A stretch of DNA of 64,000 nt from Membranipora membranacea (Eukaryota > Bryozoa > Gymnolaemata > Cheilostomatida > Membraniporidae). The DNA is taken from contig OU612069.1 in assembly GCA_914767715.1 (NCBI GenBank), positions 9,423,387 through 9,487,386 of the forward strand, written 5' to 3'. The notes under the pieces were generated by a model. It did no database searches. It was not told where the DNA came from and worked only from the letters and a program-made list of their open reading frames with translations. Below, piece by piece: positions 1-64,000 of this stretch; position 1 is the stretch's first letter, and each line of letters begins with the position of its first letter. The position numbers and the translations under genes were made by a program.

Positions 1-876
1 TACATTACAAAAGACTAATTAACGGAAAAGAGTCTTTATATTTTAAATTTCTATAATATTGAAAATATTTATTGATTTAAAAAATGATATGAAAGAAAAA
101 GTAAGTTAAGAAGTGTGTAGTAATAGTTCAGTTAATAAAAGTTTAGATAGTAATCATGCTGATTCTCCATCAATCAATCAAAACGAACTCCCTGCCCTTT
201 CCCTAGCTGCTAATTAGGCTATTATTATCTGTATGATTGATGTTGTACTCAGTATTTTCATTACAATATTATTTTATTTAACCGGTTCTAAAGTGAAGGT
301 ACATAGATAACATTAGTTCAATAAAAAATCACTTGACAGTTTTAGGGTGTTGATATCATTGAAATTTATTTGTTTTGTGTAGAATTGGAAAGATTTGGGT
401 TTACCAATGTCTCAAGACTGTTGCCAATTGCCCATGACCGCCGTGTCTTACAACGCCCAAAGACTTCCTTCCTTACAATTCCCAAGACAGACTTGCATCA
501 TCGCACAACTGCCTCAGGAGTCACAACACACCGACTGGTCAAAGTGTCCTTTAAGAAACTAATAAAAAAAATTGTAATGTTTGACAAGCAAGCGTTTAAA
601 AATTGAAAAGTTATCAAGCAGTGGACTCTTGTCAGTAGATCTATCGTTAATTTTCTGCGGTCAAGGTCCAATCTTTCTGGTAATACCGTGCTTTTCTCCT
701 TGGATTGCAGGATAACCTCACAGTCTGATTACTTGAACGACCCCCACATACTTATTGAGCTGAGTGTTGACACAGACTCGCCTCATGTGAATTTGGTCAT
801 GATGCCTAGATTCAAATGCAGTACATATTACCTTTGTCCAAAATTTTCTCAATCTAGCAAGCTATTGTAGCAAAGA
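1..876. other. Upstream region of MCMDC2, no gene seen
   Basis: AT-rich DNA before the MCMDC2 start codon. It should hold the promoter and 5' UTR, but I see no convincing TATA box, CpG island or exon of a neighbouring gene. Open frames at 370-606 and 688-870 do not resemble a known protein. The second ends at the TAG just before the MCMDC2 ATG. Confidence 0.5.
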
Positions 877-981
877 ATGGACACAGAGATGATGAAAGTA
901 TTTCACTACATGAGACAGGTTGACCAAGATTTCAAGCATATTGTGTCCCAAGCTGAATCACACATCAGTCAAGTTGAAAAA
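877..981 (+). CDS. MCMDC2: MCMDC2 exon 1 (residues 1-35)
   Basis: Starts at ATG 877 in a strong context (A at -3, G at +4). An in-frame TAG at 868-870 lies just upstream and supports this start. It opens MDTEMMKVFHYM and ends E-K before the donor gtgagt at 982, phase 0. The bases before 871 read ttgtag, so a 5' UTR exon could be spliced in at 871; I cannot tell from sequence. Confidence 0.8.
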
Positions 982-3900
982 GTGAGTTGATGATCAAGTT
1001 ACAGCAGTAACAGTGTAAAAAGTGCAGTAGATGGGTAGATTATCTAGTTTAGCTAGTTTTAGTAGCCTAATGTTAGCTAGCCGACTTGCTAATGGTTGGA
1101 CCGCGTATAAAGTAAAGAGGATGAGTAAATTATCATCCATAATTTACACTATTACTTCAAGTCTGTGCAAAGAGGCTAACTTTTCCTGCTGCAAATACTG
1201 TACTGCTGTACTGCTACTTGTTGTATAGCAAAAAAGTTAATTTCTTGTTTTACCTTGAGCCTTTTAGCTTGGTTGTAGATTGGTTTTGTACCAGAAAAAA
1301 CAACATTGACATAATTGTGAATCTTTTCTAGGTGTCAGTTGTCCCTCTTTACATAGATATAAATATCTTGGAGTTGCTAGATGTATGTGGTGAGTGATTC
1401 AGCATGATCATCTATGTATCAATGTCTTTATTGGGTTCAAAAGCTCAGTAGAAATATATAAAAAGTACTGAATGTATGTACAGCAACCTGGTATTGAATA
1501 ATGATATGTTATCAGATAATAAGAATTCAAAGAATAAACATCTATATATTTATTGAAACAAATCAAAATTCTGGTCATTGTGGCTGGGCTGATTCGGAAA
1601 AATGAAAGAATAAAGTATCTCAGGTTTTTCTTCATTTTCCCTCCACCAATATATCAAAGGCCGATTCTATTTTTAATGGCCGATTCTATTTTAGCCACCC
1701 TCGGACAGAAAGTTCTTCAAGATCGTAGATCATCTGGCCAGCTGTTTCAGCGGGTAAGTTTCCTGATGATGGATAAGTAACAAAGTGAAAACCTTTTCAT
1801 GTGTACTGTTGAGGCAAAAATCACAAAGCTCAACGAAAGCTGATATAATGTCTTAAACATTTTCATTGTTTTGGGTGTGCCCCAAGATTCCAACTATGAA
1901 ACCACGGGTAATGCTCAATGATTTAACAGAACCAGGTCACTGAGAGAACAGAAAATTGCTCCAGCCCAAGGAATAAATACAAGTGCTAGCCTACAGCAAG
2001 TTTGGTCAATTCTTAAATTATTCAAACCCCTAGCTTTTTCCTGACGGCACTCAATGTTTCTTGTTCTCGCTGATTGATCAAGTGAAGGCGTCTGTTATGT
2101 TCCTCGATTTCATTATTTCTGGAGGTGACTATTGTTTGAAGCTTGTTGACAAGCTGTGATAGATTGCACTGATCTAAATCTACTGGTGCCGCTGATCTCT
2201 TGGGCGGTTGTACTCTGGTCTGAGCGGGCGACTAAAACGAGAAAAACGATAGTGATCAGAATAAATATTTAAAAAGTATAGATAATGCTTAGGTTTAATG
2301 CTTTTGTCGGGTAATTCATGCAGATAGGCTACTGTACTTATATCAACCCAAACTGGCACATTATGAAGTTCTTGTGGACTTCGAAATTTATTTGCAACAT
2401 GCCCATATAGTCAGACACAATTGGCTTAAATTGCACCAAGCGTATTGGAAGCATATTCCAAAAATCTATCAATTTGTGGTTATGGGCACGAGAGTTGTCT
2501 ACCCAGAAAATACAAGAAAACAACTCTCAACTGGCTATTCGCTATTTTGATAAATGCCAAGAGCCTTTGATTCATGAAAACAAGGAGAATGCCAACCACA
2601 TATACCATTGACAGTTTCAGGATGTGCATCCGGACCACACATAGACAATTTATCCAGTTTTGGATGGTTTACCCTCCCCCACTGAGGTTAATTCTATATC
2701 AGTGGTTTCCCCCTTCTCAAATTACTGTAGCATTCCCTATTTTTCAGTGTTCTGACCTTGGTGATTGCCCTTAGGTCAAATGGAATGTTTCCTTATCAAC
2801 AACCAAAGTCTTCAAGCCTCAAACATGTTTGTAGATCTCTGCTCACTAGGTTTTAATCGGCATATATTTTAAAACCGACCTGGGAATTCTACAGAATAGT
2901 ATAGACATTGACAGTCTTATTGATATCAATAGTAGTTCAAATGCTCAAACTGTGTCGGGATAGCTGGTAGTAGCATTTCATTATCAACCGCTTTCCCACC
3001 TTAGTGGTTGATAACTAAATACAACTATCAGCTATCCCGACACAGTTTGAGTGCCTAAACTTTAGCAATGTGTGTGTGTACCATAGAGGGATGCATGTGG
3101 TCTGCCTCAGGATCTCTGGGTCGCTTCTGCGCTCGAGCCGTTCTACTCCAGTCAGTAACCAGCTCATCGTTGGGTTCTAGATTGTCCGTATGATTTGAAT
3201 TGTCCTTGGACGTTGATGCTACTGTCTTGGCCTCTTTTAGCTACCAAAGAATGTATCATCAATGAACTCACTTGGTGTTCATTGTCATGTATATATGTTG
3301 ACACTACATGACTGGCAACAGGCAACCAGTGGTAGTGTAACATAATTCAAGGAGTTGGTACTTGTAGGTCCTGGCTTGAATACCCTGATGCTATAGTGTC
3401 AGCCATAGACTTAATATACTATAGTAAGTCTATGGTGTCAGCTAGTAGTTTTGCCTAAAGAACATGCATCACTATGGACATGTCCACACAAGTTGAGTGT
3501 TGGTGTTGAGAGATAAGTAACCTTCTTATCTTATTTGTGCAAATTGAAGTTTGTATGTGTTGTAGTTCTCTGCAAACATCAACTGCCAGGACTAAGATAG
3601 ATCTCAAATGATCCGTTTTGCCGACTCGATCTAAACTAAAGATTTATTTTGCTCTATGAGAAGCCTGTAATTGGTTGGATTCATGTCACTATGTCTAAGC
3701 TAAGGTCAAGTACCTGGAAATGGACCTGAAAATGGACATAGACCTAAAAATGGAATCACTCTCTTCTGCTTGCTGTCTGCTCGGGAAAATTAAATGCAGA
3801 CTAAATGTAAAATCCGTTATCTACCTTCAATGAAGCTAGCCAAGACTCATCGTAATAGTTCACTTGTTCTTCCTGTTTGATGCCAGTAGAATAGTCTTCT

Positions 3901-6900
3901 GATTGGTCTACATCCGATTCTTCATCTGCAACAATTATTTATACAAATTATATGTGAGTTTTGTTCCAACACAGGATAAGAAGTAGAAGAAGACTTTTCC
4001 CCGTACAAATTGATGAGTGTTATCCTTGAACTATCTATCTGATCAATCCTCTTCTTGATTTCGAGATCGCAAGAGTTGACAAGCTTCATTCCCATCCCCC
4101 CCCCCACCTCATCGAACAATGTTTGTCAAGACAGACTAGAAAAGAAGGTAGCTCAGTTGGGCACTGGGCATCTAAACCCGCATCAGTCAAATTACTCAGA
4201 GGGTCCGTTTGGTCCCAAGGCGCGCTCCGGCCTGCTTACCAACTGAAAGTAAGTTGGCGTAGCAATTATGGTCTCACCTTAAAGGCAACCAGTATTTTGC
4301 CATCCCTTTTTAGCATGAGATATTACCACATGGCTTGACAAACCTACTGCCTGCATGGCATGATGGATGTGCACTTGTGATAGCAAATATTAGGAATTAT
4401 TCCCCACTGGTATTCAAGAGCATTATGCGTGAGTTTTCATTACGGTCCAGCAGTGATGGTCATTTGGCTAGTGACCAACTTTTTTGCAGTTTGTTTGACT
4501 TTTAGTTTAAAAAAATTGATTTCATTGGACCGTTGCCACACTACATGGGGCTAGAAGCATTTGATTGTTTTTCCTAAACGCGTAGGTCGCCTAAGGATGT
4601 ACTGTATTCAACCTCTACCACGAGCGATACATCATCTCAATACTGAAACACTTTAGAATAGGTCTAAAACAATACAATATACGCTGGTAGCATCAAGATC
4701 AAAATTCTAATTGTAGCCCGCATCAGCTCATTGACAGGAAATGATCGGGCAGATAAAAAGAACACTTCCAGGTAGGGTAGTACACCTAACTTCAAGATTC
4801 TTACAACAAGGAATTGGCAGGCAAAAATTAGTCATTTTCACATAGGCCTACCAGACATAAATGAATGCATCGTTGTAAAAGAGTTATTGAAAAATGCTCA
4901 GATGGGTGGCTTTATCTCTAAAGTAATCAACTAATACTGAGTAGATTGCTTAAATAATAGTAATTTAATTAAAGATAAATAATCAACAGAGGAATAAACA
5001 GGAATAACTTTTAATTAGCTTTCGCTCAGCAACAGGTGAACGCTGTGTCTAACTTCGGTATATTGAGGTAGAACTTTGTGTCTTAATTTGCGCCTAGCTT
5101 TGCGTCTAGCTTTGCGTCTCGCTTTGCGTCTAGCTTTGCGTCTAGCTTTGCATCTCGCTTTGCATCTCGCTTTGCTTCTCACTTTGCGTCTCACTTTGCG
5201 ACTAACAGGCTAGTTTTCAGGCGAGGCTGTAAGGATCAAGCCATGTATTGGAAAACACTCAAATGATTCAGCTTTCAGAAAAATATGATTGTAACTGTGG
5301 CAGCATCAAACTTTTAGATTAAGGGTGGTTTCAGCGCTAAAACTTGGTTGGGAGAGCTGGTAGTAGCATTCATTATCAACCACTTTGGGTGGGGAAAGTG
5401 GTTGGTATTGGATGCTACTACCAGCGATCCCGACGATGTTTAAGCGCTTAAAATAGGTTTATGGTTACAGTACCTGTGATGTCATGTACAGTTCTATCAC
5501 CTGTGTCACTTGTGCTGGCATGTCTGCTGCTGTCAATACTGAAGGGTGGCACAGTGCTAACAGGTGCCCCTGACGTTGACGCTCCGCTGTGAGCTGCTGA
5601 ATGGTAATCTAGTAATGAAAAACAGATCAATCGATTTGGCAGCCGGCCTTTGCAATGTGAACTGTTGTGGAAATTAGAATCAAACAGTATTATCAAGTTC
5701 AAAAACACTATTAGCACCATTATAATTGATGTAGGCAGGGAGAATGTAGGTGCCAATGGTGTCCCTGATGTAGGTGCCAAAATATGTTGCCACATGATTT
5801 AAAAGTTTAAAAAAGCAGCCGTAGATACAACCATCTGGATTGCATTGAGGGAGGATTGTGCTGCATATCCACTCATCCATGGAGTTTGCTCTGAAAACAC
5901 TTACCCAAATTTAACAAACACCAAATTAATTTTTGCTATCCTAAGCCGTTTATGAGATACAACGGAATTTACAAGCTTTGGCATAAATAGTAGGCTTCAT
6001 CATTGGAGACCAGCATGTGTATGAAGAGTGTATATGGGGCCAATTTGACCAAAGATCCTCAAATTTGCCCACCCCCAATTAAAGAATTAAATTGAGGCGG
6101 GTAACTTCCCATCTCTGCATATAAATAGAAAGGAGTAAGTGATAGCGAGCTATGTTAGTTTTTCTAGTTCGAGGGTGATTAAATTTTGGCTAGTACCAAT
6201 TGTTAGCCAGCTATGGTTGAGGTTGGACAGCGAGGAAATGTTGGCTAGCATAAATTTCACTAATTCAAACGTTTCCTCTCACGATTGTTTTTTTCTCTAG
6301 GTGACTATCTCTGCATAAATAGATTCATTTGTTAACTTTCAGAGACACACACTGTTAAATTTATGCGATAATGACAGTAATGCCAATAATGTTATTACGT
6401 TGTGTTTTGGACTTACTCGTTGGTTTGCCAAAAGAAGGAGGGATAACAAGGTTGTAAGCGTGCCTTCTCTGGTAGTCATCCATCAACTGAATTGTTCCTG
6501 GATGTGAGCTCTGTAAGAACAAACAAGAACTGTTATGGCTGGAAATCAATTTATGATGTATTTGGCGCCAAAATACATACCCCGATGTGAAATGAGTCTG
6601 GGTCTGTCTGAGACATTATCTGGAAAGTTTCCTGAGCATCAGACTTTCCAGATACTGTCATAGGCAGTCCAGACTGAGTTTTTTATTCCTGGGATTATGC
6701 CATTTTCATGTCCACATTGACAGGGATGGCTATCTGTGATGGCTGCCTGGGATAATGTGGACCAGCCTTAATAGCCATAATAGTAGCTAGCAAAGCTGTG
6801 GCTGGATCGCTAGAAATCTGGATATTCGGTAATTGAGATAATCGGAATCGATCCATTTTTTATAATGCAGCGCTGACAGTGACTAGAGTGTGCGGCTAGT

Positions 6901-9900
6901 TATGCCCCACCCCTCATTTTGAAAAAGCGGAACTTATTGCAAGCTAATTTTACTCATCCTCTAATTCATTCCATAAGCTCTCGCCTTACAGAGTTAAAAT
7001 TGGTGCTTACTTGCTGTTTGCGAAGAAACAGAAGATTGGGCTGCCCCTAAAGAGGGACGCAAGGTGCCCTAAATCCTCATACTGAGAATGTGATACATCC
7101 TAGAAAACTAGAATGCATCCTAGAGGTAAGGCCATGGTGGGCCTCCTAATCGTGGGTGTGCAGCGAGCTGCCAAAACTGAACTGGCACTAATCGGCCATT
7201 GGCAGTGACACTTTGATCTAAGCTAATAGGCCGAGGGTGCTTACTGTGTTAATGTGTTAATGTCAACTTAGTGATATTTAGCTGTAGCTAGTATTTTCTC
7301 CTCTAGAGTAAATCACTGAAAGTAATGTGCAGTGCAGGCTTTGGACAATGCTTTGCATATGCTTCAAAATGAAACAGATGCTTTTTGTCTACTTTATTGT
7401 AGCCTGTTACAGGTACTGGAAAATCTTAGGGCAAATAGTGATTGACAAGATTCAATCAAATTGAATAGTGTCAAAATAATCTGACAACTGACATTTTTCC
7501 TGTATAAAGATACACAACAATTATCATGACTAGTATTTGTCACCATTATGATTGATGGGATTGGAATACAAGTTGCACGTGTTAGTTCTTTTTAAATTAA
7601 ATAGTGACAACAACAGCAACCATAAGATTCGTAACAATATCCCCACAATGCAACTCTTATCTGGAATTCCCGGAAAGGACGGGGAAATCCATGTCAGGGA
7701 AATCTTTATTGCAGTTGCATTGTGGGATACCATAGAGAGGGGGATGAAGATGTATCATGTTAACAAAGGATACAACAAGCGCAATTCTATTGATGAGCTG
7801 TAGTTGTAACTTCTATCGTAGATGAGCCTCTTTAGCTTTCAGGTCAGAATATAAGGAGTAGGAGGTGGCTCAGTTGGTTAGAGCGCTGTACCTTTAGTAT
7901 GCGAATGTTGAAGGTCCTGGGTTCAAATCCCACTGTGGTCCATCGACTACCGGGGTGTGGTGCGCCCCCAAGTTGGCTCCGACCTGCCTGCAAACAGAGA
8001 GCAACCTGGCGCAGATATTACAGCCTCACCACTATGATTTAGCTACCCATGCTTCGGGATGTGGCGTGTGATATTCTGATTTAAACTTTTCGTGATGATC
8101 CATGGCTAAATATTAGAAAGCAACCTTGACCTTGAGGTGTGAGCGAAGGTTAGATCTTGTTTTGTCACTGCATGCCACTTCTCTGCCACAGTGTAGGCAT
8201 ATACATCTGAAGTTACCAACTCTCTCATCCTCAGGAGGAAACTGAAAGTGCTCCAGATATTTGTGTATCGCAGGCATTACTCCACTGCTACGACCCATCA
8301 CCAGATCTGCAATTCGACATCAAATATTTATTCTGTCAGAAGATTTTCGGATGTCTTTCAACAATAATTAAAATCTCTGACGGACTTTTTTCTTTTGTGA
8401 GAGGCCTGCTGTCTGCTTTGAAAATAAGTTTGTGATTTCTTTTGTTCTTAGCAATCTCTAATAATCCAGTACAACTTTTGTTTGCCAACTTTATAAGTCA
8501 CATACAAAGATTTTGATGATGATTTGCTATTAACAGCAACTGGTCTTACTAGTGAACTGCAAGCTATCAAGTCTAATCCTCTCACCTGTGCACCGCCAAT
8601 GCAGGTAGAGTGGTGTTCCAGTGGTTAACCACGCAATGTATCCATTTATCCACACTGCTCGTTGGGACTCAGTTCAATCAATTTATTCCAAGATCTGCAC
8701 TAGTAGTATGAACTGAACACATAAATCCAAGCTTGATTGAGCGATTCTTTAGTAAATACTTTACTTGCTGCAAGCTAGCCAAGTAATTGAACACTAGTTG
8801 GTAATCAAATCTAATTGGCCTTGGTATTCAACTCGCAAATCACTGATGCATGCCAGCAAGGGCTGAAGGTTATTTGATTAGGCTTTTGTCCAAATGCAGC
8901 TTTAATCACCTACTGTATAGCCACTATAATTTGCTTATATCTGTTTGTGCTTGACTTTCTGGCGGTTGTTGGTTAGCGTTTTCAGTCCCCACATTATAGA
9001 CAGGGAATGACAATATAAATTGATGGCAGAGAAAAATTGAAAATTATTCCCATTCCAGCCCTCAAACTATTAAGAATATGTAGATAATCATAATTAATTT
9101 GAAGAATTAGGGAATATGTGGTACCGCAGTTGATTATATTTGGTCACTTATCTCTGCAACATTGTCACTATCAGCTCTATTGCATGGGTGACTATAATGT
9201 ATTTCATTATAATCGATTATAATCGACATAATCTGCTAACTGCAAATCATTGAACATACAATAGTTTTTCATTTTAATATAAGGTTTGAAAGAAATGTTG
9301 GCTGCAGGTCTAGTTAGGCGAATTTGGGGGTGACTCCAAGTTAGGCGAGCACTAAATTACATGGTTAGCTGAGTCTATAGAATTGAAGGCGCGTAAGTAA
9401 ATGTTAGCTAGCCTTGAAGTTAGCAACTTTCAGCAAGTGCGAATGCGGACATTTCCTCCTGCAAATACAGTTCTCCTTGAGGGTGTTTGCAAGTATCCGC
9501 AACGGATATTGAAAAATTTTTATCATTTGACATCAGCGGCTGTTATAAATCAATCCATCATCAAACAGATATGATATTGATATGGATTGGCGGTTTTGTC
9601 GCATTTATTTACGTCTTTGACAACCTAGGCAGAAAAGGGTCTTTTGAATTTTGATAATAGCAGCATTAGGTTACATACCTACGCACCTCTTTAATTTAAA
9701 ATTCTAAAAGTAATCCCATTCACAGGTCACACAATGTGAAGATTAATACCTAATGACACACCTCACTCTTTTGCGCAGTTTTTACGTTATGTCGAAACTT
9801 AGAAAAAACGTCGATAATACTGGTGTTTGAAATTTGACAAATGATTGTCCAGAATATACAAGTTTGACTCGTGTTTATTGTCTCTGTAGAGAGGCTAACT

Positions 9901-12900
9901 TGTTTGCAAGCTGCAATAGAGCATGCCGTTAAGTTACCCATAATGCAATATCATAAAATTCTGTGTGAGTTCAGGTTATTAATATGAGATTGGCCTGTAA
10001 GTTTAGGCAACGCCCATTCCAAGATGCATTATGGGAATATTGGCATCATCCCCTATTAATACACACCTCTTGTTTTCTTTTCAGTTTGTATATCTTGTGC
10101 TGACAGCTACTAAGACGTTACCTGAAAATACCGAACTCAGTCAGATTCATGTGATACTAAGAGTGACTAACGTACCAAGACTTACAGGGTAGGTCAGTGA
10201 CCACTGATATATAATACATGGATGAGGGGTATATATCTGACCCTGAGCAAGCATTATGGCTATTCATGTCATGTCCACAAGTCCAGAATCTAGAATAGCT
10301 GACACTTGTATAAAATTTTGTCTAGCAGCTTGCCTGAGTTTTTAAACGTTGTTACTGGGACGTCGATCAATGTATAACGTGAAAGCTGCCAGATTTATAG
10401 CTTAATTTAGATTCTGACACAAAGTTTTATACTGATGGCATATCTGCACAAATAGCCACGCTATGTATTTTACCACTGATCCATAAATTCACGTAAATGT
10501 CAGTGACTGTCCCAGTGCTACAAAGTACTAACTGGCAAAACCACAAAAATGGAGTTAGGAGCACTTCTGGATTCTTCATAAACATTTTTCATCTGTTATT
10601 AAAAATTCTAACGATAATTCGAATTTTGAATTGCTAAAAAGCACCGATCATTATTTCGGTTTTGCAAAAGCGCCAGTTAATACTTTGTCGGTGCCGTTGT
10701 GAATCAAGAGGGGGATACTTGTGGGATACCAATTGGGACATCAAGGCACTCGATGTTGTAGAGGCTTTTGCAGGTTTTTAGCCTGCCCCGCATATCATTC
10801 GACTTTATCGTAGAGTTTAGTCTTGGATTAACTATTTTTGATCTTTGGTGTCCATTCATAACAATTGTCTTGATGTAGATGACAAATCTCTTCAATGTAA
10901 GGTAACGGGACAACTCCTGCCTGCAAATAACTGTCTGCTCAAACAAAGTGGTAACAAAAGCATAAGCTAAAGTAGGTTTTTTTACAAATTGTTTATGATA
11001 TATTCTTGTAGCGTAGTCTCAACACCTCATGCAGTACGGTTACTACACATTAGTCTTGTCATGCAGCCACCAAAAAACCAAAGACTGGGGCCGCATGACA
11101 AGGCCAACTAAACATCATAAAACTTTTGTACATTTTTGATGTTGATTTTAATTATTTTGGCTTCCGCTTGCCGCCAGGTACACATTGTCAGATCAGACTT
11201 TGATGTGCCAGTCTCTAGCAGTACAAGGTACATCGGTGATGAGAGGTAAAATAACAGAGATATCCAGTCCGATGAAATATACGTAAGTATCATCAAAGCT
11301 TTTGATCCTAAATTACATTTTTAACTCAATTTGGCCTTGGCTTAGTACTTTTGTAGCCTAAGCATCCAAAAGTAGTGGAGCTAGTTAAATCACCATCCCT
11401 CCCTATGTCAGCCTTGGCACTTAAGCTAAAACAATCTTTTCTGTGCATTTTGGCGCTAGCCTGAGCGTCGAAAAGTAGTAGTTAGTAGTGGCGCTAGTTG
11501 AGCCACTACCCTCTCTATGACATCTCTGAGATTCCAATTTGGCCTTAGCTTAGTACTTTTGTAGCTTGAACATCCAAAAGTAGTTAGATATTAAAGAAGA
11601 ACTTGTTGTGCTACTCCCTCTCATAGTTCTGGCACTCTAGCTATAAATTAATTTTTGGGTTTGTGATTAGAACTGTGTCTGATTTTTAACGTATTTTTAG
11701 TTTGATTGGTTATGGAATCTTCGAAATAAATGTTATGTTCGATAATCAAACTATATGTAGCGCTGTAGGCCATTATCACAGTGTAGGTAAGAGGACAACT
11801 TATCTCTTTCACTGGCTTCTAAATTACAAATAGCTTACTCTTACTATTTTATTTGACACTTAATTTTTGATACAAACTTGAAATACCTATTTGACACTCC
11901 ACTGTCACAACAAAGACATCAATTAGTCATTTGTCACTTGTGTGACACTCTACTGAAAATTTTTTGGCAATCAATATCTATTAATATATTTGAAACAGAT
12001 TGAAACCTCCCCATCTCGAAATATTGTTCCAGCATTACCAGCAAACTATCAATCTCCATTCTCAAATGGACTCATATCAAATGTAGGCATGGTTGTTGCG
12101 TCATAGTCGTAAAAGTTGCATATCATTGCAAGTTTTCAATTTTCAGTTTTTGTAAATCCTCTTCGCTCAAAATATAATTTTGCCACTCTGCGCCAAAACT
12201 GTACTTATGTATACGGAGTTGAATCATGTTTGTCAGAGTTTGGAGTTGCGTTCCCCTTTTACAGTCAGCTTCACAGTTATCTAAGAGGATCGATTCATAA
12301 ATATACTATATACATTTTTATTACATCAACCATCCCCGGAAATATTCTTCCTGATGTGCAAAGAAAACCAAAAAACCAATCGAAATAAAGCTCAAATTAA
12401 TGAAAACATGTGGTTTGACAATGCAAATTTAAATGGTTGTTGATGAACAAAGATGATGAGGAAGGTTGTTAAAGCAGAAATAATTATGAATCAAATAGAA
12501 GTTTGTGGGCGGATGTAAGATGTGGTATCGCTAAAACAAAATTCTCAAATTTTCTTGTACTTGACAGCCAGGTGGCGTGTTATTTCTGCCCTGTGGAGGG
12601 CTGTGAAGGGTCATACGGATTTAAGTATGTTCGTATCCACATACCAGGAGCAGCCGAACAGACTACCGTCGGTAAAATATTCACATGTACTGTGTGCGGA
12701 GCAATACTGAGGGAGGAAAAGTCCTATCGGAGGGTATCAGGTATTATTACCTGCATAAATAGTCTGATGTCGGGGAAAGTATAGTCTAAGTTAGTCTGAT
12801 ACCGGGTATAGTATAGTCTAAGTTAGTCTGATACCGGGGATAGTATAGTCTAAGTTAGTCTGATACCGGGTATAGTATAGTCTAAGTTAGTCAGATAACG

Positions 12901-15900
12901 GGGATAGTATAGCCTTAGGGGTTAGGCTGCAATAGCTGCGCCAGGTTGCTTTACGTTTGCAGGCAGGTCGGAACACACCTGAGGGCCAACCAAACCCCAT
13001 TAATCGATGGACTGCATTGGGATTTTAATCCACGAACTTCATTATTTGCAGGTTAAAATGAGGCGCTCTAACCAACTGAAGCACCTCCTACTCCTGATGT
13101 TGGAGATAGTGTTGTCTAAGTGTTCGTATGGATGCAATGCGAGTTAGGCCATGGGACTATCAACCGCTCATGCCGCTATCTCGCATTGCAGCTGTCAGAG
13201 CACTTGGACTAGGAATAATGCATAGAACAGAGCAAGGAATGATGAGATGGTGGAATATCAATCAAGACATTTGAAAATAGTATCAGTGTAAATTTTGATG
13301 TTGTTGAAAGATACATAAATAAATGGAATAAATAATCATGCCATCAAAATGGATTTTGGAAAAATTGTCAATTTAATTTCCATTTAATTCTGCATTTCCA
13401 ATTTAATAATTCCAATAACAACTATGCTGCAGCAGTTATTTTAATGTTTTTTTTTCAGATAAGCTTATTTTACATCTAAACATTATGAACTTATCGAAGG
13501 ACACTTCAAACATCGTCGGCATCGGATCAGAGTGCGATGTAGCTCAGGAGTTAGACCCAGGCTTTGTGAGACAGAGAATGAGAATCGTGTGTAGAGGTGA
13601 GAATTGACAAGGGGGTGGTCGTGACTATCAACCAAAAAGTGCATTGAATCTCAGGCTATAGGCTATTTCTCATGTTTGTAGGTTTGATATTTGTCTCAAA
13701 CAGAGTCTTGATAACAGCAGTAAAGCTAGACTGGTATCTACATTGCACACAAGTCATCTCTGTTGATGCAAGAAGTTGTTGGCAGCTATGAAAATTCTGA
13801 TAGCCCTGATAATCATAGAGTTCCTGTTATAAAGTTACTTGGAGTAATGCGTCAAAGTTGAAACAGTTAGCAGCTCTATACTAAAGAGTACGGAATTCAT
13901 CTGCCCCTGCCCATGTGGTAAACTTCTTATGTGGACTGCCACGGGTAGATGTGTAAATGTAAAATGTAAATCACTATTTCTAAGCAGCTCTCCACCTATC
14001 TTTACAGAAATTAAACATATTACATAGATACATATACATATTCAACTTAGCGCCCTCCTGTACAAGGTAGGAGTGGGCAAGCTTAGCTAATGCATTGAGT
14101 GCCCACCTCCATTAGCAGCATGGGTAGTGACTGGGATTCGAGCAAGCAACCCTCAGACTGTCTAGGTACGCCATCTACGCCATCCTGCCTGCCTGCCATT
14201 ATCGAAAGGCTTTTGCGAGTGGTACCAAGCGGTAGAGTTAGTTTAAACTGTAGATTTGACAGCGCTGTGTGTTTATCACAAAAATACAAATATATGTATT
14301 TATATGGTTATTGTATTTCAATATTTCAGATGATCAGGCACTACATAGCTATAGCATAGGAGAGACTGTCACTGTTACTGGCAGGCTTGTGTATGATAAT
14401 CTGATACCTAAACACCCTCAAGTCTACTTAGAGGTCTGTCAAGAGTAAATTGAATTTGATATAACTCGGCGATAATGTAAATGGTATTTCTGGGGGGGGG
14501 GGGGGGATCTTTCAATTAGAAAGAGCGATGATTTACTAAATCAAATTATCGCTATCGCATCGCTCAAAATTATGACTCACTTGGTCTTTCAATTAGACAA
14601 AATTGTTCACTCAAGCAAGGAGTTAACTCCTTGACTCAAGTAGCTGAATAGTTGGTTGCGGCTTTTCTTCCAAACAATATGTGTCTCAGTGTTCAATTTT
14701 TCTAGTATCGAGGTCCATCAAGATTCCATCCAAACTGAATGGTTTTGGGACTACTGGGCCTTTGCACCATATGCCCTCACCAATCTACCTCTTAACTGGC
14801 AGGACCGGGCCTCCATCATTCTTCGGTCTCCAGATCTCCAAATCTTGCTCAAATTAACCAGGAATCAATAATTATTCTGGTTTCTTTAGAAGTTCCCCCC
14901 TCAGAACAGGATAGGAGATAACTCATCATATCATTATGTACGTGTCTTGGTGATCCTTTTTATTCAAACAACATTATTGTATTAATTTATTATAACTACT
15001 ACCTGTTACAGGCAAATACGGTAGTCCAACATCAAGTAGAAGAACAGGCAAACAGCATTAAAGAGGTGGATTTATCACGACTGCCTGAGCCAATGCAACA
15101 ATTGTACAAAGGTAAGGTCTGAACATAAGTAAGAGAATAGAATAAAATGAATAAAAATGAATACAATCTAAGACATGACCATTTTAATTATTATTCTTTA
15201 TCTTCCATATTCCTTCTTCCATTTATTATTGTTTTGTTTTGGCATACTAGGAAGAACATCATGTTAATAATGAAGATTGCTTGTCAATAAATGTTTAAAA
15301 GAAAAAAGGATAACAATGTGAAAGAAAGTTGTATCATGACCTGTTGTCCTAGATTGGTAGTGTCATCATCTATACATGTGCCTAGAATATTTTTCCTGTT
15401 TGCACCTTATTCTTTGTAGACAGAAGAGAATCAATGTGGAGCTTCGCACTGGCCATGGCTTATCTTGTTGGTGGTAAGTTTTAATTCAACTTGTAATAGT
15501 GCAAACCGTCCTTTGTTTGTAGCTATAAGATTGATTTTAAACTTCCAAAACCTACTTGCCATGTAATCATAAGATGTATTTGTTTTTCTGGTGTGTCTTG
15601 TGTGATGAAGAAATCTTAGCTCTGCGTATTACAAAACTTCATGCCCATAACTTACACGGCCATCCGATCAACGTAGCTAATATGATTTATTCTATATATT
15701 AAAATCATGTAATATTAATATATATAATACAATTTATATATAATAACAATATTATATTAAAATTATATTGACTCAATATTTCATGAAATGATTTAAAAAA
15801 ATGATAAATTAGGCTTTACTAGTCGACCAAGGATGCTACCAGACGAAGAAACCCATTACTGTTCTTTAGAAACTCGGAAGGAACGAGATATATATATTGA

Positions 15901-16521
15901 ATGTCTATGTACTGTGAAGATTTTGCGATCTGTAAAATGCATACAGTGAATGCACACTGATCATATATTATACTATTGTGTGCATATCTCTGATCATCAG
16001 AGCATGATTTAATTCACATAGCTTAGGAAGAGTATGGTGGGATGTCCACAGGTTAGTACCTAGCTAGGGTGGGCTAACTCCTCTTTTTTATTATACTATT
16101 GGCTTTTTTATGGCATTGATATTAAACATGTGTTACATTTAGATTTAAAAAAAACTAATGCATTGGCCAATCAGATAGTTTGAATACGTTGATCTGCTTC
16201 TCGGACAGACCATGGGGGGGGGTCACGCACCACCCTCAGTCACATGTAATATCCACCAGGTTTTCTTCTTTGTAGAATGTATATCTCCGGCAGGTACTTT
16301 TGTAAAGCTGAAGCTGTCTCTCTTGCTCAGTCTACTCAGCCAATCCTGCAATGTGAGTATTGATAGAAAATCGAGATCAATTGAATTTTGTTTACGTTTT
16401 AATTATGACTTGATTATTGATTAAATATATTTTTTTAGTTCATCTGTATATTTAGTTATAACCTAACATTGCCAAAATTAAAGTCATGCAATATTTTCTT
16501 TTTAAACGGCGGAGATATCTC

Positions 16522-16553
<32 letters not shown>

Positions 16554-19500
16554 TATAAATATTATATATATTGTAAACATTAATAATCCTATTGGCTAAG
16601 ATTAAAGTGTGACTGTTAATGGCCGATTAGTGCAGGTTTCAGTTTTGGTAGCTTGTTGCACACCTATGCTCAGGAGGTCTTTTATGACCTCACCTCTAGG
16701 ATGCATTCTAGTTTTCTAGGATCCATCACATTCTCAGCATGAGCATTTAGACCACCTTGCGTCCTTCTTTAGGGGCAGCCCAATCTTCTGTTTCTTTCTA
16801 AATAGCAAGTATATTTGTATTTTCTCTACTCTGTAGGGACTGAATGTGTTGTGTGTGGGACAGGAGACACTGATTATTAGGAGATTGTTAGCTTACTTCT
16901 CAGAGTTACTACCAAACTGTGTGACTCACTCTGATCACTCGAGCCTCATAGCTGACATGAGAGATGATCGGCAGACTACAGCACAATACTTTATATCTGG
17001 TAATGGACCAAAATTTTTTTAAATTATTGATTTAAAAAGATTTTCCAATTTACGTAATCAGTCTAGGCTAATTTATTTTTGCCTGCCCTATGCTGCAAAG
17101 TCGAACATATGCCTCAACAGTCCGCACATGCGCAGAGTGCACAGTAAGAGGCACCGCCTCTCCCCTCACACCCTCCTACTCATTAAAGACTATCCAAGGA
17201 CTAATGCATGTTATAGTCAGGCAGTTATTGATGATAAAATTTTGCATAATAAGTAAATAAGTAAAGTGTTTGTTTATTCTATTGCCCTTCCTGGAGACCG
17301 TGACATCATAGCGCAGAGAATGGGAGTTACTTGCCCTTATTGGAGGCACATTTTCCACCATCGTTAATTCATGCCAAGTAGAGCATTGAATTTTTTGACA
17401 TGCAAATCGGACAAAACTCATAAATATATGCCTGCCTGAATATAACATGCATTAGTCTTTGGGTAGTCTGTAATGTGTAGGAGGGTGTGAGGGGGAGGCG
17501 GTGCCTCTTACCATGCACTCTGCGCATGTGCGGACTGCTGCGGACGGTTGAGCCAATTTAAATTTGCAATCAACTGGGGGAGATAATTGCTAATGTCTGA
17601 TCTCATGTGGATGTTCTATGAAACAGATTGTTTTATATTACATTATTCATATTATTTTATATTCGTATTTATATTATATGTCTCATTCTATATTTTACAG
17701 GTGGATCAAGTCTAAATGCTCACCACTCAGTGTGTGTGGTACCTGATATCAATGCCCTCACCAAACAAGAGAATATACATCTAGAGAGAGGTGTGCTTGC
17801 GAATCGTTGCGGAATATGTTTTAATTATGAATTGTGTAACTTCTATTCGGCGAGGAACAATATTAAACCTTTTAAACACCTCTACATGTCATACAGGCGT
17901 TTTGGTTATTCAATGGACTAAACAGTATCCTTGTGTCTGCGTGGCATGATATAATTGTTGTGTGTCAACCCTCATCTATTCGAGCCATAATACATTTTCA
18001 CTTTTGCACTTCATGACGTTTTCTGGAAATCCTGGGGATAATCTTCTAAACAGTATAGATTAAATAATGACTTATTTTGTCGCATTTATAGCCTTAGAGT
18101 ACGGCAAGGTGTTACAATCGGTTCCAGGGTGCTCAGACTATATAAGTATAGATGTACAGTGTAAGATATGGGCCTGCGCTGATAGTAGAACAAACTCTAA
18201 GGCTAAGACTGGTACAAGTCGGGGTGTACCCATATCAGCCAATAAATTACCTGTGAACCCATGCTACAATCAGTGAGTATTGTCTTACCTCTCTCACCAC
18301 CTCTGCTTTAGTACATACTAGAACTTTGATACGCAAGGAGTCTGCCTAAAACAAGTTGTTCTTGATCCTTGATCTTGTACCTTGTCATTTATTGTGTAAG
18401 GAGTATAATTTTCATAAGAGCAACTTCACTCTAACCGATGAGAGCGACTATTGTTAGCAGTTGGTACTGTTAAATTAAATTGGTACATCCCTTTATATCC
18501 TAACTATCAATGGAATTAATTGTATGGTGTGGGTAGATAAATCTTACATACAAAATCAGTAGTGAGTCTGATCCAATTTGCCTGCCTTCAAGTTGCTCCC
18601 CTCCACCAGTCATGCCACAGGCCAAGGCATTTTTGGAGGGATAACGCATAGTACATGACAGGAAGCTGTTATGGCTGGCGGAAGATTTTGCGTAAATGGT
18701 TTGAGGTTTGCCCCCGAAACAAGCTCTAGTTTCTGCAAAATTAATAATGATGGATATGGTTGGAATTCAATCACATCTGAAGTGGGATCCCCCCCCGCAC
18801 AATATGGGAGACACCCTTTTCATATATATATATATATGTTCTGTCTAAATAATAGGTTTTTTCCCATTACTCATGACCATTTGTGAGTCAACGTCCGTCT
18901 TTAAAATATTGAACTATTCAACTTGTACACACTTTAAATGATATTTAAAGTATAAGTAAAGTAAAAATAAAAGTATAAAAAAGCTAAAAATACAGTAAAA
19001 AATTGAAAAATATATTTTGTGTAATTAATTGAGTTTTTGTCCATTGTTGTTTCATATCTACATCTTACGCAAGTATATACACCAAATTTTGCAACATGCA
19101 CTATTGTCTGTGTTATGTAATAAATCAATCAATTGTTATCTAGATGCAAACACAGGTTGTGAGCAGAGTCTCCAAGTTTGCACTGTTACTGTAAAACATG
19201 GCATCAATTGTGTGACAAGGTACCAAACTAATCAATGGTTAACAGGATTGCGTTACTTGGCTTATACTCAAGATGTCAAATATTCATCCTGAACATCATC
19301 AATTTAGTTAGTATGGGAAGTATCGTCTATGGTTGGTCAGATGATATAAAGCACCTCAAGCCTGATCTGAGACTAGATCCCCGGTTCCCATGATCTCAGA
19401 CCTGGCAGACCCGGGCTGCACTTACTGCGCTCATAGTAAACAATCAAAACAGTTTTGATAGTATCCTGATTATGGATATAAAAATACAGTATAGATTGGT

Positions 19501-22171
19501 CATAATATTATGCTCCTGCCTATCCAATAATAAAATTGCTGCTTTGGCCTCAGGTCTAAGAATTTAGGCAATCTAGATCATAAGGCTTGTCAATACACTA
19601 CAGTTTTAGCCAATCAGGTTCTCACAATGCTGTGATTAGCTGAAAAGTTGTTTATTGAAATATGGTCTTACTTAAGCAAGGCATCCTGACATTGCGGGTG
19701 GCGCAAAGACAATGAGGGCTGGAACATAATACAGAGTTGAAGTAATGCAATGTCCGATCTATACTGTATTTCTATATCTTTGAACCTGATACAGCAATAA
19801 TATTTTCTTTGGGCAGAGGGGATTTAGGTTGGGTGGGTGGAGCAAGGAGTTAAAGTCTTTAACTCCTTCGGGGAGCAAGAGATTAGGTGGAGGCCTCATA
19901 CTAATGTTTTCCTTATTTCACAGGCTCTTTGATCTAGTGCTGCTGACTGATGACTTGTCTAGCGATTATCTGGAGGAGATTTCATATCATAGTCTGCTAC
20001 AGGCACTTTGCTACAACAACCAAAACAGGGAAAACTCAAGAGAAAACTTGGATTCTGTGCTCAACGAGGAGGCAACTTCTGGTAACAGCGAGAGAATTTG
20101 TCATTCACAGCTAAAGCAGGTGAATAGAGTATATTTAAATTTATTTAATATACACATCATTAATGATCAATTTACCAATGTACAACATAAAGATCATGTT
20201 TACAATAAGTGAAAAATTAAAAAATAATGTGGTCAGTCAATGGGTAAAGAGGAAAAAATTGAATATCTGTTGATCTGAGCTTTGAAAGCCTTCATTAATC
20301 ATGGATACAAAGTTTCTGTTACATACTTCACCATTACATTTGAGATCTAAAGATCAGTTCAGTTCATTCAAAACGTTACTATTCAACCACATATTATCGA
20401 CTTGACCAACATCATTGATGGTATTATTCCTTTCTGTTTCTTCTTTTTTATTTCAAAATTATTTTTCTCTGGCACTGAGTGCAAACATTTCGAATGAGAT
20501 GACTTTGGTTGTCAATAAACGTATAAATATATATATATATATACGTTTATTGACAACCAGTCCAAAAACCATTATATTTATTCATATCATGTTCAATATA
20601 TATATATATATATATATATAAATATATTGAACATGATATGAATAAAGATAATGGTTATTTTTGTAGTAAGACTCGTCAATATACCTCTATCTGAACTCTT
20701 CTTTTTCCTCTCTTCTCTACTTTAATATTTTAGTTATATTATATTACATTTTATTCTTATTTTTATTTCATTTAGTTTATTGAGGTGGCGCGAAGTCTCA
20801 CAGTAACATTTCCGGAAGATGTGAAGTCATATTTAGCTAGGTTTTACCTGGCTAGTCGACAAGTACGCAGTGAGATCGGGAATGCTATTCCAACTTCCTC
20901 TCTCAAAACTATGTGAGCTTTTCTCTTACTCCAGTTAGTTTTTATAAAGAAAACCTTAGTGTATCTAGTTAAAAATTGAACAACTTCTCACTTTAATTTG
21001 TTCTTATTTTTAAGATGAGGTTTTGTTGTCAAACCAATGAACTCACTCATTGGTCAAACAATTACCTATTTTTTGAAGCGATCCGCCATCTCAGTAAACA
21101 GGATTAAATCAGTCTAATTGAATGAATTAACTGACAGTGCGATAACATAGGATAGTCTGGCACATAAAGTGCTGTTTGTTGTAAAAGATAAATCCTTCCG
21201 ACTTTTTTATTGATAGTAAAAAATCAAAAGGAAACTCAATTATATCGCCTCGAATATGTTCCATATCCATGTTACCTAAATTAGCCTGCTAACCCTAATT
21301 ATAACATTAAATTATATCATAGTATCTATATTATATATATATATATATATGTTATATATATATATATATATATAACTCAGTGCTGTGTTGTAATCACATA
21401 AGTATATAGAGCAGACTGGCAGAGAGAAACCAAACTTTATCATGATTTCTTGATGCAGCTGTGTATACAGTATACTATAGTGATGTTTAATCTTAAACAA
21501 TTGTTACTTGGCAATGAGTTCACCTTCCTCAATTATTTTAGGCTATTAGCATATTAAATTGTTGTTGTTTAATGAATCATGAGTCATGTATGCATCTTTT
21601 AACCTAGCAAATAATGTCAGGAGTGGTAGTTGTCCTCTCTCCTGTCATGGGGACATAACTGTTGACTTCGATTCATGATAGGATTTTTTTGTCCATGATG
21701 CGTACAAGTTTTTAGCAAGTATATACATACAAGCAACACAACGACATCTGATTATCAGATTTGGATTTTCAAGTTAATGTTGAATGCATAAAAATACCTG
21801 TTGATAATTCCATTGTTAATTGTGAATAATAATTATATTTATATAAATGTAATAGTTATGGATAAAAAGTATGAATTTTTTTAACATACTTTATGCAGTC
21901 ATTTATTCTTTTGTGGATTCGATGATGTTGTTATATTAGCTGTTTATTTTTGTATATTCTCATACTTATGATTAAAATTCTCCACAGGTTATCTTTAGCG
22001 GAGGCCCACGCGCGACTCTCACTGCGATCTGTAGTGACCCAAGAGGACGCCCTTTCAGCTATACTCCTCTATGAGGAATGCGTGACATCACAGACCCATC
22101 ACTCTGTGCTGAACGTCACACATGAGCCTCACTGGAACCCGTCTACTGTACAATACTATCTAACACAACAG
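877..22171 (+). CDS. MCMDC2: MCMDC2 orthologue, 17 chained coding exons, 3' end missing
   Basis: Spliced gene encoding an MCM domain-containing protein 2. In animals this divergent MCM relative works in meiotic recombination and double-strand break repair; the fly relatives belong to the mei-MCM group (family knowledge). Seen here: 17 exons with GT-AG borders whose phases all match, giving 676 codons without a stop, close to the usual full length of about 680. Order: N-terminal MCM domain (about 1-144), C4 zinc finger (C148, C151, C184, C187), OB-fold part (about 200-282), AAA+-like domain (about 317-570), C-terminal lid helices (about 570-650). The Walker A region (V366-G367-Q-E-T) lacks GK[ST], the Walker B region reads V-V-P-D429-I-N, and the arginine-finger SRFD is replaced by Q504-L-F-D, so ATPase activity is doubtful, as known for MCMDC2. 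The final short exon should lie beyond the tandem array, outside the window. Intron 3 contains an antisense gene. Confidence 0.93.
1332..1389 (+). CDS. MCMDC2: MCMDC2 exon 2 (residues 36-55)
   Basis: Acceptor cttttctag before 1332 and donor gtgagt at 1390. It enters in phase 0 and leaves in phase 1. It encodes VSVVPLYIDINILELLDVC, which corresponds to the strand and helix of the MCMDC2 N-terminal domain that precedes the first conserved 'LG' segment. Confidence 0.82.
1659..1694 (+). repeat. MCMDC2: 19-bp tandem duplication at the exon 3 acceptor
   Basis: ggccgattctattttta (1659) and ggccgattctattttag (1678) are adjacent copies. Only the second ends in the AG used as the 3' splice site; the first has AA instead. 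Confidence 0.75.
1695..1753 (+). CDS. MCMDC2: MCMDC2 exon 3 (residues 55-74)
   Basis: Acceptor ctattttag before 1695 and donor gtaagt at 1754. It encodes ATLGQKVLQDRRSSGQLFQR, matching the family pattern of LG-x3-L followed by a phenylalanine-glutamine helix end. The acceptor lies in a 19-bp tandem duplication (1659-1694). The intron that follows is about 8.3 kb and holds the nested antisense gene. Confidence 0.85.
2022..2231 (-). CDS. BED-finger gene, last coding exon with coiled coil (residues 220-288, stop)
   Basis: Acceptor cgttttag at 2232, stop TGA at 2024-2022. It begins SPAQTRVQPPKRSAAP, followed by a helix rich in L, N, E, R and Q (LSQLVNKLQTIVTSRNNEIE and EEHNRRLHLINQREQETL), ending VRKKLGV. 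The heptad-like hydrophobic spacing indicates a dimerising coiled coil. Confidence 0.82.
   Translation of the reverse strand, partial: SPAQTRVQPPKRSAAPVDLDQCNLSQLVNKLQTIVTSRNNEIEEHNRRLHLINQREQETLSAVRKKLGV
2022..8298 (-). CDS. BED-type zinc-finger protein gene nested antisense in MCMDC2 intron 3
   Basis: Six coding exons on the minus strand, all with GT-AG borders and matching phases, give a protein of about 288 residues. Seen: a BED finger near the N-terminus (C32 and C35, with histidines at 54 and 59 completed across the exon 1-2 junction as H-L-K-S-S-H). A Ser/Thr/Gly-rich middle (about 88-132) and an acidic segment (DEESDVDQSEDY) follow, then a possible SUMOylation site (I-K-Q-E), a basic patch (RAQKRPRDPE) and a C-terminal coiled coil of about 45 residues. 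BED fingers bind DNA and occur in chromatin-boundary proteins and in genes derived from hAT transposases (family knowledge). There is no transposase domain here, so a small chromatin or transcription factor is likeliest (inference). The start is the first ATG of the BED exon; an acceptor at 8307 implies an upstream exon that I could not find. Confidence 0.85.
2943..3054. mobile_element. Foldback/MITE-like element, family 1 copy 1
   Basis: Inverted arms gctcaaactgtgtcgggata and tatcccgacacagtttgag enclose about 60 bp. The inner sequence gctggtagtagcat and ttatcaacc is shared with the element at 5334-5447, so the two belong to one small nonautonomous family. Confidence 0.65.
3082..3240 (-). CDS. 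BED-finger gene, coding exon 5 (residues 167-219)
   Basis: Acceptor ctttggtag and donor gtacac. 53 whole codons, phase 0 at both ends: polar LKEAKTVASTSKDNSNHTDN, then ELVTDWSRTARAQKRPRDPE with a basic patch that could be a nuclear localisation signal. Confidence 0.78.
3825..3925 (-). CDS. BED-finger gene, coding exon 4 (residues 133-166)
   Basis: Acceptor attgttgcag and donor gtagat. It encodes an acidic segment DEESDVDQSEDY followed by STGIKQEEQVNYYDESWLA. The I-K-Q-E motif fits the SUMO consensus (hydrophobic-K-x-E); its use is inference. Confidence 0.8.
4144..4279 (+). mobile_element. tRNA-derived SINE, diverged copy C
   Basis: Shares the head (gaaggtagctcagttgg, A box at 4149-4160) and the tail (gctccggcctgcttacc, then ggtctcacctt) with copies A and B. 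The middle is shorter and has lost a clear B box, so it looks older. Confidence 0.6.
5089..5200. repeat. 12-bp minisatellite
   Basis: About nine head-to-tail copies of tttgcgtctagc with variants tttgcgtctcgc, tttgcatctcgc and tttgcgtctcac. It lies in an intron of both genes. Confidence 0.85.
5334..5447. mobile_element. Foldback/MITE-like element, family 1 copy 2
   Basis: The ends gcgctaaaacttggttggga and cgacgatgtttaagcgc form imperfect terminal inverted repeats of about 35 bp, continuing through gctggtagtagcat / atgctactaccagc. It ends about 25 bp from the donor side of nested-gene exon 3. Related to 2943-3054. Confidence 0.65.
5474..5608 (-). CDS. BED-finger gene, coding exon 3 (residues 88-133)
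   Basis: Acceptor cattactag and donor gtactg. It encodes a low-complexity Ser/Thr/Ala/Gly-rich stretch (AAHSGASTSGAPVSTVPP) ending TVHDIT plus a split codon. It is probably a disordered linker. Phases agree with exons 2 and 4. Confidence 0.78.
6417..6510 (-). CDS. BED-finger gene, coding exon 2 (residues 57-88)
   Basis: Acceptor gttcttacag and a strong donor gtaagt. It encodes SSHPGTIQLMDDYQRRHAYN, then LVIPPSFGKPT. Its first histidine completes the BED finger begun in exon 1. Phase 0 in, phase 1 out. Confidence 0.82.
6618..6653. repeat. Short hairpin inside a larger foldback
   Basis: atctggaaagt and actttccagat are 11-bp inverted arms around a 14-bp loop. Flanking gagtctgg and ccagactg suggest a wider foldback of about 90 bp. 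Confidence 0.5.
7009..7200 (+). repeat. Dispersed repeat, copy 1
   Basis: About 190 bp found again in reverse orientation at 16618-16810. Shared blocks include agaagattgggctgcccct, gaatgcatcctagaggt and taatcggccatt. The element type is unknown; no coding sequence. Confidence 0.7.
7855..8030 (+). mobile_element. tRNA-derived SINE, copy A
   Basis: Begins ggagtaggaggtggctcag. A pol III A box (tggctcagttgg, 7866-7877) and a B box (ggttcaaatcc, 7920-7930) have tRNA-like spacing. The tail contains cgacctgcctgcaaac and gcaacctggcgcag. Copies B (12924-13094) and C (4144-4279) share head and tail, so this is a dispersed SINE family and not a functional tRNA gene. It lies in nested-gene intron 1 / MCMDC2 intron 3. 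Confidence 0.8.
8131..8298 (-). CDS. BED-finger gene, coding exon 1 (residues 1-56)
   Basis: Begins MGRSSGVMPAIHKYLEHF and carries the cysteine pair of the BED finger (FRCICLHCG). The exon itself starts at 8306 after the acceptor aattgcag, with ATG at 8298-8296. Two in-frame donors are possible: after 8131 (gtcaag) or after 8125 (gttgct). The first is preferred because it gives the BED spacing H-x4-H when joined to exon 2. Confidence 0.82.
8307..10084. other. Rest of MCMDC2 intron 3; likely promoter side of the nested gene
   Basis: About 1.8 kb between the BED-finger exon and MCMDC2 exon 4. The nested gene's first, probably noncoding, exon and promoter should be here, because its BED exon begins at an acceptor. 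I could not locate them. An inverted repeat (cccataatgca at 9937, tgcattatggg at 10025) is the only clear structure. Confidence 0.45.
10085..10188 (+). CDS. MCMDC2: MCMDC2 exon 4 (residues 75-109)
   Basis: Acceptor cttttcag before 10085 and donor gtaggt at 10189. It begins FVYLVLTATKTL and ends VTNVPRLT plus a split glycine codon. The pattern fits the MCMDC2 N-terminal domain (hydrophobic strand, 'KTL', then a 'L-x-VTNVP' strand). Phase 0 in, phase 2 out, matching exons 3 and 5. Confidence 0.85.
11178..11282 (+). CDS. MCMDC2: MCMDC2 exon 5 (residues 109-144)
   Basis: Acceptor gccgccag before 11178 and a strong donor gtaagt at 11283. It encodes the strand VQGTSVMRGKITEISSPMKY, the MCM pattern 'V-x-GTV-R-x-S-x-I-x-P', and ends at KYT just before the zinc finger. 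An inverted repeat (11055-11068 with 11089-11102) lies shortly upstream. Confidence 0.88.
11328..11590. repeat. Diverged direct repeats in intron 5
   Basis: aatttggccttggcttagta at 11328 and aatttggccttagcttagta at about 11536 are each followed by cttttgtag and catccaaaagtagt. A third partial copy around 11455-11490 keeps only the tail. Confidence 0.6.
12568..12740 (+). CDS. MCMDC2: MCMDC2 exon 6, zinc-finger exon (residues 144-202)
   Basis: Acceptor acttgacag before 12568. It carries the MCM zinc finger: CYFC (C148, C151), a further cysteine at 156, and CTVC (C184, C187), with the intervening FKYVRIHIPGA strand typical of MCMDC2. Two donors are possible; gtatta at 12741 is chosen over gtatca at 12734 because it keeps the frame into exon 7 (SYRRVS-D-KLIL). 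A 32-bp tandem repeat starts 20 bp beyond the donor. Confidence 0.85.
12761..12912. repeat. 32-bp tandem repeat just after MCMDC2 exon 6
   Basis: About 4.7 copies of a 32-bp unit that starts agtctgataccgggtatagt and ends atagtctaagtt. Copies start at 12761, 12793, 12825, 12857 and 12889. It begins 20 bp inside intron 6. Confidence 0.85.
12924..13094 (-). mobile_element. tRNA-derived SINE, copy B
   Basis: Reverse-strand copy of the SINE at 7855. Read on the minus strand it starts ggagtaggaggtgcttcag, has an A-box-like cttcagttggttagagcg, a degraded B box and the same tail (ccgacctgcctgcaaacg, gcaacctggcgcag). In MCMDC2 intron 6, next to a 32-bp tandem repeat. Confidence 0.78.
13459..13596 (+). 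CDS. MCMDC2: MCMDC2 exon 7 (residues 202-248)
   Basis: A strong polypyrimidine acceptor (ttttttttcag) precedes 13459 and the donor gtgaga is at 13597. It encodes KLILHLNIMN, then ELDPGFVRQRMRIVCR. This is the middle of the OB-fold region, between the zinc finger and the conserved 'GETVTVTG' strand in exon 8. Confidence 0.82.
14040..14195 (-). mobile_element. Possible second tRNA-derived SINE
   Basis: On the minus strand an A-box-like tggcgtagatgg is followed about 40 bp later by gctcgaatcccagtc, which resembles a B box and T arm. The sequence differs from the SINE at 7855. Only one copy is visible in the window, so the call is tentative. Confidence 0.4.
14330..14433 (+). CDS. MCMDC2: MCMDC2 exon 8, OB-fold strand (residues 248-282)
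   Basis: Acceptor atatttcag before 14330; donor gtctgt at 14434 is weak. It encodes SIGETVTVTGRLVYDN, equivalent to the MCM 'GD-x-V-x-V-x-G' strand, and ends VYLE. Phase 2 completion in, phase 0 out. Confidence 0.83.
14492..14506 (+). repeat. Poly-G run in intron 8
   Basis: A homopolymer of about 15 G, shortly after exon 8. Possible G-quadruplex seed and a likely sequencing-length error site. Confidence 0.85.
15012..15111 (+). CDS. MCMDC2: MCMDC2 exon 9 (residues 283-316)
   Basis: Acceptor ctgttacag before 15012 and donor gtaagg at 15112. It encodes ANTVVQHQVEEQA and LSRLPEPMQQLYK, the variable linker between the OB fold and the AAA+-like domain. Confidence 0.82.
15420..15473 (+). CDS. MCMDC2: MCMDC2 exon 10 (residues 316-334)
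   Basis: A short 54-bp exon with acceptor tctttgtag and donor gtaagt. It encodes RRESMWSFALAMAYLVG, the first helix of the AAA+-like domain, which in MCMDC2 reads as a Trp/Phe-containing helix before the 'P-x-G' segment. Phase fits both neighbours. Confidence 0.83.
16276..16352 (+). CDS. MCMDC2: MCMDC2 exon 11 (residues 334-359)
   Basis: Acceptor ctttgtag before 16276 and donor gtgagt at 16353. It encodes CISPAGTFVKLKLSLLLSLL, which matches the MCMDC2 signature 'P-x-G-x3-x-LKL-x-LL-x-SL' where canonical MCMs have the helix before Walker A. It was one of the most diagnostic exons for naming the gene. Confidence 0.88.
16531..16555. repeat. (TA)n microsatellite
   Basis: A TA dinucleotide run in MCMDC2 intron 11. 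Confidence 0.85.
16618..16810 (-). repeat. Dispersed repeat, copy 2
   Basis: Reverse-complement relative of 7009-7200, in MCMDC2 intron 11 and ending only about 27 bp before exon 12. On the plus strand it contains aatggccgattag, aggatgcattctagttttct and ggggcagcccaatcttct. Confidence 0.7.
16837..16999 (+). CDS. MCMDC2: MCMDC2 exon 12, degenerate Walker A (residues 360-414)
   Basis: Acceptor actctgtag before 16837 and donor gtaatg at 17000. It encodes GLNVLCVGQETLIIRRLLAY, aligned to the MCM 'LLVGDPGTAKSQLL' region but with no lysine or Ser/Thr of a Walker A loop. It ends AQYFIS plus a split glycine. A dispersed repeat (16618-16810) ends just before the acceptor. Confidence 0.88.
17113..17540. 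mobile_element. Long-inverted-repeat (foldback) element
   Basis: Arms of about 105 bp (17118-17222 and 17432-17539) are near-perfect reverse complements: cagtccgcacatgcgcagag at one end pairs with ctctgcgcatgtgcggactg at the other. The roughly 210-bp centre carries no recognisable transposase, so it is a nonautonomous DNA element inside MCMDC2 intron 12. Confidence 0.7.
17701..17790 (+). CDS. MCMDC2: MCMDC2 exon 13, degenerate Walker B (residues 414-444)
   Basis: Acceptor tattttacag before 17701 and donor gtgtgc at 17791. It encodes GGSSLNAHHSVCVVPDINAL, equivalent to MCM 'G-x-L-x-A-x-x-G-x-x-C-x-IDEFDKM'. D429 is present but the following acidic residue is replaced by Ile-Asn. It continues into the helix TKQENIHLER. 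Confidence 0.87.
18092..18272 (+). CDS. MCMDC2: MCMDC2 exon 14 (residues 444-504)
   Basis: Acceptor atttatag before 18092 and donor gtgagt at 18273. It encodes the segment LEYGKVLQSVPG and then a strand, VQCKIWACAD, equivalent to the MCM 'R-x-S-x-L-AA-x-NP' strand. A polar stretch (SRTNSKAKTGTSRG) follows, ending NPCYN. Confidence 0.83.
18273..19923 (+). other. MCMDC2 intron 14, nothing coding seen
   Basis: A 1.65-kb intron. It contains a short TA run near 18826, a perfect small palindrome at 19845-19869 (aaggagttaaag / ctttaactcctt) and otherwise unique AT-rich sequence. I see no conserved protein on either strand. Confidence 0.5.
19924..20119 (+). CDS. MCMDC2: MCMDC2 exon 15, sensor/arginine-finger region (residues 504-569)
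   Basis: Acceptor tatttcacag before 19924 and donor gtgaat at 20120. It encodes QLFDLVLLTDDLSSDYLEE, clearly the MCM 'SRFDL-x-F-x-x-x-D-x-x' strand but with Leu where the arginine finger sits. The rest (NNQNRENSRENLD and beyond) is polar and probably disordered. Confidence 0.87.
20508..20558. repeat. AT-centred palindrome 1
   Basis: Arms ggttgtcaataaacgtat and atacgtttattgacaacc are perfect inverted repeats around a TA-rich centre. Cruciform-prone; in MCMDC2 intron 15. Confidence 0.85.
20569..20654. repeat. AT-centred palindrome 2
   Basis: Arms 20569-20600 and 20623-20654, sharing tcatatcatgttcaatata and its complement, flank a (TA)n centre. It lies only 10 bp from palindrome 1. Confidence 0.85.
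20776..20912 (+). CDS. MCMDC2: MCMDC2 exon 16 (residues 570-615)
   Basis: Acceptor atttag before 20776 and donor gtgagc at 20913. It encodes FIEVARSLTVTFPEDVKSYL, then ARFYLASRQVR and PTSSLKT. These are the C-terminal helices of the MCM core, with the MCMDC2-type 'YYLASRR' motif here as FYLASRQ. Confidence 0.88.
20913..21987 (+). other. MCMDC2 intron 16, AT microsatellite
   Basis: A 1.07-kb intron with an interrupted (TA)n tract at about 21327-21374. No coding potential or mobile element recognised. Confidence 0.5.
21327..21374. repeat. Interrupted (TA)n microsatellite
   Basis: Two TA runs separated by a single G, forming an imperfect self-complementary tract in MCMDC2 intron 16. Confidence 0.85.
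21988..22171 (+). CDS. MCMDC2: MCMDC2 exon 17, parent of the tandem array (residues 615-676)
   Basis: Acceptor ctccacag before 21988 and donor gtaagg at 22172. It encodes LSLAEAHARLSLRSVV, the MCM lid helix 'L-x-L-SEA-x-AR-x-x-L', then DALSAILLYEEC, ending NPSTVQYYLTQQ. The last 57 bp (from about 22115) are the coding part of the minisatellite unit that fills the rest of the window. The exon copy is identical to the array consensus over at least 53 bp. A last coding exon with the final 20-30 residues and the stop is expected beyond position 64000. Confidence 0.92.
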
Positions 22172-22178
22172 GTAAGGG
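22172..22178 (+). promoter_or_regulatory. MCMDC2: Authentic 5' splice site of MCMDC2 intron 17
   Basis: CAG|GTAAGG, a near-consensus U1 site, ends exon 17. Nearly every downstream unit repeats it as CAG|GTAAGA or CAG|GTAAGG, so this donor faces hundreds of competing copies of itself. Confidence 0.85.
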
Positions 22179-25000
22179 CGGAGGAGGGTTACACATGAGC
22201 CTCACTGGAACCCGTCTAATGTACGATACTATCTAACACAACAGGTAAGAGGGGGAGGAGGTCACACATGAGCCTCACTGGAACCCGTCTACTGTACAAT
22301 ACTATCTAACACAACAGGTAAGATGGGGGGGGTCTCACATGAACCTCACTGGGACCCCTCTACTGTACAATACTATCTAACACAACAGGTAAGAGGGGGG
22401 GTGTCTCACATAAACCTCACTGGAACCCGTCTACTGTACAATACTATCTAACACAACAGGTACGAGGTGGGGGTCTCACATAAACCTCACTGGAACCCGT
22501 CCACTGTACAATACTATCTATCTCAACAGGTAAGAGGGGGGGGGGGGTCTCACATAAGCCTCACTGGAACCCGTCTACTGTACAATACAATCTAACACAA
22601 CAGGTAAGAGGGGGGAGGTCACACATGAGCCTCACTGGAACCCGTCTACTGGACAATATTATCTAACCCAACAGGTACGAGGGGGGGGGGGTCACACATG
22701 AGCCTCACTGGAACCCGTCTACTGTACAATACTATCTAACACAACAGGTAAGAGGGGGGAGGTCACACATGAGCCTCACTGGAACCCGTCTACTGGACAA
22801 TACTATCTAACACAACCGGTAAGAGGGGGGAGGTGTCACATGAGCCTCACTGGAACCCGTCTACTGTACAATACTATGTAACACAACAGGTAAGAGGGGG
22901 GGGGGTCACACATGAGCCTCGCTGGAACCCGTCTACTGTATAATACTATCTAACACAACAGGTAAGAGGGGGGAACACACATGAGCCTCGCTGGAACCCT
23001 TCTACTGTACAATACTATCTAACACAACAGGGAAGAGGGGGGGGGGGAACACACATGAGCCTCGCTGGAACCCGTCTACTGTACAATACTATCTAACACA
23101 ACAGGTAAGAGGGGGGAGGTCTCACATGAGCCTCACTGGAACCCGTCTACTGTACAATACTATCTAACACAACAGGTAAGGGGGGGGGGGGGAGGGAACA
23201 CACATGAGCCTCGCTGGAACCCGTCTACTGTACAATACTATCTAACACAACAGGGAAGAGGGGGGGGGGGGAACACACATGAGCCTCGCTGGAACCCGTC
23301 TACTGTACAATACTATCTAACACAACAGGTAAGAGGGGGGAGGTCTCACATGAGCCTCACTGGAACCCGTCTACTGTACAATACTATCTAACACAACAGG
23401 ACAGAGGGGGGGGGAACACACATGAGCCTCGCTGGAACCCGTCTACTGTACAATACTATGTAACACAACAGGTAAGAGGGGGGGGGGGTCACACATGAGC
23501 CTCGCTGGAACCCGTCTACTGTATAATACTATCTAACACAACAGGTAAGAGGGGGGGGGTCACATATGAGCCTCACTGGAACCCGTCTACTGTACAATAC
23601 TATCTAACACAACAGGGAAGAGGGGGGGGGGAACACACATGAGCCTCGCTGGAACCCGTCTACTGTACAATACTATCTAACACAACAGGGAAGAGGGGGG
23701 GGGGGAACACACATGAGCCTCGCTGGAACCCGTCTACTGTACAATACTATCTAACACAACAGGTAAGGGGGGAGGTCACACATGAGCCTCACTGTAACCC
23801 GTCTACTGTACAATACTATCTAACACAACAGGTAAGGGGGGAGGTCTCACATGAGCCTCACTGTAACCCGTCTACTGTACAATACTATCTAACACAACAG
23901 GTAAGGGGGGGAGGTCACACATGAGCCTCACTGGAACCCGTCTACTGTACAATACTATCTAACACAACAGGTAAGAGGGGGGGAGGTCACACATGAGCCT
24001 CACTGTAACCCGTCTACTGTACAATACTATCTAACACAACAGGTAAGGGGGGAGGTCTCACATGAGCCTCACTGTAACCCGTCTACTGTACAATACTATC
24101 TAACACAACAGGTAAGGGGGGGAGGTCACACATGAGCCTCACTGGAACCCGTCTACTGTACAATACTATCTAACACAACAGGTAAGAGGGGGGAGGTCAC
24201 ACATGAGCCTCACTGGAACCCCCATCTATTGTACAATACTATCTAACACAACAGGTAAGGGGGGGAGGTCTCACATGAGCCTCACTGGAACCCGTCTACT
24301 GTACAATACTATCTAACACAGCAGGTAAGAGGGGGGGGGGGGGGTCACACATGAGCCTCACTGGAACCCGTCTACTGTACAATACTATCTAACACAACAG
24401 GTAAGAGGGGGGGAGGTCTCACATGAGCCTCACTGGAACCTGTCTACTGTACAATACTATCTAACACAACAGGTAAGAGGGGGAGGTCACACATGAGCCT
24501 CACTGGAACCCGTCTACTGTACAATACTATCTAACACAACAGGTAAGAGGGGGGAGGTCACACATGAGCCTCACTGGAACCCCCATCTATTGTACAATAC
24601 TATCTAACACAACAGGTAAGGGGGGGAGGTCTCACATGAGCCTCACTGGAACCCGTCTACTGTACAATACTATCTAACACAGCAGGTAAGAGGGGGGGGG
24701 GGGTCACACATGAGCCTCACTGGAACCCGTCTACTGTACAATACTATCTAACACAACAGGTAAGAGGGGGGGAGGTCTCACATGAGCCTCACTGGAACCC
24801 GTCTACTGTACAATACTATCTAACACAACAGGTAAGAGGGGGGGAGGTCTCACATGAGCCTCACTGGAACCCGTCTACTGTACAATACTATCTGACACAA
24901 CAGGTAAGAGGGGGGAGGTCTCACATGAGCCTCACTGTAACCCGTCTACTGTACAATACTATCTAACACAACAGGTAAGGGGGGGAGGTCTCACATGAGC
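22172..25000 (+). repeat. Proximal edge of the array, more divergent units
   Basis: The first few dozen units next to exon 17 vary more in G-run length (up to about 14 G) and carry private changes such as gaacacacatgag, cataaacctcac and aatgtacgatact. Such edge divergence is typical of tandem arrays homogenised mainly in their interior. Confidence 0.6.
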
Positions 25001-28000
25001 CTCACTGGAACCCGTCTACTGTACAATACTATCTAACACAACAGGTAAGAGGAGGGAGGTCTCACATGAGCCTCACTGGAACCCGTCTACTGTACAATAC
25101 TATCTAAGACAACAGGTAAGAGGGGGGAGGTCGCACATGAGCCTCACTGTAACCCGTCTACTGTACAATACTATCTAACACAACAGGTAAGAGGGGGGGA
25201 GGTCTCACATGAGCCTCACTGGAACCCGTCAACTGTACAATACTATCTAACACATCAGGTAAGAGGGGGGGAGGTCTCACATGAGCGTCATTGGAACCTG
25301 TCTACTGTAATATACTATCTAACACAACAGGTAAGGGGGGGAGAGGTCTCACATGAGCCTCACTGGAACCCGTCTACTGTACAATACTATCTAACACAAC
25401 AGGTAAGAGGGGGGAGGTCTCACATGAGCCTCACTGGAACCCGTCTACTGTACAATACTATCTAACACAACGGGTAAGAGGGGGGAGGTCACACATGAGC
25501 CTTACTGGAACCCGTCTACTGTACAATACTATCTAACACAACGGGTAAGAGGGGGGAGGTCACACATGAGCCTCACTGGAACCCGTCTACTGTACAATAC
25601 TATCTAACACACCAGGTAAGAGGGGGAGGTCACACATGAGCCTTACTGGAACCCGTCTACTGTACAATACTATCTAACACAACGGGTAAGAGGGGGGAGG
25701 TCACACATGAGCCTTACTGGAACCCGTCTACTGTACAACACTATCTAACACAACGGGTAAGAGGGGGGAGGTCACACATGAGCCTTACTGGAACCCATCT
25801 ACTGTACAATACTATCTAACACAACGGGTAAGAGGGGGGGAGGTCTCACATGAGCCTCACTGTAACCCGTCTACTGTACAATACTATCTAACACAACAGG
25901 TAAGAGGGGGAGGTCACACATGAGCCTCACTGTAACCCATCTACTGTACAATACTATCTAACACAACAGGTAAGAGGGGGGAGGTCTCACATGAGCCTCA
26001 CTGGAACCCGTCTACTGTACAATACTATCTAACACAACAGGTAAGAGGGGGGGAGGTCTCACATGAGCCTCACTGGAACCCATCTACTGTACAATACTAT
26101 CTGACACAACAGGTAAGGGGGGAGGTCTCGCATGAGCCTCACTGTAACCCATCTACTGTACAATACTATCTAACACAACAGGTAAGAGGGGGGAGGTCTC
26201 ACATGAGCCTCACTGAAACCCGTCTACTGTACAATACTATCTAACACAACAGGTAAGAGGGGGGAGGTAACACATGAGCCTCACTGGAACCCGTCTACTG
26301 TACAATACTATCTAACACAACAGGTAAGAGGGGGAGGTCACACATGAGCCTCACTGGAACCCGTCTACTGTACAATACTATCTAACACAACAGGTAAGAG
26401 GGGGGAGGTAACACATGAGCCTCACTGGAACCCGTCTACTGTACAATACTATCTAACACAACAGGTAAGGGGGGGGAGGTCACACATGAGCCTCACTGGA
26501 ACCCGTCTACTGTACAATACTATCTAACACAACAGGTAAGAGGGGGGAGGTCTCACATGAGCCTCACTGGGACCCGTCTACTGTATAATACTATCTAACA
26601 CAACAGGTAAGAGGAGGGAGGTAACACATGAGCCTCACTGGAACCCATCTACTGTACAATACTATCTAACACAACAGGTAAGAGGGGGGAGGTCTCACAT
26701 GAGCCTCACTGGAACCCGTCTACTGTACAATACTATCTAACACAACGGGTAAGGGGGGGGGGGTCACACATGAGCCTCACTGTAACCCGTCTACTGTACA
26801 ATGCTATCTAACACAACAGGTAAGAGGGGGAGGAGGTCACACATGAGCCTCACTGGAACCCGTCTACTGTATAATACTATCTAACACAACAGGTAAGAGG
26901 GGGGAGGTCTCACATGAGCCTCACTGGAACCCGTCTACTGTACAATACTATCTAACACAACGGGTAAGGGGGGGGGGTCACACATGAGCCTCACTGTAAC
27001 CCGTCTACTGTACAATACTATCTAACACAACGGGTAAGGGGGAGGAGGTCACACATGAGCCTCACTGGAACCCGTCTACTGTACAATACTATCTAACACA
27101 ACAGGTAAGAGGGGGGAGGTCTCACATGAGCCTCACTGGAACCCGTCTACTGTACAATACTATCTAACACAACGGGTAAGGGGGGGGGGTCACACATGAG
27201 CCTCACTGTAACCCGTCTACTGTACAATACTATCTAACACAACAGGGAAGAGGGGGGAGGTCTCACATGAGCCTCACTGGAACCCGTCTACTGTACAATA
27301 CTATCTAACACAACAGGTAAGAGGGGGGAGGTCTCACATGAGCCTCACTGGAACCCGTCTACTGTACAATACTATCTAACACAACGGGTAAGGGGGGGGG
27401 GGTCACACATGAGCCTCACTGTAACCCGTCTACTGTACAATACTATCTAACACAACAGGGAAGAGGGGGAGGAGGTCACACATGAGCCTCACTAGAACCC
27501 ATCTACTGTACAATACTATCTAACACAACAGGTAAGAGGGGGAGGTAACACATGAGCCTCACTGGAACCCGTGTACTGTACAATACTATCTAACACAACA
27601 GGTAAGAGGGGGGGAGGTCTCACATGAGCCTCACTGGAACCCGTCTACTGTACAATACTATCTAACACAACGGGTAAGGGGGGGGGGGGTCACACATGAG
27701 CCTCACTGTAACCCGTCTACTGTACAATACTATCTAACACAACAGGGAAGAGGGGGGAGGTCTCACATGAGCCTCACTGGAACCCGTCTACTGTACAATA
27801 CTATCTAACACAACAGGTAAGAGGGGGGAGGTCTCACATGAGCCTCACTGGAACCCGTCTACTGTACAATACTATCTAACACAACGGGTAAGGGGGGGGG
27901 GTCACACATGAGCCTCACTGTAACCCTTCTACTGTACAATACTATGTAATACAACAGGTAAGAGCGGGAGGTCACACATGAGCCTCACTGGAACCCGTCT

Positions 28001-31000
28001 ACTGTACAATACTATCTAACACAACGGGTAAGAGGGGGAGGTAACACATGAGCCTCACTGTAACCCGTCTACTGTACAATACTATCTAACACAACAGGTA
28101 AGAGGGGGGAGGTCACACATGAGCTTCACTAGAACCCGTCTACTGTACAATACTATCTAACACAACAGGTAAGAGGGGGAGGTAACACATGAGCCTCACT
28201 GTAACCCGTCTACTGTACAATACTATCTAACACAACAGGTAAGAGGGGGAGGTCACACATGAGCCTCACTGGAACCCGTCTACTGTACAATACTATCTAA
28301 CACAACAGGTAAGGGGGGGAGGTCTCACATGAGCCTCACTGGAACCCGTCTACTGTACAATACTATCTAACACAACAGGTAAGGGGGGGAGGTAACACAT
28401 GAGCCTCACTGTAACCCGTCTACTGTACAATACTATCTAACACAACAGGTAAGGGGGGGAGGTCTCACATGAGCCTCACTGGAACCCGTCTACTGTACAA
28501 TACTATCTAACACAACAGGTAAGGGGGGGAGGTCACACATGAGCCTCACTGTAACCCGTCTACTGTACAATACTATCTAACACAACAGGTAAGAGCGGGA
28601 GGTCACACATGAGCCTCACTAGAACCCGTCTACTGTACAACACTATCTAACACAACAGGTAAGAGGGGGAGGTAACACGTGAGCCTCACTGGAACCCGTC
28701 TACTGTACAATACTATCTAACACAACAGGTAAGAGCGGGAGGTAACACATGAGCCTCACTAGAACCCGTCTACTGTACAATACTATCTAACACAACAGGT
28801 AAGAGGGGGGAGGTCTCACATGAGCTTCACTAGAACCCGTCTACTGTACAATACTATCTAACACAACAGGTAAGAGGGGGGAGGTCTCACATGAGCCTCA
28901 CTGTAACCTGTCTACTGTACAATACTATCTAACACAACAGGTAAGAGGGGGGAGGTCTCACATGAGCCTCACTGGAACCCTTCTACTGTACAATACTATC
29001 TAACACAACAGGTAAGAGGGGGGAGGTCTCACATGTGCCTCACTGGAACCCTTCTACTGTACAATACTATCTAACACAACAGGTAAGAGGGGGGAGGTCA
29101 CACATGAGCCTCACTGGAACCCGTCTACTGTACAATACTATCTAACACAACAGGTAAGAGCGGGAGGTCACACATGAGCCTCACTGGAACCCTTCTACTG
29201 TACAATACTATCTAACACAACAGGTAAGAGGGGGAGGTAACACATGAGCCTCACTGGAACCCGTCTACTGTACAATACTATCTAACACAACAGGTAAGAG
29301 GGGGAGGTAACACATGAGCCTCACTGGAACCCGTCTACTGTACAATACTATCTAACACAACAGGTAAGAGCGGGAGGTCACACATGAGCTTCACTAGAAC
29401 CCGTCTACTGTACAATACTATCTAACACAACAGGTAAGAGGGGGAGGTAACACATGAGCCTCACTGGAACCCGTCTACTGTACAATACTATCTAACACAA
29501 CAGGTAAGAGCGGGAGGTCACACATGAGCTTCACTAGAACCCGTCTACTGTACAATACTATCTAACACAACAGGTAAGAGGGGGGAGGTCTCACATGAGC
29601 CTCACTGGAACCCGTCTACTGTACAATACTATCTAACACAACAGGTAAGAGCGGGAGGTCACACATGAGCTTCACTAGAACCCGTCTACTGTACAATACT
29701 ATCTAACACAACAGGTAAGAGGGGGAGGTAACACATGAGCCTCACTGGAACCCGTCTACTGTACAATACTATCTAACACAACAGGTAAGAGCGGGAGGTA
29801 ACACATGAGCCTCACTGGAACCCGTCTACTGTACAATACTATCTAACACAACAGGTAAGAGCGGGAGGTCACACATGAGCTTCACTAGAACCCGTCTACT
29901 GTACAATACTATCTAACACAACAGGTAAGAGGGGGGAGGTCTCACATGAGCCTCACTGGAACCCGTCTACTGTACAATACTATCTAACACAACAGGTAAG
30001 AGCGGGAGGTCACACATGAGCTTCACTAGAACCCGTCTACTGTACAATACTATCTAACACAACAGGTAAGAGGGGGAGGTAACACATGAGCCTCACTGGA
30101 ACCCGTCTACTGTACAATACTATCTAACACAACAGGTAAGAGCGGGAGGTCACACATGAGCCTCACTGGAACCCTTCTACTGTACAATACTATCTAACAC
30201 AACAGGTAAGAGGGGGAGGTAACACATGAGCCTCACTAGAACCCGTCTACTGTACAATACTATCTAACACAACAGGTAAGAGGGGGAGGTAACACATGAG
30301 CCTCACTAGAACCCGTCTACTGTACAATACTATCTAACACAACAGGTAAGAGCGGGAGGTCACACATGAGCTTCACTAGAACCCGTCTACTGTACAATAC
30401 TATCTAACACAACAGGTAAGAGGGGGAGGTCTCACATGAGCCTCACTGGAACCTGTCTACTGTACAATACTATCTAACACAACGGGTAAGGGGGGGGGGT
30501 CACACATGAGCCTCACTGTAACCCTTCTACTGTACAATACTATCTAACACAACAGGTAAGAGCGGGAGGTAACACATCAGCCTCACTAGAACCCGTCTAC
30601 TGTACAATACTATCTAACACAACAGGTAAGAGGGGGAGGTAACACATGAGCCTCACTAGAACCCGTCTACTGTACAATACTATCTAACACAACAGGTAAG
30701 AGCGGGAGGTAACACGTGAGCCTCACTGGAACCCGTCTACTGTACAATACTATCTAACACAACAGGTAAGGGGAGAGGTCACACATGAGCCTCACTGGAA
30801 CCCGTCTACTGTACAATACTATCTAACACAACAGGTAAGAGGGGGGAGGTCACACATGAGCCTCACTGGAACCTGTCTACTGTACAATACTATCTAACAC
30901 AACAGGTAAGAGCGGGAGGTCACACATGAGCCTCACTGTGACCCGTGTACTGTACAATACTATCTAACACAACGGGTAAGGGGGGAGGTCACACATGAGC

Positions 31001-34000
31001 CTCACTGTAACCCGTCTACTGTACAATACTATCTAACACAATAGGTAAGAGGGGGAGGTAACACATGAGCCTCACTGGAACCCATCTACTGTACAATACT
31101 ATCTAACACAACAGGTAAGAGGGGGAGGTAACACATGAGCCTCACTGTAACCTGTCTACTGTACAATACTATCTAACACAATAGGTAAGAGGGGGAGGTC
31201 ACACATGAGCCTCACTGTAACCCGTCTACTGTACAATACTATCTAACACAATAGGTAAGAGGGGGAGGTAACACATGAGCCTCACTGGAACCCATCTACT
31301 GTACAATACTATCTAACACAACAGGTAAGAGGGGGAGGTAACACATGAGCCTCACTGTAACCTGTCTACTGTACAATACTATCTAACACAACAGGTAAGA
31401 GGGGGGAGGTAACACATGAGCCTCACTGTAACCCGTCTACTGTACAATACTATCTAACACAATAGGTAAGAGGGGGAGGTAACACATGAGCCTCACTGGA
31501 ACCCATCTACTGGACAATACTATCTAACACAACAGGTAAGAGGGGGAGGTCACACATGAGCCTCACTGGAACCTGTCTACTGTACAATACTATCTAACAC
31601 AACAGGTAAGAGGGGGGAGGTCACACATGAGCCTCACTGGAACCTGTCTACTGTACAATACTATCTAACACAACAGGTAAGAGCGGGAGGTCACACATGA
31701 GCCTCACTGTAACCCGTCTACTGTACAATACTATCTAACACAACAGGTAAGAGGGGGAGGTAACACATGAGCCTCACTGGAACCCGTCTACTGTACAATA
31801 CTATCTAACACAACAGGTAAGAGGGGGGAGGTCACACATGAGCCTCACTGGAACCTGTCTACTGTACAATACTATCTAACACAACAGGTAAGAGGGGGGA
31901 GGTCACACATGAGCCTCACTGGAACCTGTCTACTGTACAATACTATCTAACACAACAGGTAAGAGCGGGAGGTCACACATGAGCCTCACTAGAACCCGTC
32001 TACTGTACAATACTATCTAACACAACAGGTAAGAGCGGGAGGTAACACATGAGCCTCACTGGAACCCGTCTACTGTACAATACTATCTAACACAACAGGT
32101 AAGAGGGGGAGGTAACACATGAGCCTCACTGGAACCCGTCTACTGTACAATACTATCTAACACAACAGGTAAGAGGGGGAGGTCACACATGAGCCTCACT
32201 GTAACCCGTCTACTGTACAATACTATCTAACACAATAGGTAAGACGGGGGAGGTAACACATGAGCCTCACTGGAACCCATCTACTGTACAATACTATCTA
32301 ACACAACAGGTAAGAGGGGGAGGTAACACATGAGCCTCACTGTAACCCGTCTACTGGACAATACTATCTAACACAACAGGTAAGAGGGGGAGGTCACACA
32401 TGAGCCTCACTGGAACCTGTCTACTGTACAATACTATCTAACACAACAGGTAAGAGGGGGAGGTAACACATGAGCCTCACTGTAACCTGTCTACTGTACA
32501 ATACTATCTAACACAACAGGTAAGAGGGGGGGGAGGTCTCACATGAGGCTCACTGGAACCCATCTACTGTACAATACTATCTAACACAACAGGTAAGAGG
32601 GGGAGGTAACACATGAGCCTCACTGTAACCTGTCTACTGTACAATACTATCTAACACAACAGGTAAGAGGGGGGGGAGGTCTCACATGAGCCTCACTGTA
32701 ACCTGTCTACTGTACAATACTATCTAACACAACAGGTAAGAGGGGGAGGTCACACATGAGCCTCACTGGAACCTGTCTACTGTACAATACTATCTAACAC
32801 AACAGGTAAGAGGGGGAGGTAACACATGAGGCTCACTGGAACCCGTCTACTGGACAATACTATCTAACACAACAGGTAAGAGGGGGAGGTAACACATGAG
32901 CCTCACTAGAACCCGTCTACTGTACAATACTATCTAACACAACAGGTAAGGGGGGAGGTCACACATGAGCCTCACTGTAACCCGTCTACTGTACAATACT
33001 ATCTAACACAACAGGTAAGAGGGGGAGGTAACACATGAGCCTCACTGGAACCTGTCTACTGTACAATACTATCTAACACAACAGGTAAGAGGGGGAGGTA
33101 ACACATGAGCCTCACTGGAACCTGTCTACTGTACAATACTATCTAACACAACAGGTAAGAGGGGGGAGGTAACACATGAGCCTCACTGGAACCCGTCTAC
33201 TGTACAATACTATCTAACACAACAGGTAAGAGCGGGAGGTCACACGTGAGCCTCACTGGAACCCTTCTACTGTACAATACTATCTAACACAACAGGTAAG
33301 AGGGGGGAGGTCACACATGAGCCTCACTGGAACCTGTCTACTGTACAATACTATCTAACACAACAGGTAAGAGGGGGGGGAGGTCTCACATGAGGCTCAC
33401 TGGAACCCGTCTCCTGTACAATACTATCTAACACAACAGGTAAGAGGGGGAGGTCTCACATGAGCCTCACTGGAACCTGTCTACTGTACAATACTATCTA
33501 ACACAACAGGTAAGAGGGGGAGGTAACACATGAGGCTCACTAGAACCCGTCTACTGTACAATACTATCTAACACAACAGGTAAGAGGGGGAGGTAACACA
33601 TGAGCCTCACTGGAACCTGTCTACTGTACAATACTATCTAACACAACAGGTAAGAGGGGGGAGGTAACACATGAGCCTCACTGGAACCCGTCTACTGTAC
33701 AATACTATCTAACACAACAGGTAAGAGCGGGAGGTCACACGTGAGCCTCACTGGAACCCTTCTACTGTACAATACTATCTAACACAACAGGTAAGAGGGG
33801 GGAGGTCACACATGAGCCTCACTGGAACCTGTCTACTGTACAATACTATCTAACACAACAGGTAAGAGGGGGAGGTAACACATGAGGCTCACTGGAACCC
33901 GTCTACTGTACAATACTATCTAACACAACAGGTAAGAGGGGGAGGTCTCACATGAGCCTCACTGGAACCTGTCTACTGTACAATACTATCTAACACAACA

Positions 34001-37000
34001 GGTAAGAGGGGGAGGTAACACATGAGGCTCACTAGAACCCGTCTACTGTACAATACTATCTAACACAACAGGTAAGAGGGGGAGGTAACACATGAGCCTC
34101 ACTGGAACCCGTCTACTGTACAATACTATCTAACACAACAGGTAAGAGGGGGGAGGTCACACATGAGCCTCACTGGAACCCATCTACTGTACAATACTAT
34201 CTAACACAACAGGTAAGAGGGGGAGGTAACACATGAGCCTCACTGTAACCCGTCTACTGGACAATACTATCTAACACAACAGGTAAGAGGGGGAGGTCAC
34301 ACATGAGCCTCACTGGAACCTGTCTACTGTACAATACTATCTAACACAACAGGTAAGAGGGGGAGGTAACACATGAGGCTCACTGGAACCCATCTACTGT
34401 ACAATACTATCTAACACAACAGGTAAGAGGGGGAGGTAACACATGAGCCTCACTGTAACCTGTCTACTGTACAATACTATCTAACACAACAGGTAAGAGG
34501 GGGGGGAGGTCTCACATGAGGCTCACTGGAACCCATCTACTGTACAATACTATCTAACACAACAGGTAAGAGGGGGAGGTAACACATGAGCCTCACTGTA
34601 ACCTGTCTACTGTACAATACTATCTAACACAACAGGTAAGAGGGGGGGGAGGTCTCACATGAGCCTCACTGTAACCTGTCTACTGTACAATACTATCTAA
34701 CACAACAGGTAAGAGGGGGAGGTCACACATGAGCCTCACTGGAACCTGTCTACTGTACAATACTATCTAACACAACAGGTAAGAGGGGGAGGTAACACAT
34801 GAGGCTCACTGGAACCCGTCTACTGGACAATACTATCTAACACAACAGGTAAGAGGGGGAGGTAACACATGAGCCTCACTAGAACCCGTCTACTGTACAA
34901 TACTATCTAACACAACAGGTAAGGGGGGAGGTCACACTTGAGCCTCACTGTAACCCGTCTACTGTACAATACTATCTAACACAACAGGTAAGAGGGGGAG
35001 GTAACACATGAGCCTCACTGGAACCTGTCTACTGTACAATACTATCTAACACAACAGGTAAGAGGGGGAGGTAACACATGAGCCTCACTGGAACCTGTCT
35101 ACTGTACAATACTATCTAACACAACAGGTAAGAGGGGGGAGGTAACACATGAGCCTCACTGGAACCCGTCTACTGTACAATACTATCTAACACAACAGGT
35201 AAGAGCGGGAGGTCACACGTGAGCCCCACTGGAACCCTTCTACTGTACAATACTATCTAACACAACAGGTAAGAGGGGGGAGGTCACACATGAGCCTCAC
35301 TGTAACCTGTCTACTGTACAATACTATCTAACACAACAGGTAAGAGGGGGAGGTAACACATGAGCCTCACTGGAACCCGTCTTCTGTACAATACTATCTA
35401 ACACAACAGGTAAGAGGGGGAGGTCACACATCAGCCTCACTAGAACCCGTCTACTGTACAATACTATCTAACACAACAGGTAAGAGGGGGAGGTAACACA
35501 TGAGCCTCACTGGAACCTTTCTACTGTACAATACTATCTAACACAACAGGTAAGAGGGGGGAGGTCTCACATGAGCCTCACTGGAACCCGTCTACTATAC
35601 AATACTATCTAACACAACAGGTAAGGGGGGGATATCTCACATGAGCCTCACTGTAACCTGTCTACTGTACAATACTATCTAACACAACAGGTAAGAGGGG
35701 GAGGTCACACATGAGCCTCACTGGAACCTGTCTACTGTACAATACTATCTAACACAACAGGTAAGAGGGGGAGGTAACACATGAGGCTCACTGGAACCTG
35801 TCTACTGTACAATACTATCTAACACAACAGGTAAGAGGGGGGAGGTCACACATGAGCCTCACTGAAACCCGTCTACTGTACAATACTATCTAACACAACA
35901 GGTAAGAGGGGGAGGTAACACATGAGCCTCACTGGAACCCGTCTACTGTACAATACTATCTAACACAACAGGTAAGAGGGGGAGGTCACACATGAGCCTC
36001 ACTGTAACCCGTCTACTGTACAATACTATCTAACACAACAGGTAAGAGGGGGGAGGTCTCACATGAGCCTCACTGGAACCCGTCTACTGTACAATACTAT
36101 CTAACACAACAGGTAAGAGGGGGAGGTAACACATGAGCCTCACTAGAACCCGTCTACTGTACAATACTATCTAACACAACAGGTAAGAGGGGGAGGTCAC
36201 ACATGAGCCTCACTGTAACCCGTCTACTGTACAATACTATCTAACACAACAGGTAAGAGGGGGGAGGTCTCACATGAGCCTCACTGGAACCCGTCTACTG
36301 TACAATACTATCTAACACAACAGGTAAGAGGGGGAGGTAACACATGAGCCTCACTGTAACCTGTCTACTGTACAATACTATCTAACACAACAGGTAAGAG
36401 GGGGGAGGTCACACATGAGCCTCACTGGAACCCGTCTACTGTACAATACTATCTAACACAACAGGTAAGAGGGGGAGGTAACACATGAGCCTCACTGGAA
36501 CCCGTCTACTGTACAATACTATCTAACACAACAGGTAAGAGGGGGGAGGTCACACATGAGCCTCACTGGAACCCGTCTACTGTACAATACTATCTAACAC
36601 AACAGGTAAGAGGGGGGAGGTCACACATGAGCCTCACTGGAACCTGTCTACTGTACAATACTATCTAACACAACAGGTAAGAGGGGGGAGGTAACACATC
36701 AGCCTCACTAGAACCCGTCTACTGTACAATACTATCTAACACAACAGGTAAGAGGGGGAGGTAACACATGAGCCTCACTGGAACCCGTCTACTGTACAAT
36801 ACTATCTAACACAACAGGTAAGGGGGGAGGTCACACATGAGCCTCACTGGAACCTGTCTACTGTACAATACTATCTAACACAACAGGTAAGAGGGGGAGG
36901 TAACACATGAGCCTCACTGGAACCTGTCTACTGTACAATACTATCTAACACAACAGGTAAGAGGGGGGAGGTCACACATGAGCCTCACTGGAACCTGTCT

Positions 37001-40000
37001 ACTGTACAATACTATCTAACACAACAGGTAAGAGGGGGAGGTAACACATGAGCCTCACTGGAACCCGTCTACTGTACAATACTATCTAACACAACAGGTA
37101 AGAGGGGGGAGGTCACACATGAGCCTCACTGGAACCCGTCTACTGTACAATACTATCTAACACAACAGGTAAGAGGGGGAGGTAACACATGAGCCTCACT
37201 GGAACCTGTCTACTGTACAATACTATCTAACACAACAGGTAAGAGGGGGGAGGTCACACATGAGCCTCACTGGAACCTGTCTACTGTACAATACTATCTA
37301 ACACAACAGGTAAGAGGGGGAGGTAACACATGAGCCTCACTGGAACCTGTCTACTGTACAATACTATCTAACACAACAGGTAAGAGGGGGAGGTAACACA
37401 TGAGCCTCACTGGAACCCGTCTACTGTACAATACTATCTAACACAACAGGTAAGAGGGGGGAGGTCACACATGAGCCTCACTGGAACCTGTCTACTGTAC
37501 AATACTATCTAACACAACAGGTAAGAGGGGGAGGTAACACATGAGCCTCACTGGAACCCGTCTACTGTACAATACTATCTAACACAACAGGTAAGAGGGG
37601 GAGGTCACACATGAGCCTCACTGGAACCCGTCTACTGTACAATACTATCTAACACAACAGGTAAGAGGGGGAGGTAACACATGAGCCTCACTGGAACCCG
37701 TCTACTGTACAATACTATCTAACACAACAGGTAAGAGGGGGGAGGTCACACATGAGCCTCACTGGAACCTGTCTACTGTACAATACTATCTAACACAACA
37801 GGTAAGAGGGGGAGGTAACACATGAGCCTCACTGGAACCCGTCTACTGTACAATACTATCTAACACAACAGGTAAGAGGGGGGAGGTCACACATGAGCCT
37901 CACTGGAACCTGTCTACTGTACAATACTATCTAACACAACAGGTAAGAGGGGGGAGGTCACACATGAGCCTCACTGGAACCCGTCTACTGTACAATACTA
38001 TCTAACACAACAGGTAAGAGGGGGAGGTAACACATGAGCCTCACTGGAACCCTTCTACTGTACAATACTATCTAACACAACAGGTAAGGGGGGAGGTCTC
38101 ACATGAGCCTCACTGGAACCCGTCTACTGTACAATACTATCTAACACAACAGGTAAGAGGGGGAGGTAACACATGAGCCTCACTGGAACCTGTCTACTGT
38201 ACAATACTATCTAACACAACAGGTAAGGGGGGAGGTCTCACATGAGCCTCACTGGAACCCGTCTACTGTACAATACTATCTAACACAACAGGTAAGAGGG
38301 GGAGGTCACACATCAGCCTCACTGGAACCCGTCTACTGTACAATACTATCTAACACAACAGGTAAGAGGGGGAGGTAACACATGAGCCTCACTGGAACCC
38401 GTCTACTGTACAATACTATCTAACACAACAGGTAAGAGGGGGGAGGTCACACATGAGCCTCACTGGAACCCGTCTACTGTACAATACTATCTAACACAAC
38501 AGGTAAGGGGGGGAGGTAACACATGAGCCTCACTGGAACCCGTCTACTGTACAATACTATCTAACACAACAGGTAAGAGGGGGAGGTAACACATGAGCCT
38601 CACTGGAACCCGTCTACTGTACAATACTATCTAACACAACAGGTAAGAGGGGGGAGGTCACACATGAGCCTCCCTGGAACCCGTCTACTGTACAATACTA
38701 TCTAACACAACAGGTAAGAGGGGGAGGTCACACATCAGCCTCACTAGAACCCGTCTACTGTACAATACTATCTAACACAACAGGTAAGAGGGGGAGGTAA
38801 CACATGAGCCTCACTGGAACCCGTCTACTGTACAATACTATCTAACACAACAGGTAAGAGGGGGAGGTAACACATGAGCCTCACTGGAACCCGTCTACTG
38901 TACAATACTATCTAACACAACAGGTAAGAGGGGGAGGTAACACATGAGCCTCACTAGAACCCGTCTACTGTACAATACTATCTAACACAACAGGTAAGAG
39001 GGGGAGGTAACACATGAGCCTCACTGGAACCCTTCTACTGTACAATACTATCTAACACAACAGGTAAGGGGGGAGGTCTCACATGAGCCTCACTGGAACC
39101 CGTCTACTGTACAATACTATCTAACACAACAGGTAAGGGGGGGAGGTCTCACATGAGCCTCACTGGAACCCGTCTACTGTACAATACTATCTAACACAAC
39201 AGGTAAGAGGGGGAGGTAACACATGAGGCTCACTGGAACCCTTCTACTGTACAATACTATCTAACACAACAGGTAAGGGGGGAGGTCTCACATGAGCCTC
39301 ACTGGAACCCGTCTACTGTACAATACTATCTAACACAACAGGTAAGAGGGGGAGGTAACACATGAGCCTCACTGGAACCTGTCTACTGTACAATACTATC
39401 TAACACAACAGGTAAGGGGGGAGGTCTCACATGAGCCTCACTGGAACCCGTCTACTGTACAATACTATCTAACACAACAGGTAAGGGGGGGGAGGTCACA
39501 CATGAGCCTCACTGGAACCTGTCTACTGTACAATACTATCTAACACAACAGGTAAGAGGGGGAGGTAACACATGAGCCTCACTGGAACCTGTCTACTGTA
39601 CAATACTATCTAACACAACAGGTAAGAGGGGGAGGTAACACATGAGCCTCACTGGAACCCGTCTACTGTACAATACTATCTAACACAACAGGTAAGGGGG
39701 GGAGGTAACACATGAGCCTCACTGGAACCCGTCTACTGTACAATACTATCTAACACAACAGGTAAGAGGGGGGATGTCTCACATGAGCCTCACTGGAACC
39801 CGTCTACTGTACAATACTATCTAACACAACAGGTAAGAGGGGGGAGGTAACACATGAGCCTCACTGGAACCCGTCTACTGTACAATACTATCTAACACAA
39901 CAGGTAAGAGGGGGGAGGTCTCACATGAGCCTCACTGGAACCCGTCTACTGTACAATACTATCTAACACAACAGGTAAGAGGGGGGAGGTCACACATGAG

Positions 40001-43000
40001 CCTCACTGAAACCCATCTACTGTACAATACTATCTAACACAACAGGTAAGGGGGGGGGAGGTCACACATGAGCCTCACTGGAACCCGTCTAGTGTACAAT
40101 ACTATCTAACACAACAGGTAAGGGGGAGGTCTCACATGAGCCTCACTGGAACCCATCTACTGTACAATACTATCTAACACAACAGGTAAGGGGGGGAGGT
40201 CACACATGAGCCTTACTGGAACCTGTCTACTGTACCATACTATCTAACACAACAGGTAAGGGGGGGGATATCTCACATGAGCCTCACTGTAACCCGTCTA
40301 CTGTACAATACTATCTAACACAGCAGGTAAAGGGGGGGGGGGGTCACACATGAGCCTCACTGGAACCCGTCTACTGAACAATACTATCTAACACAACAGG
40401 TAAGAGGGGAGGTCACACATGAGCCTCACTGGAACCCGTCTACTGTACAATACTATCTAACACAACAGGTAAGAGGGGGAGGTCACACATGAGCCTCACT
40501 AGAACCCGTCTACTGTACAATACTATCTAACACAACAGGTAAGAGCGGGAGGTCACACGTGAGCCTCACTGGAACCCTTCTACTGTACAATACTATCTAA
40601 CACAACAGGTAAGAGGGGGAGGTAACACATGAGCCTCACTAGAACCCGTCTACTGTACAATACTATCTAACACAACAGGTAAGAGGGGGAGGTAACACAT
40701 GAGGCTCACTGGAACCCGTCTACTGTACAATACTATCTAACACAACAGGTAAGAGGGGGGAGGTCACACATGAGCCTCACTGTAACCTGTCTACTGTACA
40801 ATACTATCTAACACAACAGGTAAGAGGGGGGAGGTCACACATGAGCCTCCCTGGAACCCGTCTACTGTACAATACTATCTAACACAACAGGTAAGAGGGG
40901 GAGGTCACACATCAGCCTCACTAGAACCCGTCTACTGTACAATACTATCTAACACAACAGGTAAGAGGGGGAGGTAACACATGAGCCTCACTGGAACCCG
41001 TCTACTGTACAATACTATCTAACACAACAGGTAAGAGGGGGAGGTAACACATGAGCCTCACTGGAACCCGTCTACTGTACAATACTATCTAACACAACAG
41101 GTAGGAGGGGGAGGTAACACATGAGCCTCACTAGAACCCGTCTACTGTACAATACTATCTAACACAACAGGTAAGAGGGGGAGGTAACACATGAGCCTCA
41201 CTGGAACCCTTCTACTGTACAATACTATCTAACACAACAGGTAAGGGGGGAGGTCTCACATGAGCCTCACTGGAACCCGTCTACTGTACAATACTATCTA
41301 ACACAACAGGTAAGGGGGGGAGGTCTCACATGAGCCTCACTGGAACCCGTCTACTGTACAATACTATCTAACACAACAGGTAAGAGGGGGAGGTAACACA
41401 TGAGGCTCACTGGAACCCTTCTACTGTACAATACTATCTAACACAACAGGTAAGGGGGGAGGTCTCACATGAGCCTCACTGGAACCCGTCTACTGTACAA
41501 TACTATCTAACACAACAGGTAAGAGGGGGAGGTAACACATGAGCCTCACTGGAACCTGTCTACTGTACAATACTATCTAACACAACAGGTAAGGGGGGAG
41601 GTCTCACATGAGCCTCACTGGAACCCGTCTACTGTACAATACTATCTAACACAACAGGTAAGGGGGGGGAGGTCACACATGAGCCTCACTGGAACCTGTC
41701 TACTGTACAATACTATCTAACACAACAGGTAAGAGGGGGAGGTAACACATGAGCCTCACTGGAACCTGTCTACTGTACAATACTATCTAACACAACAGGT
41801 AAGAGGGGGAGGTAACACATGAGCCTCACTGGAACCCGTCTACTGTACAATACTATCTAACACAACAGGTAAGGGGGGGAGGTAACACATGAGCCTCACT
41901 GGAACCCGTCTACTGTACAATACTATCTAACACAACAGGTAAGAGGGGGGATGTCTCACATGAGCCTCACTGGAACCCGTCTACTGTACAATACTATCTA
42001 ACACAACAGGTAAGAGGGGGGAGGTAACACATGAGCCTCACTGGAACCCGTCTACTGTACAATACTATCTAACACAACAGGTAAGAGGGGGGATGTCTCA
42101 CATGAGCCTCACTGGAACCCGTCTACTGTACAATACTATCTAACACAACAGGTAAGAGGGGGGAGGTCACACATGAGCCTCACTGAAACCCATCTACTGT
42201 ACAATACTATCTAACACAACAGGTAAGGGGGGGGGAGGTCACACATGAGCCTCACTGGAACCCGTCTAGTGTACAATACTATCTAACACAACAGGTAAGG
42301 GGGAGGTCTCACATGAGCCTCACTGGAACCCATCTACTGTACAATACTATCTAACACAACAGGTAAGGGGGGGAGGTCACACATGAGCCTTACTGGAACC
42401 TGTCTACTGTACCATACTATCTAACACAACAGGTAAGGGGGGGGATATCTCACATGAGCCTCACTGTAACCCGTCTACTGTACAATACTATCTAACACAG
42501 CAGGTAAAGGGGGGGGGGGTCACACATGAGCCTCACTGGAACCCGTCTACTGAACAATACTATCTAACACAACAGGTAAGAGGGGAGGTCACACATGAGC
42601 CTCACTGGAACCCGTCTACTGTACAATACTATCTAACACAACAGGTAAGAGGGGGAGGTAACACATGAGCCTCACTGGAACCCGTCTACTGTACAATACT
42701 ATCTAACACAACAGGTAAGAGGGGGAGGTAACACATGAGCCTCACTGGAACCTGTCTACTGTACAATACTATCTAACACAACAGGTAAGGGGGGAGGTCT
42801 CACATGAGCCTCACTGGAACCCGTCTACTGTACAATACTATCTAACACAACAGGTAAGGGGGGGGAGGTCACACATGAGCCTCACTGGAACCTGTCTACT
42901 GTACAATACTATCTAACACAACAGGTAAGAGGGGGAGGTAACACATGAGCCTCACTGGAACCTGTCTACTGTACAATACTATCTAACACAACAGGTAAGA

Positions 43001-46000
43001 GGGGGAGGTAACACATGAGCCTCACTGGAACCCGTCTACTGTACAATACTATCTAACACAACAGGTAAGGGGGGGAGGTAACACATGAGCCTCACTGGAA
43101 CCCGTCTACTGTACAATACTATCTAACACAACAGGTAAGAGGGGGGATGTCTCACATGAGCCTCACTGGAACCCGTCTACTGTACAATACTATCTAACAC
43201 AACAGGTAAGAGGGGGGAGGTAACACATGAGCCTCACTGGAACCCGTCTACTGTACAATACTATCTAACACAACAGGTAAGAGGGGGGATGTCTCACATG
43301 AGCCTCACTGGAACCCGTCTACTGTACAATACTATCTAACACAACAGGTAAGAGGGGGGAGGTCACACATGAGCCTCACTGAAACCCATCTACTGTACAA
43401 TACTATCTAACACAACAGGTAAGGGGGGGGGAGGTCACACATGAGCCTCACTGGAACCCGTCTAGTGTACAATACTATCTAACACAACAGGTAAGGGGGA
43501 GGTCTCACATGAGCCTCACTGGAACCCATCTACTGTACAATACTATCTAACACAACAGGTAAGGGGGGGAGGTCACACATGAGCCTTACTGGAACCTGTC
43601 TACTGTACCATACTATCTAACACAACAGGTAAGGGGGGGGATATCTCACATGAGCCTCACTGTAACCCGTCTACTGTACAATACTATCTAACACAACAGG
43701 TAAAGGGGGGGGGGGGTCACACATGAGCCTCACTGGAACCCGTCTACTGAACAATACTATCTAACACAACAGGTAAGAGGGGAGGTCACACATGAGCCTC
43801 ACTGGAACCCGTCTACTGTACAATACTATCTAACACAACAGGTAAGAGGGGGAGGTCACACATGAGCCTCACTAGAACCCGTCTACTGTACAATACTATC
43901 TAACACAACAGGTAAGAGCGGGAGGTCACACGTGAGCCTCACTGGAACCCTTCTACTGTACAATACTATCTAACACAACAGGTAAGAGGGGGAGGTAACA
44001 CATGAGCCTCACTAGAACCCGTCTACTGTACAATACTATCTAACACAACAGGTAAGAGGGGGAGGTAACACATGAGGCTCACTGGAACCCGTCTACTGTA
44101 CAATACTATCTAACACAACAGGTAAGAGGGGGGAGGTCACACATGAGCCTCACTGTAACCTGTCTACTGTACAATACTATCTAACACAACAGGTAAGAGG
44201 GGGGAGGTCACACATGAGCCTCCCTGGAACCCGTCTACTGTACAATACTATCTAACACAACAGGTAAGAGGGGGAGGTCACACATCAGCCTCACTAGAAC
44301 CCGTCTACTGTACAATACTATCTAACACAACAGGTAAGAGGGGGAGGTAACACATGAGCCTCACTGGAACCCGTCTACTGTACAATACTATCTAACACAA
44401 CAGGTAAGAGGGGGAGGTAACACATGAGCCTCACTGGAACCCGTCTACTGTACAATACTATCTAACACAACAGGTAGGAGGGGGAGGTAACACATGAGCC
44501 TCACTAGAACCCGTCTACTGTACAATACTATCTAACACAACAGGTAAGAGGGGGAGGTAACACATGAGCCTCACTGGAACCCTTCTACTGTACAATACTA
44601 TCTAACACAACAGGTAAGGGGGGAGGTCTCACATGAGCCTCACTGGAACCCGTCTACTGTACAATACTATCTAACACAACAGGTAAGGGGGGGAGGTCTC
44701 ACATGAGCCTCACTGGAACCCGTCTACTGTACAATACTATCTAACACAACAGGTAAGAGGGGGAGGTAACACATGAGGCTCACTGGAACCCTTCTACTGT
44801 ACAATACTATCTAACACAACAGGTAAGGGGGGAGGTCTCACATGAGCCTCACTGGAACCCGTCTACTGTACAATACTATCTAACACAACAGGTAAGAGGG
44901 GGAGGTAACACATGAGCCTCACTGGAACCTGTCTACTGTACAATACTATCTAACACAACAGGTAAGGGGGGAGGTCTCACATGAGCCTCACTGGAACCCG
45001 TCTACTGTACAATACTATCTAACACAACAGGTAAGAGGGGGGAGGTCACACATGAGCCTCACTGGAACCTGTCTACTGTACAATACTATCTAACACAACA
45101 GGTAAGAGGGGGAGGTAACACATGAGCCTCACTGGAACCTGTCTACTGTACAATACTATCTAACACAACAGGTAAGAGGGGGAGGTAACACATGAGCCTC
45201 ACTGGAACCCGTCTACTGTACAATACTATCTAACACAACAGGTAAGGGGGGGAGGTAACACATGAGCCTCACTGGAACCCGTCTACTGTACAATACTATC
45301 TAACACAACAGGTAAGAGGGGGGATGTCTCACATGAGCCTCACTGGAACCCGTCTACTGTACAATACTATCTAACACAACAGGTAAGAGGGGGGAGGTAA
45401 CACATGAGCCTCACTGGAACCCGTCTACTGTACAATACTATCTAACACAACAGGTAAGAGGGGGGATGTCTCACATGAGCCTCACTGGAACCCGTCTACT
45501 GTACAATACTATCTAACACAACAGGTAAGAGGGGGGAGGTCACACATGAGCCTCACTGTAACCCATCTACTGTACAATACTATCTAACACAACAGGTAAG
45601 GGGGGGGGAGGTCACACATGAGCCTCACTGGAACCCGTCTAGTGTACAATACTATCTAACACAACAGGTAAGGGGGAGGTCTCACATGAGCCTCACTGGA
45701 ACCCATCTACTGTACAATACTATCTAACACAACAGGTAAGGGGGGGAGGTCACACATGAGCCTTACTGGAACCTGTCTACTGTACCATACTATCTAACAC
45801 AACAGGTAAGGGGGGGGATATCTCACATGAGCCTCACTGTAACCCGTCTACTGTACAATACTATCTAACACAGCAGGTAAAGGGGGGGGGGGGTCACACA
45901 TGAGCCTCACTGGAACCCGTCTACTGAACAATACTATCTAACACAACAGGTAAGAGGGGAGGTCACACATGAGCCTCACTGGAACCCGTCTACTGTACAA

Positions 46001-46092
46001 TACTATCTAACACAACAGGTAAGAGGGGGAGGTCACACATGAGCCTCACTAGAACCCGTCTACTGTACAATACTATCTAACACAACAGGTAA

Positions 46093-46292
46093 NNNNNNNN
46101 NNNNNNNNNNNNNNNNNNNNNNNNNNNNNNNNNNNNNNNNNNNNNNNNNNNNNNNNNNNNNNNNNNNNNNNNNNNNNNNNNNNNNNNNNNNNNNNNNNNN
46201 NNNNNNNNNNNNNNNNNNNNNNNNNNNNNNNNNNNNNNNNNNNNNNNNNNNNNNNNNNNNNNNNNNNNNNNNNNNNNNNNNNNNNNNNNNNN
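46093..46292. other. Assembly gap of exactly 200 N
   Basis: 200 undetermined bases between ...acaggtaa and gagcgggagg.... The two flanks join into a normal unit. The paralogous block at 58426-59836 is continuous across the equivalent point, with offsets of 12,785 before and 12,585 after the gap. Confidence 0.95.
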
Positions 46293-49200
46293 GAGCGGGA
46301 GGTCACACGTGAGCCTCACTGGAACCCTTCTACTGTACAATACTATCTAACACAACAGGTAAGAGGGGGAGGTAACACATGAGCCTCACTAGAACCCGTC
46401 TACTGTACAATACTATCTAACACAACAGGTAAGAGGGGGAGGTAACACATGAGGCTCACTGGAACCCGTCTACTGTACAATACTATCTAACACAACAGGT
46501 AAGAGGGGGGAGGTCACACATGAGCCTCACTGTAACCTGTCTACTGTACAATACTATCTAACACAACAGGTAAGAGGGGGAGGTAACACATGAGCCTCAC
46601 TGGAACCCGTCTTCTGTACAATACTATCTAACACAACAGGTAAGAGGGGGAGGTCACACATCAGCCTCACTAGAACCCGTCTACTGTACAATACTATCTA
46701 ACACAACAGGTAAGAGGGGGAGGTAACACATGAGGCTCACTGGAACCTGTCTACTGTACAATACTATCTAACACAACAGGTAAGAGGGGGAGGTCACACA
46801 TCAGCCTCACTAGAACCCGTCTACTGTACAATACTATCTAACACAACAGGTAAGAGGGGGAGGTCACACATCAGCCTCACTAGAACCCGTCTACTGTACA
46901 ATACTATCTAACACAACAGGTAAGAGGGGGGAGGTCACACATGAGCCTCACTGGAACCTGTCTACTGTACAATACTATCTAACACAACAGGTAAGAGGGG
47001 GAGGTCACACATGAGCCTCACTGGAACCTGTCTACTGTACAATACTATCTAACACAACAGGTAAGAGGGGGAGGTAACACATGAGGCTCACTGGAACCCG
47101 TCTACTGTACAATACTATCTAACACAACAGGTAAGAGGGGGGAGGTCACACATCAGCCTCACTAGAACCCGTCTACTGTACAATACTATCTAACACAACA
47201 GGTAAGAGGAGGGAGGTAACACATGAGCCTCACTGGAACCCGTCTACTGTACAATACAATCTAACACAACAGGTAAGAGGGGGAGGTAACACATGAGGCT
47301 CACTGGAACCTGTCTACTGTACAATACTATCTAACACAACAGGTAAGAGGGGGAGGTCACACATCAGCCTCACTAGAACCCTTCTACTGTACAATACTAT
47401 CTAACACAACAGGTAAGAGGGGGAGGTCACACATCAGCCTCACTAGAACCCGTCTACTGTACAATACTATCTAACACAACAGGTAAGAGGGGGGAGGTCA
47501 CACATGAGCCTCACTGGAACCTGTCTACTGTACAATACTATCTAACACAACAGGTAAGAGGGGGAGGTCACACATGAGCCTCACTGGAACCTGTCTACTG
47601 TACAATACTATCTAACACAACAGGTAAGAGGGGGAGGTAACACATGAGGCTCACTAGAACCCGTCTACTGTACAATACTATCTAACACAACAGGTAAGAG
47701 GGGGGAGGTCACACATCAGCCTCACTAGAACCCGTCTACTGTACAATACTATCTAACACAACAGGTAAGAGCGGGAGGTCACACATGAGCTTCACTAGAA
47801 CCCGTCTACTGTACAATACTATCTAACACAACAGGTAAGAGGGGGAGGTAACACATGAGCCTCACTGGAACCCGTCTACTGTACAATACTATCTAACACA
47901 ACAGGTAAGAGCGGGAGGTCACACATGAGCCTCACTAGAACCCGTCTACTGTACGATACTATCTAACACAACAGGTAAGAGGGGGAGGTAACACATGAGC
48001 CTCACTAGAACCCGTCTACTGTACAATACTATCTAACACAACAGGTAAGAGCGGGAGGTCACACATGAGCTTCACTAGAACCCGTCTACTGTACAATACT
48101 ATCTAACACAACAGGTAAGAGCGGGAGGTAACACATCAGCCTCACTAGAACCCGTCTACTGTACAATACTATCTAACACAACAGGTAAGAGGGGGAGGTA
48201 ACACATGAGCCTCACTAGAACCCGTCTACTGTACAATACTATCTAACACAACAGGTAAGAGGGGGAGGTAACACATGAGCCTCACTAGAACCCGTCTACT
48301 GTACAATACTATCTAACACAACAGGTAAGAGCGGGAGGTCACACATGAGCTTCACTAGAACCCGTCTACTGTACAATACTATCTAACACAACAGGTAAGA
48401 GCGGGAGGTAACACATCAGCCTCACTAGAACCCGTCTACTGTACAATACTATCTAACACAACAGGTAAGAGGGGGAGGTAACACATGAGCCTCACTAGAA
48501 CCCGTCTACTGTACAATACTATCTAACACAACAGGTAAGAGCGGGAGGTAACACGTGAGCCTCACTGGAACCCGTCTACTGTACAATACTATCTAACACA
48601 ACAGGTAAGGGGAGAGGTCACACATGAGCCTCACTGGAACCCGTCTACTGTACAATACTATCTAACACAACAGGTAAGAGGGGGGAGGTCACACATGAGC
48701 CTCACTGGAACCTGTCTACTGTACAATACTATCTAACACAACAGGTAAGAGCGGGAGGTCACACATGAGCCTCACTGTGACCCGTGTACTGTACAATACT
48801 ATCTAACACAACGGGTAAGGGGGGAGGTCACACATGAGCCTCACTGTAACCCGTCTACTGTACAATACTATCTAACACAATAGGTAAGAGGGGGAGGTAA
48901 CACATGAGCCTCACTGGAACCCATCTACTGTACAATACTATCTAACACAACAGGTAAGAGGGGGAGGTAACACATGAGCCTCACTGTAACCTGTCTACTG
49001 TACAATACTATCTAACACAATAGGTAAGAGGGGGAGGTCACACATGAGCCTCACTGTAACCCGTCTACTGTACAATACTATCTAACACAATAGGTAAGAG
49101 GGGGAGGTAACACATGAGCCTCACTGGAACCCATCTACTGTACAATACTATCTAACACAACAGGTAAGAGGGGGAGGTAACACATGAGCCTCACTGTAAC

Positions 49201-52200
49201 CTGTCTACTGTACAATACTATCTAACACAACAGGTAAGAGGGGGGAGGTAACACATGAGCCTCACTGTAACCCGTCTACTGTACAATACTATCTAACACA
49301 ATAGGTAAGAGGGGGAGGTAACACATGAGCCTCACTGGAACCCATCTACTGGACAATACTATCTAACACAACAGGTAAGAGGGGGAGGTCACACATGAGC
49401 CTCACTGGAACCTGTCTACTGTACAATACTATCTAACACAACAGGTAAGAGGGGGGAGGTCACACATGAGCCTCACTGGAACCTGTCTACTGTACAATAC
49501 TATCTAACACAACAGGTAAGAGCGGGAGGTCACACATGAGCCTCACTGTAACCCGTCTACTGTACAATACTATCTAACACAACAGGTAAGAGGGGGAGGT
49601 AACACATGAGCCTCACTGGAACCCGTCTACTGTACAATACTATCTAACACAACAGGTAAGAGGGGGAGGTCACACATGAGCCTCACTGTAACCCGTCTAC
49701 TGTACAATACTATCTAACACAATAGGTAAGAGGGGGAGGTAACACATGAGCCTCACTGGAACCCATCTACTGTACAATACTATCTAACACAACAGGTAAG
49801 AGGGGGAGGGAACACATGAGCCTCACTGTAACCCGTCTACTGGACAATACTATCTAACACAACAGGTAAGAGGGGGAGGTCACACATGAGCCTCACTGGA
49901 ACCTGTCTACTGTACAATACTATCTAACACAACAGGTAAGAGGGGGAGGTAACACATGAGCCTCACTGTAACCTGTCTACTGTACAATACTATCTAACAC
50001 AACAGGTAAGAGGGGGGGGAGGTCTCACATGAGGCTCACTGGAACCCATCTACTGTACAATACTATCTAACACAACAGGTAAGAGGGGGAGGTAACACAT
50101 GAGCCTCACTGTAACCTGTCTACTGTACAATACTATCTAACACAACAGGTAAGAGGGGGGGGAGGTCTCACATGAGCCTCACTGTAACCTGTCTACTGTA
50201 CAATACTATCTAACACAACAGGTAAGAGGGGGAGGTCACACATGAGCCTCACTGGAACCTGTCTACTGTACAATACTATCTAACACAACAGGTAAGAGGG
50301 GGAGGTAACACATGAGGCTCACTGGAACCCGTCTACTGGACAATACTATCTAACACAACAGGTAAGAGGGGGAGGTAACACATGAGCCTCACTAGAACCC
50401 GTCTACTGTACAATACTATCTAACACAACAGGTAAGGGGGGAGGTCACACATGAGCCTCACTGTAACCCGTCTACTGTACAATACTATCTAACACAACAG
50501 GTAAGAGGGGGAGGTAACACATGAGCCTCACTGGAACCTGTCTACTGTACAATACTATCTAACACAACAGGTAAGAGGGGGAGGTAACACATGAGCCTCA
50601 CTGGAACCTGTCTACTGTACAATACTATCTAACACAACAGGTAAGAGGGGGGAGGTAACACATGAGCCTCACTGGAACCCGTCTACTGTACAATACTATC
50701 TAACACAACAGGTAAGAGCGGGAGGTCACACGTGAGCCTCACTGGAACCCTTCTACTGTACAATACTATCTAACACAACAGGTAAGAGGGGGGAGGTCAC
50801 ACATGAGCCTCACTGGAACCTGTCTACTGTACAATACTATCTAACACAACAGGTAAGAGGGGGGGGAGGTCTCACATGAGGCTCACTGGAACCCGTCTCC
50901 TGTACAATACTATCTAACACAACAGGTAAGAGGGGGAGGTCTCACATGAGCCTCACTGGAACCTGTCTACTGTACAATACTATCTAACACAACAGGTAAG
51001 AGGGGGAGGTAACACATGAGGCTCACTAGAACCCGTCTACTGTACAATACTATCTAACACAACAGGTAAGAGGGGGAGGTAACACATGAGCCTCACTGGA
51101 ACCTGTCTACTGTACAATACTATCTAACACAACAGGTAAGAGGGGGGAGGTAACACATGAGCCTCACTGGAACCCGTCTACTGTACAATACTATCTAACA
51201 CAACAGGTAAGAGCGGGAGGTCACACGTGAGCCTCACTGGAACCCTTCTACTGTACAATACTATCTAACACAACAGGTAAGAGGGGGGAGGTCACACATG
51301 AGCCTCACTGGAACCTGTCTACTGTACAATACTATCTAACACAACAGGTAAGAGGGGGAGGTAACACATGAGGCTCACTGGAACCCGTCTACTGTACAAT
51401 ACTATCTAACACAACAGGTAAGAGGGGGAGGTCTCACATGAGCCTCACTGGAACCTGTCTACTGTACAATACTATCTAACACAACAGGTAAGAGGGGGAG
51501 GTAACACATGAGGCTCACTAGAACCCGTCTACTGTACAATACTATCTAACACAACAGGTAAGAGGGGGAGGTAACACATGAGCCTCACTGGAACCCGTCT
51601 ACTGTACAATACTATCTAACACAACAGGTAAGAGGGGGGAGGTCACACATGAGCCTCACTGGAACCCATCTACTGTACAATACTATCTAACACAACAGGT
51701 AAGAGGGGGAGGTAACACATGAGCCTCACTGTAACCCGTCTACTGGACAATACTATCTAACACAACAGGTAAGAGGGGGAGGTCACACATGAGCCTCACT
51801 GGAACCTGTCTACTGTACAATACTATCTAACACAACAGGTAAGAGGGGGAGGTAACACATGAGGCTCACTGGAACCCATCTACTGTACAATACTATCTAA
51901 CACAACAGGTAAGAGGGGGAGGTAACACATGAGCCTCACTGTAACCTGTCTACTGTACAATACTATCTAACACAACAGGTAAGAGGGGGGGGAGGTCTCA
52001 CATGAGGCTCACTGGAACCCATCTACTGTACAATACTATCTAACACAACAGGTAAGAGGGGGAGGTAACACATGAGCCTCACTGTAACCTGTCTACTGTA
52101 CAATACTATCTAACACAACAGGTAAGAGGGGGGGGAGGTCTCACATGAGCCTCACTGTAACCTGTCTACTGTACAATACTATCTAACACAACAGGTAAGA

Positions 52201-55200
52201 GGGGGAGGTCACACATGAGCCTCACTGGAACCTGTCTACTGTACAATACTATCTAACACAACAGGTAAGAGGGGGAGGTAACACATGAGGCTCACTGGAA
52301 CCCGTCTACTGGACAATACTATCTAACACAACAGGTAAGAGGGGGAGGTAACACATGAGCCTCACTAGAACCCGTCTACTGTACAATACTATCTAACACA
52401 ACAGGTAAGGGGGGAGGTCACACTTGAGCCTCACTGTAACCCGTCTACTGTACAATACTATCTAACACAACAGGTAAGAGGGGGAGGTAACACATGAGCC
52501 TCACTGGAACCTGTCTACTGTACAATACTATCTAACACAACAGGTAAGAGGGGGAGGTAACACATGAGCCTCACTGGAACCTGTCTACTGTACAATACTA
52601 TCTAACACAACAGGTAAGAGGGGGGAGGTAACACATGAGCCTCACTGGAACCCGTCTACTGTACAATACTATCTAACACAACAGGTAAGAGCGGGAGGTC
52701 ACACGTGAGCCCCACTGGAACCCTTCTACTGTACAATACTATCTAACACAACAGGTAAGAGGGGGGAGGTCACACATGAGCCTCACTGTAACCTGTCTAC
52801 TGTACAATACTATCTAACACAACAGGTAAGAGGGGGAGGTAACACATGAGCCTCACTGGAACCCGTCTTCTGTACAATACTATCTAACACAACAGGTAAG
52901 AGGGGGAGGTCACACATCAGCCTCACTAGAACCCGTCTACTGTACAATACTATCTAACACAACAGGTAAGAGGGGGAGGTAACACATGAGCCTCACTGGA
53001 ACCTTTCTACTGTACAATACTATCTAACACAACAGGTAAGAGGGGGGAGGTCTCACATGAGCCTCACTGGAACCCGTCTACTATACAATACTATCTAACA
53101 CAACAGGTAAGGGGGGGATATCTCACATGAGCCTCACTGTAACCTGTCTACTGTACAATACTATCTAACACAACAGGTAAGAGGGGGAGGTCACACATGA
53201 GCCTCACTGGAACCTGTCTACTGTACAATACTATCTAACACAACAGGTAAGAGGGGGAGGTAACACATGAGGCTCACTGGAACCTGTCTACTGTACAATA
53301 CTATCTAACACAACAGGTAAGAGGGGGGAGGTCACACATGAGCCTCACTGAAACCCGTCTACTGTACAATACTATCTAACACAACAGGTAAGAGGGGGAG
53401 GTAACACATGAGCCTCACTGGAACCCGTCTACTGTACAATACTATCTAACACAACAGGTAAGAGGGGGAGGTCACACATGAGCCTCACTGTAACCCGTCT
53501 ACTGTACAATACTATCTAACACAACAGGTAAGAGGGGGGAGGTCTCACATGAGCCTCACTGGAACCCGTCTACTGTACAATACTATCTAACACAACAGGT
53601 AAGAGGGGGAGGTAACACATGAGCCTCACTAGAACCCGTCTACTGTACAATACTATCTAACACAACAGGTAAGAGGGGGAGGTCACACATGAGCCTCACT
53701 GTAACCCGTCTACTGTACAATACTATCTAACACAACAGGTAAGAGGGGGGAGGTCTCACATGAGCCTCACTGGAACCCGTCTACTGTACAATACTATCTA
53801 ACACAACAGGTAAGAGGGGGAGGTAACACATGAGCCTCACTGTAACCTGTCTACTGTACAATACTATCTAACACAACAGGTAAGAGGGGGGAGGTCACAC
53901 ATGAGCCTCACTGGAACCCGTCTACTGTACAATACTATCTAACACAACAGGTAAGAGGGGGAGGTAACACATGAGCCTCACTGGAACCCGTCTACTGTAC
54001 AATACTATCTAACACAACAGGTAAGAGGGGGGAGGTCACACATGAGCCTCACTGGAACCCGTCTACTGTACAATACTATCTAACACAACAGGTAAGAGGG
54101 GGGAGGTCACACATGAGCCTCACTGGAACCTGTCTACTGTACAATACTATCTAACACAACAGGTAAGAGGGGGGAGGTAACACATCAGCCTCACTAGAAC
54201 CCGTCTACTGTACAATACTATCTAACACAACAGGTAAGAGGGGGAGGTAACACATGAGCCTCACTGGAACCCGTCTACTGTACAATACTATCTAACACAA
54301 CAGGTAAGGGGGGAGGTCACACATGAGCCTCACTGGAACCTGTCTACTGTACAATACTATCTAACACAACAGGTAAGAGGGGGAGGTAACACATGAGCCT
54401 CACTGGAACCTGTCTACTGTACAATACTATCTAACACAACAGGTAAGAGGGGGGAGGTCACACATGAGCCTCACTGGAACCTGTCTACTGTACAATACTA
54501 TCTAACACAACAGGTAAGAGGGGGAGGTAACACATGAGCCTCACTGGAACCCGTCTACTGTACAATACTATCTAACACAACAGGTAAGAGGGGGGAGGTC
54601 ACACATGAGCCTCACTGGAACCCGTCTACTGTACAATACTATCTAACACAACAGGTAAGAGGGGGAGGTAACACATGAGCCTCACTGGAACCTGTCTACT
54701 GTACAATACTATCTAACACAACAGGTAAGAGGGGGGAGGTCACACATGAGCCTCACTGGAACCTGTCTACTGTACAATACTATCTAACACAACAGGTAAG
54801 AGGGGGAGGTAACACATGAGCCTCACTGGAACCTGTCTACTGTACAATACTATCTAACACAACAGGTAAGAGGGGGAGGTAACACATGAGCCTCACTGGA
54901 ACCCGTCTACTGTACAATACTATCTAACACAACAGGTAAGAGGGGGGAGGTCACACATGAGCCTCACTGGAACCTGTCTACTGTACAATACTATCTAACA
55001 CAACAGGTAAGAGGGGGAGGTAACACATGAGCCTCACTGGAACCCGTCTACTGTACAATACTATCTAACACAACAGGTAAGAGGGGGAGGTCACACATGA
55101 GCCTCACTGGAACCCGTCTACTGTACAATACTATCTAACACAACAGGTAAGAGGGGGAGGTAACACATGAGCCTCACTGGAACCCGTCTACTGTACAATA

Positions 55201-58200
55201 CTATCTAACACAACAGGTAAGAGGGGGGAGGTCACACATGAGCCTCACTGGAACCTGTCTACTGTACAATACTATCTAACACAACAGGTAAGAGGGGGAG
55301 GTAACACATGAGCCTCACTGGAACCCGTCTACTGTACAATACTATCTAACACAACAGGTAAGAGGGGGGAGGTCACACATGAGCCTCACTGGAACCTGTC
55401 TACTGTACAATACTATCTAACACAACAGGTAAGAGGGGGGAGGTCACACATGAGCCTCACTGGAACCCGTCTACTGTACAATACTATCTAACACAACAGG
55501 TAAGAGGGGGAGGTAACACATGAGCCTCACTGGAACCCTTCTACTGTACAATACTATCTAACACAACAGGTAAGGGGGGAGGTCTCACATGAGCCTCACT
55601 GGAACCCGTCTACTGTACAATACTATCTAACACAACAGGTAAGAGGGGGAGGTAACACATGAGCCTCACTGGAACCTGTCTACTGTACAATACTATCTAA
55701 CACAACAGGTAAGGGGGGAGGTCTCACATGAGCCTCACTGGAACCCGTCTACTGTACAATACTATCTAACACAACAGGTAAGAGGGGGAGGTCACACATC
55801 AGCCTCACTGGAACCCGTCTACTGTACAATACTATCTAACACAACAGGTAAGAGGGGGAGGTAACACATGAGCCTCACTTGAACCCGTCTACTGTACAAT
55901 ACTATCTAACACAACAGGTAAGAGGGGGGAGGTCACACATGAGCCTCACTGGAACCCGTCTACTGTACAATACTATCTAACACAACAGGTAAGGGGGGGA
56001 GGTAACACATGAGCCTCACTGGAACCCGTCTACTGTACAATACTATCTAACACAACAGGTAAGAGGGGGAGGTAACACATGAGCCTCACTGGAACCCGTC
56101 TACTGTACAATACTATCTAACACAACAGGTAAGAGGGGGGAGGTCACACATGAGCCTCACTGGAACCCGTCTACTGTACAATACTATCTAACACAACAGG
56201 TAAGAGGGGGAGGTCACACATCAGCCTCACTAGAACCCGTCTACTGTACAATACTATCTAACACAACAGGTAAGAGGGGGAGGTAACACATGAGCCTCAC
56301 TGGAACCCGTCTACTGTACAATACTATCTAACACAACAGGTAAGAGGGGGAGGTAACACATGAGCCTCACTGGAACCCGTCTACTGTACAATACTATCTA
56401 ACACAACAGGTAAGAGGGGGAGGTAACACATGAGCCTCACTAGAACCCGTCTACTGTACAATACTATCTAACACAACAGGTAAGAGGGGGAGGTAACACA
56501 TGAGCCTCACTGGAACCCTTCTACTGTACAATACTATCTAACACAACAGGTAAGGGGGGAGGTCTCACATGAGCCTCACTGGAACCCGTCTACTGTACAA
56601 TACTATCTAACACAACAGGTAAGGGGGGGAGGTCTCACATGAGCCTCACTGGAACCCGTCTACTGTACAATACTATCTAACACAACAGGTAAGAGGGGGA
56701 GGTAACACATGAGGCTCACTGGAACCCTTCTACTGTACAATACTATCTAACACAACAGGTAAGGGGGGAGGTCTCACATGAGCCTCACTGGAACCCGTCT
56801 ACTGTACAATACTATCTAACACAACAGGTAAGAGGGGGAGGTAACACATGAGCCTCACTGGAACCTGTCTACTGTACAATACTATCTAACACAACAGGTA
56901 AGGGGGGAGGTCTCACATGAGCCTCACTGGAACCCGTCTACTGTACAATACTATCTAACACAACAGGTAAGGGGGGGGAGGTCACACATGAGCCTCACTG
57001 GAACCTGTCTACTGTACAATACTATCTAACACAACAGGTAAGAGGGGGAGGTAACACATGAGCCTCACTGGAACCTGTCTACTGTACAATACTATCTAAC
57101 ACAACAGGTAAGAGGGGGAGGTAACACATGAGCCTCACTGGAACCCGTCTACTGTACAATACTATCTAACACAACAGGTAAGGGGGGGAGGTCTCACATG
57201 AGCCTCACTGGAACCTGTCTACTGTACAATACTATCTAACACAACAGGTAAGAGGGGGAGGTAACACATGAGCCTCACTGGAACCTGTCTACTGTACAAT
57301 ACTATCTAACACAACAGGTAAGAGGGGGGAGGTCACACATGAGCCTCACTGGAACCCGTCTACTGTACAATACTATCTAACACAACAGGTAAGAGGGGGA
57401 GGTAACACATGAGCCTCACTGGAACCTGTCTACTGTACAATACTATCTAACACAACAGGTAAGAGGGGGGAGGTCACACATGAGCCTCACTGTAACCCGT
57501 CTACTGTACAATACTATCTAACACAACAGGTAAGAGGGGGAGGTAACACATGAGCCTCACTGGAACCTGTCTACTGTACAATACTATCTAACACAACAGG
57601 TAAGAGGGGGGAGGTCACACATGAGCCTCACTGGAACCCGTCTACTGTACAATACTATCTAACACAACAGGTAAGAGGGGGGAGGTCACACATGAGCCTC
57701 ACTGGAACCCGTCTACTGTACAATACTATCTAACACAACAGGTAAGAGGAGGGAGGTCACACATGAGCCTCACTGGAACCTGTCTACTGTACAATACTAT
57801 CTAACACAACAGGTAAGGGGGGGGGAGGTAACACATGAGCCTCACTGGAACCCGTCTACTGTATAATACTATCTAACACAACAGGTAAGAGGGGGGAGGT
57901 CACACATGAGCCTCACTGGAACCCGTCTACTGTACAATACTATCTAACACAACAGGTAAGAGGGGGGAGGTCTCACATGAGCCTCACTGGAACCCGTCTA
58001 CTGTACAATACTATCTAACACAACAGGTAAGAGGGGGAGGTAACACATGAGCCTCACTGGAACCTGTCTACTGTACAATACTATCTAACACAACAGGTAA
58101 GAGGGGGGATGTCTCACATGAGCCTCACTGGAACCCGTCTACTGTACAATACTATCTAACACAACAGGTAAGAGGGGGGAGGTAACACATGAGCCTCACT

Positions 58201-61200
58201 GGAACCCGTCTACTGTACAATACTATCTAACACAACAGGTAAGAGGGGGGATGTCTCACATGAGCCTCACTGGAACCCGTCTACTGTACAATACTATCTA
58301 ACACAACAGGTAAGAGGGGGGAGGTCACACATGAGCCTCACTGAAACCCATCTACTGTACAATACTATCTAACACAACAGGTAAGGGGGGGGGAGGTCAC
58401 ACATGAGCCTCACTGGAACCCGTCTAGTGTACAATACTATCTAACACAACAGGTAAGGGGGAGGTCTCACATGAGCCTCACTGGAACCCATCTACTGTAC
58501 AATACTATCTAACACAACAGGTAAGGGGGGGAGGTCACACATGAGCCTTACTGGAACCTGTCTACTGTACCATACTATCTAACACAACAGGTAAGGGGGG
58601 GGATATCTCACATGAGCCTCACTGTAACCCGTCTACTGTACAATACTATCTAACACAGCAGGTAAAGGGGGGGGGGGGTCACACATGAGCCTCACTGGAA
58701 CCCGTCTACTGAACAATACTATCTAACACAACAGGTAAGAGGGGAGGTCACACATGAGCCTCACTGGAACCCGTCTACTGTACAATACTATCTAACACAA
58801 CAGGTAAGAGGGGGAGGTCACACATGAGCCTCACTAGAACCCGTCTACTGTACAATACTATCTAACACAACAGGTAAGAGCGGGAGGTCACACGTGAGCC
58901 TCACTGGAACCCTTCTACTGTACAATACTATCTAACACAACAGGTAAGAGGGGGAGGTAACACATGAGCCTCACTAGAACCCGTCTACTGTACAATACTA
59001 TCTAACACAACAGGTAAGAGGGGGAGGTAACACATGAGGCTCACTGGAACCCGTCTACTGTACAATACTATCTAACACAACAGGTAAGAGGGGGGAGGTC
59101 ACACATGAGCCTCACTGTAACCTGTCTACTGTACAATACTATCTAACACAACAGGTAAGAGGGGGAGGTAACACATGAGCCTCACTGGAACCCGTCTTCT
59201 GTACAATACTATCTAACACAACAGGTAAGAGGGGGAGGTCACACATCAGCCTCACTAGAACCCGTCTACTGTACAATACTATCTAACACAACAGGTAAGA
59301 GGGGGAGGTAACACATGAGGCTCACTGGAACCTGTCTACTGTACAATACTATCTAACACAACAGGTAAGAGGGGGAGGTCACACATCAGCCTCACTAGAA
59401 CCCGTCTACTGTACAATACTATCTAACACAACAGGTAAGAGGGGGAGGTCACACATCAGCCTCACTAGAACCCGTCTACTGTACAATACTATCTAACACA
59501 ACAGGTAAGAGGGGGGAGGTCACACATGAGCCTCACTGGAACCTGTCTACTGTACAATACTATCTAACACAACAGGTAAGAGGGGGAGGTCACACATGAG
59601 CCTCACTGGAACCTGTCTACTGTACAATACTATCTAACACAACAGGTAAGAGGGGGAGGTAACACATGAGGCTCACTGGAACCCGTCTACTGTACAATAC
59701 TATCTAACACAACAGGTAAGAGGGGGGAGGTCACACATCAGCCTCACTAGAACCCGTCTACTGTACAATACTATCTAACACAACAGGTAAGAGGAGGGAG
59801 GTAACACATGAGCCTCACTGGAACCCGTCTACTGTACAATACAATCTAACACAACAGGTAAGAGGGGGAGGTAACACATGAGGCTCACTGGAACCTGTCT
59901 ACTGTACAATACTATCTAACACAACAGGTAAGAGGGGGAGGTCACACATCAGCCTCACTAGAACCCTTCTACTGTACAATACTATCTAACACAACAGGTA
60001 AGAGGGGGAGGTCACACATCAGCCTCACTAGAACCCGTCTACTGTACAATACTATCTAACACAACAGGTAAGAGGGGGGAGGTCACACATGAGCCTCACT
60101 GGAACCTGTCTACTGTACAATACTATCTAACACAACAGGTAAGAGGGGGAGGTCACACATGAGCCTCACTGGAACCTGTCTACTGTACAATACTATCTAA
60201 CACAACAGGTAAGAGGGGGAGGTAACACATGAGGCTCACTAGAACCCGTCTACTGTACAATACTATCTAACACAACAGGTAAGAGGGGGGAGGTCACACA
60301 TCAGCCTCACTAGAACCCGTCTACTGTACAATACTATCTAACACAACAGGTAAGAGGGGGGAGGTAACACATGAGCCTCACTGGAACCCGTCTACTGTAC
60401 AATACTATCTAACACAACAGGTAAGAGGGGGAGGTAACACATGAGCCTCACTGGAACCTGTCTACTGTACAATACTATCTAACACAACAGGTAAGAGAGG
60501 GGAGGTAACACATGAGCCTCACTGGAACCTGTCTACTGTACAATACTATCTAACACAACAGGTAAGAGGGGGAGGTAACACATGAGCCTCACTGGAACCC
60601 GTCTTCTGTACAATACTATCTAACACAACAGGTAAGAGGGGGAGGTCACACATCAGCCTCACTAGAACCCGTCTACTGTACAATACTATCTAACACAACA
60701 GGTAAGAGGGGGAGGTAACACATGAGCCTCACTGGAACCTGTCTACTGTACAATACTATCTAACACAACAGGTAAGAGGGGGGAGGTCTCACATGAGCCT
60801 CACTGGAACCCGTCTACTATACAATACTATCTAACACAACAGGTAAGGGGGGGATATCTCACATGAGCCTCACTGTAACCTGTCTACTGTACAATACTAT
60901 CTAACACAACAGGTAAGAGGGGGAGGTCACACATGAGCCTCACTGGAACCTGTCTACTGTACAATACTATCTAACACAACAGGTAAGAGGGGGAGGTAAC
61001 ACATGAGGCTCACTGGAACTCGTCTACTGTACAATACTATCTAACACAACAGGTAAGAGGGGGAGGTCTCACATGAGCCTCACTGGAACCTGTCTACTGT
61101 ACAATACTATCTAACACAACAGGTAAGGGGGGGGGAGGTAACACATGAGCCTCACTGGAACCCGTCTACTGTATAATACTATCTAACACAACAGGTAAGA

Positions 61201-64000
61201 GGGGGGAGGTCACACATGAGCCTCACTGGAACCCGTCTACTGTACAATACTATCTAACACAACAGGTAAGAGGGGGGAGGTCTCACATGAGCCTCACTGG
61301 AACCCGTCTACTGTACAATACTATCTAACACAACAGGTAAGAGGGGGAGGTAACACATGAGCCTCACTGTAACCCGTCTACTGTACAATACTATCTAACA
61401 CAACAGGTAAGAGGGGGAGGTAACACATGAGGCTCACTAGAACCCGTCTACTGTACAATACTATCTAACACAACAGGTAAGAGGGGGAGGTAACACATGA
61501 GCCTCACTGGAACCTGTCTACTGTACAATACTATCTAACACAACAGGTAAGAGGGGGAGGTAACACATGAGCCTCACTGGAACCCGTCTACTGTACAATA
61601 CTATCTAACACAACAGGTAAGAGGGGGAGGTAACACATGAGCCTCACTGGAACCTGTCTACTGTACAATACTATCTAACACAACAGGTAAGAGGGGGGAT
61701 GTCTCACATGAGCCTCACTGGAACCCGTCTACTGTACAATACTATCTAACACAACAGGTAAGAGGGGGGAGGTAACACATGAGCCTCACTGGAACCCGTC
61801 TACTGTACAATACTATCTAACACAACAGGTAAGAGGGGGGATGTCTCACATGAGCCTCACTGGAACCCGTCTACTGTACAATACTATCTAACACAACAGG
61901 TAAGAGGGGGGAGGTCACACATGAGCCTCACTGAAACCCATCTACTGTACAATACTATCTAACACAACAGGTAAGGGGGGGGGGAGGTCACACATGAGCC
62001 TCACTGGAACCCGTCTAGTGTACAATACTATCTAACACAACAGGTAAGGGGGAGGTCTCACATGAGCCTCACTGGAACCCATCTACTGTACAATACTATC
62101 TAACACAACAGGTAAGGGGGGGAGGTCACACATGAGCCTTACTGGAACCTGTCTACTGTACCATACTATCTAACACAACAGGTAAGAGGGGGGATATCTC
62201 ACATGAGCCTCACTGTAACCCGTCTACTGTACAATACTATCTAACACAGCAGGTAAAGGGGGGGGGGGGTCACACATGAGCCTCACTGGAACCCGTCTAC
62301 TGAACAATACTATCTAACACAACAGGTAAGAGGGGAGGTCACACATGAGCCTCACTGGAACCCGTCTACTGTACAATACTATCTAACACAACAGGTAAGA
62401 GGGGGAGGTCACACATGAGCCTCACTAGAACCCGTCTACTGTACAATACTATCTAACACAACAGGTAAGAGCGGGAGGTCACACGTGAGCCTCACTGGAA
62501 CCCTTCTACTGTACAATACTATCTAACACAACAGGTAAGAGGGGGAGGTAACACATGAGCCTCACTAGAACCCGTCTACTGTACAATACTATCTAACACA
62601 ACAGGTAAGAGGGGGAGGTAACACATGAGCCTCACTAGAACCCGTCTACTGTACAATACTATCTAACACAACAGGTAAGAGGGGGAGGTAACACATGAGG
62701 CTCACTGGAACCCGTCTACTGTACAATACTATCTAACACAACAGGTAAGAGGGGGGAGGTCACACATGAGCCTCACTGTAACCTGTCTACTGTACAATAC
62801 TATCTAACACAACAGGTAAGAGGGGGAGGTAACACATGAGCCTCACTGGAACCCGTCTACTGTACAATACTATCTAACACAACAGGTAAGAGGGGGAGGT
62901 CACACATGAGCCTCACTGGAACCTGTCTACTGTACAATACTATCTAACACAACAGGTAAGAGGGGGAGGTAACACATGAGCCTCACTGGAACCCGTCTAC
63001 TGTACAATACTATCTAACACAACAGGTAAGAGGGGGAGGTAACACATGAGCCTCACTGGAACCCGTCTACTGTACAATACTATCTAACACAACAGGTAAG
63101 AGGGGGGAGGTCACACATGAGCCTCACTGGAACCTGTCTACTGTACAATACTATCTAACACAACAGGTAAGAGGGGGAGGTAACACATGAGCCTCACTGG
63201 AACCCGTCTACTGTACAATACTATCTAACACAACAGGTAAGAGGGGGAGGTCACACATGAGCCTCACTGGAACCCGTCTACTGTACAATACTATCTAACA
63301 CAACAGGTAAGAGGGGGAGGTAACACATGAGCCTCACTGGAACCCGTCTACTGTACAATACTATCTAACACAACAGGTAAGAGGGGGGAGGTCACACATG
63401 AGCCTCACTGGAACCTGTCTACTGTACAATACTATGTAACACAACAGGTAAGAGGGGGAGGTAACACATGAGCCTCACTGGAACCCGTCTACTGTACAAT
63501 ACTATCTAACACAACAGGTAAGAGGGGGGAGGTCACACATGAGCCTCACTGGAACCTGTCTACTGTACAATACTATCTAACACAACAGGTAAGAGGGGGA
63601 GGTCACACATGAGCCTCACTGGAACCCGTCTACTGTACAATACTATCTAACACAACAGGTAAGAGGGGGAGGTAACACATGAGCCTCACTGGAACCCTTC
63701 TACTGTACAATACTATCTAACACAACAGGTAAGGGGGGAGGTCTCACATGAGCCTCACTGGAACCCGTCTACTGTACAATACTATCTAACACAACGGGTA
63801 AGAGGGGGAGGTAACACATGAGCCTCACTGGAACCTGTTTACTGTACAATACTATCTAACACAACAGGTAAGGGGGGAGGTCTCACATGAGCCTCACTGG
63901 AACCCGTCTACTGTACAATACTATCTAACACAACAGGTAAGAGGGGGAGGTCACACATCAGCCTCACTGGAACCCGTCTACTGTACAATACTATCTAACA

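Follow-up and report, generated by a model that had tools for sequence, protein, structure and literature searches.

An exon-intron boundary repeated in tandem

The end of a coding exon together with its own 5' splice site forms the unit of a long tandem array in the bryozoan Membranipora membranacea (Bryozoa). This is probably a minisatellite of the mirage type that was founded by duplication of the second-last exon/intron boundary of an MCMDC2-like gene, grew by exchange or slippage, consists of mostly functionless units and is spliced out as an intron. A neutral, unstable intronic minisatellite is the best reading of the data presented here.

The window, i.e. the whole stretch of 64,000 nucleotides that was analyzed, contains the array on the forward strand from position 22115 to its last base, 64000. 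TRF described it as one array of period 70 with 594.7 copies, 93% matches and a score of 70909, while our own cyclic alignment yielded 595 segments (592 free of N), all head-to-tail, in agreement with the roughly 590 copies of the original prediction. That prediction was also right about the composition of the 70-bp unit, which joins the last 57 nt of the exon to its own 5' splice site and a G-run, the G-rich start of the intron. Unit 1 comprises the final 57 nt of the exon (22115-22171) followed by the donor CAACAG|GTAAGG, and the exon is identical to the array consensus across these 57 nt, a match that cannot be due to chance. No end of the array had been seen, which holds within the window; 3.8 kb beyond it, however, array sequence ends at window coordinate 67,810 (C5:9491196), the intron resumes and the final exon follows at 68,564. 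The complete array measures 45.7 kb, or about 649 units. Two array stretches of 6,069 bp on the forward strand, at 32325-38393 and 49811-55879, are identical, lie 249 units apart and represent a large internal duplication.

The gene and its seven copies

The array-bearing exon (21988-22171, forward strand), numbered 17 in the original prediction, can be placed as the second-last coding exon of its gene, with an acceptor ending in CTCCACAG, the donor CAG|GTAAGG and a match to the MCM lid domain. Nine further coding pieces of this gene were found upstream on the same strand between 12572 and 20119, partly co-linear with MCM helicases (12572-12733, 13461-13595, 14329-14442, 14704-14799, 15012-15110, 16837-16959, 17703-17789, 18109-18213 and 19925-20119); their boundaries are fixed for some exons and approximate for others. 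The match to PF17855 (MCM AAA-lid) reached 23.3 bits (E 9.4e-5), below the curated cut-off of 27.4, the PDB matches to MCM helicases were weak and co-linear (best E 0.011), and the Walker positions of the gene product are without the usual residues, which fits MCMDC2. The gene therefore probably encodes an MCMDC2-like MCM protein and would be a meiosis gene; on this evidence the originally proposed name, MCMDC2, is retained only in the form "MCMDC2-like".

The array of the original prediction is not unique. The gene is one of seven head-to-tail copies on a single chromosome, the window containing copy 7 and the other six lying upstream, and every copy carries the array at the same exon-intron boundary, with 19, 6, 6, 4, 93, 269 and about 649 units in copies 1 to 7. 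Seven loci were obtained with the downstream flank (40 of 45 candidates scored) and likewise with the N-terminal exon region (40 of 4285 candidates scored, so that further weak copies may exist). A 27-mer of the unit had 394 exact matches in the genome, all forward and all within the seven arrays (10, 3, 3, 1, 44, 120 and 213). Penultimate and final exon are open in all seven copies. Copies 1 and 7 were compared over 10 exon pieces, one of them aligned for just 57 of its 96 nt. They differ by 19 synonymous and 13 replacement changes of codons, neither gaps nor stops occur where they align, and both thus look like kept genes.

Array growth and probable exchange between copies

The pattern of variants suggests that each array grew by unequal exchange or replication slippage within it, with occasional exchange between gene copies in addition, which would have led to array lengths from 4 to about 649 units. 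Unit variants occurring once cluster at the edges of the copy-7 array: the two leading bins contain 40 of 65 and 22 of 65 and the final bin 25 of 65, against 0 to 7 of 65 for the bins between them. This clustering and the presence of identical blocks as long as 6,069 bp would together be the signature of unequal exchange. Gene conversion can homogenize repeats in the same way, and growth may also have proceeded through rolling-circle or break-induced replication.

Copy 7 is a mosaic, copy-5-like upstream of the array and copy-6-like downstream. Its upstream flank is nearest to copy 5, at 99.7% over 690 bp against 94.6% over 686 bp for copy 6, and its downstream flank to copy 6, at 98.7% over 1161 bp against 94.3% over 739 bp for copy 5; exchange between genes therefore probably passed through the array. 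It is conceivable, if rather unlikely, that the array acts as a recombination hub: the homology that it provides would lead to unequal exchange among the seven genes, and the family would be shaped in this way. In line with this, besides the differing nearest relatives of the two flanks, the first 50 units of copy 7 accounted for 15 of the 22 cases of a unit variant shared with copy 5 and not copy 6, as against 1 of 219 for variants shared with copy 6 and not copy 5, although units are non-independent. Yet exchange was not restricted to the array, since copies 5 and 7 have 500-bp bins of high identity in other places too (99.8, 99.2 and 99.1%) and copies 6 and 7 have one upstream (98.4%). Moreover, the longest run of units in shared order between copies 6 and 7 was 3, no more than expected after shuffling (mean 3.3).

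Splicing and function of the repeat units

Splicing would join the first donor to the final exon, so that the array is probably removed from the transcript as an intron. In copies 1 to 7 the frame stays open beyond the exon for 20, 8, 20, 32, 8, 7 and 8 codons, respectively, before a stop is reached, and use of a later donor would place an in-frame stop in the exon in six of the seven copies. Copy 4 differs in that its second donor, which read-through passes without a stop, would add 24 codons in frame and could be used. The first donor of copy 7 is not clearly stronger than the others, with a score of 12.0 against a median of 11.2 and 16% of units equal or better.

Most repeat units would have no function. 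In-frame stops are present in the 57-nt part of 107 of 647 copy-7 units, and distinct variants over all arrays include 26 of 37 possible synonymous, 72 of 124 replacement and 7 of 10 stop changes; the units are hence not constrained as protein. A role of the array in splicing, with its hundreds of CAG|GTAAG sites acting as decoys for U1 or as recursive-splicing ratchet points in a 46-kb intron, seems improbable to us. CAGGTAAG is indeed kept in 591 of 645 copy-7 and 254 of 269 copy-6 units, and CTAAC lies just 5' of the CAG in the consensus unit. However, many other columns are at least as well kept as the donor bases, homogenization explains the conservation of the donor, four gene copies have just 4 to 19 units, and by eye no polypyrimidine tract was seen before the CAG.

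Integrity of the assembly

A scaffold gap of 200 N at 46093-46292 divides the array in the window into two contigs. Because of this gap, the identical 6,069-bp blocks and the shearing of the DNA to an average of 12-20 kb, compared with an array of 45.7 kb, the unit count of copy 7 is uncertain. The same three observations would fit a short or foreign array that was inflated or joined to the gene through misassembly, the alternative named with the original prediction, but we regard such an artefact as highly improbable. The junctions of exon to array and of array to intron are without N in all seven copies, and the arrays of 6.6 kb and 18.9 kb are entirely N-free. In the left contig by itself, 24 kb of array are attached to the exon, and in the right contig 21.5 kb are attached to the intron tail. 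Aligned to the intact stretch 58578-59177, the contig ends that flank the gap abut base to base.

Origin and comparison with known boundary repeats

The minisatellite may have been founded when 70 bp were duplicated between a GTCA motif in the exon and another in the intron, just past the G-run. GTCA is present at the exon breakpoint in all seven copies and at the intron breakpoint in four of the five copies with an undeleted array end (copy 3 has TTCA; copies 1 and 4 have lost the intron side). As the array occupies one same place in all seven copies, its founding would have preceded the seven-fold head-to-tail gene duplication or spread across the copies. Capture of a pre-existing satellite that was turned into an exon end, with which the identity of consensus and exon over 57 nt would also agree, is scarcely credible given that exact 27-mer matches are confined to the seven arrays, that in each of the seven genes the reading frame of the exon part continues into the final exon and that the donor on the intron side of the unit belongs to the gene itself.

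The original prediction knew of no described case, which applies to the copy number and not to the kind of repeat. Tandem repeats spanning an exon-intron boundary have been described as "mirages" in amphioxus (PMC3087553, PMC3902484) and in duplicated genes of human segmental duplications (PMC2812944), in both with few units. Boundary arrays are thus a known kind, with few units in the described cases found. As far as these accounts go, a globin example has 6 and 3 units and the human set an average of 4, whereas Membranipora copy 7 has about 649, and it is this scale, together with the animal group, Bryozoa, that is unusual here.

Array of exon-intron boundary units

From position 22115 to the end of the window we found one array with a period of 70 bp and 594.7 copies (TRF). 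Segmentation by cyclic alignment yielded 595 segments, which measured 70 bp in 327 cases and 71 bp in 167. The first unit consists of the final 57 nt of an exon, the donor of this exon and a G-run. Across these 57 nt the exon is identical to the array consensus, from which units diverged at a mean of 1.2 to 2.1 positions when taken in blocks of 35. The original prediction of about 590 units joining an exon end, its donor and a G-rich intron start agrees with the 592 segments that were free of N. It had also held that the array is no generic satellite, and a generic satellite is indeed ruled out both by the presence of exon and donor in the unit and by the distribution of an exact 27-mer of the unit, which had 394 matches genome-wide, all forward and all within seven arrays on chromosome 5 (C5). 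G-runs of at least 4 numbered 597 in the array, and a G-quadruplex reading was dropped as there were only 9 canonical four-run motifs in its entire length. An Rfam scan of window positions 1-24000 returned no matches.

The original prediction described the array as having no visible end, which is ruled out by its stop at window coordinate 67,810, in sequence beyond the window. Past this point we found about 750 bp of ordinary intron, the sequence TTGTAG and then the final exon, which keeps the frame (NDVGIETLKTLVDNFCKTHCSSSIEE-stop). As intron sequence and a final exon follow the array, the exon ending in the first unit is the second-last exon. The array makes this intron about 46 kb long, the longest among the seven gene copies described below.

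Several other repeats and features were seen nearby. A second minisatellite (12760-12912; 32-bp unit, 4.8 copies) begins about 26 nt beyond the exon at 12572-12733, and a stretch in another gene copy (copy 4, C5:9258448-9259595) matched it in 10 overlapping places. A 12-bp tandem repeat with 9.8 copies lies at 5087-5204, and among the matches listed a dispersed repeat at about 13950-14198 was found on many chromosomes with about 80% identity. On the minus strand, an ORF at 8116-8319 encodes a BED zinc finger (PF02892, 22.6 bits, cut-off 20.6) and is perhaps the remnant of a DNA transposon. Downstream, between window coordinates 67900 and 264000, there were eighteen TRF rows with a period of at least 8 and at least 3 copies.

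Gene identity and seven gene copies

MCMDC2 is characterized by degenerate Walker A and B motifs. The gene in the window matched the MCM AAA-lid domain (PF17855) with 23.3 bits, below the cut-off of 27.4, and PDB matches to MCM9 and archaeal MCM had E values of 0.011-0.012, with further weak stretches in the same order. In these weak alignments Walker A (GDPGVAKS) faces GQETLIIR and Walker B (IDEF) faces VPDI, so that the degenerate-Walker trait is present in the gene, for which we take MCMDC2 to be a fitting name.

The window corresponds to C5:9423387-9487386 of the bryozoan Membranipora membranacea; a sponge as the origin of the DNA was ruled out by mitochondrial COX1, in which AGR codons stand at serine positions. 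We searched the whole genome (339,339,785 bases in 18 contigs) for further copies. Seven genes on the plus strand of C5 matched the downstream flank (40 of 45 candidates scored). The same seven, also on the plus strand, matched the N-terminal exon region among the 40 of 4285 candidates scored; a single-locus event is ruled out by these seven loci matching both regions. In all seven copies, numbered head to tail with the window gene as copy 7, the unit is made up of the last 57 nt of the exon, the donor and a G-run, and it spans the boundary as mirages, the tandem repeats across exon-intron boundaries of amphioxus, do. Counting the exon's own, copies 1-7 contain 19, 6, 6, 4, 93, 269 and 646 units of at least 60 nt without N, in spans of 1.4, 0.43, 0.43, 0.30, 6.6, 18.9 and 45.7 kb, with 10, 3, 3, 1, 44, 120 and 213 exact 27-mer matches. 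Adding three slots at a gap of N gives about 649 units for copy 7, and array length therefore ranges from 4 to about 649 units between paralogs.

The penultimate exon is open in all seven copies, and the final exon reads through in six of them by string search and in the seventh (copy 4) in alignment. Exon pieces were compared in full for copies 1 and 7 and partly for copy 5, and copies 2, 3, 4 and 6 were covered from the penultimate exon onwards. Between copies 1 and 7, 10 exon pieces, one of them aligned over 57 of 96 nt, showed 19 synonymous and 13 replacement codon differences and neither gap nor stop in the aligned parts. Since there are roughly three replacement sites to each synonymous one, these counts suggest selection for function. 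In copy 6 (C5 about 9366180-9368876) the N-terminal region was the most divergent from copy 7 (pieces 78-94%, other copies mostly 94-98%), in contrast to its downstream flank, which was the closest to copy 7.

Assembly

According to the available text of the assembly report, tzMemMemb1.1 comprises 339 Mb in 11 chromosomes and was built from 66-fold HiFi data, obtained on DNA with a mean shear size of 12-20 kb, with hifiasm and Hi-C scaffolding (PMC10290214). Within the array of copy 7 there is a run of 200 N at 46093-46292. The 300 bases preceding this gap recur without change at 58578-58877, and the 300 following it recur likewise at 58878-59177. Both flanks fit 58578-59177, hence the contig ends abut with no base lost or duplicated. 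A second exact match of the left 300 bases was at 40243, so that the array offers more than one place for the join. We conclude that the junctions and scale of the array are in all probability real, which speaks against the misassembly that the original prediction had named as its possible refutation. The figure of about 649 units for copy 7 is approximate, because single reads are shorter than the array.

Predicted splicing of the boundary

A transcript spliced from the first donor to the final exon would keep the reading frame. Read past the exon, copies 1-7 continue for 20, 8, 20, 32, 8, 7 and 8 codons before a stop. In six copies this stop precedes the second donor, and any later donor would then yield a shortened protein that lacks the 26 residues at its end. 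Copy 4 is the exception, its frame staying open across the second donor. The array of copy 4 (C5:9269521-9269819) has only 4 units, and use of its second donor would add 24 in-frame codons, a duplicated exon end. We infer that the first donor would be the one used, being the only one tied to a real exon. Its score was not exceptional among unit donors.

A ratchet point of recursive splicing is an acceptor with a polypyrimidine tract joined to a donor, with CAG directly followed by GTAAG. By eye, the unit reads ATACTATCTAACACAACAG before GTAAG, and it resembles ratchet points in having CAG immediately followed by GTAAG. It differs from them in that no polypyrimidine acceptor tract was seen by eye before CAG in the unit, and in that the array presents hundreds of tandem sites.

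Coding constraint and donor conservation

In copy 7 an in-frame stop was found in the exon-derived part of 107 of 647 units. Distinct single-site variants over the seven arrays comprised 26 of 37 possible synonymous, 72 of 124 replacement and 7 of 10 stop changes. This spectrum gives no sign of coding constraint, as would be expected if array units are not translated. The donor GT was kept in 638/647 units of copy 7, 269/269 of copy 6 and 82/94 of copy 5; a second count, affected by small insertions, gave 631/645, 268/269 and 75/93. As in mirages, splice signals are kept in many units. Because unit columns other than the donor are also conserved, we read donor retention as probable homogenisation and not as selection on the donor.

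Proposed founding, growth and exchange between genes

In every one of the seven copies the exon breakpoint starts with GTCA. Its counterpart in the intron reads GTCATCTG in copies 2, 5, 6 and 7 and TTCATCTG in copy 3, and is lost in copies 1 and 4. We infer that the founding duplication may have occurred between two GTCA motifs 70 bp apart. Single-copy unit variants cluster at the edges of the copy 7 array (left 40/65 and 22/65, right 25/65, 0-7/65 between), and its longest exactly repeated block, 6,069 bp, occupies 32325-38393 and 49811-55879. Edge-clustered variants and exact block repeats are both expected from unequal exchange.

Copy 7 is a mosaic. Upstream of the array, over 690 bp, its identity is 99.7% with copy 5 and 94.6% with copy 6; downstream the ranking is reversed, with 98.7% for copy 6 (1161 bp) and 94.3% for copy 5 (739 bp). 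Near-identity with copy 5 extends about 1 kb upstream (500-bp bins of 99.6 and 99.8%, preceded by 97.9%), and that with copy 6 several kb downstream, interrupted by large insertions. Of the variants found in copy 5 and not in copy 6, 15 of 22 occur in the first 50 units of the copy 7 array, the converse being 1 of 219 (Fisher 1e-17, as a guide only since neighbouring units are related). The longest run of units shared in order by copies 5 and 7 was 4 (100 shuffles: mean 2.1, maximum 3), while that for copies 6 and 7 was 3 and showed no excess over shuffles (mean 3.3, maximum 6); in its right part the array of copy 7 has variants in common with copy 6, though not their order. Away from the array, near-identical 500-bp bins were also found between copies 5 and 7 (99.8, 99.2 and 99.1%) and, upstream of the array, between copies 6 and 7 (one bin, 98.4%), which indicates that exchange is not special to the array. 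It is a tentative and rather doubtful idea that in these seven meiotic recombination genes the boundary array might serve as a shared homology tract for swapping 5' and 3' halves, with array length, gene copy number and mosaicism coevolving, and that hundreds of equal donors might be tolerated since a real exon defines the first one alone.

Significance and comparison with known systems

In copy 7, splicing would have to pick the first of about 650 near-identical donors. Within one genome and between matched flanks, the same choice is posed at 4, 6, 6, 19, 93, 269 and about 649 donors, and the seven genes represent a natural dose series, both for the choice of donor and for intron growth. RNA-seq data of the sequenced colony are publicly available (ERR6464929), as stated in the available text of the assembly report (PMC10290214). 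Boundary arrays, named and studied in amphioxus, are hereby extended to a lophotrochozoan and to satellite size.

The original prediction knew of no described case in which a splice donor and coding end are amplified to this copy number within their own intron. The kind itself is described in amphioxus and human; the scale agrees with the statement, as hundreds of units were not among the described cases found. The first paper on the amphioxus Adh mirage is reportedly that of Canestro et al. 2002. In the available parts of two papers, mirages are described in amphioxus Adh3, the globins BflGb6 and BflGb9 and troponin C, with something similar in PGBD5 (PMC3087553, PMC3902484). For amphioxus huntingtin, the available text mentions tandem repeats and no boundary array (PMC2206037). 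In the open-licence literature, as far as its texts were available, we found no boundary repeats of hundreds of units, and the amphioxus cases and those in human duplicated genes are smaller.

The Membranipora arrays resemble mirages in their tandem units across an exon-intron boundary and in a unit size similar to that of Adh3 (10-72 bp; PMC3087553, available text). In BflGb6 there are 6 and 3 units in two haplotypes, and normal splicing is seemingly undisturbed (globin paper among PMC3087553 and PMC3902484, available text), whereas the Membranipora arrays have 4 to about 649 units, the longest being about a hundred times longer in units than the globin example. They further differ from amphioxus mirages in the bryozoan host, in the tandem gene family of seven members and in the longest intron of about 46 kb. 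The cases called mirages in these texts are from cephalochordates; the difference in host is a matter of range and not of structure. At the level of DNA, the Membranipora array has the defining structure of a mirage, in another phylum.

In human segmental duplications, the unit number of minisatellites varies between recent gene paralogs and some lie at exon-intron boundaries; variable repeats overall have an average unit of 30 bp, repeated 4 times (PMC2812944, available text). Membranipora is alike in boundary location and in unit numbers that differ between recent paralogs. The human boundary repeats may, according to the same text, create new introns, whereas in Membranipora the splice sites of the intron are present even in copies with few units. 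The SmPoMuc mucin genes of Schistosoma mansoni carry 1 to about 20 exon-bearing repeats per tandem gene, with exchange between genes (PMC2576457, available text). The Membranipora genes are likewise a tandem family, with a separate repeat number for every gene and probable exchange between genes, but the SmPoMuc unit measures about 1 kb, comprises an entire exon together with its flanking introns and contributes to the protein.
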